In this document: positions 1 to 64,000 of the stretch, piece by piece | How positions within the stretch are numbered: the stretch's first letter is position 1 | Layout of the letters: each line of letters begins with the position of its first letter | Origin: Saprospirales bacterium | GTDB taxonomy: Bacteria; Bacteroidota; Bacteroidia; Chitinophagales; Saprospiraceae | Assembly: GCA_007695145.1 (NCBI GenBank) | Contig: REEI01000041.1 | Coordinates: forward strand, 19,339 to 83,338 | Direction of reading: 5' to 3' | Length of the DNA stretch: 64,000 bases | The notes under the pieces: model-generated | The model's input: the letters and a program-made list of their open reading frames with translations, nothing else | What the model was told of the DNA's origin: nothing | The model's database searches: none | Translations under genes and position numbers: made by a program

Positions 1-204
1 GGGAAGTATGGCATGCGACAGCGCATCACCAATCAGGGCCATATTCCGGAGGACTATAAAAACACCGAGTATGCCACAACTTATTCCTACCATAACAGAG
101 GCGGTAAGTGCTCGGATAATCCACGGGTATTGCAAAAATTCCAGTATCTCCATTTTGAAGGAAGTCCTTTAAACAAGGCAAAAGTAAAAATTAGATTAGA
201 CTAA
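1..204 (+). CDS. C-terminal fragment of an unidentified protein, truncated by the window edge
   Basis: Frame 1 is open from base 1 through the Met at 13 to TAA at 202-204. It converges with and overlaps the ppx-like gene by 9 nt. No family recognised. Confidence 0.4.
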   Translation, partial: GKYGMRQRITNQGHIPEDYKNTEYATTYSYHNRGGKCSDNPRVLQKFQYLHFEGSPLNKAKVKIRLD

Positions 205-1116
205 AGTTGTAAAAACTCCCTCCTTTATGGAATAGGGCGATACAATTACCTCACTTATGGAGCATTTCCTCAATATTAAATTTAATAACACCAGTGCGGA
301 AGGGATCAAATCCGCTCTGGACTCAGGTATAGAAGGATGTTTCAGTCTCTCCCCGGCCGAGAGCCCAATAATTTGCTCTGAAAATTTAATTATCTCCTCG
401 GGATTTATTTTGGCAGACCCTTTAGGTGTTGTAGGGTTAAAATGCTCATGGATGAGGTCGAATGTACCCGAAATCCCAATTAGTCTATGTGCTGGTCGAT
501 TACTAATGATATTAAGCATCGGATGCATGATGGTAAGGAGATGATTTTCTAAAAGCTTCCTTTCTTCATTAGCCATCGGCTCCGACTTGTGAAACAAATT
601 CTTCAGGAAGGAAACCCCAATGTCAAAGCTCCATAGTTGAGACATCTTGCCTCCCTCTACCCATATAAATTCAACACTGCCTCCACCGATATCCATCAAA
701 AGATCGGTTTCTCCGGACAGGCAATCTGAGAGTTTAACTCCTTTGAAGATCAACTCGGCTTCTTTATTCCCGCTTATGACCTCAATTTTGATTCCTGTTT
801 CTAAGAGTACGCGATCTATAAATTCCCTTGTATTTGTTGCGTTGCGCAACATTGCTGTGCCAACAGCTTTGACTTTTCTTACTTTTTCCTCCTTTAATAG
901 CTCAGCAAATTCTTTCATCACACTGACAGCTCTTTCCATAGGGCCTTCCCCTATGAAGTCATTGGAATATTCGCCTATTCTCACATGGCTCCTGTGTCTA
1001 ACTGTACGGCTTTCGTCCAAATTTCTGCCCAGAGGGGTTATCATTAGGTGAAAGGTGTTGGTTCCCAGATCAATGACACCTGCTTTTTCACCTGCTTTGC
1101 TGCTGTACCGTTTCAA
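196..1116 (-). CDS. Ppx/GppA-family exopolyphosphatase / phosphatase
   Basis: Actin-like ATPase-fold motifs GVIDLGTNTFHLMI and LLMDIGGGSVEFIWVEGGK, plus IGISGTFD; about 306 aa. Confidence 0.9.
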   Translation of the reverse strand: MKRYSSKAGEKAGVIDLGTNTFHLMITPLGRNLDESRTVRHRSHVRIGEYSNDFIGEGPMERAVSVMKEFAELLKEEKVRKVKAVGTAMLRNATNTREFIDRVLLETGIKIEVISGNKEAELIFKGVKLSDCLSGETDLLMDIGGGSVEFIWVEGGKMSQLWSFDIGVSFLKNLFHKSEPMANEERKLLENHLLTIMHPMLNIISNRPAHRLIGISGTFDLIHEHFNPTTPKGSAKINPEEIIKFSEQIIGLSAGERLKHPSIPESRADLIPSALVLLNLILRKCSISEVIVSPYSIKEGVFTTLV

Positions 1117-1612
1117 AGTATTGCTTTAATACATTGTTGAAGTAATTGGCTCCGGATTGGCTGAGCCTGTGAGAATAGGTGGGTGTCCGATTTTCATCAA
1201 AGAATACAAAGTAGGAGCAGCCATCGAGAAAGTAAATATCTCCCTCAGCGAGTATTTCTCCCTCAGAAAGAAAGGCAACCATGGCAGAGGGAGTGCAATT
1301 TTCAGGCATTGTAGTGGATTCCCGATCAATGAAGTCTACTACCTGGCGAATTCCGGGAACCTCTGTCTGAGAAAAACTAATGGGATAATCATAGAAAATG
1401 TAGTCCACATAATCTGCCCTTGTTTTCAGTTGCGAAAAGTAGTCCTGCGGAAGGGCTGGTGTTCTTTCTGACTCAGCCATCCTCAGTTGGCTGCTATCAA
1501 CTTTTCCGATAGATTCTTCTGAAGATGAATCAGCTCCGCAGCCGATAGTCAAAACCAGTAATCCGGTCAAAGCAGAAAAGTAGAGAAAATATTTAAGTTT
1601 AGTTACAAGCAT
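1088..1612 (-). CDS. Small secreted lipoprotein of unknown function
   Basis: N-terminus MLVTKLKYFLYFSALTGLLVLTIGCGAD contains a lipobox (LTIGC). Overlaps the start of the ppx-like gene by 29 nt on the same strand. Confidence 0.7.
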   Translation of the reverse strand: MLVTKLKYFLYFSALTGLLVLTIGCGADSSSEESIGKVDSSQLRMAESERTPALPQDYFSQLKTRADYVDYIFYDYPISFSQTEVPGIRQVVDFIDRESTTMPENCTPSAMVAFLSEGEILAEGDIYFLDGCSYFVFFDENRTPTYSHRLSQSGANYFNNVLKQYFETVQQQSR

Positions 1613-1636
1613 AATGAAGGATTGAAATGAAAATTG

Positions 1637-2296
1637 TTAAATATGAAAGCCCAAATTGATGGTGACAAAACTACCCAGTAGAGATCGGGCACGAATATCT
1701 GAATTTTTTTTGGAATCGAAAAGAGGAAGGATTGATCGAGTGTACCTAATATTTAAACTTAGTTTTTCACTGAGGTGAATTCCCGCACCAATAAGCCAAT
1801 TAAAATCAGTTCGATTAAAGCGATCCTCTAGTTCTTCAATTAGGTCCTTATCTGCTGAAAAAGAATCGTGAAATTCTGACCTTAAAAGTCGACCTACTCC
1901 AAGCCCGGCTATAAACCTCATGCGGTGGTAGGGGTTCCCCTCATAGGAGATGTCTTCCCAATCATAAAAGGCTAAGTACATTGGAATCTCTGCGTAATGA
2001 AGGCTTATTCCTGGATGGTCCCGGTGTTTTCCGGGACGAAACCTGTTAGAGCTTCCCCGGCGGTTGTAAAGGAGGTCAATATTCCATCCAATTTTTGGCC
2101 CAAGATCTGAACTTAGACCTATTCCCGCATGGAGACCGGTTTTTTTTAGACCGGAAAGCCCGTCGCCCTGAATGTGGGAAAAATTGGAGCCCAACCAAAT
2201 TTTTGTTTCAAATACTTGCGAGAAGACAAAATTTGAGAAGCATGCTGCAAATGCAAGAGCGAGGAAAGATTTTAGCAATGAATTTGTTGATGCCAT
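1637..2296 (-). CDS. Outer-membrane beta-barrel (PorT-like) family protein
   Basis: Signal peptide; alternating amphipathic strands (GLHAGIGLSSDLGPKIGWNIDLLYNRRGS, LSLNIRYTRSILPLF); terminal strand FVTINLGFHI. Confidence 0.75.
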   Translation of the reverse strand: MASTNSLLKSFLALAFAACFSNFVFSQVFETKIWLGSNFSHIQGDGLSGLKKTGLHAGIGLSSDLGPKIGWNIDLLYNRRGSSNRFRPGKHRDHPGISLHYAEIPMYLAFYDWEDISYEGNPYHRMRFIAGLGVGRLLRSEFHDSFSADKDLIEELEDRFNRTDFNWLIGAGIHLSEKLSLNIRYTRSILPLFDSKKNSDIRARSLLGSFVTINLGFHI

Positions 2297-2748
2297 TGTA
2301 CTGACTTTATCAGAGTATTGTAAAAACGTCTCATATTAATCAAATTGTTTAAAATGAAAGCTTTTCAAAAATCCAGCTTCTCATTTTTGACAAACCCCAA
2401 GGTTTTTTTTGAAACTAATGGGACAGGATTATTGAGGTAGCTTAAAACTGGATTATAGGAAATATAAAAGGATAAGGCCTGGAAGTTGAGCAAATATATG
2501 GAATAGATGGTTGAAGATGCCAATTTTTAAATCGTATCAATTCTAATAACCCGCTGGAAGAAAATTCTTTAATTGTATCCCTGGAAAGGAAACCTGTGAT
2601 TTGTAGTGGAGGTATTCTGAATTATTTTAACTTTGGCCGGGTGTTGGTCAATACGTTGAAAATCCCCGGAAGGTTTAGGTTAGATTTTATAGAGCCCATA
2701 TAAACCCCCCGGGAATTTTGTTGTATTTGTTAGTAAAAGTACTCAGAA

Positions 2749-2952
2749 ATGAAGTTAGAAGAGTTGGAAGATGCTTTGAAGGAAAGAGGCTTTAAAATTA
2801 TTTACGCCAGGGGCAACTTTAATTCAGGCTATTGTAGAGTCAAAGATTCAAATGTAATCCTGGTGAATAAATTTTTTGACAAAAAGGGGCGACTTTTATG
2901 TCTGAAAGAAATTCTAGATGAGGTTATGCAGGAAATACAGAATAAGGCGTAA
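2749..2952 (+). CDS. Small conserved-looking hypothetical protein (67 aa)
   Basis: Compact ORF just upstream of, and codirectional with, the MBL-fold gene (16 nt gap). Composition looks like a real protein. Confidence 0.6.
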   Translation: MKLEELEDALKERGFKIIYARGNFNSGYCRVKDSNVILVNKFFDKKGRLLCLKEILDEVMQEIQNKA

Positions 2953-2967
2953 TTCTAAAAACTTCAA

Positions 2968-3747
2968 TTGACAATGTACGAACTCACTTTTTTAGGAACA
3001 GGAACATCACAGGGAATACCGGTGATTGGATGTGAATGTAAAGTATGCAATTCACCCGATCCTCGAGACCACAGGTTGCGGACTTCTGCTTTGTTAAAGG
3101 TGGGAGGGAAAACTTTTGTCTTTGATGCAGGTCCTGATTTTAGGCAGCAAATGCTTCGCGAGAGGGTGAAAAATATTGATGCCATTCTATTGACTCACGA
3201 GCACAATGATCACGTCATTGGCCTGGATGATGTGAGGCCATTCAATTTTATGCATCGCAAAGGGATCGATATATTTGGGACCGACCGTGTGATCAAAGAG
3301 GTTGCCAATCGGTTCCCATATGTATTTGAAGAGAATCCCTATCCTGGCGCTCCCCAAATCTCCACCCATCTGATTGAGCCCTTAATTCCATTCAATGTTA
3401 ACGGAACCGATTTTTTTCCATTACCGGTTTTGCACGGAAGTTGGCCGGTACTGGGATTTAAATCCGGACCGGTAGTATATATCACCGATGCAAAGTATAT
3501 ACCTGAGGAAGTCCTTGATGAAATAAAGGGAGCGGAAATTTTGGTCTTAAATGCTTTGAGAAAGAAGGAGCACCACTCCCATTTGAGCCTGAATCAGGCA
3601 ATTGAGATTTCGCTTAAAGTTGGAGCGAAAAATACCTATATTACTCACGTTTCTCATGTAATGGGATTGTACAACGAGGTACAGGCAGAACTGCCGTCGG
3701 GCGTTTATTTAGCTTATGATGGGTTGAAAGTGAGTGCCGGACTTTAG
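2968..3747 (+). CDS. MBL-fold metallo-hydrolase (PhnP/RNase Z-like superfamily)
   Basis: LTFLGTGTSQGIPVIGC, FDAGPDFRQQ, LTHEHNDHVIGLDDVRPF and YITHVSH motifs. Start may be the second Met. Confidence 0.9.
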   Translation: MTMYELTFLGTGTSQGIPVIGCECKVCNSPDPRDHRLRTSALLKVGGKTFVFDAGPDFRQQMLRERVKNIDAILLTHEHNDHVIGLDDVRPFNFMHRKGIDIFGTDRVIKEVANRFPYVFEENPYPGAPQISTHLIEPLIPFNVNGTDFFPLPVLHGSWPVLGFKSGPVVYITDAKYIPEEVLDEIKGAEILVLNALRKKEHHSHLSLNQAIEISLKVGAKNTYITHVSHVMGLYNEVQAELPSGVYLAYDGLKVSAGL

Positions 3748-3910
3748 GCCAGGAGGATAATTATTTGATACTGAAAAGTGAATACCTGATGGGTTGAGAA
3801 ATTTATTGAAACTTTATCCGTCTATATAATATTATAAGTTTAACCGACAAGAAACTGAGCAGCATTTTGCAGATTGACTGATTAGAACCAACACTTTATT
3901 AACGCCAGAC

Positions 3911-4882
3911 ATGAGGTCCATACCACTACTTTTCCTGGTTTTCATGATTTTGATTGTGCCGGCCTATGGGCAGCAATTGCCTCATTTTAGTATGTCTGCA
4001 TTAAATAAGTATCAATTCAATCCAGCAGTTTCAGCATTTTCTGATCGGCTGAGTGCGGCAGGATATCACAGAGATCAATGGAGAAGTGCTCCCGGAGGAC
4101 CCTCTACTCAAATTTTAAATGCTTTTTTCCCCTTCGATTACGGAGAGAGTGCCCTTGGGTTTCAATTTAAAAATGACGCTATTGGTTTAGAGAGAACCAT
4201 GTCTATTTTCGTTTCATATGCACATCGCTTCAATACTGAATATGGATCTTTCGCAATAGCCGTAAACTCAGGTGCAGAACAAAAATCTATCGACCAGTCT
4301 CGTCTAAGAACCCCCGGTGGTAACTATGTGGAGGAAAATATTCAACACAATGACCCGCTTCTCGATGCTTCCGGCTTGAGGAGTCTTGTTCCGAAATTTG
4401 GACTGTCCGCCTGGTATTCATATGGAAGATGGGATGTAGGATTATCTGCACAGAACTTTGCGATTGGCAGCCATTTTGGAGGAGATTTATTTTCTTTCAA
4501 TCTCAATCCTGTTTACTCCTTATATGCCGATTATTTTTATCCAGTCCTTGAGGATTGGTTTGTAGTACCATCGGTACATATCTATTCTGATCTCAATCAA
4601 ACTCAGGTTCATTTTAGCGCATTGGGGAGCTACCAAAATCTCTATTTTGGGGGTTTGGGCCTTCGAGGCGCAACATCCAGATCAATTGATGCTCTTACCG
4701 TAATGGCAGGTGTTAAAGTGAATGAAAGATTTAGCATATACTACAATTACGACATAGGCCTTTCCAGTATGTACAATCCCATGAATCAAACCCATGAGTT
4801 CGCCCTTATTTACAGAGGGGCTGAGTGGCCCCATAGCCGCCAAAGACCACCCGTAATATACAATCCCCGGTTCATGGAGTAA
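3911..4882 (+). CDS. PorP/SprF family type IX secretion system outer-membrane protein
   Basis: Signal peptide then QQLPHFSMSALNKYQFNPAVSAFSDRLSAAGYHRDQWRSAPGGPSTQILNAFFP, the typical PorP/SprF N-terminus. Directly upstream of gldKLMN. Confidence 0.93.
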   Translation: MRSIPLLFLVFMILIVPAYGQQLPHFSMSALNKYQFNPAVSAFSDRLSAAGYHRDQWRSAPGGPSTQILNAFFPFDYGESALGFQFKNDAIGLERTMSIFVSYAHRFNTEYGSFAIAVNSGAEQKSIDQSRLRTPGGNYVEENIQHNDPLLDASGLRSLVPKFGLSAWYSYGRWDVGLSAQNFAIGSHFGGDLFSFNLNPVYSLYADYFYPVLEDWFVVPSVHIYSDLNQTQVHFSALGSYQNLYFGGLGLRGATSRSIDALTVMAGVKVNERFSIYYNYDIGLSSMYNPMNQTHEFALIYRGAEWPHSRQRPPVIYNPRFME

Positions 4883-5129
4883 CCCATTAAAAAATTATTA
4901 ATGTGTTAAATTCCTTTTGAAAACTATCTCAGAAAGGGGTTTTTACTTTACTTCGCAAAATAGTTCTTGTAAATGACCCGTTCAAGGGGTCGCGAGCTGG
5001 AATTGGGTATTCTTAAATATTTCATAAATAATTAATGATAAAGCTGTTGGAATAAATAAGTTCATAAATTTACAACTGCTATCGAATTGAGTAAGGTAAT
5101 TAACGATTGAAGGTAAACTATATAAAAAC

Positions 5130-6362
5130 ATGAGTCGCAATCTTTTGTACATTGGAGTTTTACTATTGGCTGTCCTTATAATAGGCTGCGGTCAGAGTTT
5201 TGATGGTCAGCTAAGAGGGGTTGAAGACAGGCCCAGATGGACCGGAATTAATCCCTACGGGATGGTCTATATTCCCTCCGGAACCCTGCATATTGGCCAG
5301 TCAGATGAAGACATTTTTAATTCCTTTATTCAAAGGCCCAGAACCATATCTATTCCTGGTTTTTACATGGATGATACGGAAATCACCAACAACGAATATC
5401 GCCAGTTTGTTTACTGGGTAAGAGATTCAATTGCACATACGCTTTTGGATCACTTCTATGTTGACGAAAGAGGAGAGGAGCGTTTGGATTGGGAGTTTTT
5501 TATCGACTGGAACGATGAAATGCTAGAGCCCATGTTCATACCTCCCTCTCAGACCGTTAACAGAAGGCGCGCTTATGACGTTTCCATGTTTAATTACGAG
5601 TACAGATGGATTGACTGGCAAAGAGCAGCTCACGACAGAAATGCAACCTTTAATGATATCTTGAATATTGAGGTAGTCAATATTTATCCCGACACCCTTG
5701 TTTGGATTAGGGACTTCGCCTATTCATATAACGAACCAATGACGAGAAATTACTTCTCTCATCCCGCATTCGACGATTACCCTGTAGTGGGTGTTAGTTG
5801 GAAAATGGCTAAAGCATTTTCGTATTGGAGGACTCAAATGTGGGATGCTTTCAGGCCGCACGAACCCAATTCTGAGGATTTTAGACTTCCCACTGAGTTC
5901 GAATGGGAGTATGCTGCCAGAGGAGGAAGAGATTTAGCCCCATTTCCATGGGGAGCTTACAATCTTAGAAATGCGAAAGGATGCCTTATGGGCAACTTTA
6001 AGCCCGGAAGAGGAAATTACCCCGAAGATGGTGGTATGTATACAGTAAATGCATATATGTATTTCCCCAATGACTATGGACTTTACAATATGGCAGGGAA
6101 TGTCGCAGAGTGGACAGAGACCGCCTACTTTGAGAGTGCTTACAGCTATATCCATGACCTCAGCCCGGACATAAAGTACGACGCAAAACCCGATGACCCT
6201 GAATCTTACAAACGAAAGGTAGTCAGGGGTGGATCATGGAAAGACATCGGTTATTACTTGCAGACAGGAACAAGATCCTGGGAATATCAAGATACCACCA
6301 AGTCTTACATTGGATTCAGAAATGTCCTGACCTTCCTGGGACGATCTATTGATGACTTTTAA
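5130..6362 (+). CDS. gldK: Gliding motility / T9SS lipoprotein GldK (FGE-sulfatase-like)
   Basis: Lipobox LIIGC; FGE-sulfatase fold motifs (GFYMDDTEITNNEYRQFVYWVRDSI, RLPTEFEWEYAARGG, NVAEWTE, VVRGGSWKDIGYYLQTGTRSW, YIGFRNV); gene order K-L-M-N. Confidence 0.95.
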   Translation: MSRNLLYIGVLLLAVLIIGCGQSFDGQLRGVEDRPRWTGINPYGMVYIPSGTLHIGQSDEDIFNSFIQRPRTISIPGFYMDDTEITNNEYRQFVYWVRDSIAHTLLDHFYVDERGEERLDWEFFIDWNDEMLEPMFIPPSQTVNRRRAYDVSMFNYEYRWIDWQRAAHDRNATFNDILNIEVVNIYPDTLVWIRDFAYSYNEPMTRNYFSHPAFDDYPVVGVSWKMAKAFSYWRTQMWDAFRPHEPNSEDFRLPTEFEWEYAARGGRDLAPFPWGAYNLRNAKGCLMGNFKPGRGNYPEDGGMYTVNAYMYFPNDYGLYNMAGNVAEWTETAYFESAYSYIHDLSPDIKYDAKPDDPESYKRKVVRGGSWKDIGYYLQTGTRSWEYQDTTKSYIGFRNVLTFLGRSIDDF

Positions 6363-6482
6363 GCATATTTAATATTATACTTCTATATATTAACCAATTT
6401 TAATACCTCATCCTATGTTTTATAGGGGAGGTGCTAACTGATAGTGAAACTTTTTTCTTAATCTTTATAAAATCTTTGAATA

Positions 6483-7061
6483 ATGGCGTTTTACAAATCT
6501 AACTGGTTCAAGTACATTAAAAACCTATTTATTGGTCTTGGTGCTGCTGCAGTAATGTTGGGTGCTCTTTACAAAATTATGGCATGGCCCGGTGGTGATC
6601 TGATGCTTACCATCGGTCTGAGTGTTGAGGCCGCTATTTTTGCCTTTCTGGGTATCCTTCCTCCAGCAAAGGATTATTACTGGGAAAAACTTTACCCGGG
6701 ATTGGACAACTACCACTCTAATATCGCCCCCCTGACTCATGGAGAGGCAGCTAAGCCCATTGATGGTGATGTGGTTGAAAAGCAGTTGGGTGGAATGTTG
6801 GTTGAACTGGAGTCCATTTCAAAAAATATGGGGTCGCTTAAAGCCCTTCAGGAACTCGACTTTTCAAAAACAAAAGATCAGATCAAAACCATGGGTAGCT
6901 TCTATGACAAGATGAACGAAGCTATGGGACATATATCTGAATCCGTTGAAGATACAAAGAATTACCGTGATCAAGTAGCCGTTTTAAATAAAAATCTAAG
7001 CTCCTTGAATACGGTTTATGGAAATGTTTTGAACGCTTTTGGTGGCGGCCAAAGACAGTAA
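6483..7061 (+). CDS. gldL: T9SS inner-membrane motor protein GldL
   Basis: Two N-terminal TM helices with MAFYKSNWFKYIKNLFIGLGAAAVMLGALYKIMAWPGGDLMLTIGLSVEA, followed by a coiled C-terminal region; located between gldK and gldM. Confidence 0.95.
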   Translation: MAFYKSNWFKYIKNLFIGLGAAAVMLGALYKIMAWPGGDLMLTIGLSVEAAIFAFLGILPPAKDYYWEKLYPGLDNYHSNIAPLTHGEAAKPIDGDVVEKQLGGMLVELESISKNMGSLKALQELDFSKTKDQIKTMGSFYDKMNEAMGHISESVEDTKNYRDQVAVLNKNLSSLNTVYGNVLNAFGGGQRQ

Positions 7062-7138
7062 TTGTCAGTGTCGATAACATCCACCCAAAATTGGGTTGGT
7101 TGTATTAATCCTTATTTGTAACAACAAAAATTTAAAAA

Positions 7139-8713
7139 ATGTCAATACCTAAGGAACCGCGGCAGTTGATGATTACAATTATGTACCTCGTATTAACTGC
7201 CATGCTGGCACTGAACGTGTCCGCTGAGGTTTTCAATGCTTTCAAACTGGTGGACGAATCCCTTAAAGAGTCTGTTAGACAGCTCACAGAAGAAAATATG
7301 ATGCTTCCGGCCAGAATAAATGAATTGGCTCAGAGGGATCCTGAAACCTTCCAGAAATATGTTGAGTTAGCTCCCCAAGTTAGGGAGATGGCAGACGATT
7401 TAGTTCAGTATTTGGAGGATATCATCGAGGATCTGATCGAAGAGGCAGGTGGTTATGTGGAGGTCAACGGTGAAAGGCGTATTCTCAATGAAAAGCATAC
7501 CGAGGCCGCAAATAGAATTTTGGTTAATCGCGATGTTATAACCGGGGAGCCAGGAGAAGGGGCCAGACTACTGCAAAAATTGCTTCAAGCTCAGCAAGAC
7601 TTTATGGCAATGATCCCGGAAGAAGATTTGGAGAGACATCCATTCTCAGGAATCGCCATTTCAGTTGACCCAGATGCCTGGAGAGATTCAGAAACAGCTC
7701 GCGAGAGCTGGGAGGATTTTATGTTCAGCCGTATGCCTCTTGTCGCTGTACTTCCTATCTTTAGAAAGTATATCAATGACATTAGGTTAACTGAAAACAA
7801 TATTCTCACTTATTATCTGCAAAGGATTGGTGGAGAAGATATTGTTTTCGACCAGTTTTACGTGGTTGCTGCTCCGCAAAGTTCATATGTGATCCGAGGG
7901 GACAATTACGAAGCTGATATTTTCTTAAGTGCCGCTTCTTCAGCGCTGCCCGACATGGAAATTCTTATTAATGGACGATCTATTCCCATTGAAGATGGTA
8001 TAGGTAGGTTTGTTACAGGAACCAGCACCGTTGGTGTAAATAGATACACCGCAACCATTCGCTACTCCAACCCTGTTACTGGTGAAGTAAGTGAGTTCAC
8101 CAATGAGTTCCAGTTTGAGGTGGGTTTGCGATCTGCAAATGTCGCTGCGGAGAAAATGAACGTGTTTTACATAGGAGTTGATAATCCGGTTTCTATTTCT
8201 GCAGCCGGTATTCCTACAGCGCAGTTAAATATTACGGCTGAGGGTGCAGGAATAAGTCTGACTCCCATCGAGGGTTCTTCAAATCGATTCAATGTACGCG
8301 TTACCGAACCGGGAGATGCTTCAATTATTCTCTCAGGAGGTGGTCTTGAAAGGACTGCTTTTGAGTTTCGCGTGAGAAGGATCCCTGATCCGGTTGCCAA
8401 TTTTGCTGGCGAATCCGGTGGTGTCGCCCTCGGTGACGGCCAGTTTAGAGCTCAGAGGGGTGTAATAGCTACTCTGCCTAATTTCGACTTCGATGCTCGT
8501 TGTGAAATTGCCGGTTTTAGATTGGTGAGAATCGCAAGGAGACAGGATCCGCAAATTGCTGATAATGCAGGAGCTACTTTTGGCCCTGAAGCACAGCGAT
8601 TGGTTGATCAGGCTGCTCCCGGTGACCGCTATTTCTTTGAAAATGTTAGAGCCCGTTGTCCTGGTGATGCTACGACGCGTAGAATCAACGATATGGGTTT
8701 CACTATTCGATAA
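7139..8713 (+). CDS. gldM: T9SS motor protein GldM
   Basis: N-terminus MSIPKEPRQLMITIMYLVLTAMLALNVSAEVFNAFKLVDESL is characteristic of GldM/PorM; position in operon. Confidence 0.96.
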   Translation: MSIPKEPRQLMITIMYLVLTAMLALNVSAEVFNAFKLVDESLKESVRQLTEENMMLPARINELAQRDPETFQKYVELAPQVREMADDLVQYLEDIIEDLIEEAGGYVEVNGERRILNEKHTEAANRILVNRDVITGEPGEGARLLQKLLQAQQDFMAMIPEEDLERHPFSGIAISVDPDAWRDSETARESWEDFMFSRMPLVAVLPIFRKYINDIRLTENNILTYYLQRIGGEDIVFDQFYVVAAPQSSYVIRGDNYEADIFLSAASSALPDMEILINGRSIPIEDGIGRFVTGTSTVGVNRYTATIRYSNPVTGEVSEFTNEFQFEVGLRSANVAAEKMNVFYIGVDNPVSISAAGIPTAQLNITAEGAGISLTPIEGSSNRFNVRVTEPGDASIILSGGGLERTAFEFRVRRIPDPVANFAGESGGVALGDGQFRAQRGVIATLPNFDFDARCEIAGFRLVRIARRQDPQIADNAGATFGPEAQRLVDQAAPGDRYFFENVRARCPGDATTRRINDMGFTIR

Positions 8714-8725
8714 AAATTTATTATC

Positions 8726-9592
8726 ATGCTTATCAACTTTTTTCAAAAAGTTCTCTTCAGCCTTTGCGGGTTGACCATGATCACTTCAGTCCTGGCACAG
8801 GTGCCTGAAGAAATCATCACCGAAGCTTCCACTCCAATGGAGGAGCAATTTCTCGATGGAGTTGTTGAGAGGAATATCATTCACGAGACCTATGTCCTGC
8901 CATATGCCCCAATGAGAGAGGCAGATGTCCCCTGGGAAAGAACCATCTGGCGTGTGATTGATGTTAGAGAAAAAATTAATTCTCCTTTCATCAACCCCCT
9001 GAGACCCTTCGCTTCCATTATTATCGATGGAGCCCAGAATGGTGATTTGACGGCCTTTGGTGATGATAATTTTACCCAGCAAATGGATCCTGAAGAAGTT
9101 GAAAGGCTTTTATTCAGAATCGATACCAATTTGGTTATTGATCCAGAAACCTTCACAGAGGAAATCGTTATTACCCAAAGTAATATCGATCCAATGAGTA
9201 TTCAGCGTTTCAGAATAAAAGAGGTTTGGTATTTCAATAATAAGTATTCGAGACTGGGAGTTCGTGTTCTCGGTATTTCGCCTCTTCAGGATGTGACCGA
9301 TGAGGCTACCGGTGAATTTAGATATGAGCTTCCACTTTTCTGGATTTATTATCCTCAAGCCAGAGAACTTTTTGCAAGAGAGAGGGCTTTCGTAACAGGC
9401 AATGACGCAGCTCCAATGACATGGCTGGACCTCTGGGAAATGAGACGATTTTCCAGCTATATCTTTAAGGCGAGTAACGTCTACGATGAACGCCTTGAAG
9501 CGTTTCACGAAACCCGAATAGAGCAATTGAGAGAATCTAAGAGGATCGAAGATGATCTGTTCAACTTCGAACAGGACTTCTGGTCTTACTAA
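8726..9592 (+). CDS. gldN: T9SS periplasmic protein GldN
   Basis: Signal peptide; VPWERTIWRVIDVREKINSPFINP, KEVWYFNNKYSRLGVRVLGISPL and FWIYYPQARE motifs; immediately downstream of gldM. Confidence 0.95.
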   Translation: MLINFFQKVLFSLCGLTMITSVLAQVPEEIITEASTPMEEQFLDGVVERNIIHETYVLPYAPMREADVPWERTIWRVIDVREKINSPFINPLRPFASIIIDGAQNGDLTAFGDDNFTQQMDPEEVERLLFRIDTNLVIDPETFTEEIVITQSNIDPMSIQRFRIKEVWYFNNKYSRLGVRVLGISPLQDVTDEATGEFRYELPLFWIYYPQARELFARERAFVTGNDAAPMTWLDLWEMRRFSSYIFKASNVYDERLEAFHETRIEQLRESKRIEDDLFNFEQDFWSY

Positions 9593-9622
9593 GATAATTT
9601 TGCGACTTAATGATTTATTATT

Positions 9623-9661
9623 TCAGCCGCAGTGGTGCTTCCGCTGCGGCTGATTATTTTT
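9623..9661 (+). terminator. Rho-independent-like terminator after gldN
   Basis: Perfect 10-bp inverted repeat TCAGCCGCAG ... CTGCGGCTGA followed by TTATTTTT, 30 nt past the gldN stop. Confidence 0.85.
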
Positions 9662-9896
9662 AAACCCATCGGTTCCCTTTATCATAACATGCTTCTGCAA
9701 CTAACAATTATTTGCTATTTGTCACAGCTGCTGCGGTTTTAACTAAAAATAAGACTTTCCCTTTTTAAAATATTTGTTTGGCCCTGGTTTAAGGGGTTCT
9801 AAGAATATTGGATATTTCAGTGAATAAACTTCTTCCAACCGAGGAATAATAGCAGACCAATAAAGCAAGACAAATTTTCTTGTTTCGGTTTCGGCA

Positions 9897-11321
9897 TTAT
9901 TCAAATTCTTTTGGCGAGTATTCTTCTGACTCAGTGTGGTTGGTGAACAGTTCACTAATTTTTTTTCGATCGAAATGCCAGGCTGAGATCAAAACCCCTG
10001 AATATATGAGAATTGTAAGCCAGAGGTTTTCCACAAATGGCTCAGTTGTGTAAGCGTGATAGGACAAAAAGATTAAACCACTCCAAATAAGTGGATATCT
10101 CCAGCCGGTGAGTGAGGAAAGCAAAACCAAAGGGATGATGTACCACGGATGGACAGCCGTCTGAAAAAGAAAGAAAAGCGATGTGATCACTATCAAGGCT
10201 TCAATCATCTTTTTCTTTTCTAACCTCTTTTTGACTACCAACCCAATAAAACTGAGGTAGATAACACCGAAAATACTCAAACTCAATATGCCTGACATTG
10301 CTGGTGATTGGTTTCCTGTATTCCATTCAATTATTGACTTGATTAAGAAAAAGATAGGTGAATTAAACTCTGAGCTTGATATATGCGAACCGAGAGCCTC
10401 TAAATAATTTCTCCACGCTCCCTTAAAAAGTAGCGGAAAGAATACTATTAGAAGGGAAAACAACGCAGCTAAAACAAAGGTGATTTTTTGTTTGAAATTT
10501 TTTGCTGTTGCCAGGATTGGTATCATAATCATAGGTACCAGTTTTATTCCGGCCGATAGTCCCATCATCAAGCCTGATCTTATTCCTCTATTGCCCTGAT
10601 AATACATTAAGGCCGAGGCGAGAAACACCACTGCCAATCCCTCTAAACGCATATTGCCCGAAATTTCAATAAGCACCAGAGGATTAAATGCATAAATTGC
10701 TACCATCCCGGGGTCTTTTCCAAGTCGTCTCAATAGCGGCACGATGACAAATAATAAAGACATTTCAATAACTACAATGATTGCTTTTGTCCAAAATGCG
10801 GAGCCTGCCGTATCTCCTCTTGCAGCCAATACTCCCGTTCCAAAGACCAATTGAGTCAAAGGTGGGTAAACGGTATAATGATCTGGTGAATTAAGATGAA
10901 CATACAATGTGGTATCCAAAAAGTATGGCTTGTGGTCGGACTGCATCCATTCGGTTGGGGTTTTGGCATAGGGATTTTCCAAAGATAAGCTGACTTGTCC
11001 ATCCCAAACATAGCGATACATTTCATCAGAGAGAGAAGGAGTGGCCGGAATTAGAGCCAGTCGTGTAATTACAGCGATCAGCAATAGCGATTTTAAGCGA
11101 ATTTTATTGGTTGGATCGATGATTAGCCAATAACAGGCAAAAACTACTGAATAGTTGAGCAAAAGCAACCAAAAGTCTGTTTTTCCCGGTAGATAGGCCA
11201 ATAGAACGATACCCAATGCCCAAATTAGGTAAACAATTCTACTGATCATCTTTTTTTTCAACCGTTCCATTCTTATTTTTAGAAAAAAAAATAATGATTG
11301 TGAAAATATCCTTATCCTCAA
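9897..11321 (-). CDS. Polytopic GT-C-type glycosyltransferase (GT87/mannosyltransferase-like)
   Basis: About 10 TM segments; TPSLSDEMYRYVWDGQVSLSLENPYAKTP, YPPLTQLVFG, and IYAFNPLVLIEISGNMRLEGLAV motifs. The true start may be an internal Met (MERLKKKMISRIVYLIW). Confidence 0.75.
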   Translation of the reverse strand: MRIRIFSQSLFFFLKIRMERLKKKMISRIVYLIWALGIVLLAYLPGKTDFWLLLLNYSVVFACYWLIIDPTNKIRLKSLLLIAVITRLALIPATPSLSDEMYRYVWDGQVSLSLENPYAKTPTEWMQSDHKPYFLDTTLYVHLNSPDHYTVYPPLTQLVFGTGVLAARGDTAGSAFWTKAIIVVIEMSLLFVIVPLLRRLGKDPGMVAIYAFNPLVLIEISGNMRLEGLAVVFLASALMYYQGNRGIRSGLMMGLSAGIKLVPMIMIPILATAKNFKQKITFVLAALFSLLIVFFPLLFKGAWRNYLEALGSHISSSEFNSPIFFLIKSIIEWNTGNQSPAMSGILSLSIFGVIYLSFIGLVVKKRLEKKKMIEALIVITSLFFLFQTAVHPWYIIPLVLLSSLTGWRYPLIWSGLIFLSYHAYTTEPFVENLWLTILIYSGVLISAWHFDRKKISELFTNHTESEEYSPKEFE

Positions 11322-11654
11322 CCCCAGTTATTCTTGGTGGATATCATTGCTCCAGATTCTTCGAAATTGCAATCTCTGCCTCCAGGTAACGCTCAAATAG
11401 CTCAAATTAAGCTTAGATGCAGCGCAATTGATTCTTCTAAAGCCGAGAGCTCGGGTTGGAGATTTCGAATGCCATTAGCTTAAACCTGACCTGGATTAGA
11501 TATTCTGACAAAGCGATATCAATACGACTTTCAGACCTCTACTTGAACTAATCATTTACTTGCTCCACTTCATTGGTTTTACTTAATATGACCTTTTGTG
11601 AAGCTTGAATCATAATTCATCTCCCAAATGTATTAACATTATTAATTTTGCCGT

Positions 11655-13205
11655 TTGATTTTTCTAAAAAATGGACCTTTGATTAGGAGTTTAACTTTTT
11701 GCGATAGTTTCAACAGTGGAAGGGGAATCCAGTTATTCCTGCTGCTACTTTTGTTGGTTGTTGTTTTATTGTCCATGTCAGCTTGTGACAAGGATGATTT
11801 TATCGAATCGGAGGATGCTGGAATTGAATTTTCAATAGACACCCTGAGGTTTGATACGGTTTTTACCGAACGAGGCACAGTAACGCGCTATTTTAAGGTT
11901 TTTAATCCACACAGTCGGCCCATTAGGGTTCAAAATGCGAGATTGGCCGGTGAGAATAGCTTTTTCCGCTTTAATTTTGACGGTTACGACCAGAGCAATG
12001 CTCAGGAAGTAGTGATATGGCCGGAAGACAGTACCTATATTTTTGTTGAGGCTACTATTGACCCTGATCAACCCCTCTCCTCAAGTCCATTTATTATCAG
12101 TGAGCGCCTCCTTTTTGACGTAAATGGAAATACCCAGAGTGTTGTACTTGAGGCCTATGGACAAAATGCTGTCTATCTGCCATCTGTTGATGCAGGAGGT
12201 TCAATTTACTTGTTGAGCTGCAATGGGGGCACAGTTTTTTGGGACGACCCTAAACCCTATGTTATTTTTGGTATTATGGTGGTAGATGATTGCACATTGG
12301 TATGGCCTGCCGGATCAAGAATTTATGTGCACGGAGGCATTGCTACAGACGGGCAAGTGGTTTATAATGATGGATTGATCTTTACGGGTCCCAATGGCAG
12401 GATAAGATCTGAAGGAGAGCAGGGGAATCCGGTAGTAGTGCAAGGGGATAGACTTGAACCCGGTTTTGCTGATGTGGCAGGGCAGTGGTCAGGAATCAGG
12501 CTTGGAGCAGCTTCAGGGCCCCATTCTTTTACCAATACCATCATAAAAAACTCCATAATTGGTATTCGCGCCGACTCAGCAACTCTGCTAAACCTTGATA
12601 ATACGAGAATACTAAATACTACCGGTCCCGGGCTCGTAGGGCTTCACAATAGAATCAATGCAAAAAACACCCTCATTGCCAATAATGGGGGACACTCTAT
12701 TCAATTGTCCTATGGAGGCAACCATCGATTTGATTTTGTTACCCTCGCAAATTATGGCAATCAATTGGAGGCCTTGAGGATGGATAATGCATTCTGCTAC
12801 GATCCCCCCGATTGCAATAGTATAGGACTGAATCCACTCAATGTCACCTTTACCAATTCCATAATCGGTGGCAATGGAAGGGATGAAATCAGAATTGTGG
12901 ATGTTACCAATGGCCAACCGGGCTTTATGAACTTTTCATTTGATCATTGCCTGGTAAGAGTGTTTGATCTACTAAGGGCGCAAGCCTATCCCGATTTTCT
13001 TGAGACTGTTTGCAGTAGTTGCTATAACTATCAATTATTCGAGCCCCTTTTTGTGAGCGTTTCGGAGCGCGATTTTAGACTGGATTCGCTTTCCATTGCA
13101 ATCGATGCAGGAGTATCAGTACCCGGTATAAGTACCGATATAGAAGGCAATCTCAGAAGCCCATCCACACCTGATATCGGCTGTTTTGAGTATGTAGAAG
13201 AGTAG
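11655..13205 (+). CDS. Exported lipoprotein with right-handed beta-helix (choice-of-anchor Q-like) repeats
   Basis: Hydrophobic segment plus LLSMSAC lipobox; beta-helix-like turns (NTIIKNSIIGIRADSATLLNLDNTRILNTTGPGLVGLHNRINAKNTLIANN); C-terminal LRSPSTPDIGCFEY. The annotated ATG may be upstream of the true start. Confidence 0.75.
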   Translation: MIFLKNGPLIRSLTFCDSFNSGRGIQLFLLLLLLVVVLLSMSACDKDDFIESEDAGIEFSIDTLRFDTVFTERGTVTRYFKVFNPHSRPIRVQNARLAGENSFFRFNFDGYDQSNAQEVVIWPEDSTYIFVEATIDPDQPLSSSPFIISERLLFDVNGNTQSVVLEAYGQNAVYLPSVDAGGSIYLLSCNGGTVFWDDPKPYVIFGIMVVDDCTLVWPAGSRIYVHGGIATDGQVVYNDGLIFTGPNGRIRSEGEQGNPVVVQGDRLEPGFADVAGQWSGIRLGAASGPHSFTNTIIKNSIIGIRADSATLLNLDNTRILNTTGPGLVGLHNRINAKNTLIANNGGHSIQLSYGGNHRFDFVTLANYGNQLEALRMDNAFCYDPPDCNSIGLNPLNVTFTNSIIGGNGRDEIRIVDVTNGQPGFMNFSFDHCLVRVFDLLRAQAYPDFLETVCSSCYNYQLFEPLFVSVSERDFRLDSLSIAIDAGVSVPGISTDIEGNLRSPSTPDIGCFEYVEE

Positions 13206-13218
13206 TTATGACATTTTC

Positions 13219-14496
13219 GTGAACAGGAATGGCCTCAAACTTTGTTTAGTCAGCGGTATGCAGACAATTAGGTTCCTGAAATTCTTGATTTTACCACTAA
13301 TGATTCTCACTTTCTCCGGAAATATCCAGGGGCAGGTTCAGGATATAACAGAGGATGGAAAAAGTGTTAAGATCCCTTTCCAGAAGTACAATGATTTCAT
13401 TATTGTTGAAGCTGTGTTGTTTGGCAATCTTAGGTTGAACCTGATTTTTGATACCGGGGCAGAGCACACCTTACTGTTTAATCGAATTTATACAGACTTG
13501 ATGGGGGTGGAATACGATAGAAGAATTCCCGTTTACGGTGCAGACTTGAGTCGCGAGCTTCATGCATTGATTGCCCGAAACGTGAGAATTAGGGTGGGAC
13601 CCTCAAAAACTAAGCAGTTGAGCATATTGGTTCTGGAAGACGACTATTCCGTTATAGATCAATTGATCGGGGTTCCTGTTCACGGATTACTCGGTTCCAG
13701 TTTTTTTGGCGACCATGTTGTTGAAATAAACTATAGAAGGAAATACATCGAATTGCACAGAGTGTTTGAGTTTGAGCATCCAGGAGAAAACTTCAGAACT
13801 TTTGAAATTGAGGTTCTCAATGGAAAGCCCTACGTCAGGGGAACTATTTTAACGGCAGAAGGAGTGCGTCGTGAATTGGATTTGCTCCTCGATACAGGTG
13901 CTGACTTACCTCTCCTGCTTCATGCAAATATGGATACTGTGCTGAATATTCCGGAAACCGCTATAAGTGGAAAGCTGGGTGCAGGTCTTGGGGGCTATCT
14001 CGAAGGATTCCTGGGCAGGAGTCCCGGTTTTGAACTGTGGGGCCATTCTTTTGACAATATTGTAACCAGCTATCAGGACCTGGATAGTTTGATGAGGGAT
14101 TTTCGCGATCTCAACAGACAAGGGATAGTTGGGAACCAAATGCTCAGCAGGTTTCATTTTTTTATCAACTATCCGGGAAGAACCGTCTATATCAGACCCG
14201 AAAGGGGAGTAGATGTGCCTTTTGAGTACGATAAAAGTGGTCTCTTCCTTATTGCCGCAGGACCTGCATTGAACCGCTACTACATTTCCCATATTGTGAA
14301 GGGGTCCCCTGCTGACGAGGCCGGTTTAAAGAGGGGAGATCGCATTGTTGCTTTTCAGAGATGGCCTGTCGATTTTCACAATTTGAGGACGATGAACAGG
14401 AGGCTAATGAGTCGGGAAGGGAAAAATATCAGAATTCGAGTCGAACGTGAGGATGAGCGAAAAACTTTTTCATTCAGATTGCGAGAATTATTTTGA
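13219..14496 (+). CDS. Retropepsin-like aspartyl protease with two DTGA motifs and a C-terminal PDZ domain
   Basis: LIFDTGAEHTLLF and LLLDTGADLPLLL motifs; PDZ-like YISHIVKGSPADEAGLKRGDRIVAFQRWPV. Confidence 0.85.
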   Translation: MNRNGLKLCLVSGMQTIRFLKFLILPLMILTFSGNIQGQVQDITEDGKSVKIPFQKYNDFIIVEAVLFGNLRLNLIFDTGAEHTLLFNRIYTDLMGVEYDRRIPVYGADLSRELHALIARNVRIRVGPSKTKQLSILVLEDDYSVIDQLIGVPVHGLLGSSFFGDHVVEINYRRKYIELHRVFEFEHPGENFRTFEIEVLNGKPYVRGTILTAEGVRRELDLLLDTGADLPLLLHANMDTVLNIPETAISGKLGAGLGGYLEGFLGRSPGFELWGHSFDNIVTSYQDLDSLMRDFRDLNRQGIVGNQMLSRFHFFINYPGRTVYIRPERGVDVPFEYDKSGLFLIAAGPALNRYYISHIVKGSPADEAGLKRGDRIVAFQRWPVDFHNLRTMNRRLMSREGKNIRIRVEREDERKTFSFRLRELF

Positions 14497-14527
14497 AAGT
14501 TTTTACCAGGAATTGTAAAGATAATTG

Positions 14528-14535
14528 TACCTTTG
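14528..14535 (+). promoter_or_regulatory. Bacteroidota-type -7 element (TACCTTTG) upstream of rplU
   Basis: Matches the TAnnTTTG consensus 28 nt upstream of the rplU ATG. No convincing -33 element seen at the right spacing. Confidence 0.35.
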
Positions 14536-14562
14536 CAGTCCATTTCTAAAAAGTGGTAAATT

Positions 14563-14874
14563 ATGTACGCAATAGTAAATATAGCCGGACAGCAATTCAA
14601 AGTGGAGGAGGGACAAAAGCTTTATGTCCACCGTCTTTCCGCTGATTCCGGTTCGAAAGTATCTTTCGATGAGGTACTTCTGGTTGCCAATGGAGATAAC
14701 GTTCAGATAGGTAAGCCTACCTTGTCCGGTGCCTCCGTAGAAGCGACCGTTGTGGATCACCTAAAGGATGACAAGGTGATTGTGTTTAAAAAGAAGAGAA
14801 GAAAAGGCTACAGAAGAAAAAAAGGTCACAGACAGTACCTCTCTGAGCTGGTCATCGAAAAAATTTCTGTTTAA
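14563..14874 (+). CDS. rplU: 50S ribosomal protein L21
   Basis: MYAIVNIAGQQFKVEEGQKLYVHRLSADSGSKVSFDEVLLVAN... VIVFKKKRRKGYRRKKGHRQYLSELVIEKI. Confidence 0.98.
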   Translation: MYAIVNIAGQQFKVEEGQKLYVHRLSADSGSKVSFDEVLLVANGDNVQIGKPTLSGASVEATVVDHLKDDKVIVFKKKRRKGYRRKKGHRQYLSELVIEKISV

Positions 14875-14894
14875 AATCTTAAAGACATTTAACA

Positions 14895-15533
14895 ATGGCA
14901 CATAAGAAAGGTGTAGGTAGTACGGATAATGGACGCGATAGTAAGAGTAAAAGACTAGGAGTGAAACTCTTTGGGGGACAGGTGGCAGTTGCCGGTAATA
15001 TAATCGTACGTCAAAGAGGTACCAAATTCCACCCAGGAAACAATGTAGGAATTGGAAAAGACCACACTTTGTACGCTCTGTCTGATGGTACCGTACAGTT
15101 TAAAAGATCGAGACTTAACAGGACTTTTGTGAACATAGTTCCTGTATTTTCCGAGGTTGAAGAAAAACTGGACCAAATAGATACAGCTCCAGCAATATCA
15201 AAATCTGCGGACAAGCCTAAAGCCTCTCAGACAGCTACCAGCTCAAAAACTGAAGCCGCTTCTGATGATCTTAAAATAATTGAGGGAATAGGGCCCAAAA
15301 TAGCAGAATTGCTGAATAATTCCGGGATCACCACCTATGCAGCTCTAGCAGCAGCAACTGTTGATCATTTGCGAAGCCTACTAGATGAGGCAGGAGGAAG
15401 GTATAGAGTGCACGATCCCGGTACATGGCCTCAGCAAGCTCAAATGGCTGCAGATGGAAAAATGACTGAACTCAAAGAATGGCAGGATGATCTAAAGGGA
15501 GGTAAGCTTCCCGAATCCTCTGAAGAAGAATAA
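14895..15533 (+). CDS. rpmA: 50S ribosomal protein L27 with a C-terminal helix-hairpin-helix-like extension
   Basis: N-terminal ~85 aa is L27 ([67 protein letters not shown]). A linker and [78 protein letters not shown] follow. Confidence 0.96.
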
Positions 15534-15572
15534 TTCGGTTGCCAGCTATTCGCTTTAACAATATAAATCTTA

Positions 15573-15602
15573 AGCCTCGGTGTTCTCATCGGGGCTTTTT
15601 TT
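15573..15602 (+). terminator. Rho-independent terminator after rpmA
   Basis: 10-bp stem AGCCTCGGTG / CATCGGGGCT (two G-T wobbles) around loop TTCT, followed by a run of T. Confidence 0.85.
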
Positions 15603-15680
15603 CATTTAGCTTGCATATGGTTTCTTCAATTCCTTCCAACCACAAATGAAAGGAATTGAAGAAATCAGGCATGGTCTAGA

Positions 15681-16193
15681 TCAAATCTTGGCATAGTTGG
15701 CCTCCTCAGGAAAGTACTTCCCAATAACTTTTTTGCGGTATTCAAATATCCCTTCAACCTTCTTGGAAATAAATCTTCCCATAAATAGACTTCCTAAAGG
15801 TTCCGCTGGAAGAGCATAGTGAAGCAAATCAGTCATCATTACTCCACCTTCCCTTTCCTCAAAATGATGCTCGTGATGCCACATTTTATAAGGACCAATC
15901 CTTTGTTCATCCACAAAGTACTCCTTCTCCTTAATTTTTGTTATCTCAGTTACCCAGGTGCTTGGAATGTTAAAAAGAGGCCTGACAGTATAGACAATTA
16001 CCATGCCCTCATACATCTGCTTACCTTCAATGTCAGATAAAATCTCAAACTTCATATCCTCCGGAGTAATATTATCCAGGTTTTCAGGACTTGAAAAAAA
16101 GTTCCAGACTTTGTCAAGCTCCCCAGGTACCCATTGTTTCCATTCTTTCTTGTAAATTTTCATATTTTTTTTCTTAAATTGCGTGATGACCAC
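15681..16193 (-). CDS. SRPBCC / cyclase-dehydrase-like family protein
   Basis: KEWKQWVPGELDKVWNFFSSPENLDNITPEDMKFEIL ... ISKKVEGIFEYRKKVIGKYF. ATG choice ambiguous: likely MKIYKKEWKQW. Confidence 0.8.
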   Translation of the reverse strand: MVITQFKKKNMKIYKKEWKQWVPGELDKVWNFFSSPENLDNITPEDMKFEILSDIEGKQMYEGMVIVYTVRPLFNIPSTWVTEITKIKEKEYFVDEQRIGPYKMWHHEHHFEEREGGVMMTDLLHYALPAEPLGSLFMGRFISKKVEGIFEYRKKVIGKYFPEEANYAKI

Positions 16194-16372
16194 CTTCTAA
16201 TGGTTTTGTTTAAGAATTTGTTCAAAGAAATGCTTTATTGTTAAACAAAAAGCAGTGCAATGAGTTTTGAAATACTATCGGGACCAATAATGAGGTGTTT
16301 TTTTAAACTTTTCATAAATCGTCCCTATCGTCCACCGCTGTATTGATCAATTTGATTAGGGTCTTAGAATAA

Positions 16373-16951
16373 ACCGTTATGTTTAGTTTAGAGATTAATG
16401 AGTTTCCTGAAGTCCTGGTGATTAATAATTTTGAAAAAGGAGAGTTCGATGGGCAATTCAGTTTTCCTCCTCTGGAATTTAAGATTAAAGCCCACTCTGA
16501 GATTGCCTCAGAAGTGGATGCTGGTGTCTATATACTGCCGCTGGATAAATGGAACAACGATTCTATTGTTGTCGTCTACGGAGGTTACGAAGAGATGGGA
16601 GAGCTCACAGTGGGATTTTTCGTTGGGCTTCAAGGCGGGTCAGTTGTTCCTTTAGATTTTGCGACTTTAATCTCCGAAATTGATGAGCCTGTGCCTATCG
16701 AAATCTATCCCGTTCCTGCTGACAATTATATCCTTGTAAGTATTCCTTCACAAGAAAGTATCACGGAAATTCTTATTGACGGTTAGGATATTGAAACTAT
16801 TGAAGGACGTTTAATGAAGCAAGAGCTGATTGAAAATGCGAACGATTATATTCGAATAGAGACTCACGATATTCCGGTGGGATATTTTGTTGTCACTTTG
16901 GGTACACATGTTGGAAAAGTACCCGAAAGATTTTACTTAAAAGATAATTAA
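16373..16951 (+). pseudogene. Remnant of a T9SS type A cargo protein interrupted by an in-frame TAG
   Basis: ORF 16379..16786 ends ...EIDEPVPIEIYPVPADNYILVSIPSQESITEILIDG*. The same frame continues as DIETIEGRLMKQELIENANDYIRIETHDIPVGYFVVTLGTHVGKVPERFYLKDN* (stop 16949-16951), completing a sorting domain. No signal peptide; an in-frame stop precedes it at 16370-16372. Confidence 0.75.
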
Positions 16952-17006
16952 TTCTGATTAAGATATGTTTATGTGTGATAGAGAATATTAATGCGTCATA
17001 CCACTT

Positions 17007-17014
17007 TACCTTTG
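17007..17014 (+). promoter_or_regulatory. Bacteroidota-type -7 element (TACCTTTG)
   Basis: Matches TAnnTTTG, 35 nt upstream of the 17049 ATG. Confidence 0.35.
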
Positions 17015-17048
17015 CGATTATGAAAATACAAGTATTTAAAAAACTTCA

Positions 17049-19529
17049 ATGAAAATTTTCAACTCCTGTTTATTTATTGCACTCTTGTCTATACTTTTTG
17101 CCTTCGGCCCGCATCCTAATTCTCTTTTTGGTCAGAGGGGCCCCTCCTCATTCAATGGGGAGATTTCTGGAAGGGTATTGGAGGCGGGAACAGAGGAGGC
17201 AGTTCCATTTGCAACTGTTAGTGTAATTTCTTCGGAGTCCGGCGAGTTAATCAGAGGAACCGTAACAGAAAATAATGGGGCCTTTTTTCTGGAAAGAATT
17301 CCTCAGGGGGAGTTTTTTCTGAGAGTCAACTTTATTGGATTTCAAACTTTTGAAACTGAGGAGTTTACTCTGAATAGGGAGAATCCAACCCGCTTTTTTT
17401 CAAGGATCACCTTGAGAGTTTCAGCCGAACAGCTACAGGAGGTAGTGATTTCTGAGCAGAGAAGTAGTTTTGAGACGCGTCTTGATCGCAGAATTTTCAA
17501 CGTGGAGAATGACATTGTTAGTGAGGGGGGAAGTGCTCTCGAAGTGCTTGGTAATGTTCCATCAGTAGAAGTCGATATCGATGACAATATTTCTCTTCGA
17601 GGGGATGGAAATGTAACTATTTTAATAGATGGGCGACCCTCAACTTTTTCTTCTGCCGAGGTTCTAAGGCAAATTCCGGGAAATTCTATTGAGAGAATTG
17701 AAGTTATTACTAACCCCTCAGCGCGATTTGACCCGGAGGGAATGTCTGGAATTATCAATATCATATTGAAGAAAGACCGCCAATTTGGAGTGAATGGCAA
17801 CCTAAATCTCAGTTACGGTCGCGGTAGAGCTGATCAGTATTCCGGTTCGCTTGGATTGAATATGAGAAACTCCAATGTAAATATTTTTGGAAACTATTCA
17901 TACAACAACAGGGATCGAATTTCCAGGGGTACTGGTACCTCGAGGGTGGCCTTCCCGGATACTACCTATTCCTTCACCCAGATTGATCACAATATTAGAA
18001 ACAATACCTCACATCTATTTAGGGGAGGTGTTGATTACTTTGTCAACAATAGGAATACTCTGTACCTTTCCGGAAACTACCGGGTCAATGACAACAGTAA
18101 TGAAAGTGATCTCGAGCTTGAATATTTCGATAAGTTAGGCAATCCGGCCTTTGAATCTATTCGAAGAACGGCCGGGATTGGCAATGGATATGGTTTTGAA
18201 GTAAATACAGGTTGGCAAAAGAGGTTTTTGAATCCTAATAATCGGATGGATTTTGATGTGATTTTTTCCAGAGATACCGATGACAGGGGAACCGATTATG
18301 TGCAGGACTTCTTTGATCCCGTGGGACAGGAGGCTGAACCAAGCTTTATTCAAACACAGAGTAGAGATAATTTAAATCAACTTTTTTCCGCTAGATTGGA
18401 TGCAGACCTTGAACTTTGGAGCGGTTGGATGGCGGAAACAGGACTGAGGGTTGATTTGAATTCCATCGACAATAAGTTAAACTCTTTTGATATTGACCCA
18501 TTGACAGGTGAGCAGGTCAACGACGTAAATATTTCCAACCATTTTTTGTATGATCAGGAGGTTTACGCAGCTTATTTTACAGTGGGAACTGAATGGGGAA
18601 ATTGGCAGTACAAAGTCGGTTTAAGGGCCGAACAAACATTTACCCAATCAGAATTGAAAACAACCGATGAGCTGTTTAATAACAACTATTTTAGCTTATT
18701 CCCATCCTTTTTTCTTGGGTACAATCTTTCAGAAGGAGAGGATTTGATATTGAGCTATAGCAGGCGGATAAATCGACCAGGTACCTGGCAGCTCAACCCC
18801 TTTAGAGATTTATCGGATCCGAATAACTTTAGAACGGGAAACCCATTTCTTCGACCTGAGTACACCGATGTGTTTGAGTTATCCTACATAAGGATTTGGG
18901 ACCAACTTACTTTGAACAACAGTATTTACTATAGGCAGACCAATGATTTGATAAGAAGATATATCGATTTTGATCCTGCTGGTATTACCATGGTGACATT
19001 TGAAAACATTGGAAGGAGTCACTCATATGGGGTTGAAGCTATCGCTAATTACCGACCAATGAGGTGGTGGAATATCAATGCTACTGCAAACTTTTTTGCT
19101 CAGAAGTTGGATCGCAGTGAGTTGACCGAAGGTTTGAACAGGTCAAGTGAGGGTTTTACTCTTCAACTGAGTTCAAACAAAACTGTGTGGAATGGTATGT
19201 CGGTTCAGCTTTCTTCCAGGTACCGTTCTGGTTTTATTGTTCCTCAGGGAGAAATAAAGGCCTTTTTCAATGTTGACCTGGCTGTTAGGAAAAACTTCTT
19301 GGATAACAATCTCACTGTTAGTCTTAATGCAAGAGATGTTTTCAATACCCTTAGATTTCGATTCAATACAGTGGACGATGTTCCCATTGTCAGAAGTTTT
19401 GAACGAAGTTGGGACAGCAGGGTTGTTACCCTTAATGCAAATTGGCGATTTGGAAGAACACTGGATGGTCCTCAGCGAAGACAGCAGAGAAGAGAAGCTG
19501 CAGATAGGTTTGAGACCCCGGACCTTTAA
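17049..19529 (+). CDS. TonB-dependent receptor-like outer-membrane beta-barrel protein with N-terminal carboxypeptidase-regulatory-like domain
   Basis: GEISGRVLEAGTEEAVPFATVSVISSESGELIRGTVTENNGAFFLERIPQGEFFLRVNFIGFQ; plug-like LEVLGNVPSVEVDIDDNISLRGDGNVTILIDGRPS...IERIEVITNPSARFDPEGMSGIINIILKK; barrel. Confidence 0.93.
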   Translation: MKIFNSCLFIALLSILFAFGPHPNSLFGQRGPSSFNGEISGRVLEAGTEEAVPFATVSVISSESGELIRGTVTENNGAFFLERIPQGEFFLRVNFIGFQTFETEEFTLNRENPTRFFSRITLRVSAEQLQEVVISEQRSSFETRLDRRIFNVENDIVSEGGSALEVLGNVPSVEVDIDDNISLRGDGNVTILIDGRPSTFSSAEVLRQIPGNSIERIEVITNPSARFDPEGMSGIINIILKKDRQFGVNGNLNLSYGRGRADQYSGSLGLNMRNSNVNIFGNYSYNNRDRISRGTGTSRVAFPDTTYSFTQIDHNIRNNTSHLFRGGVDYFVNNRNTLYLSGNYRVNDNSNESDLELEYFDKLGNPAFESIRRTAGIGNGYGFEVNTGWQKRFLNPNNRMDFDVIFSRDTDDRGTDYVQDFFDPVGQEAEPSFIQTQSRDNLNQLFSARLDADLELWSGWMAETGLRVDLNSIDNKLNSFDIDPLTGEQVNDVNISNHFLYDQEVYAAYFTVGTEWGNWQYKVGLRAEQTFTQSELKTTDELFNNNYFSLFPSFFLGYNLSEGEDLILSYSRRINRPGTWQLNPFRDLSDPNNFRTGNPFLRPEYTDVFELSYIRIWDQLTLNNSIYYRQTNDLIRRYIDFDPAGITMVTFENIGRSHSYGVEAIANYRPMRWWNINATANFFAQKLDRSELTEGLNRSSEGFTLQLSSNKTVWNGMSVQLSSRYRSGFIVPQGEIKAFFNVDLAVRKNFLDNNLTVSLNARDVFNTLRFRFNTVDDVPIVRSFERSWDSRVVTLNANWRFGRTLDGPQRRQQRREAADRFETPDL

Positions 19530-19565
19530 TCAGTTGATTTTATTTTACAATCCTGATAGAATTCC

Positions 19566-19596
19566 TTGCGCGATAGGCATCATTTAGGTAAATTTG
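19566..19596 (+). promoter_or_regulatory. Candidate Bacteroidota promoter (TTG-N20-TAAATTTG)
   Basis: TTG at 19566-19568 and TAAATTTG at 19589-19596, upstream of the 19637 ATG; fits the -33 / -7 sigma-ABfr-like consensus. Confidence 0.5.
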
Positions 19597-19636
19597 CGGG
19601 GTTCAATTAACTTTACCAACCGTAAATTTATCCTGT

Positions 19637-20710
19637 ATGATTAAAAATTTGTCTATTGTCCTCAGCTTGATGGTTCTCGGAATAGGACTGGTTGCACAGC
19701 CGGTTATTTCACTTCCTTTATTGGGAGACCAGGACAAAGTGTACACCTTCAGAACCGCAGCAGCCGGAGGACTCAATGTTGATGTTGCCGGCCCCAATGT
19801 AGTTTGGGACCTATCCAACATTGATCCGGATTCTATTTTGCCGGAAATTTCATTTCAGGAATTTATCCCACTGCTTGAAGCGCCATTTAGCAATTTATTT
19901 TCGAATGCTGATTTTGTATTGAGAGAGACTTCAGAGTTTTCTGTTGACTATAATTACCTCGAACTAAAGTCTGATCGCTTGGTAGTAATAGGATTGTACA
20001 CTGAAGGAGATACTCTTCCGGCCTTTTTTCCAGAGCCAATTCTCCTGACCCCATTGCCTTTGGAATTTGGTTTCACAGAGTCTGAAACCATTCCATTTGT
20101 ATTTGACTTTGCGGATTTGGTGGACACCTTTCAACTTACAAATGCCTATGAAGCAGATGCCTGGGGAGAACTCCGGCTGCCAAATGGTATTGAATTGCAA
20201 AATACCATGAGACTCAAGGCAAAATCTGATATAGATGGATTAATTGAAACGGATGAGGGAATATTCCGGGTTGTAGTTGACCAAACCTCTTATTTGTTTT
20301 TAAACAATGATTTTGGTGTTCCAGTGGCAACCTATACCCGTCAAACAGCAACTTTCTTTTTGGTTCTTGGTCCTATTCAAGTTCCCATATTTGAATTGCC
20401 TGCTGAGCCTTCCCTGGAATTCTACAGCGTATTAGGTACAAATACAGATGAGATTTCTTCTGACCTTGAAGTACAATTGTTCCCCAATCCCGCGAGTGAT
20501 TTTATCCATTTGAGTTTTGGAGAAGGACTTCCAAAGGATATGGTCTATGAGATATTTGATCTATCAGGAAAATCTCTAATGACTGGAATAATTAGTGCGG
20601 AATCATCTATACATCAGATTGAGACAAAAACTCTAAGTAGTGGCATGTATCAATTATCTTTGAGTTCGAATAGCACCAGGAAAGTCATTCCATTCTTAGT
20701 TAAGAAATAA
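19637..20710 (+). CDS. Secreted protein with T9SS type A C-terminal sorting domain
   Basis: Signal peptide (IVLSLMVLGIGLVAQP); C-terminus VQLFPNPASDFIHLSFGEG...YEIFDLSGKSLMTGIIS...TLSSGMYQLSLSSNSTRKVIPFLVKK. Confidence 0.88.
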   Translation: MIKNLSIVLSLMVLGIGLVAQPVISLPLLGDQDKVYTFRTAAAGGLNVDVAGPNVVWDLSNIDPDSILPEISFQEFIPLLEAPFSNLFSNADFVLRETSEFSVDYNYLELKSDRLVVIGLYTEGDTLPAFFPEPILLTPLPLEFGFTESETIPFVFDFADLVDTFQLTNAYEADAWGELRLPNGIELQNTMRLKAKSDIDGLIETDEGIFRVVVDQTSYLFLNNDFGVPVATYTRQTATFFLVLGPIQVPIFELPAEPSLEFYSVLGTNTDEISSDLEVQLFPNPASDFIHLSFGEGLPKDMVYEIFDLSGKSLMTGIISAESSIHQIETKTLSSGMYQLSLSSNSTRKVIPFLVKK

Positions 20711-20742
20711 AAGCAATACCTACTTAAAATTGCCGAATAGCT

Positions 20743-20774
20743 GGGGCGGTGTGTAAAATCATCGCCCCTTTTTT
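20743..20774. terminator. Terminator (possibly bidirectional) between convergent genes
   Basis: 9-bp stem GGGGCGGTG / CATCGCCCC followed by TTTTTT, between the 20710 (+) stop and the 20773 (-) stop. Confidence 0.8.
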
Positions 20775-22092
20775 AGGTCGCTAACCTCTTTACGGCCTCT
20801 ACCAATTTATCTATTTCCCCTTTTGAATTACTGATGTTGGGGCTGATCCTGACACCGTCAAGGCCTCCCCAAACCGGGGCGACTGTGTAAATTCCATGTT
20901 GCTCAAATAGTTTTTCGCCCAAAACAGATGATGGCATCCCCCTTAGAGAAAACATTCCCAGTGCACAGCTGAATTCCCTTCTGAATGAAGTTTTTATCTC
21001 AACTCCATTTATCTCAGACAGTTTATTGAGGGCGTAGTTTTTTAAATAAAACAGCCGTTCGCACTTTTTTTCTAAACCGATCAGCTCTAAAAAATCAAGA
21101 GCCGTGTGGATGGCCAAATCAATCGGACTGTTGTGTATCCCGAAGTTTTCAAACTTTCTGATGTCCTTGGATTCAGGATCTGAAGCTGCAAGCATCGGTC
21201 GGGTTTCGGAAATTAAATTCTTCTTTACGGTCAACAAACCCGTGCCAATGGGAGCCGATATCCATTTGTGTAAACTGGCAGCCCAGTAATCGCAAGAGTT
21301 TTGCTCGACATTGCAATCCATTTGACCCGGAATGTGTGCCCCGTCAACAAACAACCTAATTCCTGTGGCATTTAGCTTCTCTGCTATGTTTTTCACTGGA
21401 ATCAACTGTCCGTTCCAGTTGAACATTTCCATGACTTGTATCGCTCTGGTTTTGGCTGAAATAGCATTCAAATAGGGACTAATGAGTTCGTCAACAGATT
21501 CTGAGGGTAGGGGTACATCCACCCAAACGAGCTTAATTCCTTCAAATTTTTCCCTTTGTTTCCATGCATTCACCAAGGTGGGGTAGTCCTGTCGACTGAG
21601 GATTACTTCTTCTCCTCTCTTTAAAGGCATTCCAAAGATGGCCGTCTCCATAGCGCTGGAAGTGTTCCGCTGCAAACTCAGTTCCTCTGAGTCCACTCCT
21701 ACCAGCTGAGCCAGTCTTTTTCTGAGCAGTTCCCTTGATTCTGAGAAACCCTCGAAGAACCAATACCCGGGAAGCTCATTGGCCAGGCGGGTATATTCAT
21801 TCTGAGCCAACATTACCGGGATCGGCATGCTGTTGATGCTTCCGTGATTGAGGTTGATATAGTCAAAAGCCTGGTAGGAAGTTTTTCTTATTTTTTCCCA
21901 AAAGTCTTCAAAGGTGGCCAATTCTTCTGCCGATACCCCTTTGACTTCTGAGGTGATCTTCTGTAGCTTTTGCCAGGTAGGGGATTTCTTAACTTTCTCG
22001 TCCACCGCATTCAAGCGGTTTGAGAGCCTTTCTTTTGTATTTCCAGACATTTGTATGGTGTAGATATTGAGTAAATCTGTAATCATGCACAA
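20773..22092 (-). CDS. Aminotransferase class V family protein (PLP-dependent, isopenicillin-N-epimerase-like)
   Basis: LNHGSINSMPIPVM, LQRNTSSAMETAIFGMPLKRGEEVILSRQDYPT, LFVDGAHIPGQMDCNVEQNSCDYWAASLHKWISAPIGTGLL (PLP-lysine region). Start more likely at MSGNTKERL. Confidence 0.92.
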   Translation of the reverse strand: MCMITDLLNIYTIQMSGNTKERLSNRLNAVDEKVKKSPTWQKLQKITSEVKGVSAEELATFEDFWEKIRKTSYQAFDYINLNHGSINSMPIPVMLAQNEYTRLANELPGYWFFEGFSESRELLRKRLAQLVGVDSEELSLQRNTSSAMETAIFGMPLKRGEEVILSRQDYPTLVNAWKQREKFEGIKLVWVDVPLPSESVDELISPYLNAISAKTRAIQVMEMFNWNGQLIPVKNIAEKLNATGIRLFVDGAHIPGQMDCNVEQNSCDYWAASLHKWISAPIGTGLLTVKKNLISETRPMLAASDPESKDIRKFENFGIHNSPIDLAIHTALDFLELIGLEKKCERLFYLKNYALNKLSEINGVEIKTSFRREFSCALGMFSLRGMPSSVLGEKLFEQHGIYTVAPVWGGLDGVRISPNISNSKGEIDKLVEAVKRLAT

Positions 22093-22535
22093 ATTTCCGA
22101 AAATTATATGACTTTATTTTATTATCTGTTACCTGAATCAATGTGGTTGAGAACTAATGGTGCTGTTTACTTCAAAATTTTTTATTGAATTGCAGGTACA
22201 TAGTTGAATGGAACTTATAGGAATTTAATGCTATAGGTTTAATAATTTACTCTTGAAATGTTGTATGCCTTTTATTTCCCTCATTCAATTAGTAGAAGCC
22301 ACTGGCTTGATGGCATGGAATGACCAGCTGTTTTGTCTCCTTTTGTCAGCCCAGATGATTTTGTCCGTAAAATGTTGCATTTGGTAGAAATAGAGCTTTT
22401 AATATCTCTTTTCAGTGAATTTCTGCGTTTTGATACATATTTTTCACAATGCCGGTGCACTCAGCTGATAATAACAGACCAAATATTATCGCAAAGTTGG
22501 TTGTCAGTATTCGGTTGTTTTTAAAACTTTAATCG

Positions 22536-24149
22536 ATGCAGAAGTTACTATTTATCCTTTTTCTTTTCCCAACAGTACTATTTGCTCAAACGGGGGTCCC
22601 TCTAGATTGGTTTCATCTCTGTCCTGTAGAGGACGGCTTCAGAGGACTCAATACTGCCGGTGCATACCAATTATTGGAAGGGAGGGAAAGTAAAACAATT
22701 GTAGTGGCGGTGATTGATAGTGGGGTAGATATTGAGCACGAAGACCTTAGAAATAACATTTGGACCAATCCCGGTGAAATACCTGGTACAGGAAGGGATG
22801 ACGACAGTAACGGTTATGTTGACGACATAAATGGCTGGAATTTTATCGGTGGCCCTGATGGTAACGTAATCCATGATAATCTTGAAATTACACGGCTCTA
22901 CCGAAAATATAGGGATTTATACAGTCATTGGAATCCACTTGAGCTCAATAGAAGAGATCGCTTGAAATACGCCAGATATCTAACCTATAAAAGAGCTTAT
23001 CAGGAGGGGCGTGAGCGGGCAGCTAACAATTTGGAGCAATTTAAAGAATTTAGAAACAGACTGGTATTATCTATCGATAAGGTCATGCTCGCACTTGGTG
23101 ACCAGCCCATCACTGAATCAGCCCTCAGTTCAATCGATCCGCAGGGGGACCAGGATGTGAGCTTTGGGATTATGGTATTGCTAAACTTTATTGAAGACTA
23201 TCCATCAGGAGACTACGAGACCATCAGAGAGGATCTGATTCGGGCAATGGATGCAGGGGTGGAACATTATTATAGCAGTTACCATTACCATTATAATGTG
23301 GATTTTTGCCCACGCCATCTTGTGAATGACAATTACGAAGATCAGGAGGAGCGATTTTATGGGAATAACGAAGTGGGTGGAGAATTCTCCGAGCATGGAA
23401 CCCATGTCGCAGGAATTATTGGAGCTGTGAGAGGCAATGACCTGGGGATGGATGGTATAGTTGACAATGTCCGCATAATGTCAATCCGCACTGTACCAAA
23501 TGGCGATGAGAGAGATAAGGATGTGGCCAATGCCATCCGGTATGCGGTTGACAATGGTGCTTCTGTAATTAATATGTCCTTTGGGAAGGGTTTCTCGTGG
23601 AATAAGTCCGTTGTAGACGATGCGGTGAGGTATGCAGAGAAAAACGATGTGTTGCTCGTTCATGCAGCCGGAAATGGATCTCAAAATAATGATCTGAATG
23701 ATAATTTCCCCAATCCTGTATTTGAGAAAAGAAGATTTTTGGGACCGCGAAGAGCAAGGAACTGGATTTCAGTTGGCGCCCTTAGTTACAATGAGCCTCC
23801 CGCTAAAGTGGCTTCCTTTTCGAACTACGGCAGAGAGACAGTGGATGTATTCGCTCCGGGTGAGTTTATTTACTCAACCATTCCAGGTAACGAGTATCAG
23901 GACAATATGGGCACCAGTATGGCTGCTCCTATGGTGTCCGGATTGGCTGCCTTATTGCGGTCTTATTTTCCTGAATTCAATGCGAGACAAATTAAGTCCA
24001 TCATCAAAGATTCTGCAATCAGGGAGAATGCACAGGTAGTTCAGCCTGGGACAAGAGAGATGGTATCATTTAGCGAATTGAGTAGAACTGGGGGCTACAT
24101 CAATGCATACGAAGCTGTGAAACTGGCCATTCAGAGATCAAAAAATTAA
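22536..24149 (+). CDS. S8 family (subtilisin-like) serine peptidase, secreted
   Basis: Signal peptide; catalytic motifs VAVIDSGVDIEHEDL (Asp), EHGTHVAGIIGA (His), NMGTSMAAPMVSGLAALL (Ser). Confidence 0.95.
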   Translation: MQKLLFILFLFPTVLFAQTGVPLDWFHLCPVEDGFRGLNTAGAYQLLEGRESKTIVVAVIDSGVDIEHEDLRNNIWTNPGEIPGTGRDDDSNGYVDDINGWNFIGGPDGNVIHDNLEITRLYRKYRDLYSHWNPLELNRRDRLKYARYLTYKRAYQEGRERAANNLEQFKEFRNRLVLSIDKVMLALGDQPITESALSSIDPQGDQDVSFGIMVLLNFIEDYPSGDYETIREDLIRAMDAGVEHYYSSYHYHYNVDFCPRHLVNDNYEDQEERFYGNNEVGGEFSEHGTHVAGIIGAVRGNDLGMDGIVDNVRIMSIRTVPNGDERDKDVANAIRYAVDNGASVINMSFGKGFSWNKSVVDDAVRYAEKNDVLLVHAAGNGSQNNDLNDNFPNPVFEKRRFLGPRRARNWISVGALSYNEPPAKVASFSNYGRETVDVFAPGEFIYSTIPGNEYQDNMGTSMAAPMVSGLAALLRSYFPEFNARQIKSIIKDSAIRENAQVVQPGTREMVSFSELSRTGGYINAYEAVKLAIQRSKN

Positions 24150-24152
24150 ACC

Positions 24153-24497
24153 ATGGAAAAAAAACCAATGATAAGCTGGTCTGACTTTGATAAAGTGGAT
24201 ATGAGAGTCGGTAAAGTTTTGGAGGCATCCTATTTTGAAGAGGCAAAGGTTCCTGCAATAAAAATGCTGATAGACTTTGGACCAATTGGAACTCTTAAAA
24301 GCTCTGCACAGATTACAGACCACTACCTGCCCGCCAATTTAGTTGGAAATCAAGTGATTGCTGTGGTCAATTTTCCTCCAAAACAAGTTGCAAATATGAT
24401 GAGCGAGTGTCTTGTACTGGGGATAATTGAACTGGGCGGTGAGGTTGTATTGTTGAGACCGGATAAAGAGGTAGAAAATGGGCGACCAGTAGCTTGA
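24153..24497 (+). CDS. csaA: CsaA-like tRNA-binding (EMAP-II/OB-fold) protein
   Basis: SWSDFDKVDMRVGKVLEASYFEEAKVPAIKMLIDFGPIGTLKSSAQITDHYLPANLVGNQVIAVVNFPPKQVANMMSECLVLGI; 114 aa. Confidence 0.92.
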   Translation: MEKKPMISWSDFDKVDMRVGKVLEASYFEEAKVPAIKMLIDFGPIGTLKSSAQITDHYLPANLVGNQVIAVVNFPPKQVANMMSECLVLGIIELGGEVVLLRPDKEVENGRPVA

Positions 24498-24700
24498 GTT
24501 TTTTGTAAGAGCTCAACTGAGTGTCATTTTGGAGAAAAAGAATCGGGGGATTCAGCAGAGACTAAACCTGTCTTCTTAGATGCATCTCAAGCAATTACCT
24601 TCAAGTCTCTACAAAAGAATTGATTTTCGAACGGTTATTTTTCAAAAAATTTACCCAAATTTAATGCTGAATTTTTAGCTTTGCTGTTTATATCTTTTAA

Positions 24701-25282
24701 ATGCGATTCGCAGAACTCAAAAAATATGTTTTAAATCTCCTCGAAAGGGATTTAAATCCCAAGCTGACCTACCATGGAGTACATCATACTGAGGATGTTC
24801 TGTCGGTTACCAGAAAGTATATCGATATTTTTTCAATTGAGGAGCGAGAAGCTCTATTGTTGGAAACCGGAGCACTCCTCCACGATACCGGTTTTCTTAA
24901 TACCTACAAAGATCACGAAGAAGAAGGTGCCAGGATCGCATCCCAATTATTGCCCGGCTTTGGATTTGATTCGAGCCAGATTTCAATTGTGAATGGATTG
25001 ATCATGGCAACTAAAGTTCCGCAGCAACCCACAAACCTTCTGGAGCAAATTATTTGTGATGCAGACCTGGATTATCTCGGTCGTGAGGATGTTTACGCCA
25101 TTAGTGAAACCTTGTTTATAGAACTTCAGCATTTCACTCCTCTTAAAGAAAGAGGTGACTGGGACAAAGTTCAGATTAGCTTTTTGAAGAGCCACAGTTT
25201 TCATACGGATTGGGCTATAGAAAACCGAAAGCCCGGAAAAGAGAAATATTTGGCTGAGCTCTGTCTGCGCACAGACAGGTAA
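24701..25282 (+). CDS. HD-domain phosphohydrolase-like protein
   Basis: YHGVHHTEDVL, GALLHDTGFLNTYKDHEEEGARIA, ICDADLDYLGR: HD-superfamily metal-ligand pattern. Confidence 0.85.
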   Translation: MRFAELKKYVLNLLERDLNPKLTYHGVHHTEDVLSVTRKYIDIFSIEEREALLLETGALLHDTGFLNTYKDHEEEGARIASQLLPGFGFDSSQISIVNGLIMATKVPQQPTNLLEQIICDADLDYLGREDVYAISETLFIELQHFTPLKERGDWDKVQISFLKSHSFHTDWAIENRKPGKEKYLAELCLRTDR

Positions 25283-25295
25283 TTATTGAATCCGT

Positions 25296-25730
25296 TCAGC
25301 TCTTGAGTCTTGCGATTTCTTCATTGAGTGAAATGATTCTCCTGATCAATACCTGAATAATTTCACTGAGGATTTCAGACTTTTCATAAAGTAAGTCCAT
25401 GAAGTAATCCCTACCAATTATATATACTATACTGTCTTCTAGAGTTGAAACTGAGGCTGTTCTGGGGATGGGGGTCAGCAGGGCAAGTTCTCCGACTATT
25501 TCATTTGCTCCCAATTGGGCAAAGACACTGTCTCCGTCGTGTACTTTTACTTTGCCGGACTTGATAATGTACATGCAATCACCGATTTCTCCTTTTTTTA
25601 TAAACTCCCTACCTGCCGGGATTTCTTCAAATTCCATGATTCGAGCAATGTCCAAAAGAGAGGCCTCCGGCAAGTTTTCAAAAACAGAGACCGTTTTTAG
25701 CGAAAATACTTTGTCAATCAGAAATTCCAT
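25296..25730 (-). CDS. Cyclic-nucleotide-binding domain protein
   Basis: MEFEEIPAGREFIKKGEIGDCMYIIKSGKVKVHDGDSVFAQLGANEIVGELALLTPIPRTASVSTLEDS: canonical cNMP-binding jelly-roll with GELALL and PRTASV. Confidence 0.92.
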   Translation of the reverse strand: MEFLIDKVFSLKTVSVFENLPEASLLDIARIMEFEEIPAGREFIKKGEIGDCMYIIKSGKVKVHDGDSVFAQLGANEIVGELALLTPIPRTASVSTLEDSIVYIIGRDYFMDLLYEKSEILSEIIQVLIRRIISLNEEIARLKS

Positions 25731-28533
25731 AAGCGTTGTTATAATTTGATAATTCCTGCTGAATAATATCAGAATCTACTTCCCTAAGTAATTTAAGCTG
25801 TGCTGTTGGCAAGGGAAGTTGATGTTGGTTGTATTCGCGAATCAGAAGGCCACACAGCCAGTGGCTTACACACAGCTTTTCGGTATTTAACAAGCAACTC
25901 AAAAGGTCAGTTTTTCCCATCTCCCAATCTGAACGCAACCAGTCTGATGCGGATTCCGGTTTGAATTCGAGAATGGGGCTGACAAAATTGCTGAGATGGG
26001 AACTGATGTTATTTTCCAGTAATTCTATCGCATTGACATTCATTAAATGGTCACCCATCAGCAGGCTGTCTTCGGCTTTTTGAATCAAACTTTTGCCATA
26101 GATGAGGGCCAGGATTCTCAATACTCTCAATTGCTGAAGCCTGATTTCAGAAATAATGGAGTGCCGAAGTTCAGGACTTATTACCTTTCTGCCCAGACAG
26201 GAAGTGAGGTGATTGAAGGTTTTGTGCTCTAATTGAATCAAGTCTCTTAGCAGTTCAATCTTCTCCGGTTCGGTCTCAACAAAATTCCTTTTGAAGAGCG
26301 AGTATACAGCTGTCTCCCTCAATTCAAAATCAGGATCTGAGAGATAGCCTTCTAAAAGGCTGATGGACTGATTGCCTGAAATACTCCCTGCAATTTTTAT
26401 AAGTCTGTTCAGCACCAGATGATGGTGAGCTTTCTCCAGTTCTGATTTTAGGTATGGAACAACTTCATCTCCAAAGGCCTCCAGGGCATTTACCGCCGCT
26501 TTGTACAACTCACCTGAAATAGCAATATCTATTAAATGGGGAATCAGGTGACGATTTCCAACCTTGGAAGTCGAGTAAATTGCTTCACCCTTTACTCTTC
26601 GATCGGGGTCTTTGAGTAGTTTTATGAGCGGGTGGTAAAACTCCTTTTTTTCAACCAGCCCAATTATTCTTGCAGCTGATAGCCTTTCAGCAGGGTCGGG
26701 TGAATCTACCCAGGCCAAGAGAGGACCACCATAATTTGTTGCCCCGTAAATGCCTGCATATTTTAAAATACCTGCTATTAGATTCTCTTTTTTCGCCCCC
26801 TTTGCAGATTTAATGTCATCCTGTAGTTCCTGAACACTCTCTGCCTGTACTAAGGAGCAATACATAAATATTGCTTTTCTGCTAACTCGTTCATTGGGGT
26901 GATCTATCAGCACTCTGATGTAGGGTAGGTATCTTTCGTCCCGAATTTTTGCAATGATATCAATGGTTTCCGCCACTACCAATGGATTGTGGTCTTCAAG
27001 CAACTGGATAACCATTTTGTGCCTCTGATGAACGCTCAAGTCGCGAGCCGAGAGTTTAAGTTTATACAGTACGGCAATAGAGTCACTCCCCAATTTTACC
27101 TGGTCTTCAAGCACACTCATTTCCTCACGGGTAAATATCATGGAGTCGCTGGAAAGCAATCGGTTTTTCAAAAGAAAGTGGATGAGTTCGCTATATTTTT
27201 TACCTAGGTAATAACCACAAATAATCCAAAGCCCAATTGCAGCAGTTAGACAGATGATTATGTACTTCAACTCGAAAATGCCGAGACTGCTTAGTGAAAG
27301 GAGTATCAATCCTGAGAAGCCCAGACCAATGGGTTCCATATAGCCCTTGGCCAGGGTGTGACTTTCTAGACGCCTGTGCTTATCCAGAGGTTGAAATAAT
27401 ATAAAATAAGCGGGTAAGTGAATGGATGAACGGATGATCTCATCCAAAAGCATAAGGAGCCCAAATATCCAGAGCAAAAAAATCAAATTGTTCTCCACCA
27501 ACATTAATCCCATCAGTCCCACAAGAGTAACAATACCTAATGTTACCGGCAAAATCAGGATCATTTGCCCAATTTTTAGCCTCCAAAAAAGCCTGCTGAA
27601 TAAAATGGTCTTCTTGAGGAGGTTCAACAATTTTCCAAAGCTGAAAAAGAATCCAAAAAAGATGGCCAGCTGATCAACATCATTGAAGTGTACTTCAACC
27701 CGTTCCAAAAATGAATAGTGAATCAGATATAGCACCAGTGTGGATAGCATGGCGAAAATACCTGCCAACCTAAAAAATGGGTCCTTCAATTTTTTCTGCA
27801 AAAACCCAAATACTTTAAAACCTGACTGCCTGTGCACATCCTCGTGCTTGTGGTCTTGACTGGAGTGGTGGTGGTCGTGAGGAATTTCCAGTTTTTCAGA
27901 GTTTCCTCTGGAGAGCAAATAAAGGCAGACAAAGGACAAGCCAAAACTGATGGCCGCAAAGGTAAAAAGGTCTTGTATGGAGAATAAGACCACAATTATA
28001 GGAGTAAAGAGATAACCCAGTACCTTCCCGACAGATTCACCAGTGGTCAGGAGCCCAAAAAGTCGCTTACTTTGCCTGACATCATATAAGAGCGAGGCCA
28101 CCCCCCAGAATTCGAGATTGCTCAATTGGTAAACCACCAGGTATAGGGCATAAAATAGTACGATCAATTCCAGAGAGGAAGGAAAATTATTTACTGCCCT
28201 TGCTCCAAGGGCCCAAACCATACAGAACACCAGGACAAAAGCAAAGAGCTTAACCGGAGGTAATTTAGCCTCAAAAATCGAATAAAGCCTTCCAGAAAGC
28301 AGTAGTAAAAAGCCTGATATAAAATAGATCAATGGCAGCATTCCAATGCCGTGCTGATCAATTAGGTGAATGTTAATGGCGGAAAATGACAGAGCAATTC
28401 CAAGTGCATTGAAGAACGAATGCCCAAGAAGTTTTAGGAAGTCGGGCAACTCTACTTCTTTAATCTGGAATAACCTAAGGAATACTTCTGTTTGCATGGC
28501 AATGCTGAATCGCTCATTTGTAAGCCCAAACAT
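25714..28533 (-). CDS. MFS / nucleotide-transporter-like membrane protein fused to C-terminal HEAT-type repeats
   Basis: About 12 TM segments in the N-terminal half; His-rich loop (DHHHSSQDHKHEDVHRQ); then repeats such as SPDPAERLSAARIIGLVEKKEFYHPLIKLLKDPDRRVKGEAIYSTSKVGNRHLIPHLIDI. Overlaps the cNMP gene by 17 nt. Confidence 0.85.
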   Translation of the reverse strand: MFGLTNERFSIAMQTEVFLRLFQIKEVELPDFLKLLGHSFFNALGIALSFSAINIHLIDQHGIGMLPLIYFISGFLLLLSGRLYSIFEAKLPPVKLFAFVLVFCMVWALGARAVNNFPSSLELIVLFYALYLVVYQLSNLEFWGVASLLYDVRQSKRLFGLLTTGESVGKVLGYLFTPIIVVLFSIQDLFTFAAISFGLSFVCLYLLSRGNSEKLEIPHDHHHSSQDHKHEDVHRQSGFKVFGFLQKKLKDPFFRLAGIFAMLSTLVLYLIHYSFLERVEVHFNDVDQLAIFFGFFFSFGKLLNLLKKTILFSRLFWRLKIGQMILILPVTLGIVTLVGLMGLMLVENNLIFLLWIFGLLMLLDEIIRSSIHLPAYFILFQPLDKHRRLESHTLAKGYMEPIGLGFSGLILLSLSSLGIFELKYIIICLTAAIGLWIICGYYLGKKYSELIHFLLKNRLLSSDSMIFTREEMSVLEDQVKLGSDSIAVLYKLKLSARDLSVHQRHKMVIQLLEDHNPLVVAETIDIIAKIRDERYLPYIRVLIDHPNERVSRKAIFMYCSLVQAESVQELQDDIKSAKGAKKENLIAGILKYAGIYGATNYGGPLLAWVDSPDPAERLSAARIIGLVEKKEFYHPLIKLLKDPDRRVKGEAIYSTSKVGNRHLIPHLIDIAISGELYKAAVNALEAFGDEVVPYLKSELEKAHHHLVLNRLIKIAGSISGNQSISLLEGYLSDPDFELRETAVYSLFKRNFVETEPEKIELLRDLIQLEHKTFNHLTSCLGRKVISPELRHSIISEIRLQQLRVLRILALIYGKSLIQKAEDSLLMGDHLMNVNAIELLENNISSHLSNFVSPILEFKPESASDWLRSDWEMGKTDLLSCLLNTEKLCVSHWLCGLLIREYNQHQLPLPTAQLKLLREVDSDIIQQELSNYNNAYGISD

Positions 28534-28756
28534 ACGGTTTTTTGAGGTTTTAGGTCATTATCACCTAAAAAAAGAAATACTCCTGATGGAAAAGCTTGCT
28601 ATGGAAGGTGCTTTTATTTTCCGAAAGAATGGAGCCTATTCAATGGTTTGATTCAAGTCGGAAGTGCAGAGCACGAAAAGGGGTTATAGTGTAAGTGTTT
28701 CAATTCAATCCTCAGCAATTGAACTAAAGTTAAAAGAAGGCAACATGCTTTAAAAG

Positions 28757-29050
28757 TCACTGTACTACAATTTTTTCAACCACCGGACGACCCAGTAATT
28801 CATTTACTTTTTTCAACAGTTCCGGTTTGCTCATGCTCAGTTCAGAGCGAAGGGAAGCAGACTCCACCTTGATAAATAAGTTGCCATTTTTAAGGTGTAT
28901 TCCCTTAGTGTTTTCATTAATTATGGAACCCATGGATTCCCGCCACCATTTTCTGATTAAAAACTCATTGTAGCCCGGTTCGACTTTATTGCTTTGGGAA
29001 ATTTTCTTCAACATATCACCCAGCAAATGCTCGTTTGATTTCTTCATCAT
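28757..29050 (-). CDS. DUF721 / DciA-like protein
   Basis: EHLLGDMLKKISQSNKVEPGYNEFLIRKWWRESMGSIINENTKGIHLKNGNLFIKVESASLRSELSMSKPELLKKVNELLG; adjacent to recF. Confidence 0.88.
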   Translation of the reverse strand: MMKKSNEHLLGDMLKKISQSNKVEPGYNEFLIRKWWRESMGSIINENTKGIHLKNGNLFIKVESASLRSELSMSKPELLKKVNELLGRPVVEKIVVQ

Positions 29051-29062
29051 AAGTCGTCTATT

Positions 29063-30175
29063 TTATTGGTCCACAATACTGTTGATCTCTCCATCGCTGA
29101 TCAGAAAGATCGTAAATTTCTCATCCATATTCCCAACCGAATCGGTCAGCCTTTCAGCATTGGTGTCCGTTATGAAAATCTGACCCTGGGTGTGATCCCT
29201 CACCAGAGAGAGGAACTCTGAGGCCCTTCTTTTATCCAGACGATCAAACAAATCGTCAAGTAGGAAAGCCGGTTCTATTCCAAGCCGCTCTCTTATCAAA
29301 CTGTGGCCAGCCATTTTTAAAGACAATACTGCCGATTTCAATTGCCCCTGTGAGGCCACATCTCTTATTTTTTTATTGATCAATGTGAATTCCAGATCAT
29401 CTTTGTGAACACCGGTATGGCTTCGTCCCATTATCCGATCTCTCTCTGTACACCGGGCGGTAAGCTCACCGTAATTCCCTTCCTGTAATTGCGAGCGATA
29501 TTGAAAATCAACCGACTCAGCTCCACCTGACAACTTGGTATAATACTGCTCAAAAAAGAAGCTCAAACGTTTGCAATATTCCGTTCGCTTTTCGAAAATC
29601 AGGTGAACATGGGGATAGATTTTATGATCATATGTCTGCAACAGGTCCCAATCGACCCTTCCGTCTTTTTGAGATTTTTTGAGCAGGGCATTTCTCTGTC
29701 GAATTAATTTTCCGTAGTGAATCAATGCTTCCAGATAGGTGCCATCTATCTGTGAAAAGGTGATGTCCAGAACTCTTCTCCGCTCTTTGCTGCCCGAAAG
29801 CAGTAGGTCGATGTCCTGAGGTATCACACTGACCACTGGGTACCTGCCGACATGATCTCCGAGCCGGCTGATTTTTTTGTCGTTCACCTCCAGTGCTTTG
29901 CCTTTTCCAGATTGGTATTTGATGACGATTTTGTCCTCCTCACCCTCCGAATCTGCAATGGCTTCAAGCCTAAAAAAGGTAGCCCCATCCATGAGATAAG
30001 CTTGATCGGTAGAGGTAGTAAGGCCCTTTCCTACAGCGAGAAAATGAATGGCATCCAAAACGGTGGTTTTTCCCGATCCATTTCCTCCGGCTATTCCCAC
30101 AATGCGCCGGCCGAGGTCAAATGAGCTGAACGCGTGATTCCTGAAATTCGTCAAACTAAGTTTCCTGAATTGCAC
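29063..30175 (-). CDS. recF: DNA replication/repair protein RecF
   Basis: MQFRKLSLTNFRNH, Walker A GGNGSGKTTVLDAI, SQGQLKSAVLSLKMAGH signature, LLDDLFDRLDKRR Walker B. Confidence 0.96.
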   Translation of the reverse strand: MQFRKLSLTNFRNHAFSSFDLGRRIVGIAGGNGSGKTTVLDAIHFLAVGKGLTTSTDQAYLMDGATFFRLEAIADSEGEEDKIVIKYQSGKGKALEVNDKKISRLGDHVGRYPVVSVIPQDIDLLLSGSKERRRVLDITFSQIDGTYLEALIHYGKLIRQRNALLKKSQKDGRVDWDLLQTYDHKIYPHVHLIFEKRTEYCKRLSFFFEQYYTKLSGGAESVDFQYRSQLQEGNYGELTARCTERDRIMGRSHTGVHKDDLEFTLINKKIRDVASQGQLKSAVLSLKMAGHSLIRERLGIEPAFLLDDLFDRLDKRRASEFLSLVRDHTQGQIFITDTNAERLTDSVGNMDEKFTIFLISDGEINSIVDQ

Positions 30176-30816
30176 CTACTTGTTATTTTGAATCAAATAT
30201 GCGAAAAAAATAGATTCCATGGGTATCATTTCACAAAGTCTGAAATAATCCTCCCCATTTTTAGCCATTTCTTTTTAGCCCTACCAACCATGCTTCAAAT
30301 TTTTCGAGGAGCCATATCTGTAAAGGATTTTTTTTGGAGATCACTCATTCAGTATGCCATTGGAGTATCTATTCCATGTTTTAGAATGAAAGCTATCACT
30401 AAATTTTTGTCGACAGCTTTATATCTGCCGCCTTTTTTGCTTAAGAGTGCAAACCAATCCCCCAGCTGTCTCCAGGAAAGGTTTTATCGGCTCGTCACCC
30501 TTGATGATGAAAGTAATCATTGACTTTTCTCCCATTCATACACGCTTGCGGCCAGGGGGGAGCAATAGTGGAGCCGTCTGGCTGGAAACTCATGCCTAAT
30601 CTCAGGGTGCATTGATTTGCTCTTCATTTTTCACAAAATATAAACTGTTGATTATCTTTGTGGGGAATCCTGTGCAGGTGGTAGATATGGTTTTCAATAC
30701 AGTGAATTTCGAGCTGTAATGAAAAAATTCCAAAACCTGATCGATTCATATAATTTGAGTGTTGGATTGCGTTAAAGCAGGATAGGAATTTTTTTAAGCA
30801 CTAAGTAAGAAAACAT

Positions 30817-32319
30817 ATGGGTTTAGGACAACTTACAATTGTAATTCTGATAATAGCCGCAGCGCTAACTGCCCTAACCGGATTAGTGATGAAGCGAAAT
30901 GAAAACTGGTTGGTGTCGTATCTTCAGCATGCCACCGGTTCTCTTTTTATTTTCTCGGGCTGGGTCAAGGTGGTTGATCCCATGGGTACCGGTTTTAAAC
31001 TGGAACAGTACTTTGCAGAATTTCAGGCAACCTTTGAGGGCACCTGGTTCTCTTTTATTGCCCCGTTGTTTCCTATGATGGGAAACTATGCCCTGGCAAT
31101 GAGTGTGGTTGTTATCATTGTAGAGATACTTTTGGGAATCATGCTGATCCTTGGCATGTGGAGAAAATTTACTGCCTGGGCTTTCTTTCTGCTCGTGGCC
31201 TTTTTTACCTTTCTCACCGGTTTCACCTATTTGACTGGATACGTACCCTCCGGTGTTAACTTTTTCCAGTTTTCGCAATGGGGTGAATACAATCCTACAA
31301 ATATGAGGGTGACCGATTGTGGTTGCTTTGGTGACTTTATTGTCATCGAACCTAAGGTTTCCTTCTTTAAAGACCTCATATTGTTGGTGCCTGCCATTTT
31401 CTTCCTGTTTACTTACGGCAAAATGCACCAACTATTCAATGAAAAAGTGAGACATATTGTGGTGGTTGCCTCCTCTATCATTTTATTGGTTTACGCCTTC
31501 AGCAACTTCGCCTGGAATCTCCCTCATATCGATTTCAGAGCGTTTCATGAAGGTGCAGACATAAGGACACAACTAAATCTTGAAAGAGATGCTGCAGCCA
31601 ATGTGCAGGTGGTGGCATGGGATCTAAAGAACAATGAGACCGGTGAGGTAATTCGTTTGTCAACAGAAGAGTATTTCGCAAACCTGACTTCCTACCGGGA
31701 GACACATTCTGTGGTGAGGCAAATTCAATCTGAACCGGAAATAGAAGAGACCAAGGTTTCTGACTTTATGATTAATGACCTTGAAGGTTTTGATGTAACG
31801 GATGATTTTTTGGAATATTCCGGACACTCAATTATGATTGTTACCTACAATCTTCCAGGCTCAACTATTCGGGAATCTCAAACTGTAATGGATTCCATTT
31901 TTGCTATTGATTCTATCACAATGGTTGGACAGGATGGTATGGACTCCCTGATTGTAATTGAACGATTGGATGAAGTGATCGAGAGAGAGGAAGAAATCAT
32001 CACCTACAACTGGAACGAACGGTTTAACAGGCACTTTCACGAGAAAATTATCCCCTTTGTGAATGCTGCCTCAGAAAGAGGTGTGCAGATAGTGTTGGTG
32101 TCCGGAGAGGGCAATACCCACAAACTTGAAAGCTTTCAAAGAGAGATGGGTATGGAGAATGTCAGCTTTTATTTTGCTGATGACATACTGCTGAAAACCA
32201 TAATCAGGTCCAGTCCGGGAGTGGTATGGTGGCACGATGGGGTCATCCTTAAAAAATGGCACAAAAGCAGGCTTCCTGAATTTCAAAGCATTGAAACTGA
32301 TTTGTTGGCGGAGCGTTAG
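30817..32319 (+). CDS. BT_3928-like membrane protein (DoxX-like N-terminus, thioredoxin-fold-like C-terminus)
   Basis: SLFIFSGWVKVVDPMGTGFKLEQYFAEF and VTDCGCFGDFIVIEPKVSFFKDL; C-terminal PFVNAASERGVQIVLVSGEG ... VWWHDGVILKKWHKSRLP. Confidence 0.8.
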   Translation: MGLGQLTIVILIIAAALTALTGLVMKRNENWLVSYLQHATGSLFIFSGWVKVVDPMGTGFKLEQYFAEFQATFEGTWFSFIAPLFPMMGNYALAMSVVVIIVEILLGIMLILGMWRKFTAWAFFLLVAFFTFLTGFTYLTGYVPSGVNFFQFSQWGEYNPTNMRVTDCGCFGDFIVIEPKVSFFKDLILLVPAIFFLFTYGKMHQLFNEKVRHIVVVASSIILLVYAFSNFAWNLPHIDFRAFHEGADIRTQLNLERDAAANVQVVAWDLKNNETGEVIRLSTEEYFANLTSYRETHSVVRQIQSEPEIEETKVSDFMINDLEGFDVTDDFLEYSGHSIMIVTYNLPGSTIRESQTVMDSIFAIDSITMVGQDGMDSLIVIERLDEVIEREEEIITYNWNERFNRHFHEKIIPFVNAASERGVQIVLVSGEGNTHKLESFQREMGMENVSFYFADDILLKTIIRSSPGVVWWHDGVILKKWHKSRLPEFQSIETDLLAER

Positions 32320-32924
32320 GATTTAAAGACCGCCATATTGCCCTTGTTCCCTCTTCAGGCTTATTTCTTGTGAAAAAATAAGGCCGACCCAAAAGTTTGG
32401 CAGGGTTAAGAGCAATTGAGCCCCGATGTGTTTTTTCTGCGGTTTGAAAATAGACTATAAGAAGGAAAGGTTTAGAGAGGAAATTGGCTGCAGGGAGTTT
32501 ATCATATCACTCGTCTTTGCGATTTGCATGCATTGATCGCTTTCGGCCATTCATAAGTACCTCAACTTAACAATTGGATCGTCCCTGCAGATGGGAAACT
32601 GTATAGGTATCCTCAAACGCTGCGAACAATTCCAATGAGTGACCACTCCTCATTTGTCTTTAGTATAAGCCAATCCACTACCAAAATCATTGGTGATATA
32701 GTCCTCATAATCAATTGCCTGAGAATGCTTAACACATTCTTTAGGTTTATTTTGGCCCGGAAGTCCTCATTATACGCTCAGAATGTTTTTCTTTGCACTG
32801 AGAATTGAGGCCAATGATCTGAATGGATGTGTTTTCTGATATTCATGATGGTGATGGCCTATGTCTTCAATTGCTCAATAAATGTTTTATTGAGTTTGTT
32901 TTAAAAATGTAATTATCCTTCAAA

Positions 32925-33863
32925 ATGTTGAGCAGGAGAATCGTTCGCGTAAAAGTAATGCAGCTTCTTTACAGCCTGAATTCAGATAGAAAGTTGAAAC
33001 CCAATGAGGTAATTGAGAATTATAAAAAGGGCGTAGAGGATTCTTATGAGTTGCTTCTTTTTACGGTATATGCGCTGGTGAAGATCACCCGGATAGCACT
33101 GGAAGAGGAGGAAAGGCGAAAGGCTAAGCTTCTCCCAGGTGAGGATGATAAGAACTTTGTTCCCAAGCTGTACGACAACCCGCTGATTAAAGAACTTGAG
33201 GAATCCTCCTATCTCACTAAGATAGTTGAGAAGAATAAATTTGCAAACTCGGCCGATACTGATCTTATCCGGCAAATCTACCGAAAGTACGCCAAGCAGG
33301 ACAGTTACAAGGAATATGTTTACTCGAACTCTGATACTATCGAAAGTCACCGGAAAGGACTGCTGGACCTTTTTCGCTTTGTCAGGAAAAATGATATCTT
33401 TGAGGAGCTGGTAGAAAGTCGTTTCAGTCATTGGGAAGACGATAGGTCGCTGATTATTGGTGCGGTGAAAAAAATTGTAAAAGCCCTTCCCTCAGGGAAA
33501 GATGACTTGTTAAAGGAGTTTTATCCCGATGAAGATACCTGGAAGGACTTTGGGTTGTTTTTACTGGAAAAAACCATAGAGGAAGACCGGGAGCTGCGCC
33601 ATACTTTGAACCCTGCTTTGAAAAATTGGGACGAGGATAGATTGACTACCATTGATAACATACTGCTGAAAATGGCTTTGTGTGAGTTTATGTTTTTTCC
33701 CTCAATTCCCACAACGGTCACCATCAACGAGTATATGGAGGTTGCAAAACTCTACAGTACTGCCCGGTCAAAGGACTTTATCAATGGGTTGTTAGATCGG
33801 CTTACCGGAGACCTGGAGGAGATGGGAAAGTTGAATAAGATGGGCAGGGGACTTAAGCAGTGA
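32925..33863 (+). CDS. nusB: Transcription antitermination factor NusB (long Bacteroidota form)
   Basis: MLSRRIVRVKVMQLLYSLN; C-terminal WDEDRLTTIDNILLKMALCEFMFFPSIPTTVTINEYMEVAKLYSTARSKDFINGLLDRL. Confidence 0.95.
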   Translation: MLSRRIVRVKVMQLLYSLNSDRKLKPNEVIENYKKGVEDSYELLLFTVYALVKITRIALEEEERRKAKLLPGEDDKNFVPKLYDNPLIKELEESSYLTKIVEKNKFANSADTDLIRQIYRKYAKQDSYKEYVYSNSDTIESHRKGLLDLFRFVRKNDIFEELVESRFSHWEDDRSLIIGAVKKIVKALPSGKDDLLKEFYPDEDTWKDFGLFLLEKTIEEDRELRHTLNPALKNWDEDRLTTIDNILLKMALCEFMFFPSIPTTVTINEYMEVAKLYSTARSKDFINGLLDRLTGDLEEMGKLNKMGRGLKQ

Positions 33864-33893
33864 TTTTATCCTTTCGGAAATACTTCATTTATA

Positions 33894-35432
33894 ATGGACC
33901 AAAAAGTTATTATCTATGATTTTGGCTCGCAATACACGCAGTTGATTGGACGACGTGTTCGCGAACTCAACTTCTATTGTGAAATTCATCCCTACAATAA
34001 AAAGCTGGTTATCGATCAACAGGTCAAAGCTGTTATTCTCTCAGGTTCGCCTTTTTCCGTCAGAGAGCACAATGCCCTCTACTTTGATTTGGATCAGGTG
34101 CTTGGAAAAGTGCCGGTGCTCGGAATTTGCTACGGTGCTCAGTTGATTGCACATCAATTGGAGGGACAGGTGGAACGATCCAGCAGTCGGGAATACGGGC
34201 GCGCTATTCTCAATAGCACCCTCTCAGATCGCTTGTTCTCCGGTGTTGAAAATGGATCACAAATCTGGATGTCCCACGGAGATCACATATTAAAACTTCC
34301 CGATGGTTTTGAAACCATTGCAACTACCAAGTCTATACCTGTAGCAGCATTCAGGTCAAAACCTGGGAATTATCCACAGCCTATATACGGCCTTCAATTT
34401 CACCCTGAAGTTACACACACTGTAGACGGAAGCAGAGTATTGGATAATTTTATTGCCAATATTGCTGGAATGGAGCCCAATTGGACTCCCGCATCATTTG
34501 CAGACGAGACTATCAGCGAATTAAAGGAAATGCTTCATGGGGAATCTGTAGTAATGGGTTTGTCAGGTGGAGTTGACTCCTCTGTGGCGGCTACTTTGCT
34601 CCACCGAGCAATAGGAGAACGATTACATTGTATATTTGTGGACAATGGTTTGTTGCGTCTCAGAGAGTTTGAGGAGGTTTTGAGGGTTTACGAGAAATTG
34701 GGCCTCAATGTAAAGGGAGTAGATGCCTCTCATCTCTTTTTAAACCCACTTCAAGGAGTGTCCGATCCGGAAGAGAAGCGGAAGATCATCGGAAAGGTTT
34801 TTATCGATGTTTTTCAGCAAGAAGCAGCCGCTTTAGATAATGTAAGATGGTTGGGCCAGGGTACTATCTATCCGGATGTGATTGAATCGGTCTCCGTTCA
34901 TGGACCCTCCGTGACCATCAAGTCCCATCACAACGTTGGTGGCTTGCCCGAATTGATGGATTTGAAGATTGTTGAGCCGCTCAGGATGTTGTTTAAGGAT
35001 GAAGTAAGGAAAGTAGGGCAAGAGTTGGGATTGCCACCGGAATTGCTGAATAGACATCCCTTTCCGGGACCCGGACTAGCCATTCGAATTCTGGGTGCTG
35101 TGAGTCGTGGAAAGGTTGAAATGTTGCAGAAAGCTGACCATATCTTTATCGATGGACTGAAGAGATTCGGGCTGTACGACGAGGTATGGCAGGCAGGTGC
35201 CATACTTTTGCCGATTCACTCTGTAGGGGTGATGGGAGACGAGCGCACCTATGAACAAGTAGTTGCCTTAAGAGCGGTGACCTCAGTGGATGGAATGACC
35301 GCCCAGTGGGCTGATCTTCCTCACGACTTTCTGGCTGAAATATCGGGAAGCATCATTAATAACGTTAAAGGAATAAACAGAGTAGTTTATGACATCAGCA
35401 GCAAACCGCCTTCTACTATTGAATGGGAGTAG
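33894..35432 (+). CDS. guaA: GMP synthase (glutamine-hydrolysing)
   Basis: [82 protein letters not shown]. Confidence 0.98.
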
Positions 35433-36840
35433 CTTCGTCACTCTGTGTTCGGTTATTTTACTCTCCATTTTTTTGTTTTCCTGTCGCGCACAACGTCCCT
35501 CGCCAGAAGTGAGACCTGATGCCCTGCCTGAAGTTAGTGAAGATGAAAAACCTGTTCTCCTTGACACTATACAATGGGTAGACAAAAGCGGGCAGGATTT
35601 CACTCCTGTGAGTTATCCGGAAGACTCTCCCTATAGGGAGCGGATTCCCACAGAGCTTCCGACACCTGTATTGAAGGATAGATATGTGATCACAGTGGTT
35701 CTGTCCATGGATGAATGGCCTAAAGAAACCATTTGGGAGGACCTGTTGGATGAGGAAATGGATGAAGAGGAGAAAGAAGAAATATTGGAACTGATGCCCA
35801 GATTGAACGAAAGAGCCCTCGCCTTTCTGAATGGGTTTGAGTTTGCCTTTCGAAAGGAATATTCCGAACAGGTCCACTTTACCATAGAGGTAGTGGCCAT
35901 TGGAGAAAATAGTAACGATCAGAAAATTAGGGAGGTCTTTTCCGGTCTCAAGCATCAACCAGACCTAATTATCGGTGGCGAGAATCGCACAGAGTTGGAG
36001 AGCCTTGCCAGAGTAGCCGCCTCTATGGATGCTGTTTTGATCAACCCCTGGTTCCCCGGAAACTTTAATGTCCCGGGCTTTTCAAGAGTGGTTAGCCTGC
36101 AGCCTCCTTTGAGAGCACATTTTGATGCATTGTTGAGGCACCTTCACAGTATGCAGGCGGATGACCGTTTTTATGTGGTTTACTCCCCCAGAGAAGAAAC
36201 CAGAGTGAAGGAGTTCAGAAATTTGTTCCATAAAGAGTTTCCAGACAGGGTTTTTGGAGAAATTTTTTTCAGGGATGATGTTGAAATTTTAGAGTTTGAA
36301 TTCGATGAATTTTTTGAGGAAGAATCAAGAACTTTTTTCTTTCTTCCGATGACCAGAAATCACCCCTTTATCTATCCTATATTGAGAACATTAGATTTAA
36401 AAATACCCAAAGAAAAATTTGAAGTTTTAGGCCTTACACTGTGGGATAGAGATGTGCATATTGAACTGCACTCAAAACTGGATGTGATCAATACTTCTAT
36501 GAATCTTCCAGTGGATGGAGATACTATGCTACATGAATTCAACTCACTGTTCTTCAATAAAATGGGGTATATTGGGTCCGCTGAAGAATACGAGGCCTAT
36601 GCAATAGGAGATTTTGTGCGGAGGGCACTTATTTTATATGGCACGGACTTCCCACTGTACCTTCCATTTGCCCGATTTTATTCTGGAAGTTTTCGATTTA
36701 ATTTTGGCCAAAATATTGGGATCGAAACACCAGTTGAATCTTTTGGAAAAATAGATCCAAACCTTCAAAATAATGGCCTTTTTATTTTGAGATTTGATAA
36801 CGGAAAATTCAAAGATATTGAATCATTAAATTCAAGATAA
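35389..36840 (+). CDS. Lipoprotein with periplasmic-binding-protein type 1-like (amino-acid ABC substrate-binding-like) fold
   Basis: Lipobox [42 protein letters not shown]...; overlaps the guaA 3' end by 44 nt in another frame, so the true start may be slightly downstream. Confidence 0.75.
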
Positions 36841-36864
36841 AAGCTGCTAACTTTTGGCAAAAAT

Positions 36865-37497
36865 ATGAAAATCAATCAGAGAAGGCTGGAGAGAATTCGT
36901 AAAACAGTTGCCAATCGTCAATTAGATTTCACCGTTGTGATGGAGCACTTCACTGATCTGCACAATATGGGTGCAGTCCTCCGGTCTTGTGAAGCAGTTG
37001 GCATCCAAAACGTTCATCTGATCCCCCATCCTGAATCCGGTCGCAAGCGAAATGTGAAGCTCGGAAAAAGAACTTCAGCAGGTGCTCGAAAATGGTTGAA
37101 TGTTTTTACCCACGACAATATTGACGAATGCTTTGAATATTTGCGCCCAAAGTATCAGCAAATTCTCTGTACTTCACTCTCAGGGCCTTCAAAAAGCGTT
37201 TATGAGACGGATCTAACGCTCAGAACCGCCGTCATTCTTGGAAATGAGAAACTAGGTGTAAGTGAAAGAGCCGTGCAACTCTCGGACGGAAATTTATTGA
37301 TTCCCATGATGGGTATGATGGAATCCCTCAATGTGTCGGTTGCCTGCTCTGTCATCCTTTTTGAAGGGATGCGACAGAGGTTGGCTGCTGGAAAATATTC
37401 TGATGAACTCGGCCCTGATAAGACCTCTCTATATGAAGATTATCTCGAGCGACACAGGAGCAGGTATAAAGGAAAGAAAAGCAAGTCAATGCAATAG
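36865..37497 (+). CDS. TrmH/SpoU-family RNA 2'-O-methyltransferase
   Basis: VVMEHFTDLHNMGAVLRSCEAVGIQNVHLIP, AVILGNEKLGVSERAVQLSDGNLLIPMMGMMESLNVSVACSVILFEGMRQR. Confidence 0.93.
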   Translation: MKINQRRLERIRKTVANRQLDFTVVMEHFTDLHNMGAVLRSCEAVGIQNVHLIPHPESGRKRNVKLGKRTSAGARKWLNVFTHDNIDECFEYLRPKYQQILCTSLSGPSKSVYETDLTLRTAVILGNEKLGVSERAVQLSDGNLLIPMMGMMESLNVSVACSVILFEGMRQRLAAGKYSDELGPDKTSLYEDYLERHRSRYKGKKSKSMQ

Positions 37498-37630
37498 GTT
37501 GTTTAGCCAATCAAGTAGTGCGTTTTCACTCCTTGTTGCTATGTAATGCTTAAGGTGACCTGACATTTTTTTCGATTGTACCACAAACGATTCGGCAATC
37601 TTCTCTATACCTTATTCAAGTTTCACATTT

Positions 37631-37870
37631 CTTAATGAATCAGAAATAGTATGCCTTATGGGCACAAATAGCAGAAAGCCAAGAGTCAAATACTTGAGAG
37701 CCTTGATTTTTTTGTTACTTTTTGAACTTGTGCTGAGCCTGTCGTGGCATCAAGTAAAAACGTAAGGGAGATTGCGAGAAAACTATTATATACCTATAAG
37801 GATTTGATTGATGAGAAGTGGAAAATAAATACAAGTCATTGATAAACAATTGATAAAATGATTCAACTAA
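37631..37870. repeat. Dispersed intergenic repeat, copy A
   Basis: Shares ordered similar blocks with 63630..64000: aatgaatcaga.atag.atgcc; gccttgattttttt.ttactttttg.acttgtgctg; ttgatga...gtgga...aagt.attgat..acaattga...atgatt. Confidence 0.65.
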
Positions 37871-38089
37871 GCATTTTATTACTATATAAACAATTGATCC
37901 AATAGTAATTACCTGGTTAGAATCTTTAGTTAAGCAAACGGTACTATCCAAAGGATTTATGCTTGTGCAGCTTATCAAGTTGTCAACAGTTGTTGCATTC
38001 ATTGCCCTTTCTTGAGTCAAAAAGAATTTCAAGCCCTATGCTCCTGAATCCAATAAAATGCTCATTTTTGCATCAAAATAGTTTTAAAT

Positions 38090-39271
38090 ATGCGCTTATC
38101 CACGCGAATAGAAGAGATGGAGGAATCCGCCACCCTAAAAATGGCCCAACTGGCCAGAGACCGCCAGGCTGAAGGAAAGAAGGTGATTTCCCTTTCTCTG
38201 GGAGAACCGGACTTTGACACTCCCATGTTTATCAAGGAAGCCGCCTGGCAGGCTTTGAAGGACGGTCACACCCGGTATACTGCCGTTCCCGGTATTCCGG
38301 AACTACGAAGGGCTATCTGCGACAAGTTTTTGAGGGAAAATGGACTCCATTATTCACCTGCAGAGATCGTCGTCAGCAATGGGGCCAAGCAATCCATAGC
38401 AAATGTGTGTCTCTCACTTTTGGACCCCGGAGATGAAGTGATCCTACTTGCTCCATATTGGGTATCCTATTTTGAAATCGTAAGATTGGCAGGCGGCATT
38501 CCGGTTGAACTGAAGGCCGGAGTAGAACAGGACTACAAGGTGAATGCAGATCAATTGCGAGCGGCACTAAGCGATAAAACCAGATTGATAATATTTTCCA
38601 CTCCCTGCAATCCCACAGGTAGTGTGTTTTCCGAGCAGGAATTAAAGCGGATAGCAGAGGTTGTTCTTGAAAGAGAAGACTTGATGATACTGTCCGATGA
38701 GATTTATGAATACATTAATTTCTCAGACAATCATTTCTCCATAGGTTCAATCCCGGGAATGAAAGAGAGAACCATTACCGTCAATGGGTTTAGCAAGGGT
38801 TTTGCCATGACCGGGTGGCGCCTGGGGTATATGGGAGCGCCGGAGTGGCTGTCTGCGGCTTGCTCTAAGATGCAGGGGCAGTTTACTTCCGGGGCTAATT
38901 CCTTTTCTCAGGTGGCTGCAATTAAAGCGCTGACCAGTACCTCTGGTGAAGTTGCTGAAATGAAAGAGGTTTTTCGCTCCAGGAAAGCACTGGTGGTTGA
39001 ACTTTTGTCGCGTATACCGGGATTGAAGGTCAATGATCCCAAAGGTGCTTTTTACGTCTTCCCCGATGCTTCGGGTATTGTGGGTAGAATTATCAATGGT
39101 CAGCGGATTGAATCGGTGGATCAGCTCTGCATGCTGTTTATGGAAAAGCTTGGGGTGGCTGTTGTTCCCGGCTCGGCATTCGGAGCCCCTGAGTGCTTTA
39201 GAATTTCATACGCTGCTTCGGATCGGGAGCTTCGCGAGGCTATTTCTCTTATTCACGCGTTCCTTGAGTAA
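38090..39271 (+). CDS. PLP-dependent aminotransferase class I/II (aspartate aminotransferase-like)
   Basis: ISLSLGEPDFDTP, YTAVPGIPELRRAIC, FSTPCNPTGSVFS, ILSDEIYEYINF, VNGFSKGFAMTGWRLGYMGAP. Confidence 0.96.
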   Translation: MRLSTRIEEMEESATLKMAQLARDRQAEGKKVISLSLGEPDFDTPMFIKEAAWQALKDGHTRYTAVPGIPELRRAICDKFLRENGLHYSPAEIVVSNGAKQSIANVCLSLLDPGDEVILLAPYWVSYFEIVRLAGGIPVELKAGVEQDYKVNADQLRAALSDKTRLIIFSTPCNPTGSVFSEQELKRIAEVVLEREDLMILSDEIYEYINFSDNHFSIGSIPGMKERTITVNGFSKGFAMTGWRLGYMGAPEWLSAACSKMQGQFTSGANSFSQVAAIKALTSTSGEVAEMKEVFRSRKALVVELLSRIPGLKVNDPKGAFYVFPDASGIVGRIINGQRIESVDQLCMLFMEKLGVAVVPGSAFGAPECFRISYAASDRELREAISLIHAFLE

Positions 39272-39547
39272 GAACCTCTCGCTGTGGTAACTGACTCTCT
39301 CAATGAAATCTTCTTATTGAATTTCTAGTTGCAATATTTTATTTTAAAATTTACAAAAGTGCAACCTGATAAGAACTCCATTTTTTAGAAATAGAAGTAA
39401 GCGATATAACCTCCACCGCTTTCCAAAATAGGAATTTTTTAACACTGTATTTTCTTTCCCGGCTGTCTGAACTTAGCTTGCTCAGACCTTTCATAGGCCG
39501 TTAACCTACTATTCAAGAAAGGAATGATACTCATTTGCTAAAAATCC

Positions 39548-39555
39548 TATCTTTG
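39548..39555 (+). promoter_or_regulatory. Bacteroidota-type -7 element (TATCTTTG)
   Basis: Matches TAnnTTTG, 20 nt upstream of the carboxylase ATG. Confidence 0.35.
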
Positions 39556-39574
39556 CAGAAAACCTACTGAAAGA

Positions 39575-41116
39575 ATGTCAGAACATAAGGAACGACTGGA
39601 AAAAATGAGAGCGGAGGCACTTCTCGGTGGAGGTGCCAACCGCATTGAGAAACAACACGCCAAAGGCAAATTGACCGCTCGCGAGCGAATTGAGTTGCTA
39701 TTGGATAAGGGAAGCTTTCAGGAAATTGGTATGTTTGTCATGCACCGGAGCACGGATTTTGGGATGGAGAATCAAAGGGTTCCCGGCGATGGAGTAGTTA
39801 CCGGCTACGGTACAGTCAATGGTCGACTCACATACGTTTTCTCTCAGGATTTTACGGTATTTGGAGGATCGCTTTCCGAGACTCATGCAGAGAAAATATG
39901 CAAGATAATGGATATGGCCATGGCCAATGGAGCCCCCTTGATCGGATTGAATGACAGCGGTGGAGCCAGAATCCAGGAGGGGGTCAATTCACTGGGTGGT
40001 TATGCCGATATTTTTTACAGAAATGTTTTGGCAAGTGGGGTAGTACCGCAGATTTCTGCCATCATGGGGCCTTGTGCCGGCGGGGCGGTTTATTCGCCCG
40101 CGATGACGGATTTTGTGGTCATGGTTCAGAAAACTTCCTATATGTTTGTGACGGGTCCCAATGTGGTCAAGACGGTGACCAATGAGGAGGTAAGTGCTGA
40201 AGAACTCGGAGGAGCATCTACTCACAGCACTCGCTCCGGGGTAAATCAATTGGTAGCCGTAAACGATGTAGACTGTATCGCTAAGATCAGGCAATTACTT
40301 TCCTATTTGCCGCAAAATAACAATGAAAAGCCTCCAATCATTGATTATATCTTTGGAGATGAATCCAGACCTGCATTGGATACAATCATTCCGGAAAGCT
40401 CCAATCAGCCCTACGATATGAAGGAGGTGATTCAGGAACTTGCAGACGAGGACTCTTTTTTTGAGATACAGAAGGACTTTGCCGACAATATAGTAGTGGG
40501 ATTCTTGAGGATGGCCGGTAGGAGTCTTGGAGTCATTGCCAATCAGCCATATTCCCTCGCGGGTGTATTGGATGTCAACAGCAGTAAAAAAGCTGCTCGC
40601 TTTGTAAGATTTTGCGATGCCTTTAATATTCCGATGCTGGTTCTCGTGGATGTACCAGGGTTTCTGCCAGGAACAGACCAGGAGTGGAATGGGATTATTT
40701 CTAATGGCGCTAAATTGTTGTACGCCTTCAGCGAAGCTACAGTCCCTAGTGTCACAGTCATTACCCGCAAAGCCTATGGAGGTGCATACGATGTGATGAA
40801 TTCCAAACACATCGGGGCTGACTTTAACTTTGCATGGCCCACAGCTGAAATTGCAGTAATGGGCGCAAAAGGTGCCTCTGAGATTATATTCCGAAAGGAA
40901 ATTGGGAATTCAGAAGATCCGGAACAAAAATTGAGGGAGAAAGAATTGGAATATGCTGAAAAATTTGCACACCCATATCGCGCAGCAGAAAGGGGCTTCA
41001 TTGATGAAGTCATTAATCCCTCAGAAACCCGAAAAAGGCTGATAGCAGCCTTTGACTCTCTTGAGAACAAAAAGGTATGGCGTCCCGGAAAAAAGCACGG
41101 AAATATTCCCCTTTGA
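39575..41116 (+). CDS. Acyl-CoA carboxylase beta subunit (propionyl/methylmalonyl-CoA carboxyltransferase type)
   Basis: [119 protein letters not shown]. Confidence 0.97.
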
Positions 41117-41459
41117 ATTTTGATCTCCGCCTTTTTATCATCAAATCCCTCCTACATAAATCAATCAAAGCCTTTTTTTTCCATAAGGGATTAATTATAA
41201 TATTAAAAAAACATTTTCATATACGACTGTAAACAAGTTGGTAATATGTTATAAATTTTTTGTTTACAGCGCATTGTATTAATCCTGTATTAAATTTCAT
41301 CTGTTTACCTTATTTTTTGAATTATTAATTATTTAAATATATTAAAAATATAATATATAAATACCTTAAAAGTAATGTACTAATCTATTTTGTTATTCGC
41401 CTTGAGTAGGTATTCAAATCAGGAAATAGGGGGGAAAGAAAAATGATTTCTTCCAAATA

Positions 41460-41489
41460 TTGCAAATCCGATATAAAAAAGTAACTTTA
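41460..41489 (+). promoter_or_regulatory. Candidate promoter of the giant gene (TTG-N19-TAACTTTA)
   Basis: TTG at 41460-41462, exactly 19 nt, then TAACTTTA at 41482-41489 (7/8 of TAnnTTTG). It lies after a ~340-bp strongly AT-rich intergenic region and ~150 nt before the ATG. Confidence 0.45.
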
Positions 41490-41643
41490 CGCTCTGAAAG
41501 AATAGGGGATAGTTCTATCCGGGTTACACCTATTGGTGCCTGCCGGTTTGATTGCTTCTTCTGTTTCTTTCACGCGTTGTATCAATAATAGGTCTGATTG
41601 CAAAAATTTAGCCTAATTAACTTTTAAGTAAAACAACAAACTT

Positions 41644-44600
41644 ATGATTGCCAACATTTACTCGAGAATTAACCGCACCGCCGGATTTGTTACCCTCACT
41701 TGTTTGAGTACGCTCTTCTTTTTGAGTTTGGGAATGAACCAGGTTGAAGCCCAATGTAATACCACACCAGGTGGTTCTGTAACTGTAGATGCCAATGCTT
41801 CCGGCGTTGGATTTTTAAATGCAGCACAGTTGACCGCCAATGGCTGGACTTTAGATGGAGGATTTTTTTGTGGTACCCTCCGCTATTTTGATGGCCCTGC
41901 TCCCGGAGGTGTATTGCTTGGAACGGAATTAATAGGAGTTGGTTCGGGCCTGGCCAGGTCTTGCGGTACTTTCACTATTTGGGTAGAGCAAGCATCTGGT
42001 CCAGCTGGGTTTAACGCGGGAAACAGAGAGCCGGTCACTTTCACGGTCACTGATCCTGTACTAGATCTTCCAGCAGTAGGAGCCTTTGACATTTCCTACG
42101 ACTGCGATGTCAATCCAGGCATTGTCACCACCTATTTATCCAGTATTCAGCTGGATATTGCTGCCGCTTCTTCGAGCAACTGCAATGATATCGATGCGGT
42201 TTGGATAGTGGGATCAGCGGATACTGTATCAAACAGTTGTGTTGGCAATACCAGAGAAGTAATCATTCAGCACCGCTACGAGGTGACCAATAACCATGGA
42301 GTCTCAGAAGATTACTTTGTAAATATAACATATGTTGATAACGAGGCTCCTGAATGGGATGATCCTACAACAGGAGTTTTACCCGGGAACAATGGAGCTA
42401 CATTCGATCCCGGCATCAATAGATTGGTTGTAACTTTGGACTGCAATGATCCTGACTTCGCAGCTAACTTAACAGCCTGGCAGGCATGGCAGCCTTCTGC
42501 AACAGATAATTGTAATCAAAATACTGTGTCAGTTTCTGTATTCAATACGGATGTAGTCAATCCCGGTTGCCCTATCTACGAAAGACAAGTTACCAGATTT
42601 GATGCCTCAGATGGTTGTGTTACAACCACTGCTGGCGAGCGATTTCGATTGTGGCTGAATTTAGTTGACGATCAAGCTCCGGTTATAACTTCTGCTCCAG
42701 ATACAGTAGATGTTTTTACAGCTCCTCCCGGATGGCCAAATTGCCAATATGTTTTCACCGATGAGTTGGATATCACTGCAACCGATTGCAGGACTTTCAC
42801 CTCAGATTGGTCAGTATCAATTGCTACCACCGGAAATATTGTAGACAATGGCTCAGGAACTGGTTTGAGCGCCAATCCCACTTTAGAGGTGGGCGAGTAC
42901 GAAATAACTTACCTAATTGACGATGGTTGCAATCAAAACGATACATCTATATATATACGTGTGATAAATAATAATGGATTGGATGTGACTTGTCCTGCAA
43001 ATCAAGGACCCATTCCGTTTTTATCCAACGGATGCGGAAATACCGCTGTTTGGAACAGACCAGAGGTGACTGGATTTTGTACAGGAAATTACAGTGATTA
43101 TTTTGTAGGTACTACTATAGTAAATTTGGCAAATGGAGACAGTTCAAATGTAGTGGTTAGTCCGATTGATCCCGCTGATACATTGGGCGTAAGTGCCAAT
43201 GTTACAGAAGGAGAATGGGAAGTGGTGTACTACTTTGAGGATAATTTAGGTGATTCGTATACCTGTTCATTTACGATAACTGTGGAAGACGACAGGGCTG
43301 CTGAGTTTACAAGTTGTAATACGCCACCTGATATTGCTGCTTGCGATTCAACCAGAGTGCAGGATTTGGCGCCACAATTGAGATGTCCGGCTTCAGTTGA
43401 CTCTGTAGTACAGTATCCACCTGTAGACATGTATTTGGTTGATGTGCCAGGACTTGTAGTTGCAGATGGAGAAACTTTTGAAGTTACAATTATTTCTTAC
43501 AGTTTATTCAGGTCGGATACTTGTGTAAAAGTAGTTACTTTGAATGAAACGCTCAACGACAGCCCAACAAGAAATGTGGACAGCCTTCCGGCTATTAATC
43601 CAAATACTTTGCTGGCTGCTGGTTGTGGAGCGATAAATATACCAAGACCCACTGCGACTAGTTGTAGTGGAGAAACGATTTATGGAGTTGCAGGCCCTGG
43701 AGGAATTGATTTGTCTGATACCACCAGATGGGTTATCACTGGTGAGTTTAATCTAGCCAACCTGATTTGGACTTACACAGACGGAAACGGTTCTTCTACG
43801 CAGGAACAGGAGATTGAGATTACTTCCGACGAACGCGCCCCTCTTGTAGTATGCCCCAACGATGTTGTAGTAAGTACAGATGCAAACGTTTGTGAGAGGA
43901 CTAATGTACCTGGGATAAATTTAACATATGTGTCGCCCGGTCTGCCCTATACTGAAGGCAACCTTTTATCCCCGGGCCAATATACCGACGATTGTGACCC
44001 TTCACCGGAAGTTTCATATGAAATAAACGGTGTTGGTGGATTTACTCCAGGCAATGATGCTGGAGTAGGAACTTTTGACCTCGGTGTAAATACAGTAACC
44101 TATCAGGTGGAAGATGACAATGGGAATTCCAGTTCATGTACAGTTGATGTAACTGTTGAGGACAATGAACCACCCACCTTTGATTGCCCAACAAGTCAAA
44201 CATTATTTACATCTGATTTGGATTTATTTACGGGAGATTGTTCAATTGAATTTAATGATATGTTTGACCCCACAAATATACAGGACAACTGCGATCCCGA
44301 CCCAACAGTTAGTTGGGCCACACCCGGATTTTTAAATCCGCTTGGACTTACTATGAGTCCATCTTCAGGGAGTACTCTTGATGGGGTAGAGGCAGATATT
44401 TCTCCCAACTTCTTAGGATTTGGTCTGGGTATCGGTCAGGTCACTGTTCAATGGTCTGTTACCGATAATGCCGGGAACAATTCGACCTGTAATGTGACCT
44501 ATGTCATTATTGATGATGAGGATCCCGAAATAGACTGCCCAACTGACATCACGGTTAGTTACATTGCTGATGGTGGTGGAGTTGAGGTTTGTTCATATAC

Positions 44601-47600
44601 AGCATCAGGTGGTGAATTTGATTTTACCTCTGTTACTGACAATTGCTCTGCAAATACTCCTACCTATATTATTACAGGAGCTACCAACACAGGCGGTACT
44701 GGTTCGATTGATGGAGTAGTACTAAATATAGGTGATAACAATGTTACCTGGTCTGTTAGCGACCCTCAGGGTAATACCGATGACTGCTCTTTCACTGTAA
44801 CGGTGGAGGACGATCAGGCACCTCTTGTTGATTTTACAACTGCTCAAGAATGCGGTGATACCATTACAGTGGTTTCCACTTCTGTGGAATGTAATCCACC
44901 CATAAGTTGGGAGCAACCCATATTTGATTTGAGTTTATTCGAATGCAATCTGGTGACTGCAACCAGAACCATTACTGGTGCCGGTGTCAATGGACCCGCT
45001 CCTGCATACGATGTAAATAATGATATCCTTGCTTATGTATCTGCAGGTTTCAATCTCGGAGCCACAGAAATCGTTTACTTCTTTGCTGATGCAGCAGGAA
45101 ACGATACCACTTGCACCATCACCGTAATCGCGGAGGACAATACCAATCCGCAATTAGTGGCCTGTGCAGGATCTATCGATCTCAATGGTATCTGTGATAA
45201 TATACCTATTGGCGATCTAAGAGCCAATGCGGCCTTTACTGACAATTGTATCAGTTTTACCGTTTTCCAGAGCCCCTCACCAACTACTACCAGGTTCGAT
45301 GCCAATGGAGGTGTATCTCTAAATGATGGAGACGCCATAACGGTAAGGGTTTGGGCAGAGGATGCCTCAGGGAATCCAAGTGATACCTGCTTCCTTACGG
45401 TTACTTTCTTTGCCAATGACAATCCTATTCCTAATGTCAGTCCACTTCCAATACTTAATTTGGATAACGATCTTGATATTGGATGTGGTTCTGTAGAGCT
45501 CGCTGCTCCTACAGCTACCAATTGCAATGGAGACGTAATCCTTGGCGTGCCTTCAGGTGGAGGAGCCCTGACAGACGTCAATGGAGATGGTACTCTTTGG
45601 TTGATTGAGAACCCAACCCCTGTAACCATTACATGGACTTATGATAATGCGGGCAATATTGTTAGCCAGAATCAAACCATTCAGTTTGAGAATAACGATA
45701 GAGACCCAAGAGTGGTCTGTTTTCCAAATCAAACATTCTCAGTTCTTTCCGGTTGCACCTTCAATCCTGAATCCGCTTCATCGGGTGTATTGGATTTTAC
45801 GTATGTGAGTCCAATGATTCCTTATAGCTCTTTCTCACTGAACCCTGGCGAGTATACGGATATTTGTGATATTGACCCTGTTGTTAGTTGGGAAGTTACC
45901 GGCGCTACATTTGGCTCAGGTACCAATAGCAACCCGGGTAACTTTGATTACAATGTCGGACTACATACAGTTTCAGTAACTGTTGCTGATGATCAAGGTC
46001 AGGATGCAACATGTTCTTTTGAGCTAACTGTCCAGGACAATATTTCACCAGCTATAAGTGTCCCAAGTACAACTGTAACCCTCTTTTCAAATGATGGTGG
46101 TTGGACAGGCTGTACCTATATATTTGACGATTCTTTTGATCTTGAGATATGGGGATCGGTGAGCGACAATTGCGGTATTGCGAGTGTGGAGTGGAGCATT
46201 CCAGGATTTGTCCCTGTTTTTCCGTTTATTAACCCAATTGCAGTAACACCGAGCAGTTCATCCGGAGTTACAACGCTTAGTGGTTTGGAAATGGATGCAT
46301 CAGCAACCAGTAGCGGATTTTTCAATGGTTCGGGAACTGCTGTAATCAGATGGACTGTAACCGATGTAAACGGAAATACTTCAACTCAGGATGTGAGATT
46401 TAACTTTATAGACAATACCCCTCCTGATTTGGTTTGTCCTGTTGATACCACCGTTGATTATTCTACCGGAGGCGGTACGAGTACAGTTTGTACCTACACC
46501 GTATCGGGAGGAATTTTTGATGCCACGGTGGATGACAATTGCACTGTCACTAGTTTTAGTTATGCAATTACCGGTGCAACCTTTTCTGTCGGCACAGGCA
46601 GTGTAGATGGAGAAAGCCTCAATATAGGCAACAATACCATCACCTGGGCTGCAACCGATGGGGCATTAAATGCTTCAACTTGTTCATTCAATGTTGAGGT
46701 TGTAGATGATCTGGCTCCGGAAATTGACTTTATTACCTCCCAGGAATGTGGGGATACCATAAGGATTTATTCCACGCCCACATCGTGCAACCCAAGCGTC
46801 GGATGGGAACAACCCATCCTCGATCAAAGTCTTTTTGATTGTTCGAATATAGTTTCAGGAATCAGGACCCTTACTAATAATATAGGGAATCCAGATCCAT
46901 ATGTTTTTAATAATCCTGGATCCTATAATGGATCCTCTGATTTTGCTCTTGGTTTTGGATCTATTTTATATGAATTTGAGGATGCTGCCGGTAACATTAC
47001 GACCTGTGAATTGACGGTGGAAGTACTTGATACGATTCCTCCAGTTTTGAATTCCTGTGATGTTACTGCTACGGTGAATTCCATTTGCGACAATGTAAAT
47101 CTTCCTTCATTTACAGGGAATGCCGCCATTGCGGATAATTGCACCGCACTAAGCTTCTTCCAGAGTCCTGCTGCGGATACCGATTTGATTGATGCGAATG
47201 GAGGTACTTCACTAACTGATGGTGACCAAATAACAGTTCTAGTTTGGGCAACGGACAATTCCGGGAATGTAAGTGATACATGCTCCATTACAGTTACCTT
47301 TAATGCTGATTCTATTCCCGTTCCGGCTGTTTCATCTCTTCCTGGTATTAATCCAGGCAATACTTTAGAGGCAGGATGCGGGCCACTCGCAATTGATGCT
47401 CCCATAGCAACAACATGCAATGGAGACACCATTTATGCAACAACTGGTGGAGCTGGTATTACTGATTTGGGTACAACCCCTCCTTCTTATGAGTTTAACA
47501 ATTTTAATGGTAATGTTATCTGGGGATATGATGATGGTTTTGGCAATGTCACTTCTCAGAATCAAAATATACAGGTAACTTCCGATACTGCAGCACCTGC

Positions 47601-50600
47601 CGTTATATGTCCTACGGATATTTTAGTAAGTACTGATCCAAACGAATGTACGGCCATACCCAATAATACTACAGGTGTAAATCTGGCGATGACTTTTGTG
47701 GACCCAAGTGGAGATTTTCCTCCCTACCCTCCGACTTCTCTTACAACCGGTGAGTACACCGACAATTGTGACTCTAACCCAACGGTTGAATTCGAATTTT
47801 CCGGAGCGACCGTATTTGGCCCTGCAACCATAGTTGGGAATGATCCGGGCACGCAGGTATTCAATGATGGGACTACTACAGTTACAGTGACGGTAACTGA
47901 TGCAAGCAGTAATAGTGCGAGTTGCAGCTATACAGTAACGGTTGAAGACAATCAAGCACCGTTATTAACTTGCCCTGGTGATCCTATTACAGTTGTGGCC
48001 TTTAACGATCCTGGGGAATGTTTCGCTACAGTGAACAATATTGGAGTGGACGTGGTCGAGAATTGCGCCATAGACACCATCTATTATGAAATATTTTTCT
48101 TAACATCTACTGTTAGCGGGCCTAATGATGCCAGTGGAACGCAGTTTCCGGTTGGTGGATTTTTGAATTATCCTGTCGTCTACACTGCCATAGATACCTC
48201 TGGAAACATTGGTACTTGCACGTTTTTTGTTCAGGTTTTTGACAATGAGCCTCCGGCCATCAATCCTATCATTTGCGATACCACATTCACCAATGATACA
48301 GATTTGGGCTTGTGTACCTACACCCAATCGTTTAACTATGGTTTTGTCGTAACCGATAATTGTACCGATCTTGCTAACCTCACTTTCGAAACAGAGTTTG
48401 TCAACCCTGATGGCAGTGTTTCAATGGTTAATGGTCAAACATTTAACTACGATTTTGAGGTAGGTACAACCGTTGCTACTTTGACTGCAACTGACCTTGC
48501 CGGAAATAGCTCTACTTGTGAAAGCACTTTTGTGGTTGAGGACAACGAGCTTCCAATCATCAACTGCAACCCCAATGATACCATTGCGGGCCTTGCATGC
48601 GAACTCGGAGCTCAGGAATTCGCTTTGGATTTCTCAGACAATTGCGGTGTGGTCCTTGATTCCTTTGCCAGCTTTAATATAGACAACAATGGAGTTCTTT
48701 TGACCGCAGGTGGAGAAATAAAAATCAATGGTATAACCGGTGAACTTTTCTTTACAGCTAATATTTTCGCCGGATTGACGACTATTGAATACACCGTTTT
48801 AGATGTAAATGGAAATGAATCACTCCCATGTGAATTCACGGTGCTTCTGTTGGAGAATTCCAATACAACTGTTGTTTGTCAGCCCACTCCATCGGTGAAT
48901 TTAAATTCAAATGGTGAAGCAAACATACCTTTAAATTTAGTATACTCCAGCCATGATGGCTTCTGTCCCAATCCAACCATTGTTCACAGTCCTACTTCTG
49001 TAGACTGTACCGATGGTGATGATGTATTGGTTACTGTTGTTGTTTCTGACAATGCCGGTAATATTGACAGCTGCCAGACTACTGTTGCAATCAATGACCT
49101 CATCCTGCCAACTGCGGCATGTGTTGACACCTTTACGGCTATCCTGGATTCCAATGGAGAGGTCACCATCACAACTAGTGATATAGATAACGGAAGCGAT
49201 GACAATACTTCGCCTCTTTGTGCCCTAGACCTCTCATTAGATATTGTCAACTTCGATTGTGGTAATGTAGGACCAAATACGGTTGTGCTTACGGTTGAGG
49301 ATGTTTATGAAAATGTGAGCACTTGCTCTGCAGTTGTAAATGTGGTTGATAATGAGGCTCCAAGTATAGTGTGTCCTTCTGATTTGAATGTCGATACAGA
49401 TGCAGGTATTTGTACTCACAATGTAGCAAGCCTCGAACCGGTTTCTGTTAGTGACAACTGTGCCATAGATTCCGTTTCATACGCGATCTCAGGAGCTACC
49501 TCAGGCTCAGGCTTGTCTCCACTTGCGAATGTCGATTTCAATCTTGGCAATTCAACGGTTGTTTTCACCGCCACTGATGTAAGCGGTAACTCTACAACTT
49601 GTTCTGTTTTGGTTGTAGTAACTGACAATGAAGCACCTGTTGCAAATACCGGTATTTGTAATAATGTGGATACCGTAAGTACCGATGCCGGCTTGTGCTC
49701 AGCGGCTATCGATTACGACTTCGTATCCGATGGTTGGTTCTCTGACAATTGCACTTCAAATGAGAACCTTTTCTACTCTGGAGAGATCACCAATCCGGAT
49801 ATGACCACTACTCCTTTCACTGGAGGAGATCCTACACTAACTTTCCAGTTGGGAACTTCTACCCTTACTGTATTTGCTGAAGACGCTGCTGGAAATATCA
49901 GTCTTGCGTGTGTGAATACCATTGAAGTTGAGGACAACGAGCTCCCGGATCCGGGCTGTCCTGCAAATATAGACTTTGGAACTGCAGTTGATTGTGATGC
50001 CACTATCGAGTTGTTCTTTAACCCAACTGATAATTGCGGCCTCGAAGTTGACTCATTCCAATTGACTTTTGACAATTTCGCACAGCAGCCAAATATTCAG
50101 AATTCCGGCTGGAGAAATGGAGTTTTGGGTGGTAATCCTGTATTAGTTGAATTTGGAACCGGTACAACGGATGTTACCTTCTGGGTGGAGGATGTAAATG
50201 GCAATTCCAATTCCTGCACTTTCCAGGTAGAGGTGACAACTGGTAATGACGACCTAAGTATTACTTGTTTTACTGGCAGAACGGTCGAATTAGGAAGTGA
50301 TGGAACTCATACTTTCAGTGGTGCAGATGATTTATTTGGAAATATTATCGGCGCTTGTCCTCCAACACAGACCTTCTTTACTCCTGCATTTGTTGATTGT
50401 CAGGATGGTGATTCTGTAGAGGTTGAAATTATCTATGTAGATAATGCCGGTCAATCGGACACTTGTACCACTACAGTTGCCATTGAGGACAATATTCCTC
50501 CTGTTCCCAGCTGTGTTACTGCTTTGACAGTAGAGTTGGATTCTACAGGTAATCAGTCTATTACAACGGCTGACATTGATGATGGAAGTAATGACAATAC

Positions 50601-53600
50601 TTTCCCAACTTGCCCCTTAGACCTCAGCTTGAATGTAGATCAATTCAGTTGTGCAGACCTTGGACAGGTTGATGTTTGGTTGACTGTTGTAGACGTGTAT
50701 GATAATGTGGACTCTTGTTTAGTTGTAGTTGATGTGGTTGACAATCTCAATCCACAGATATTCTGCCCTGATGATGTAGCTGTTAGTACTGACCTGGGTG
50801 ATTGTACTGCAGTCGTGACCGACATCGCTCCGGATTCAACCTGGGAAAATTGTACCATTGATTCAATCACTTATGTGATTACAGGAGTTACCTCAGGAAG
50901 TGGAAATGATGATGCAAGTGGTTCTGTGTTTGAACTGGGTGCAAGCCTGGTTACTTATACTATTTATGACAATTCGCAAAATTCCACAACTTGTTCTTTC
51001 AGCGTAACTGTTGATGACAATGAGCCTCCTATGATTACTTGTGCAACTCAGGATACTACAGTTGGTACTTCTGAGGACGGTATTATTGGCGATTGTGTAT
51101 TCTCGATCAACGGTGCTAATGCTGCAGGATTTTCTGCATCTGCCACCGATAATTGTGCAATGCCACCAGTAGTAACTCATAATATCTCAGGTCTTGCATC
51201 CAATCAAAGCCTTGTTGGTTTTGATGCACCTCTTGGAACAACTACAATTGTCTGGACTGCTGATGATGGCAATGGCAATACTGCTTCCTGTAGTTTTGTG
51301 CTTACTGTAGAAGATGATGAGGATCCATTTGCCGGATGTCCGGGTAATATTTCAATTACCAATGCAAGCGGCTGTGATGCAACCAGACTTATTTCTGTCA
51401 CCCCAACTGATAATTGTGGTTTGGTGTGGTCTTCGTTTACTGTTGACTTCGATAATGCCGGTACTGGTTTGGTAAATGACCTTGTTCCGGCCTGGCAACA
51501 AGCTCAAGCCAACGGAGAATTATTAGTGGAGTTTGCAATTGGTGAAACTGTTGTTACATACTTTATTGAAGATGAGTCACAGAACTCGCACGAATGTAGC
51601 TTTATAGTAACTGTAACTGAAGGTGATGATACAGGCACTCTCGTATGTCAGGATGAAATTACAGTTGAATTGAATGCAGATGGATATTACGCGTTAAGAA
51701 CAAATGACCTCATAATTGAGCACAATGGATTTTGTTCTCCAATAACTGATATCTTTACTCCTGATACCTTGTTCTGTACAGATGGAGATCAAATAATTGT
51801 AGCTATTGAGTCTTTTGACAATGGTGGAAATAGTGATAATTGTACCGTAATTGTAAATATAGTTGACAATATCAACCCAACAGCAATTTGTCTTCAGTCC
51901 CTAAACGTTTATTTGGATGTTGACGGGCTGGCAGTTTTGGATTCTAACGCCCTTGATGATGGAAGTTTTGACAACACCACCGTTTCAAATCCATCATGTG
52001 ATTTAGACTTCGAAATAAGTCAGAGTGGTTTTGATTGCTCTGATTTGGGTACTTCCACCATTTTCCAGGTAGTAACCGATGTCTACGATAATGTTGATAC
52101 TTGTTATACCAGTGTTACAGTATTGGATACTCTCGCACCTGTTGTTACTTGCCCAATGGATGTTATTGTTGACAATGATGCCGGTGAGTGTTCTGCTGAG
52201 GTGAGTGGTATTGAGCCCCTCGATGTATCTGATAACTGTACTGTTGTGGATACTTCTTTCACCTTTAGTGGTGATTTAATCGGGAGTGGATCTGGAGATG
52301 CCAGTGGAACCGTTTTCCCTGTTGGTACAACTACGGTTGTATATACCATAAGTGATGAATCCAACAATACTTCTAGCTGTGACTTTACCGTAACTGTGAA
52401 TGATGTTGAGGCTCCAGCGATTACCTGTGTTTTAACACCGATCAATCTCGGTACTTCCGAAGATGGTAACCCAGGGGATTGTGTTTATACTGCATCTAAC
52501 GCAGAGTTCGATGCCACGGCTACCGATAACTGTCAATTGGATCAAGTATTCAATAATCTGAATAATACAGCATCACTTGATGGTGAGGACTTTGGATTAG
52601 GCACTCATACCGTAAGATGGTATGCTACTGATATTTACGGTAATATTGACTCATGTGATATTGAGATCACTGTAGTTGACGATGAATTGCCAAATCCGGG
52701 ATGTCCAGGCAATCAATTGTTCTCTAATGCCAGCGGATGTGGTGATGTATATCAAATTGGAATCAATGCATTTGACAATTGTCAATTGGATACTTCCTCT
52801 TTTGCCATTACCTTCAATCGCAGCGATGCTAGCATCGCTAATCCATTGGATAACCATGTTGCAAATGGAAGTGTATTGTTAAACCTTCCTGTTGGTGTTA
52901 CTCAGGTTACCTATTATATAGAAGATGTAAATAACAACGCGAATTCCTGTAGTTTTACCATCGGAGTTACCGTTGGAGATCCAAGTGCAGGAGTTACGCT
53001 GACTTGTCAAAATCCTATCGAGGTTTATCTGGACCAAAATGGTGAGTATGAATTTATCGAGGATGACCTCCTGAATACTATCAATGGTTTCTGTGAGCCT
53101 AGAGTTACTACCATTACCCCTGCAGTCGTTGATTGCGAGGATAGACCTAATCTTACCGTTCAATTGAAAGTTGAAGATTTTGGAGGCAGGATTGATTCAT
53201 GTACCACTTCGGTTACCATTTTGGATACCATTCCTCCAGTAGCCCTATGTCAGGATACGACTGTATATCTCGATGCTCAAGGTTTCGTTAGCATTGATTC
53301 AAGCTTCATCAATGATGGAAGTTTTGACAATGCCGACCTCTGTGGTCTGACTATGGAGCTAAGTGAAAGCAATTTCGATTGTGAAGATGTTGGTGCCAAT
53401 ACTGTCGCACTGACTGTGACGGATGTATTTAGCAATTCAACGACTTGTGAAGCTACCGTAACTGTGGTAGATAGCATTCCACCGACCATTGAGTGCGTTG
53501 CCAACCAGGCTCAGTTCAATGATCCAGGAGAGTGCGGCGCAGTTGTAGATAACCTCGCATTGGTTGTGGCTGACGATAATTGTGCTATTGATACCATTGA

Positions 53601-56600
53601 ATTTACAGTAAGTGGAGATACTCAAGCAGGCGGTGGTGATGATGCAAGTGGAGTTTTCTTTAATGTGGGTACTTCAACGGTTACTTATACTGTGACAGAT
53701 GTAAATAATAATGTTTCTACCTGTAGCTTTGACGTTGTCATTACTGATAATGAAGCTCCTCAGTTTGAAGGACCTTTTGCAAATGGCGATACACTCGTCT
53801 TAACTTCAGGTGACAATGTTTTCTACGAGTGTTTCTACGAGGTGATAAGTACCGAATTTGATCCTGTAGTTACCGACAACTGTGCAGTTGCTGCTGTTTG
53901 GAATGATCTAAACAATGCTTCCAGTCTCGCTGGAGTACAGTTTGCTCCGGGTACTCACGATGTTCGCTGGTACGCTGAAGATATTTATGGAAATATCGAC
54001 TCGATTGATATAGAAATTACTGTAGAAGACGATGAAGCTCCGATAGTTACTTGTGATGCAAATTTTGATCTCAATGCCAACTCTGGATGCGATGCATCTC
54101 GTCAGTTTAATATTGGTTTTGAAGACAATTGTGCAATTGATGCTTCTACATTTGAATACTTTACCGATAATCCTGATGTGAACGAAGTATCTGTTAATAA
54201 TTTAACTGAAAATGGGGTAGAGGTAACTCTTGAATTCCCTGTTGGAACTACCATCGTAGGTTGGGTTATTCAGGATATTTATGGTAACGCCGATACTTGC
54301 TATACTACTGTAAATGTGTTCACTACCAATGGGCCTATTGCTAACTGCGTGGACAACTTTACTGCTATCCTTGACGAAAATGGAGAATATGCTCCAAGAC
54401 CTCAGGATTTGCTTACCAACTATACACCAGGTCAGAGCAGTTGTGGAATTGATACCGTTATGTTCTCACCAGATGTATTGGATTGTTCAAACAGACCTGT
54501 TACTACTGTTGAAGTGACTGTCATGGATGTAGCAGGCTTGACAGATGTTTGTTCTGTTCCTGTAACTATTACAGATACCATTCCTCCTGTCGCTCTATGC
54601 CGGGATACCACAGTTTATTTGGATGCTCAGGGATTTGTCAGCATTGATTCCAGCTACATCAACAATGGTAGCTCTGACAATGCCGATCTTTGTGGTCTGA
54701 CAATGGATTTGAGCAGAATGACATTTGACTGCGATGATATTGAAAACAATCCGATTTCGGTTACCTTGACGGTTACTGATGTGTTTGGTAATTCTTCCGA
54801 ATGCGTGGGTAATGTTGTGGTATTAGATACTGTTCCTCCTGTTCCTGTTTGTCCTGCTAGTGTTGTTCAGGACAATGATATGGGTGAGTGTGGTGCTGTA
54901 GTCAATAACATTGACCTGACTGCCGATGACAATTGTGCAGTAGATTTCTGGAGTTACTCTCTTACCGGGGCTACTCAGGGAAGCGGCTCAGACAACGCCA
55001 GTGGCGAATTCTTTGTAGCCGGTACTACCACAGTGACCTATACTGTAAACGACGTAAATAACAATACTGCCAGCTGTAGCTTCGATGTTACCATCAACGA
55101 TACTGAAAATCCTGTTATCGTTTGTAGCAGTGATACTTTGGTGACTACTTCAGGCGATGGTTTGCCGGATTACGATTGTCTCTATGTAACTCAAGGAGCT
55201 GAATTTGATCCTGTGAGCATTACTGATAATTGTATGGTTGACAGTTGGTCTAATAGTGAAAACGGTCAGGCATCTCTAGCGGGTGTTGCTTTCGAAGCAG
55301 GTACTCATACGGTAACCTGGACGGTGCTTGATACCGCAGGTAATTCCAGCACTTGCGATATTGTAATTGAAGTATTAGATGATCAGGCTCCTGTTTTGAG
55401 CAATTGTCCTTCAGATGTTACGATACAATCAGCAGGTAATTGTGGAACCAACTACAGCTGGATAGTTCCAGACAGTATCGATAATTGTGAAATAGAATCG
55501 CTTACCGTTTCATCAACAAATCGTCCCGGATTCTGGATCAATACCGTTATTCCCGGATTCCACGATGCGGACTTCCCCGTTGGAAGTACTACCATTCAAT
55601 ATATGTTGACCGATACTACCGGTAATGCCGATAGCTGCTCATTTGTAGTTACGGTTACCGGAGCGCCTAACACTCAACAAGGACCTGAAATTACTTGCCA
55701 GAGTGCTCCATACATTGCACACTTGAATACAGATGGTGAGTTTGTGATAGACACCTCTACTTTTGGTGAATATGGAGTTACCATAGTTTCCGGTGAGTGT
55801 CCCATATCTAATAAGTGGGTCGGTCAGCAGGTCTTGACCTGTGCTGATATCCCTCAGGTTCAGGTTACTTTCTTTGTCAATGATGGTGCGGGCAATATTG
55901 ATTCTTGTCAGAAAACCTTTACCATTGTCGACACCATCGCTCCAGTGGCTGCATGCATGGACGCCACTGTCTATTTGGATGCTACCGGCTTCAAGATGAT
56001 TGATGAGACTTATATCGATGATAATTCTTCTGACAATGCCGAAGCATGTGGATTGGATTTTGTCCTTTCTCGAACTACTTTCGGTTGCGTAGATGTTGAC
56101 AATCCGGTAACAGTTACCATGACAGTTACTGATATATTTGGGTTGTCTGACTCTTGTACTGCTGTTGTTACAGTTCTGGATTCTATTGCACCTACTGTGA
56201 TGTGTCCTACTGTTCTGAGCAGCTACATTAATGATATGGGCGAATGTGGAGCGGTAATAGATATGCTTGAACTCGTTGCCAATGACGCTTGCGGTATTGC
56301 ATCCGTTACATGGTCAGCCTCCGGAGCTACCAATGCCACCGGAACAGATGATGTAAGTGGAACCTTCTTTGATGTTGGATCTACTGATGTTACCTACACT
56401 GCATCTGATTCTTCAGGCAATAGTTCTACTTGTACATTCACTATTCAGGTAGATGATATTGAAGCGCCAGTTGTACTTTGTCCCCAGCCTCAGACCAGAG
56501 GTACAGGTGACGACAATGAAGGCTTGTACGATTGCGCTTACACTACTCAAGGTGCTGAATTCGATTATACCGATGTGACAGATAACTGTGCGGTGGATAC

Positions 56601-59600
56601 TTTCTACCACAACCAAAGTGGTGCAGCATCCGCTCAGACACTGGATGGATTTGTTTTTGGCCTCGGTACCACTCAAGTAGTGTGGACAGTTATCGATGAA
56701 GCAGGCTTGTCTTCTACCTGTTCGTTTACAGTAAATGTGAATGATAACGAGGCTCCTGACTTCCAGGGTACCTGTCTGCCTGACACTATCATAGCTTCTA
56801 CTCTCACTTCCTGCGATGCATTGTTTGTATGGACTACTCCTGTAGCCATCGACAACTGCCAACTGGTAAGTACTTCTGAAGAAGCGGTTGATCCTTCCGG
56901 TGCTTCTATATTGGTGTTCCCTAATGGATCTACCAACCGTCAGGCAATGTTCCCTGCAGGTACATCCACGGTAACTTATGTGGCTACCGATGCAGCTGGA
57001 AATAGCACAGAGTGCGAATTCGATGTAACGGTTACCAATTCAGGTTCAGGTCCTATTGCGATCTGTCTGTATGCTCCCGATATCTTTCTGGATGCAAACG
57101 GACAAGCAACCATTGAGCCTGAAGATATTAATCCTACTTACGGAAGTCAAGGCAATTGCCCATTGGCAGACGTTAGTGTGAGTCCATCGCTAATTACTTG
57201 CAGTAACCTGGATGAAGTATTGGTGACCCTTACTGTAGTTGATTTTGCTGGTGGTTCTGACCAATGTCAAGTAACGCTGAATGTAATCGATAATATAGAT
57301 CCCACTGCTGTATGTGATGACTTTACAGTTGCTCTTTCCGCTTCGGGAAGTGCTACTGTAAATGCTACGGATATTGACAATGGAAGCTCTGATAATTGTA
57401 ATATTGTTTCAAGAGAATTGAGCACCGGCGGTAATAGCTGGAGCAATAGCCTCAACTTTGCTTGTGGCCAACTTGGACCAAATGTAGTTTACCTCAGAGT
57501 CACTGACCAAAGTGGAAACTCGGCTAGCTGTGATGCTACTGTAGTTGTTGAAGACAATATTGCACCTGTAGTCAACTGTCCTGCTGATGTTACCGTTGGA
57601 ACCAGCTCTATTGGCTCCTTCGATTGTGTTGGAAGCCATACATGGACCATTCCTACACCTTCTGATAATTGTGGTATCAGCAGCTTCACAGAAATGCTAA
57701 CCGGAAGTACAGTAGCAGGACCGGATAATGTAATGGGTCAAGGTGGTACTTCAACTACTCAAACATTTGAGTTAGGTACTACTACTGTAGTTTATTCGGC
57801 TTCTGATGTAGCGGGTAATAATGCCGATTGTTCATTTGATGTCACTGTTGTTGATGACCAGGCTCCCCAAATCACCTGTCCTTCAGATGCTGTTTTTGCA
57901 ACCTCTGAGGATGGTAGTGGTGATTGTAGCTTTACACTCACCGGTACTGATCTCGACGCAACTGCATCTGATAATTGTTCTGGAATAGGTGCTGTTTCTA
58001 ATGACTTCAATTCAGGCTCAAGCCTGGATGGAGCTACCTTCCCTGTAGGTACTACCACTGTTGAGTGGTCTGTATCCGATGCAACCGGCTCAAACTCTTC
58101 AGCATGTACCTTTACTGTTACTGTTGCAGATGATGAGGGTCCGATCTTTGACTATTGTCCTCCATCTGTGACCATACCTACTGTAGGTCCCGGTGCTTGT
58201 AATAACAATTACACCTGGCAGGCTCCAATGGAAGCGGATATTGATGATAACTGCGGATTTGGTGATTTGACTGTGACTGAATCTGTAAGTTCTCCATACG
58301 GAACGATCACCATCATTCCTACCGGTTATGATCCCACAGATCCAACCAAACAGGAGAGAACAGCGCTGTTCCCGATTGGAACCTCTACTGTATTCTATAC
58401 TGCTGTTGATTTGGCAGGCAACGAAACAGTTTGTTCATTTGATGTAACGGTAACTGAATCTACGCCTCCTGTTGCACTTTGCCAGGATGCTACGGTTTAT
58501 CTCGATGCAAGTGGCACCGCTGCTATTACTCCTGATGATGTGGATAACAATAGTTTCGACAATTGTGAGATCGCATCCATGAGTGTAGATCCTTCTACTT
58601 TCGGTTGTAATGATGTTGGGACTGGTGTTAGCGTAACCCTTACTGTTGAAGATTTCTCTGGAAATACTGCAACTTGTACCAGCACTGTTACTGTTTTGGA
58701 TACTATTCCTCCAATGGCCGCATGTCAGGACATTACCGTCGATCTCGATGGAAGTGGACAGGCAGTGGTTGAAGCTGAGGACGTAGACGCCAATGCCGGT
58801 GGAAATTGCTCTGTAGATTCTTACGAAATATCTACCGATGGTGGCAATAGCTTCCTGTCATCTGCACTATTTACTTGTGCCGATCTGGGCGGCCAATCGG
58901 TTGTACTGATGATTACCGATCAGAACGGAAATGAAGCAACTTGTGATGCAACTGTAACTGTTGAGGATGTTACTTCGCCTCAGATCACTTGTCCTAATGG
59001 TGGATCTGTGGTGACTAGCAACAATGGTACAGGAGACTGCACCGGAAGCTTTACATGGACCGTTCCAACACCGACTGATAATTGTGAGGTCACTGTTCTT
59101 GAGGCTCAACTCTCAGGAGCAACCTCCGGAACCATTGACCAACTGGATATTCTGGGACAGACAGTTTCTGCTGATTTCAATGTCGGAACCACAACGGTTG
59201 TTTATTACACCGAAGATCAGTCAGGTAACACTGCAACTTGTGAAGTAACTGTTGTCGTTACCGATGACGAAGCCCCTGCACTCGCAGGACCTACATCATT
59301 AAGTGTAACGACTTCTGAGGATGGACAACCCGGTGATTGCAGATATACAGTTAATGGCAATGAATTTGATCCAACGAGCTTTGGTGATAATTGTAGCCTG
59401 ACAGCTGTGCCGGTTCACAACTATACTGGCGGTGGAGTTATTTCCAACACTACTCTTTCTAATGCAAGATTCCCTGTTGGAACTACCAATGTGGTTTGGT
59501 CACTTACAGATGATGCAGGCTTAACAAGCAGTTATACCTTAACTGTAACAGTTGCCGATGATGAGGCTCCTGTATTCTTGACTTGTCCTTCTGATAGAAC

Positions 59601-62600
59601 CGTAAATTCTTCAGCCTTTAATTGTAACCAAATTGTGGCCTGGAACCTTCCATATGCAATTTCTGATAACTGTGGTGTAGCTTCTGTTACCGAAGAGTTC
59701 AGCGACCCTGCAGTGAATCCAATTCACAATTATAATTTCTTCAATCAAACTGGTTCAACCGGTACTGCTCTGTTCTCTGCAGGTATTACTACTGTGACCT
59801 ATACTGCTACAGACGTCAACGGATTGAGCTCAGTTTGTGAATTTACGGTAACCGTACTCGATAATCAGGCTCCGGTGGTGACCAATTGTCCTACTAGTGC
59901 TACGATTACTGACATATGCGCAGATACTCCTCTTCCCGACTGGACCGGAACTGTTACGGTTACGGACAATTGTACAGGGAATCAGGAAGTAAGTCAGTAT
60001 CCGGCTGCAGGAACCCTTTTGGGTGATATTGCTGGATTGATCCTCAATGAAGGTCAAACCTTTACCGTAACGGTTACTGCTACCGATCTCAGTCCAAATT
60101 ATCTGTCCGGAAGCTGTAGCTTTGAAGTGACCCTGGTGAATGACGATGTGCCTCAACCGCTTGTACCCGGCCCATTATTGCCAACTACTAACGAAATTGC
60201 CTGTGATGGTAATTCTGCAATAGTTGTTGCTCCTTTGGCCAATATTTCCGGTGGTTGTAATGGACCTTCACAGGTCAGTGCCCAGCTGGTACCCGTTCCA
60301 TCCGGCGTTGTCAACAACGGCAATGGTACTTACACCTTCCCGAATGGCTTTAATGCTATGGTTACCTGGGTTTACACCAACGGTTCAAACGAGGTATCTC
60401 AACTGCAGACTATTGTTGTATCGCCAGACAATAATGCACCTGTTGCTATTTGTCAGACTGCCACTGTTTCCCTGAATGCTATGGGAACCGGTAGCCTTAC
60501 TGCAAGTATGGTTGATGGCGGTAGCTTCGATAGCGAATGTAGCATCGCCTCTAGAAGTGTAAGTCAGACTTCATTTAGCTGTGCAAACCTTGGCACCAAT
60601 ACGGTGACTCTCACAGTTACTGATGAAAATGGTAACAATGCTACTTGTAATGCTACTGTGAATGTTGTCGATAACATCGCTCCTGTTGCTGTTTGTCAAA
60701 ATGCTGTGATCGAATTGCAACCTAATGAAATGGTTACTCTTGATCCGGCAATGATCAACAATGGAAGTTCCGATAACTGTGGTTCTATTTCTCTCGCCGC
60801 AACTCCATCAACTTTTGGTTGTGGTGATACAGGAGTGAATCATGTGATACTTACTGTAACAGATGGTAGTGGAAATACTGCCCAGTGCAGCGCCACTGTA
60901 GTTGTGAATAATAACTTGCCTCCTGCTGTTACTTGTAATGACATCACTGTTCAGTTGAATGGTTCTGGTAGTGCTGCTATTAACCTCGGTATGGTTGCAG
61001 ATATATCAGTGCCTTGTGATGCTAACTTCACTGCTTCTTTGAGCAAAACTAGCTTTAACTGCGGAGATGTAGGCGCCAACACTGTAGTGGTTACTGCCTC
61101 TAACAGCGACAACAATCAGCTTGCTAATTGTACGGCTACCGTAACGGTAGAAGACAATATCGCTCCTGTGATCGTAAGCTGCCCGGTCAACGTCCTGACC
61201 TGTAATGCCGGTGTTGACATTCCTGCGCTTGTTGCTACTGATAACTGTGGAATCGATGACATCACCTATGTACTTTCAGGTGTAACCGAAGGTTCAGGTG
61301 ACGGTTCTGTGGCCATTACTGATGTTAACTTCCTACACGGTGTGACCAATATCAACTACACCGTTACAGATGTTAACGGCAATACTGCTTCTTGTGTGAC
61401 TGTGGTGACTATAGACAATACCTCCGAGCCAACTACTATCTGTATCAATGATCTCAATGTGAATATTGGATCATCTGGTATGATTTCAATTGATGCGGCA
61501 TTCTTCAATGCGAATAGCTTTGATCCCGGATGTCCTGATACGGAATTGTCATACCTGATGTCTGTTAATGGTGGCGATCTTGTCAGTAGTTTTGATTTCG
61601 ATTGCTCTTCTGTTGGTACTAATTCTATTATGCTTCATGCATACGATGGCGCTGGTAACTCAGGTAATTGCCAGACTACTCTGAATGTATTTGATGTTAT
61701 CGCACCTACTGCTGTTTGTAATGCTGGTATTGACGTTTCTCTTGGTACCAATGGTACTGTAGAGATCAATCCTGCAGACCTCGATGGCGGCAGCAGTGAT
61801 AACTGTTTCATTTCGTTCAGCGCGTCTCAAACAGTATTCGATTGTGAGGATATTGGCACCAATAGCGTTACCCTTACCGTGACTGATAGCGGTGGCAATA
61901 CTGCTACTTGTACTACAACAGTTACAGTAGAAGACGATATGCCTCCAGTTGCTATTTGTGACGACCCTGTATTTGTAATTAGCAATCCTAATCACGCTAT
62001 CATACTTGAAGCAGCTGATGTGGACGGTGGAAGCTCTGACAATTGTGGTATTGCTAGCATGAGTGTTACTCCTTCTGTGTTTACCTGCTCAAATGAGGGT
62101 GCCAATCTGGTAGTTCTCACTGTGACTGATAACAATGGCAATGTATCTACTTGTGAAAGTACAGTTACCATTATCTGTCAGGAAGATATCTATGTGGTAA
62201 GTGGTAGAGTTTCTACTGAATATGGATACAACCTGGATCAGGTGGAAGTTACAATGACAGGTTCTAGCAGCCAGTCTATGGTAACAGGTAGCAATGGAAA
62301 CTACACCTTTACTGTTGAGAACGGTAGCGATGTGACCGTAACTCCAACGAGGGATATCGACTATCTGGAAGGTGTTTCAACACTTGACCTCATCTTGATT
62401 CAGCGTCATATTCTTCAGATTGAAGCGCTCGATAGCCCGTACAAGATTATCGCTGCGGATGCTAACAAGGACGACAATCTCAGTGTTGTTGACCTCGTAT
62501 TGTTCCTCAATCTGATCGTTGGAAATATCGACGAACTTCCTGACAATGACTCCTGGAGATTTGTACCTGCTGACTTTGACTTCCCGAATCCCGTGAATCC

Positions 62601-63423
62601 GTTCGAAACTTACTTCCCTGAGTATATTGAATATAGCAATATCACGGAAGATCAGAAAGGTGAGGACTATGTGGCTGTTAAGATCGGTGATGTGACTGAT
62701 GATATCGGTCAGGCTCAGAATGCTCAAAGCAGAGCTTACAGATCACTATTGATTGAAAATCGCGAGTTGAATAGGGGAGAGGTGGTTACCGTACCTGTAA
62801 TGATGAATGGCATCAACCAGGCCGTGGGTTATCAGTTTGGACTGAACTTCAGTACTACTGACCTGCGATTTATGGATGTTCAATTCAACAGTGACCTGAG
62901 CAATATCATGCCGGCTAACTTCTCCGATCGCTTTGCAAAAGAGGGAGTATTGAGAACCAACTGGTTCAATGCATTGTCTCAGGATATTTACAACGGTATG
63001 GAATTGATGACCCTCAGCTTCGAAGTCTTAACAGACGGAATTATGTTGAGCGATGTGATCTCTATGGAGTCTGAAAGAATGCTTCCAGAAGCATACGACA
63101 ACTTCGGTGAGATTTACAACCTGAACGTTGAGTTTATCGAGAGAACTGCTATTGCAGCGGATGCTTTTGAACTGTTCCAGAACCAGCCTAACCCGTTTGG
63201 TACTGAAACCGTCATTGGCTTTGTACTTCCGGAAGAAATGGATGTGACCATCGAAATCATTGATGAGACCGGCCGATTGATAAGAAGCTATGATATTCAG
63301 GCTACTGAAGGCTATAATGCTCTTCGCGTAGATGCTGATAATCTCAGCTCTGGATTATACTACTACCGACTGGTTTCTGATAAGTATCACGCTGTTAAGC
63401 GAATGATACTGCAAAATCAGTAA
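41644..63423 (+). CDS. Giant secreted HYR-type multi-repeat protein with dockerin-like, cohesin-like and T9SS type A sorting domains
   Basis: Uninterrupted 7259-codon ORF. Signal peptide to ...GMNQVEA; dozens of modules with DNC...F..G...V.....D..GN...CSF.V.V.D...P; C-terminus FELFQNQPNPFGTETVIGFVLPEEMDVTIEIIDETGRLIRSYD...LSSGLYYYRLVSDKYHAVKRMILQNQ. Confidence 0.96.
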   Translation: MIANIYSRINRTAGFVTLTCLSTLFFLSLGMNQVEAQCNTTPGGSVTVDANASGVGFLNAAQLTANGWTLDGGFFCGTLRYFDGPAPGGVLLGTELIGVGSGLARSCGTFTIWVEQASGPAGFNAGNREPVTFTVTDPVLDLPAVGAFDISYDCDVNPGIVTTYLSSIQLDIAAASSSNCNDIDAVWIVGSADTVSNSCVGNTREVIIQHRYEVTNNHGVSEDYFVNITYVDNEAPEWDDPTTGVLPGNNGATFDPGINRLVVTLDCNDPDFAANLTAWQAWQPSATDNCNQNTVSVSVFNTDVVNPGCPIYERQVTRFDASDGCVTTTAGERFRLWLNLVDDQAPVITSAPDTVDVFTAPPGWPNCQYVFTDELDITATDCRTFTSDWSVSIATTGNIVDNGSGTGLSANPTLEVGEYEITYLIDDGCNQNDTSIYIRVINNNGLDVTCPANQGPIPFLSNGCGNTAVWNRPEVTGFCTGNYSDYFVGTTIVNLANGDSSNVVVSPIDPADTLGVSANVTEGEWEVVYYFEDNLGDSYTCSFTITVEDDRAAEFTSCNTPPDIAACDSTRVQDLAPQLRCPASVDSVVQYPPVDMYLVDVPGLVVADGETFEVTIISYSLFRSDTCVKVVTLNETLNDSPTRNVDSLPAINPNTLLAAGCGAINIPRPTATSCSGETIYGVAGPGGIDLSDTTRWVITGEFNLANLIWTYTDGNGSSTQEQEIEITSDERAPLVVCPNDVVVSTDANVCERTNVPGINLTYVSPGLPYTEGNLLSPGQYTDDCDPSPEVSYEINGVGGFTPGNDAGVGTFDLGVNTVTYQVEDDNGNSSSCTVDVTVEDNEPPTFDCPTSQTLFTSDLDLFTGDCSIEFNDMFDPTNIQDNCDPDPTVSWATPGFLNPLGLTMSPSSGSTLDGVEADISPNFLGFGLGIGQVTVQWSVTDNAGNNSTCNVTYVIIDDEDPEIDCPTDITVSYIADGGGVEVCSYTASGGEFDFTSVTDNCSANTPTYIITGATNTGGTGSIDGVVLNIGDNNVTWSVSDPQGNTDDCSFTVTVEDDQAPLVDFTTAQECGDTITVVSTSVECNPPISWEQPIFDLSLFECNLVTATRTITGAGVNGPAPAYDVNNDILAYVSAGFNLGATEIVYFFADAAGNDTTCTITVIAEDNTNPQLVACAGSIDLNGICDNIPIGDLRANAAFTDNCISFTVFQSPSPTTTRFDANGGVSLNDGDAITVRVWAEDASGNPSDTCFLTVTFFANDNPIPNVSPLPILNLDNDLDIGCGSVELAAPTATNCNGDVILGVPSGGGALTDVNGDGTLWLIENPTPVTITWTYDNAGNIVSQNQTIQFENNDRDPRVVCFPNQTFSVLSGCTFNPESASSGVLDFTYVSPMIPYSSFSLNPGEYTDICDIDPVVSWEVTGATFGSGTNSNPGNFDYNVGLHTVSVTVADDQGQDATCSFELTVQDNISPAISVPSTTVTLFSNDGGWTGCTYIFDDSFDLEIWGSVSDNCGIASVEWSIPGFVPVFPFINPIAVTPSSSSGVTTLSGLEMDASATSSGFFNGSGTAVIRWTVTDVNGNTSTQDVRFNFIDNTPPDLVCPVDTTVDYSTGGGTSTVCTYTVSGGIFDATVDDNCTVTSFSYAITGATFSVGTGSVDGESLNIGNNTITWAATDGALNASTCSFNVEVVDDLAPEIDFITSQECGDTIRIYSTPTSCNPSVGWEQPILDQSLFDCSNIVSGIRTLTNNIGNPDPYVFNNPGSYNGSSDFALGFGSILYEFEDAAGNITTCELTVEVLDTIPPVLNSCDVTATVNSICDNVNLPSFTGNAAIADNCTALSFFQSPAADTDLIDANGGTSLTDGDQITVLVWATDNSGNVSDTCSITVTFNADSIPVPAVSSLPGINPGNTLEAGCGPLAIDAPIATTCNGDTIYATTGGAGITDLGTTPPSYEFNNFNGNVIWGYDDGFGNVTSQNQNIQVTSDTAAPAVICPTDILVSTDPNECTAIPNNTTGVNLAMTFVDPSGDFPPYPPTSLTTGEYTDNCDSNPTVEFEFSGATVFGPATIVGNDPGTQVFNDGTTTVTVTVTDASSNSASCSYTVTVEDNQAPLLTCPGDPITVVAFNDPGECFATVNNIGVDVVENCAIDTIYYEIFFLTSTVSGPNDASGTQFPVGGFLNYPVVYTAIDTSGNIGTCTFFVQVFDNEPPAINPIICDTTFTNDTDLGLCTYTQSFNYGFVVTDNCTDLANLTFETEFVNPDGSVSMVNGQTFNYDFEVGTTVATLTATDLAGNSSTCESTFVVEDNELPIINCNPNDTIAGLACELGAQEFALDFSDNCGVVLDSFASFNIDNNGVLLTAGGEIKINGITGELFFTANIFAGLTTIEYTVLDVNGNESLPCEFTVLLLENSNTTVVCQPTPSVNLNSNGEANIPLNLVYSSHDGFCPNPTIVHSPTSVDCTDGDDVLVTVVVSDNAGNIDSCQTTVAINDLILPTAACVDTFTAILDSNGEVTITTSDIDNGSDDNTSPLCALDLSLDIVNFDCGNVGPNTVVLTVEDVYENVSTCSAVVNVVDNEAPSIVCPSDLNVDTDAGICTHNVASLEPVSVSDNCAIDSVSYAISGATSGSGLSPLANVDFNLGNSTVVFTATDVSGNSTTCSVLVVVTDNEAPVANTGICNNVDTVSTDAGLCSAAIDYDFVSDGWFSDNCTSNENLFYSGEITNPDMTTTPFTGGDPTLTFQLGTSTLTVFAEDAAGNISLACVNTIEVEDNELPDPGCPANIDFGTAVDCDATIELFFNPTDNCGLEVDSFQLTFDNFAQQPNIQNSGWRNGVLGGNPVLVEFGTGTTDVTFWVEDVNGNSNSCTFQVEVTTGNDDLSITCFTGRTVELGSDGTHTFSGADDLFGNIIGACPPTQTFFTPAFVDCQDGDSVEVEIIYVDNAGQSDTCTTTVAIEDNIPPVPSCVTALTVELDSTGNQSITTADIDDGSNDNTFPTCPLDLSLNVDQFSCADLGQVDVWLTVVDVYDNVDSCLVVVDVVDNLNPQIFCPDDVAVSTDLGDCTAVVTDIAPDSTWENCTIDSITYVITGVTSGSGNDDASGSVFELGASLVTYTIYDNSQNSTTCSFSVTVDDNEPPMITCATQDTTVGTSEDGIIGDCVFSINGANAAGFSASATDNCAMPPVVTHNISGLASNQSLVGFDAPLGTTTIVWTADDGNGNTASCSFVLTVEDDEDPFAGCPGNISITNASGCDATRLISVTPTDNCGLVWSSFTVDFDNAGTGLVNDLVPAWQQAQANGELLVEFAIGETVVTYFIEDESQNSHECSFIVTVTEGDDTGTLVCQDEITVELNADGYYALRTNDLIIEHNGFCSPITDIFTPDTLFCTDGDQIIVAIESFDNGGNSDNCTVIVNIVDNINPTAICLQSLNVYLDVDGLAVLDSNALDDGSFDNTTVSNPSCDLDFEISQSGFDCSDLGTSTIFQVVTDVYDNVDTCYTSVTVLDTLAPVVTCPMDVIVDNDAGECSAEVSGIEPLDVSDNCTVVDTSFTFSGDLIGSGSGDASGTVFPVGTTTVVYTISDESNNTSSCDFTVTVNDVEAPAITCVLTPINLGTSEDGNPGDCVYTASNAEFDATATDNCQLDQVFNNLNNTASLDGEDFGLGTHTVRWYATDIYGNIDSCDIEITVVDDELPNPGCPGNQLFSNASGCGDVYQIGINAFDNCQLDTSSFAITFNRSDASIANPLDNHVANGSVLLNLPVGVTQVTYYIEDVNNNANSCSFTIGVTVGDPSAGVTLTCQNPIEVYLDQNGEYEFIEDDLLNTINGFCEPRVTTITPAVVDCEDRPNLTVQLKVEDFGGRIDSCTTSVTILDTIPPVALCQDTTVYLDAQGFVSIDSSFINDGSFDNADLCGLTMELSESNFDCEDVGANTVALTVTDVFSNSTTCEATVTVVDSIPPTIECVANQAQFNDPGECGAVVDNLALVVADDNCAIDTIEFTVSGDTQAGGGDDASGVFFNVGTSTVTYTVTDVNNNVSTCSFDVVITDNEAPQFEGPFANGDTLVLTSGDNVFYECFYEVISTEFDPVVTDNCAVAAVWNDLNNASSLAGVQFAPGTHDVRWYAEDIYGNIDSIDIEITVEDDEAPIVTCDANFDLNANSGCDASRQFNIGFEDNCAIDASTFEYFTDNPDVNEVSVNNLTENGVEVTLEFPVGTTIVGWVIQDIYGNADTCYTTVNVFTTNGPIANCVDNFTAILDENGEYAPRPQDLLTNYTPGQSSCGIDTVMFSPDVLDCSNRPVTTVEVTVMDVAGLTDVCSVPVTITDTIPPVALCRDTTVYLDAQGFVSIDSSYINNGSSDNADLCGLTMDLSRMTFDCDDIENNPISVTLTVTDVFGNSSECVGNVVVLDTVPPVPVCPASVVQDNDMGECGAVVNNIDLTADDNCAVDFWSYSLTGATQGSGSDNASGEFFVAGTTTVTYTVNDVNNNTASCSFDVTINDTENPVIVCSSDTLVTTSGDGLPDYDCLYVTQGAEFDPVSITDNCMVDSWSNSENGQASLAGVAFEAGTHTVTWTVLDTAGNSSTCDIVIEVLDDQAPVLSNCPSDVTIQSAGNCGTNYSWIVPDSIDNCEIESLTVSSTNRPGFWINTVIPGFHDADFPVGSTTIQYMLTDTTGNADSCSFVVTVTGAPNTQQGPEITCQSAPYIAHLNTDGEFVIDTSTFGEYGVTIVSGECPISNKWVGQQVLTCADIPQVQVTFFVNDGAGNIDSCQKTFTIVDTIAPVAACMDATVYLDATGFKMIDETYIDDNSSDNAEACGLDFVLSRTTFGCVDVDNPVTVTMTVTDIFGLSDSCTAVVTVLDSIAPTVMCPTVLSSYINDMGECGAVIDMLELVANDACGIASVTWSASGATNATGTDDVSGTFFDVGSTDVTYTASDSSGNSSTCTFTIQVDDIEAPVVLCPQPQTRGTGDDNEGLYDCAYTTQGAEFDYTDVTDNCAVDTFYHNQSGAASAQTLDGFVFGLGTTQVVWTVIDEAGLSSTCSFTVNVNDNEAPDFQGTCLPDTIIASTLTSCDALFVWTTPVAIDNCQLVSTSEEAVDPSGASILVFPNGSTNRQAMFPAGTSTVTYVATDAAGNSTECEFDVTVTNSGSGPIAICLYAPDIFLDANGQATIEPEDINPTYGSQGNCPLADVSVSPSLITCSNLDEVLVTLTVVDFAGGSDQCQVTLNVIDNIDPTAVCDDFTVALSASGSATVNATDIDNGSSDNCNIVSRELSTGGNSWSNSLNFACGQLGPNVVYLRVTDQSGNSASCDATVVVEDNIAPVVNCPADVTVGTSSIGSFDCVGSHTWTIPTPSDNCGISSFTEMLTGSTVAGPDNVMGQGGTSTTQTFELGTTTVVYSASDVAGNNADCSFDVTVVDDQAPQITCPSDAVFATSEDGSGDCSFTLTGTDLDATASDNCSGIGAVSNDFNSGSSLDGATFPVGTTTVEWSVSDATGSNSSACTFTVTVADDEGPIFDYCPPSVTIPTVGPGACNNNYTWQAPMEADIDDNCGFGDLTVTESVSSPYGTITIIPTGYDPTDPTKQERTALFPIGTSTVFYTAVDLAGNETVCSFDVTVTESTPPVALCQDATVYLDASGTAAITPDDVDNNSFDNCEIASMSVDPSTFGCNDVGTGVSVTLTVEDFSGNTATCTSTVTVLDTIPPMAACQDITVDLDGSGQAVVEAEDVDANAGGNCSVDSYEISTDGGNSFLSSALFTCADLGGQSVVLMITDQNGNEATCDATVTVEDVTSPQITCPNGGSVVTSNNGTGDCTGSFTWTVPTPTDNCEVTVLEAQLSGATSGTIDQLDILGQTVSADFNVGTTTVVYYTEDQSGNTATCEVTVVVTDDEAPALAGPTSLSVTTSEDGQPGDCRYTVNGNEFDPTSFGDNCSLTAVPVHNYTGGGVISNTTLSNARFPVGTTNVVWSLTDDAGLTSSYTLTVTVADDEAPVFLTCPSDRTVNSSAFNCNQIVAWNLPYAISDNCGVASVTEEFSDPAVNPIHNYNFFNQTGSTGTALFSAGITTVTYTATDVNGLSSVCEFTVTVLDNQAPVVTNCPTSATITDICADTPLPDWTGTVTVTDNCTGNQEVSQYPAAGTLLGDIAGLILNEGQTFTVTVTATDLSPNYLSGSCSFEVTLVNDDVPQPLVPGPLLPTTNEIACDGNSAIVVAPLANISGGCNGPSQVSAQLVPVPSGVVNNGNGTYTFPNGFNAMVTWVYTNGSNEVSQLQTIVVSPDNNAPVAICQTATVSLNAMGTGSLTASMVDGGSFDSECSIASRSVSQTSFSCANLGTNTVTLTVTDENGNNATCNATVNVVDNIAPVAVCQNAVIELQPNEMVTLDPAMINNGSSDNCGSISLAATPSTFGCGDTGVNHVILTVTDGSGNTAQCSATVVVNNNLPPAVTCNDITVQLNGSGSAAINLGMVADISVPCDANFTASLSKTSFNCGDVGANTVVVTASNSDNNQLANCTATVTVEDNIAPVIVSCPVNVLTCNAGVDIPALVATDNCGIDDITYVLSGVTEGSGDGSVAITDVNFLHGVTNINYTVTDVNGNTASCVTVVTIDNTSEPTTICINDLNVNIGSSGMISIDAAFFNANSFDPGCPDTELSYLMSVNGGDLVSSFDFDCSSVGTNSIMLHAYDGAGNSGNCQTTLNVFDVIAPTAVCNAGIDVSLGTNGTVEINPADLDGGSSDNCFISFSASQTVFDCEDIGTNSVTLTVTDSGGNTATCTTTVTVEDDMPPVAICDDPVFVISNPNHAIILEAADVDGGSSDNCGIASMSVTPSVFTCSNEGANLVVLTVTDNNGNVSTCESTVTIICQEDIYVVSGRVSTEYGYNLDQVEVTMTGSSSQSMVTGSNGNYTFTVENGSDVTVTPTRDIDYLEGVSTLDLILIQRHILQIEALDSPYKIIAADANKDDNLSVVDLVLFLNLIVGNIDELPDNDSWRFVPADFDFPNPVNPFETYFPEYIEYSNITEDQKGEDYVAVKIGDVTDDIGQAQNAQSRAYRSLLIENRELNRGEVVTVPVMMNGINQAVGYQFGLNFSTTDLRFMDVQFNSDLSNIMPANFSDRFAKEGVLRTNWFNALSQDIYNGMELMTLSFEVLTDGIMLSDVISMESERMLPEAYDNFGEIYNLNVEFIERTAIAADAFELFQNQPNPFGTETVIGFVLPEEMDVTIEIIDETGRLIRSYDIQATEGYNALRVDADNLSSGLYYYRLVSDKYHAVKRMILQNQ
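43288..47960 (+). repeat. Array 1 in the giant gene: six-module super-repeat of ~1.87 kb, ~2.5 copies
   Basis: Aligned Cys anchors: LLAAGCGAI 43624, LDIGCGSVE 45484, LEAGCGPLA 47377 (spacings 1860 and 1893 nt). Module f recurs as QECGDTITVVSTSVECNPPISWEQPIFDLSLFEC / QECGDTIRIYSTPTSCNPSVGWEQPILDQSLFDC. Confidence 0.88.
47960..59880 (+). repeat. Array 2 in the giant gene: five-module super-repeat of ~1.36 kb, seven full copies plus partial/variant ends
   Basis: First-module Cys anchors at 48877, 50266, 51646, 53005, 54346, 55696, 57064 and a variant at 58480. Spacings 1389, 1380, 1359, 1341, 1350, 1368, 1416 nt. Confidence 0.9.
60439..62180 (+). repeat. Stalk: seven tandem ~80-90 aa modules, mostly one type
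   Basis: Tandem blocks starting PVAICQTATVSL, PVAVCQNAVIEL, PAVTCNDITVQL, PVIVSCPVNVLT, PTTICINDLNVN, PTAVCNAGIDVS, PVAICDDPVFVI; ~249 nt average. Confidence 0.85.
62353..62540 (+). other. Dockerin-like segment (two EF-hand-like loops) within the giant protein
   Basis: DIDYLEGVSTLDLILIQRHILQIEALDSPYKIIAADANKDDNLSVVDLVLFLNLIVGNIDEL: duplicated D-x-D...(S)xxDL-helix pattern, second loop DANKDDNLSVVDL. Confidence 0.75.
62743..63147 (+). other. Cohesin-like beta-sandwich segment within the giant protein
   Basis: LNRGEVVTVPVMMNGINQAVGYQFGLNFSTTDLRFMDVQFNSDL ... LRTNWFNALSQDIYNGMELMTLSFEVLTDG resembles the cohesin consensus (VTVPV...GYQF.L.FD...L.F). Motif-level only. Confidence 0.5.
63166..63420 (+). 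other. T9SS type A C-terminal sorting domain of the giant protein
   Basis: FELFQNQPNPFGTETVIGFVLPEE...IEIIDETGRLIRSYD...GYNALRVDADNLSSGLYYYRLVSDKYHAVKRMILQNQ. Confidence 0.92.
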
Positions 63424-63453
63424 ATCCCAGTCAGGGTTTATGAAATGATATGA

Positions 63454-63490
63454 AAAGAGCGGTTGGGTTTTCCCGATCGCTCTTTTTCTT
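63454..63490 (+). terminator. Strong Rho-independent terminator after the giant gene
   Basis: 14-bp stem AAAGAGCGGTTGGG / CCCGATCGCTCTTT (two G-T wobbles) with TTTT loop, followed by T-rich tract; 31 nt past the stop. Confidence 0.92.
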
Positions 63491-63629
63491 TGCCAATACT
63501 TGGCCATGCCGCTTTTTTCATTATATTTATCGCACACCTTATATATAGCTAGAGGTCTACCCTGCCTCCAGGCTAAATGCCCTTCCCTTGCGAACTGCTA
63601 CATATATATATGTATCTCAATTTTCGCCC

Positions 63630-64000
63630 TTCTGAATGAATCAGATATAGCATGCCCTTTGAAATAGTTTATCGAATCCTAAAAATATATGCAAGGAATA
63701 GGATACAATGCTGCCAATAGCCAACCGGAAATTTTACACAAGCTAAACATTTGTCAGCCTTGAATTTTTTTATTACTTTTTGTACTTGTGCTGCGCTTGC
63801 CGTACCACTTGTACTGAGTGTTTATCAAAGCACTTGTGCTGAGCGTATCGAAGCACTTGTGCTGAGTGTATCGAAGCATCAGAATCAATAGTAGGAGTGA
63901 ACGCTATTTAGCTGGTAACTTCAGTATAAATCTGGTTGATGATAGGTGGAAGATGAGTAAAAGTTATTGATGCACAATTGAAAAATGATTAGTTATATAT
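63630..64000. repeat. Dispersed intergenic repeat, copy B (runs to window edge)
   Basis: Same ordered blocks as copy A at 37631..37870, plus an extra ~50 bp segment and an expanded 23-bp tandem array. Confidence 0.65.
63783..63876. repeat. Four tandem 23-25 bp units, consensus CACTTGTGCTGAGYGTATCGAAG
   Basis: Units 63783-63805, 63806-63830, 63831-63853, 63854-63876; the last two differ at one position. The unit junction forms the palindrome AGCACTTGTGCT. Confidence 0.9.

Follow-up and report, generated by a model that had tools for sequence, protein, structure and literature searches.

A giant HYR-module protein with a T9SS sorting tail in Saprospiraceae, probably a surface-bound or released rod

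A single open reading frame takes up 34% (21,780 of 64,000 nt) of the stretch of Saprospirales DNA analysed here, referred to below as the window, and it raises the questions of whether so long a frame is genuine and what its product would do. The first-pass annotation of this DNA had described a secreted 7,259-aa protein of roughly 0.75 MDa, made up of dozens of Cys-containing HYR-type modules in an organised repeat hierarchy and ending in a T9SS sorting domain, and had suggested that it was a surface or released adhesin or a matrix filament. The frame is indeed open from its ATG start through all 7,259 codons, with zero internal stops. For the product, a mass of 760 kDa, a pI of 4.05 and a net charge of about -884 at pH 7 were calculated; it includes 273 Cys, and Lys makes up only 0.21% of its residues. 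The coordinates of its parts are collected in Table 1.

Table 1. Features of the giant gene and its product, with positions in the window
Feature	Position	Strand	Basis
Giant ORF, 7,259 aa, 760 kDa, pI ~4.05	41644..63423	+	ORF list and translation; computed properties
Predicted Sec signal peptide, aa 1-36 (RINR n-region, hydrophobic core, VEA/QC junction)	41644..41751	+	Sequence inspection; N-terminal hydropathy maximum
N-terminal region, aa 37-152	41752..42099	+	No Pfam match, no solved relative
Array of ~71 HYR-type beta-sandwich modules, aa 153-6845, mostly 4 Cys each	42100..62178	+	Pfam; self-profile; AlphaFold2 of five modules
Six-module super-repeat (hexad), ~2.5 units, aa 553-2105	43300..47958	+	Module identity analysis
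Five-module super-repeat (pentad), seven tandem units of ~455 aa, aa 2407-5608	48862..58467	+	Module identity; pentad comparison
Carboxypeptidase-regulatory-like (transthyretin-like) domain	62197..62334	+	PF13620, E 4.5e-4, below cut-off here and in scanned paralogs
Dockerin-I-like domain	62374..62502	+	PF00404, E 0.009, below cut-off here, above in paralogs
Cohesin-like beta-sandwich	62764..63039	+	PF00963, 24.9 bits against cut-off of 24.1 (marginal)
T9SS type A C-terminal sorting domain	63187..63408	+	PF18962, 31.4 bits against 27; TIGR04183, 31.2 against 23

Along the body of the protein HYR (PF02494) is the sole Pfam family matched, with E values of 3e-43, 3e-82 and 1e-72 in three overlapping thirds (146, 272 and 241 bits, against a curated cut-off of 21.7), so that the HYR identity first proposed is borne out throughout. 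A profile built from the giant protein itself gives 71-72 matches, of which 67-69 are nearly full-length. When the array is divided into 71 modules, these span 78-124 aa and mostly have four Cys; the first few modules (aa 153-552) are divergent from the rest. The Cys columns are conserved, and the module junctions are rich in D and N, with DN-x-x-P and TDxxGN. The structure prediction of a module tandem that had been suggested at first pass was carried out with AlphaFold2 on one pentad, that is, on five of the ~71 modules, with the other six pentads used as the alignment; the model is all beta, with a mean pLDDT of 89.7. In Foldseek the PDB entries that it matches best are cadherins and protocadherins, together with the tetra-tandem extender from an RTX adhesin of Aeromonas (6xi1, E 2e-14), and the best solved relative by sequence is the SraP adhesin (4m03, E 1e-6). 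The modelled modules are thus confidently predicted to be tandem beta-sandwiches like those of cadherins and RTX-adhesin extenders, a predicted fold that supports a rod or spacer.

Above the level of the single module, the hierarchy seen at first reading stands out clearly from chance. In the pentad zone the mean identity at an offset of five modules is 0.437, compared with 0.323 +/- 0.012 after the modules are shuffled, and in the hexad zone at an offset of six it is 0.434, against 0.311 +/- 0.021; none of the 2,000 shuffles per zone reached the observed identity. Protein identity between pentads tends to drop with distance, from 36-49% for adjacent units to ~31-39% for distant ones, as would be expected from stepwise tandem duplication. 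Where adjacent pentads have identical residues, their third codon positions agree at 0.47-0.54, not far from the 0.42 that unrelated codons would give; the duplications are therefore old, with the frame kept by selection, which argues against recent slippage as well as an error of assembly. A whole pentad is matched within the giant gene alone, other ORFs in the eight genus genomes searched giving partial matches.

A repeat protein near the end of a contig, in an assembly of 144 contigs, could also owe its length to the assembly, through a repeat that had been collapsed, expanded or chimerically joined. The gene is complete, ending 577 bp before the end of the contig, which is also the end of the window. 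The longest exact DNA repeats within it are 20 bp, and the largest DNA tandem array that TRF detected there is 2 x 21 bp, which makes repeat collapse improbable; leader peptide, all of the modules and sorting tail share one frame, and other genomes have independent giants bearing the same tail. With exact repeats of 20 bp or less and synonymous sites near saturation, collapse or expansion of repeats was rejected; a collapse or frameshift behind the length of the ORF is unlikely, and an artefact of assembly in general extremely so. Close to the contig end, at 63784-63878, a 23-bp unit, ACTTGTGCTGAGCGTATCGAAGC, occurs in four imperfect copies; with 3 or fewer mismatches allowed, the window has no further copy, and the unit may be a dispersed repeat at which the assembly broke off.

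The last ~430 aa form a cassette of four domains: carboxypeptidase-regulatory-like, dockerin-I-like, cohesin-like and T9SS tail. The sorting domain claimed earlier is recognised by both PF18962 (Por_Secre_tail) and TIGR04183, each above its cut-off, and the domain scan that had been proposed for dockerin and cohesin brought out both signatures, the former below cut-off in this protein and the latter marginally above. The second dockerin-like loop, DANKDDNLSVVD, has canonical Ca-ligand spacing, while the first is degenerate, and a profile of the cassette matches solved dockerins at E 2e-7. For the cohesin-like domain, the Foldseek matches include solved cohesins, among them 5nrk_A (probability 1.00, TMt 0.66). 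The dockerin region of the cassette model is of low confidence (pLDDT ~40), and the model is too uncertain to support an intramolecular dockerin-cohesin contact. When single-domain matches are included, the 431-aa cassette query has 32 matches in its own genome and 10-23 in genus relatives; at E <= 0.01, the own genome holds 30 dockerin-like and 16 cohesin-like matches, largely on large ORFs. Among named records, the cassette alignment matches mostly Saprospiraceae MAGs, which would place the host in this family, and a scan of named genomes with the unaligned C-terminal 1,259 aa as query gave zero matches. On another contig of the host genome (G000:C37, 9.3-21 kb), a 3,893-aa HYR giant with several cohesin-like matches among its HYR modules directly follows a 2,998-aa HYR ORF. 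HYR giants of the genus at L040 (1765-2538), L041 (1594-2415) and L191 show, by eye, a cohesin-type domain after the signal peptide; judging from these sequences, some giants of the genus may combine an N-terminal cohesin with a C-terminal dockerin in one chain.

At the opposite end of the protein, inspection and the N-terminal hydropathy maximum agree with the secretion signal of the earlier description. With an anchored C-terminus, the region after the signal (aa 37-152) would probably lie farthest from the cell, and no clear ortholog of the N-terminal 552 aa was found among 60 relatives. Of the surroundings of the giant gene, looked at for a sprF-like shuttle gene as in SprB-type adhesins, the upstream neighbour is a carboxyltransferase gene, and downstream the contig ends after 577 bp. 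Window positions 41639-41693, spanning the start codon and the signal-peptide leader, are identical over 55 bp to positions 2131-2185 of L038, a contig of another species of the genus (G004) that ends exactly after these 55 bp, inside the leader; the adjacent carboxyltransferase gene of G004 and the aligned intergenic part show only 77% nucleotide identity, and the longest identical run in that gene is 29 bp. In a genome search, each of the two genomes had a single copy of the leader. It is therefore not a repeated cassette, and the idea of a multi-copy leader or phase variation was rejected; the G004 locus fits an orthologous gene with an unassembled body. HYR-type ORFs, with different N-termini, also start at the carboxyltransferase locus in two further genomes of the genus (G005 and G006), where the contigs end inside the gene. 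Family-wide conservation of this synteny was rejected: at eight other-genus loci, two of these stretches being incomplete, an HYR ORF is found near the carboxyltransferase gene at one (L173), and there a 672-aa reverse-strand ORF separates the two. Elsewhere in the window, at 25714-28533 on the reverse strand, a 939-aa protein combines an MFS-type membrane part with HEAT repeats.

The size of the protein was one of the features thought to set it apart. At 7,259 aa it is certainly very large, and it is the longest product among the ~24 open frames that carry the 135 HYR matches of the host genome (3.7 Mb, 144 contigs, 99% complete), but in this family such HYR giants are usual. HYR is present in 142 of 150 sampled Saprospiraceae genomes, one relative (in genome G115, same family) is a 9,227-aa HYR ORF and others have 5,500-5,900 aa, on which grounds uniqueness by size was rejected. 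The giant is an outsized member of a giant surface-protein family common in Saprospiraceae, and is not categorically new. The host genome also encodes a homologue of the SprA/Sov translocon (2,346 bits).

Quite probably, the gene product is a fibrous rod that is either attached to the cell surface or released; Sec and T9SS would export it, and Ca2+ and disulfides would stiffen it. After crossing the inner membrane by Sec, the chain would leave through SprA, with PorV as its shuttle; a stiffened rod roughly 0.3 um long (71 x ~4 nm) would then result from its many acidic loops and ~130 potential disulfides, Ca2+ binding by the modules being suggested by their motifs and by the similarity of the modelled fold. 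With the C-terminus held at the cell surface, or with the protein released, the rod would act as a spacer, stalk or matrix element that keeps its N-terminal end, or a network of such rods, away from the cell, and, more speculatively, the dockerin/cohesin-like cassette by the sorting tail may pair giants with each other near the surface. Type A CTDs in Flavobacterium go with static anchoring or release, not gliding (PMC12618676), and in P. gingivalis with A-LPS anchoring (PMC9143113). Pfam and NCBIfam gave no catalytic domain, in line with the earlier reading, and no carbohydrate-binding module or ligand-binding domain. Of the role proposed at first pass, the rod or spacer is favoured by the fold match, while adhesion, a function that we infer, has against it both the lack of a ligand-binding domain in these scans and the case of HycP of Clostridium cellulolyticum, a protein with 23 HYR modules that is mainly secreted and whose mutant has no adherence defect (PMC3723904). 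HycP is the one bacterial HYR giant found with a genetic test, and by analogy it would count against an adhesin role.

A gliding adhesin of the SprB type is one alternative to such a rod, given a comparable size (6,497 aa in SprB; PMC9950754), repetitiveness and export by T9SS. The giant, however, has a type A tail, whereas SprB is directed to the gliding machinery by a type B tail; when SprB is given a type A tail instead, it becomes static or is released (PMC12618676). Neither the type B CTD (TIGR04131 / CHU_C) in the Pfam and NCBIfam scans nor the SprB repeat in the Pfam scan was reported for the giant, and this reading is very unlikely. Aureispira is likewise a saprospiral, and the giant might be a predation appendage related to its grappling hook, GhpA. 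The hook protein is also secreted by T9SS (reviewed in PMC11205867), and the pentad model matches the GhpA neck and base (9flp, 9fly) at E ~1e-12, at ranks 19 and 20 in Foldseek; as these matches stand among dozens of cadherin and Ig chains, the likeness is generic. Residues 37-7259, compared in three pieces with the GhpA chains, gave no sequence match at E <= 1, and the pentad and cassette profiles gave no GhpA match at E <= 0.1. Homology to GhpA is not supported by these comparisons, the resemblance being one of fold type only, and a hook of this kind is very unlikely.

It is also conceivable, though unlikely, that the giants of Saprospiraceae form a network outside the cell. Dozens of HYR rods exported by T9SS would serve as its struts and be cross-linked near the surface by Ca-dependent contacts between the dockerins and cohesins of cassette-bearing paralogs; this would be the logic of a scaffoldin applied to a structural matrix and not to cellulose degradation. 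The many dockerin- and cohesin-like matches on large ORFs of the host genome, several cohesin matches falling on the one 3,893-aa ORF, the conservation of the cassette across the genus and the cohesin fold confirmed by Foldseek all favour such a network. Against it are the poorly modelled dockerin region, the degenerate first Ca loop and the fact that a dockerin and a cohesin in the same chain could simply pack together.

At 760 kDa the protein exceeds the 669 kDa of SprB, a standard example of a giant T9SS cargo, and would make a demanding case for the handling of very long, disulfide-rich chains by the SprA pore. Some two dozen HYR ORFs in one 3.7-Mb genome, and the abundance of HYR across the family, have no functional explanation in the literature searched, which gave nothing functional on HYR giants in Saprospirales; the shared dockerin/cohesin tail provides a concrete, testable hypothesis for their joint action.

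Among known systems, SprB of Flavobacterium johnsoniae (669 kDa; PMC9950754) is likewise a giant repetitive T9SS substrate, but has a type B tail, works in the gliding machinery and is built of different repeats. GhpA resembles the giant as a beta-sandwich rod and a T9SS-secreted giant, with no detected sequence homology. HycP (PMC3723904) is also secreted and has a long HYR array, but it is a 250-kDa Gram-positive protein with a CBM3 and no T9SS tail. The RTX adhesin extenders (6xi1) and SraP (4m03) share the tandem beta-sandwich spacer fold and use other secretion or anchoring systems; in the giant, RTX nonapeptide repeats and a T1SS signal had no Pfam match, and a T9SS tail is found instead. 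With scaffoldins and dockerin proteins of the cellulosome type it shares the cohesin domain, by a marginal score and by fold; their dockerins have two Ca loops, and the dockerin-like domain of the giant has one canonical loop and scores below a cut-off that its paralogs pass. The giant differs from them in that the Pfam and NCBIfam scans gave no carbohydrate-binding or catalytic module. The 9,227-aa ORF of G115 is closer, with an HYR array, a pI of 4.05 and, by eye, an equivalent C-terminal tail, though it is longer, has 50 HYR modules recognised by the giant's profile, begins with a different N-terminus and has other gene neighbours, lying next to a RecA-like gene. The other HYR/T9SS type A proteins of Saprospiraceae combine, as the giant does, HYR arrays with the carboxypeptidase-regulatory, dockerin, cohesin and T9SS tail, and what distinguishes the giant from them is its ~71 modules and its hierarchy of pentads and hexads, the whole pentad being unmatched by other ORFs of the genus.

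Follow-up and report, generated by a model that had tools for sequence, protein, structure and literature searches.

A five-module super-repeat of HYR-related domains in a giant, probably exported protein of a Saprospiraceae-like bacterium

Very large, repetitive proteins exported by the type IX secretion system (T9SS) are familiar in Bacteroidota from the SprB-type gliding adhesins, which the giant protein described here resembles in size and repetitiveness. GhpA of Aureispira (PDB 9flp, 9fly), which we take to be the T9SS-secreted heptameric grappling-hook protein of ixotrophic predators, is likewise a giant extracellular protein and comes from the same bacterial family, Saprospiraceae. The grappling-hook protein of these predators has been described as a T9SS-secreted heptamer (PMC11205867). 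Other described systems resemble the present protein in one respect each. HycP of Clostridium cellulolyticum contains an array of 23 HYR modules (PF02494) together with a CBM3 (PMC3723904). The Gram-positive serine-rich adhesin SraP of Staphylococcus aureus has two cadherin-like (CDHL) modules (PDB 4m00, 4m02, 4m03), in whose crystal structure Asp601, Asn602, Asp645 and Asp661 are Ca2+ ligands, and its stem is made rigid by Ca2+ (PMC4047093). The best-documented cases of domain repeats growing block by block are animal giants such as nebulin and titin; domain repeats have been reported to be far commoner in eukaryotes than in prokaryotes, and in nebulin several domains were duplicated at a time, giving an autocorrelation peak at 7 (Bjorklund et al. 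2006, PMC1553488). Block-duplicated domain arrays are therefore already known, and related bacteria carry other arrays; what is new here is a SraP-type ligand set in the modules, with the linker Asp missing at every M5-M1 junction.

In the window, the whole stretch of 64,000 nucleotides that was analyzed, a Saprospiraceae-like bacterium encodes a protein of 7,259 aa as one open reading frame without internal stop (Table 1). The protein ends in a type A sorting tail recognized by PF18962 (Por_Secre_tail, 31.4 bits, cut-off 27) and TIGR04183 (31.2 bits, cut-off 23), and the genome encodes the translocon protein SprA (TIGR04189, 2345.6 bits), the one T9SS component searched for. Based on the tail and SprA, the protein most likely leaves the cell via the T9SS. 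No ligand-binding domain was identified. Repeats other than the array considered below are also present: residues 603-1200 match 1223-1831 (42% identity, E 5e-134) and also 1837-2430 in a self-BLAST, which defines the upstream six-module unit, and modules A and B of that unit reappear after the array (6073-6262 against 1796-1981, 37% identity, E 7e-23), with tree support of 100/99 (NA) and 99/92 (NB).

Table 1. Features of the giant protein gene and its repeats (positions in the window).
Feature	Position	Strand	Basis
Gene of giant, probably secreted protein, whole	41644..63423	+	Single ORF; Por_Secre_tail PF18962; TIGR04183; genomic SprA
Putative N-terminal signal peptide region MIANIYSRINRTAGFVTLTCLSTLFFLSLGMNQVEAQ	41644..41754	+	By eye on translation
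Upstream super-repeat of ~620-aa units with six modules (A-F): two complete copies, then A-B-C of a third	43291..47946	+	Self-BLAST, tree
Unit 0 (M3-M4-M5 alone)	47947..48858	+	Module boundaries
Unit 1, M1-M2-M3-M4-M5	48859..50247	+	Module boundaries, module tree
Unit 2, M1-M2-M3-M4-M5	50248..51627	+	Module boundaries, module tree
Unit 3, M1-M2-M3-M4-M5	51628..52986	+	Module boundaries, module tree
Unit 4, M1-M2-M3-M4-M5	52987..54327	+	Module boundaries, tree; AlphaFold model, mean pLDDT 90.5
Unit 5, M1-M2-M3-M4-M5	54328..55677	+	Module boundaries, module tree
Unit 6, M1-M2-M3-M4-M5	55678..57045	+	Module boundaries, module tree
Unit 7, M1-M2-M3-M4-M5	57046..58461	+	Module boundaries, module tree
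Unit 8	58462..59859	+	M1 slot (58462-58698) occupied by M2-like module
Modules A-B of the ~620-aa unit, again directly after the array	59860..60426	+	Self-BLAST, tree
Seven single modules, six M2-like	60427..62175	+	Slot-HMM scores
C-terminal cassette: CarboxypepD_reg-like, dockerin-like (sub-threshold), cohesin-like, T9SS type A sorting domain	62155..63420	+	

The main array consists of 43 modules in a row (47947-59859), beginning with M3-M4-M5 and continuing with eight full units of five slots, each 447-472 aa long. The earlier note had described an ordered, in-phase M1-M5 cassette in seven to eight copies, and the module map bears out both the order and the count. Its seven spacings between M1 Cys anchors (1389, 1380, 1359, 1341, 1350, 1368 and 1416 nt) were reproduced exactly from eight anchors at 48877, 50266, 51646, 53005, 54346, 55696, 57064 and 58480, and M2 anchors are spaced similarly (1392, 1377, 1359, 1350, 1356, 1359 and 1410 nt). 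The motif strings given there for M1 to M4 agree with the unit consensus; M5, described as a shorter unit, is in fact the longest of the five at 100-111 aa. As expected for a period of about 455 aa, protein autocorrelation over residues 2101-6100 peaks at 457, 905, 1368, 1819, 2283 and 2736 aa, whereas a shuffled sequence shows no signal. At module level, autocorrelation is 169, 141, 124, 116 and 108 at lags 5, 10, 15, 20 and 25 and 53-71 at the remaining lags, and permuting the module order 10,000 times never reached the lag-5 value. The five-module super-repeat is thus real. A matching diagonal at 1.36 kb in DNA, also anticipated, is nearly absent and appears only as short stretches among units 4 to 6, since identity between units at fourfold-degenerate sites is close to that expected by chance.

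By Pfam, the array belongs with HYR arrays such as that of HycP, likewise a long tandem array in a large bacterial protein that is secreted or probably so. Each third of the protein scores 146-259 bits against PF02494 (cut-off 21.7), and the HYR hits listed overlap M3 in 9 of 9 modules, M4 in 6 of 9 and M5 in 8 of 9. Among these hits, with 150 of 258 candidates scored, none falls on the 16 M1 and M2 modules, so the suggestion that a generic HYR annotation would miss the cassette holds in part. Of 12 M1/M2 modules scanned singly, four match HYR at E up to 1; the best reaches 6e-4 and 20.5 bits, slightly under the cut-off, where the M2 member shown also falls. In an AlphaFold model of unit 4 all slots, M1 and M2 included, form beta-sandwiches, and the best explanation takes all modules for Ig/cadherin-like beta-sandwiches from the HYR superfamily, M1 and M2 being related to HYR yet uncalled by its model. 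The array also differs from HycP in its ordered five-slot blocks, in the T9SS tail and in that no CBM3 was found. The top Foldseek matches of the unit model are cadherin and protocadherin ectodomains and the tandem repeat of an RTX adhesin, at TM-scores mostly of 0.2-0.35 that reflect likeness of chain type and not of whole structure. Foldseek also matched the beta-sandwich chain of GhpA; three pieces of the protein found no sequence match to the GhpA chains in the PDB at E 0.1, nor did the unit profile, covering units 4-8, at E 0.01.

For calcium binding the comparison is with SraP. The unit profile matches 4m03 at E 5e-8, the M3 profile match is significant, and SraP Asp601, Asn602, Asp645 and Asp661 align with D, N, D and D of the modules. 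A linker Asp-x-x-x-Pro is present at 35 of 35 junctions leading into M2-M5 and at none of the eight M5-M1 junctions; Asp-Asn is present in 31 of 35 M2-M5 modules and in one of eight M1 modules; and the strand Asp is present in all 43 modules (35/35 in M2-M5, 8/8 in M1). The side-chain ligand set of the SraP CDHL type is thereby found in M2-M5 and not in the M1 slot, which lacks most of the site, and the array extends to 43 modules where SraP has two. The sole M1-slot module with Asp-Asn is the M2-like module of unit 8. In the AlphaFold model of one unit, all four junctions have pLDDT values of 92-94. In a model that includes M5-M1, a single 10-residue block at that junction drops to 70, against 89-90 at its two further junctions, which weakly hints at a joint. 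Each unit may best be understood as a stiff rod segment of five domains plus one putative calcium-free joint, and this periodic loss of a calcium-type junction makes a specific, testable mechanical prediction.

Growth of the array by multi-domain blocks, as the earlier note proposed, is well supported by the confinement of the autocorrelation to multiples of five, by same-slot best matches and by a tree that argues against clustering by unit. The best match is a same-slot module for 42 of 43 modules, the exception being M1 of unit 8, nearest to M2; leave-one-unit-out HMMs assigned 41 of 43 modules to the right slot. The module phylogeny, named beforehand as the analysis able to refute block growth, can be explained by five slot-label changes, where 4 is the minimum and shuffled labels need 26.6 on average (none of 200 shuffles came as low). 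Unit clades, tested for units 4 and 7, are rejected (p-AU 8e-5 and 3e-84), with values of 3e-4 and 2e-4 when only the three HYR modules are used. Units that lie further apart in the array are less similar (Spearman -0.91; 0 of 10,000 permutations), the pattern predicted by serial tandem duplication of blocks. Deep support for slots in the tree is poor for M2 (47/65) and M5 (49/53), and there is mild evidence against M3 as a single clade (p-AU 0.02); this would fit M3 being nearest to the ancestral HYR module and would also allow some slot exchange. As in nebulin and titin, the autocorrelation peaks at blocks longer than a single domain and same-slot domains cluster across blocks; the process resembles that of nebulin, here with a peak at 5, in an unrelated domain family, in a bacterium and with synonymous sites saturated.

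Duplication of single domains, with slots later made alike by selection, does have precedents, as the M2-like run at 60427-62175 expanded singly and many relatives do so with lags of ~80 aa. As an account of the array it is largely refuted by the best matches, tree, autocorrelation and clade tests; slot differences are moreover spread over the whole module and not restricted to a few positions, and similarity decays gradually with unit distance, so that we regard it as highly improbable. Ongoing gene conversion might instead keep the units alike in an array that is young or constantly renewed, and the greatest amino-acid identity is indeed between neighbors (units 4 and 5, 49%; units 7 and 8, 46%). 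Recent conversion would preserve synonymous identity, however, and fourfold-degenerate sites are 26-45% identical across all 28 unit pairs (30% for units 4 and 5) against a chance expectation of 32%, which makes concerted evolution very unlikely and shows the array to be old. The same divergence bears on short-read misassembly or chimerism as a source of extra copies. The contig stops 577 bp past the gene and congener contigs stop at or inside genes at the locus, a sign that genes of this kind assemble with difficulty, but an assembler could neither collapse nor stutter units whose synonymous sites mostly differ, and the 21.8-kb frame is uninterrupted; an artifact is scarcely credible.

We consider it probable that the array is an old, block-duplicated, calcium-stiffened stalk, with one joint per block, in a very long protein that is secreted or exposed on the cell surface and most likely exported by the T9SS. 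A five-domain block would have been tandemly duplicated long ago and repeatedly, probably by unequal recombination, after which the copies diverged while each slot retained its own identity. Given calcium, the four junctions per block with SraP-type ligands (linker Asp, Asp-Asn and strand Asp) would be stiff, and the M5-M1 junction without them would act as a joint. The outcome would be a regular rod of stiff segments, each block with one calcium-independent joint, that may hold the terminal parts off the cell for adhesion or capture. Alternatively, the period may serve as a molecular ruler or binding lattice, with a repeated ligand site per five-domain block and the joint incidental, for which titin A-band super-repeats and myosin periodicity offer the comparison. 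Titin shares different beta-sandwich domains in fixed order, a higher-order repeat and giant size with the array (we claim no homology), and the persistence of slot identities despite synonymous saturation implies slot-specific selection. In contrast to titin, the present protein is bacterial, presumably extracellular, and without a known partner filament or ligand, and we judge the ruler or lattice reading unlikely. Within the preferred stalk reading, that the five-domain period is itself functional, evolution having kept a calcium-free joint per block in a jointed, calcium-switchable rod chain, is a tentative and rather doubtful proposal; such a regularly jointed chain is, to our knowledge, an undescribed design principle for bacterial adhesins.

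Among about 300 family genomes sampled, the full M1-M5 cassette is found in this protein alone. In a quick survey relatives carry 3-, 4- and 6-module arrays, their slot labels coming from models of this window and only order and lag spectra being used. A scan of named genomes gave just two weak relatives, both Saprospiraceae MAGs, and our literature search found nothing joining HYR with Saprospiraceae, the papers on HYR and Bacteroidetes being off-subject by title. The array offers a clear bacterial example of great length, with saturated synonymous sites and intact slot order; together with the arrays of relatives, this makes Saprospiraceae a good place for studying the mode and causes of block-wise growth in giant repeat proteins. 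A joint as the general cause of super-repeats is unsupported, because others in relatives, 558 aa (locus L129) and 373 aa (L127) long, keep the linker motif at every junction. The N-terminal 569 aa found no match in seven congeners when used as query, and in the congener G004 an orthologue is represented just by its first ~50 bp, in the N-terminal signal region, at a contig end. A 236-aa repeat is present both in another contig of the same genome (C37) and in contig C45 of G004, suggesting that block length is conserved between orthologues.

The 43 Ig-like modules of the array in the giant protein (table) form a higher-order repeat of five ordered slots, M1 to M5, the in-phase arrangement that the earlier note had read from the sequence. 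Its seven spacings between M1 cysteine anchors are reproduced to the base by eight anchors, and autocorrelation at the level of residues shows peaks at 457 aa and its multiples that are missing from shuffled sequence. At the level of modules, the only peaks are at lags 5, 10, 15, 20 and 25 (169 to 108, versus 53-71), and none of 10,000 permuted module orders reached the lag-5 value. The observation is real and its essentials were correctly described. One detail is revised by the measured module lengths (M1 79-84, M2 82-89, M3 91-100, M4 92-103 and M5 100-111 aa): M5, described as shorter, is the longest of the five.

Features of the giant protein gene and its surroundings (window positions)
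Feature	Position	Strand	Remarks
GMP synthase gene and next ORF	33894-36840		
Carboxyltransferase gene	39575-41116		
Giant protein gene	41644-63423	+	7,259 aa, frame uninterrupted
Upstream super-repeat, modules A-F	43291-47946	+	~620 aa; copies 1 and 2 42% identical
43-module array	47947-59859	+	M3-M4-M5, then eight M1-M5 units
M1/M2-type modules (example)	52987-53469		
Reappearing A-B modules	59860-60426	+	directly after unit 8
C-terminal cassette	62155-63420		~420 aa

Best matches fall in the same slot for 42 of 43 modules, and the module tree requires 5 slot-label changes, one above the minimum, compared with 26.6 for shuffled labels. Leave-one-unit-out classification was correct for 41 of 43 modules, the exceptions being M4 of unit 1 (by 0.5 bit) and M1 of unit 8, which is M2-like by 27 bits. 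Clustering by neighborhood was also evaluated, and unit 4 or unit 7 as a clade was rejected. The tree separates M1+M2 from M3-M5 (99/97), while its deep forks are weak and the M2 and M5 clades have low support. Grouping all M3 modules in one clade is mildly rejected (p-AU 0.02), which fits either a position of M3 nearest to the ancestral HYR module or some exchange between slots. The farther apart two units lie in the array, the less alike they are (Spearman -0.91; 0 of 10,000 permutations), the most similar pairs being u4/u5 inside the array and u7/u8 at its C-terminal end; serial tandem block duplication gives such a pattern. The same-slot tree, the rejected unit clades and the distance decay together support the earlier interpretation of growth by blocks.

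The array is old, since fourfold-degenerate sites are 26-45% identical across all unit pairs and composition alone gives 32%. Because silent sites are saturated, the DNA-level diagonal expected in a self dot-plot appears as short stretches among u4-u6 and is absent from the rest of the array. Such saturation alongside intact slot identity implies purifying selection on each slot. Block duplication itself is already known: domain repeats can expand in multi-domain steps, of seven domains in nebulin (PMC1553488), super-repeats are present in titin (PMC13031707), and bacteria have HYR arrays (PMC3723904). The new aspects are how long and how ordered this bacterial block array is, the loss of a calcium-type junction at regular intervals, and the variety of block sizes among relatives.

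AlphaFold models unit 4 as five well-predicted beta-sandwiches (mean pLDDT 90.5, pTM 0.56). Foldseek matches include cadherin-type domain chains and a repeat of an RTX adhesin; the match from Saprospiraceae is GhpA of Aureispira, a member of that family. The TM-scores, mostly 0.2-0.35, indicate likeness of chain type only. The unit profile also matches the cadherin-like modules of the Staphylococcus aureus adhesin SraP in sequence (E 5e-8), where the calcium ligands Asp601, Asn602, Asp645 and Asp661 (PMC4047093) align with Asp, Asn, Asp and Asp of M3; calcium makes the SraP stem rigid (PMC4047093). These motifs are distributed periodically: the linker Asp occurs at 35/35 junctions into M2-M5 and 0/8 M5-M1 junctions (Fisher p 7e-9), and Asp-Asn in 31/35 modules of slots M2-M5 versus 1/8 in M1, the sole case being the M2-like M1 of unit 8. 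In a model of M4-M5-M1-M2, the junction predicted with least confidence is M5-M1 (block mean 70 versus 89 and 90). We infer that calcium bound at junctions into M2-M5 would produce stiff segments, and that the M5-M1 junction, without the linker Asp, would act as a calcium-independent joint; the array is best read as a rod built from calcium-stiffened segments, with one such joint in each block. In other giant proteins, the arrays of four modules (L127) and of six modules (L129) keep the linker at every junction, so the joint would be a feature of this protein and not a general reason for such arrays.

Among the best-scoring candidates from 61 near relatives and from 298 genomes drawn from the family, the unit profile found the full 448-position cassette in this protein only, a sample in which rare full-length cassettes may be missed. 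Four of the five slots were matched in a few other proteins (e.g. G135, 58-445). Several giants have periods of their own: ~558 aa in L129 (six modules of near-constant length), ~373 aa in L127 (four modules), 401 aa in L137, 248 aa in an own-genome paralogue (L068), and 236 aa both in L067 on own-genome contig C37 and in L099, which is probably the corresponding protein of congener G004. Proteins of this class thus commonly carry higher-order repeats, and the five-module array is one instance. M1/M2-type modules score below the Pfam HYR cut-off and might deserve a separate family model; in relatives, M2-like modules occur often, with 246 in the surveyed proteins. Downstream of the carboxyltransferase gene (loci L035, L037 and L038), the G004 contig stops ~50 bp after the start of an orthologue of the giant gene, with 99% identity over 71 bp. 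In congeners G005 and G006 this locus holds the start of another large protein, which has M1/M2-like modules and runs off the contig.

Modules A-B-C of a third six-module copy run straight into M3-M4-M5 of unit 0. With A-B-C preceding the array and A-B following it, the array sits at a break in a six-module copy, and we infer that it expanded in place inside that repeat. The reappearing A-B modules are followed by seven single modules, six of them M2-like, which looks like ordinary single-domain expansion; the six-module repeat, five-module array and single-module run thus represent three growth modes in one gene.

The protein's N-terminus reads as a signal peptide, its C-terminal T9SS type A sorting domain exceeds the Pfam and NCBIfam cut-offs, and the T9SS component SprA is present in the genome (3.7 Mb, 99% complete; the window, C14:19339-83338, ends at the contig end). 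The C-terminal cassette comprises CarboxypepD_reg-like, dockerin-like and cohesin-like parts and the T9SS tail, and occurs at 27 places in the source genome, this copy included; that a single chain carries both a dockerin-like and a cohesin-like part is notable. Elsewhere in the window, an ORF of 483 aa with no Pfam match overlaps the preceding GMP synthase gene by 44 bases.
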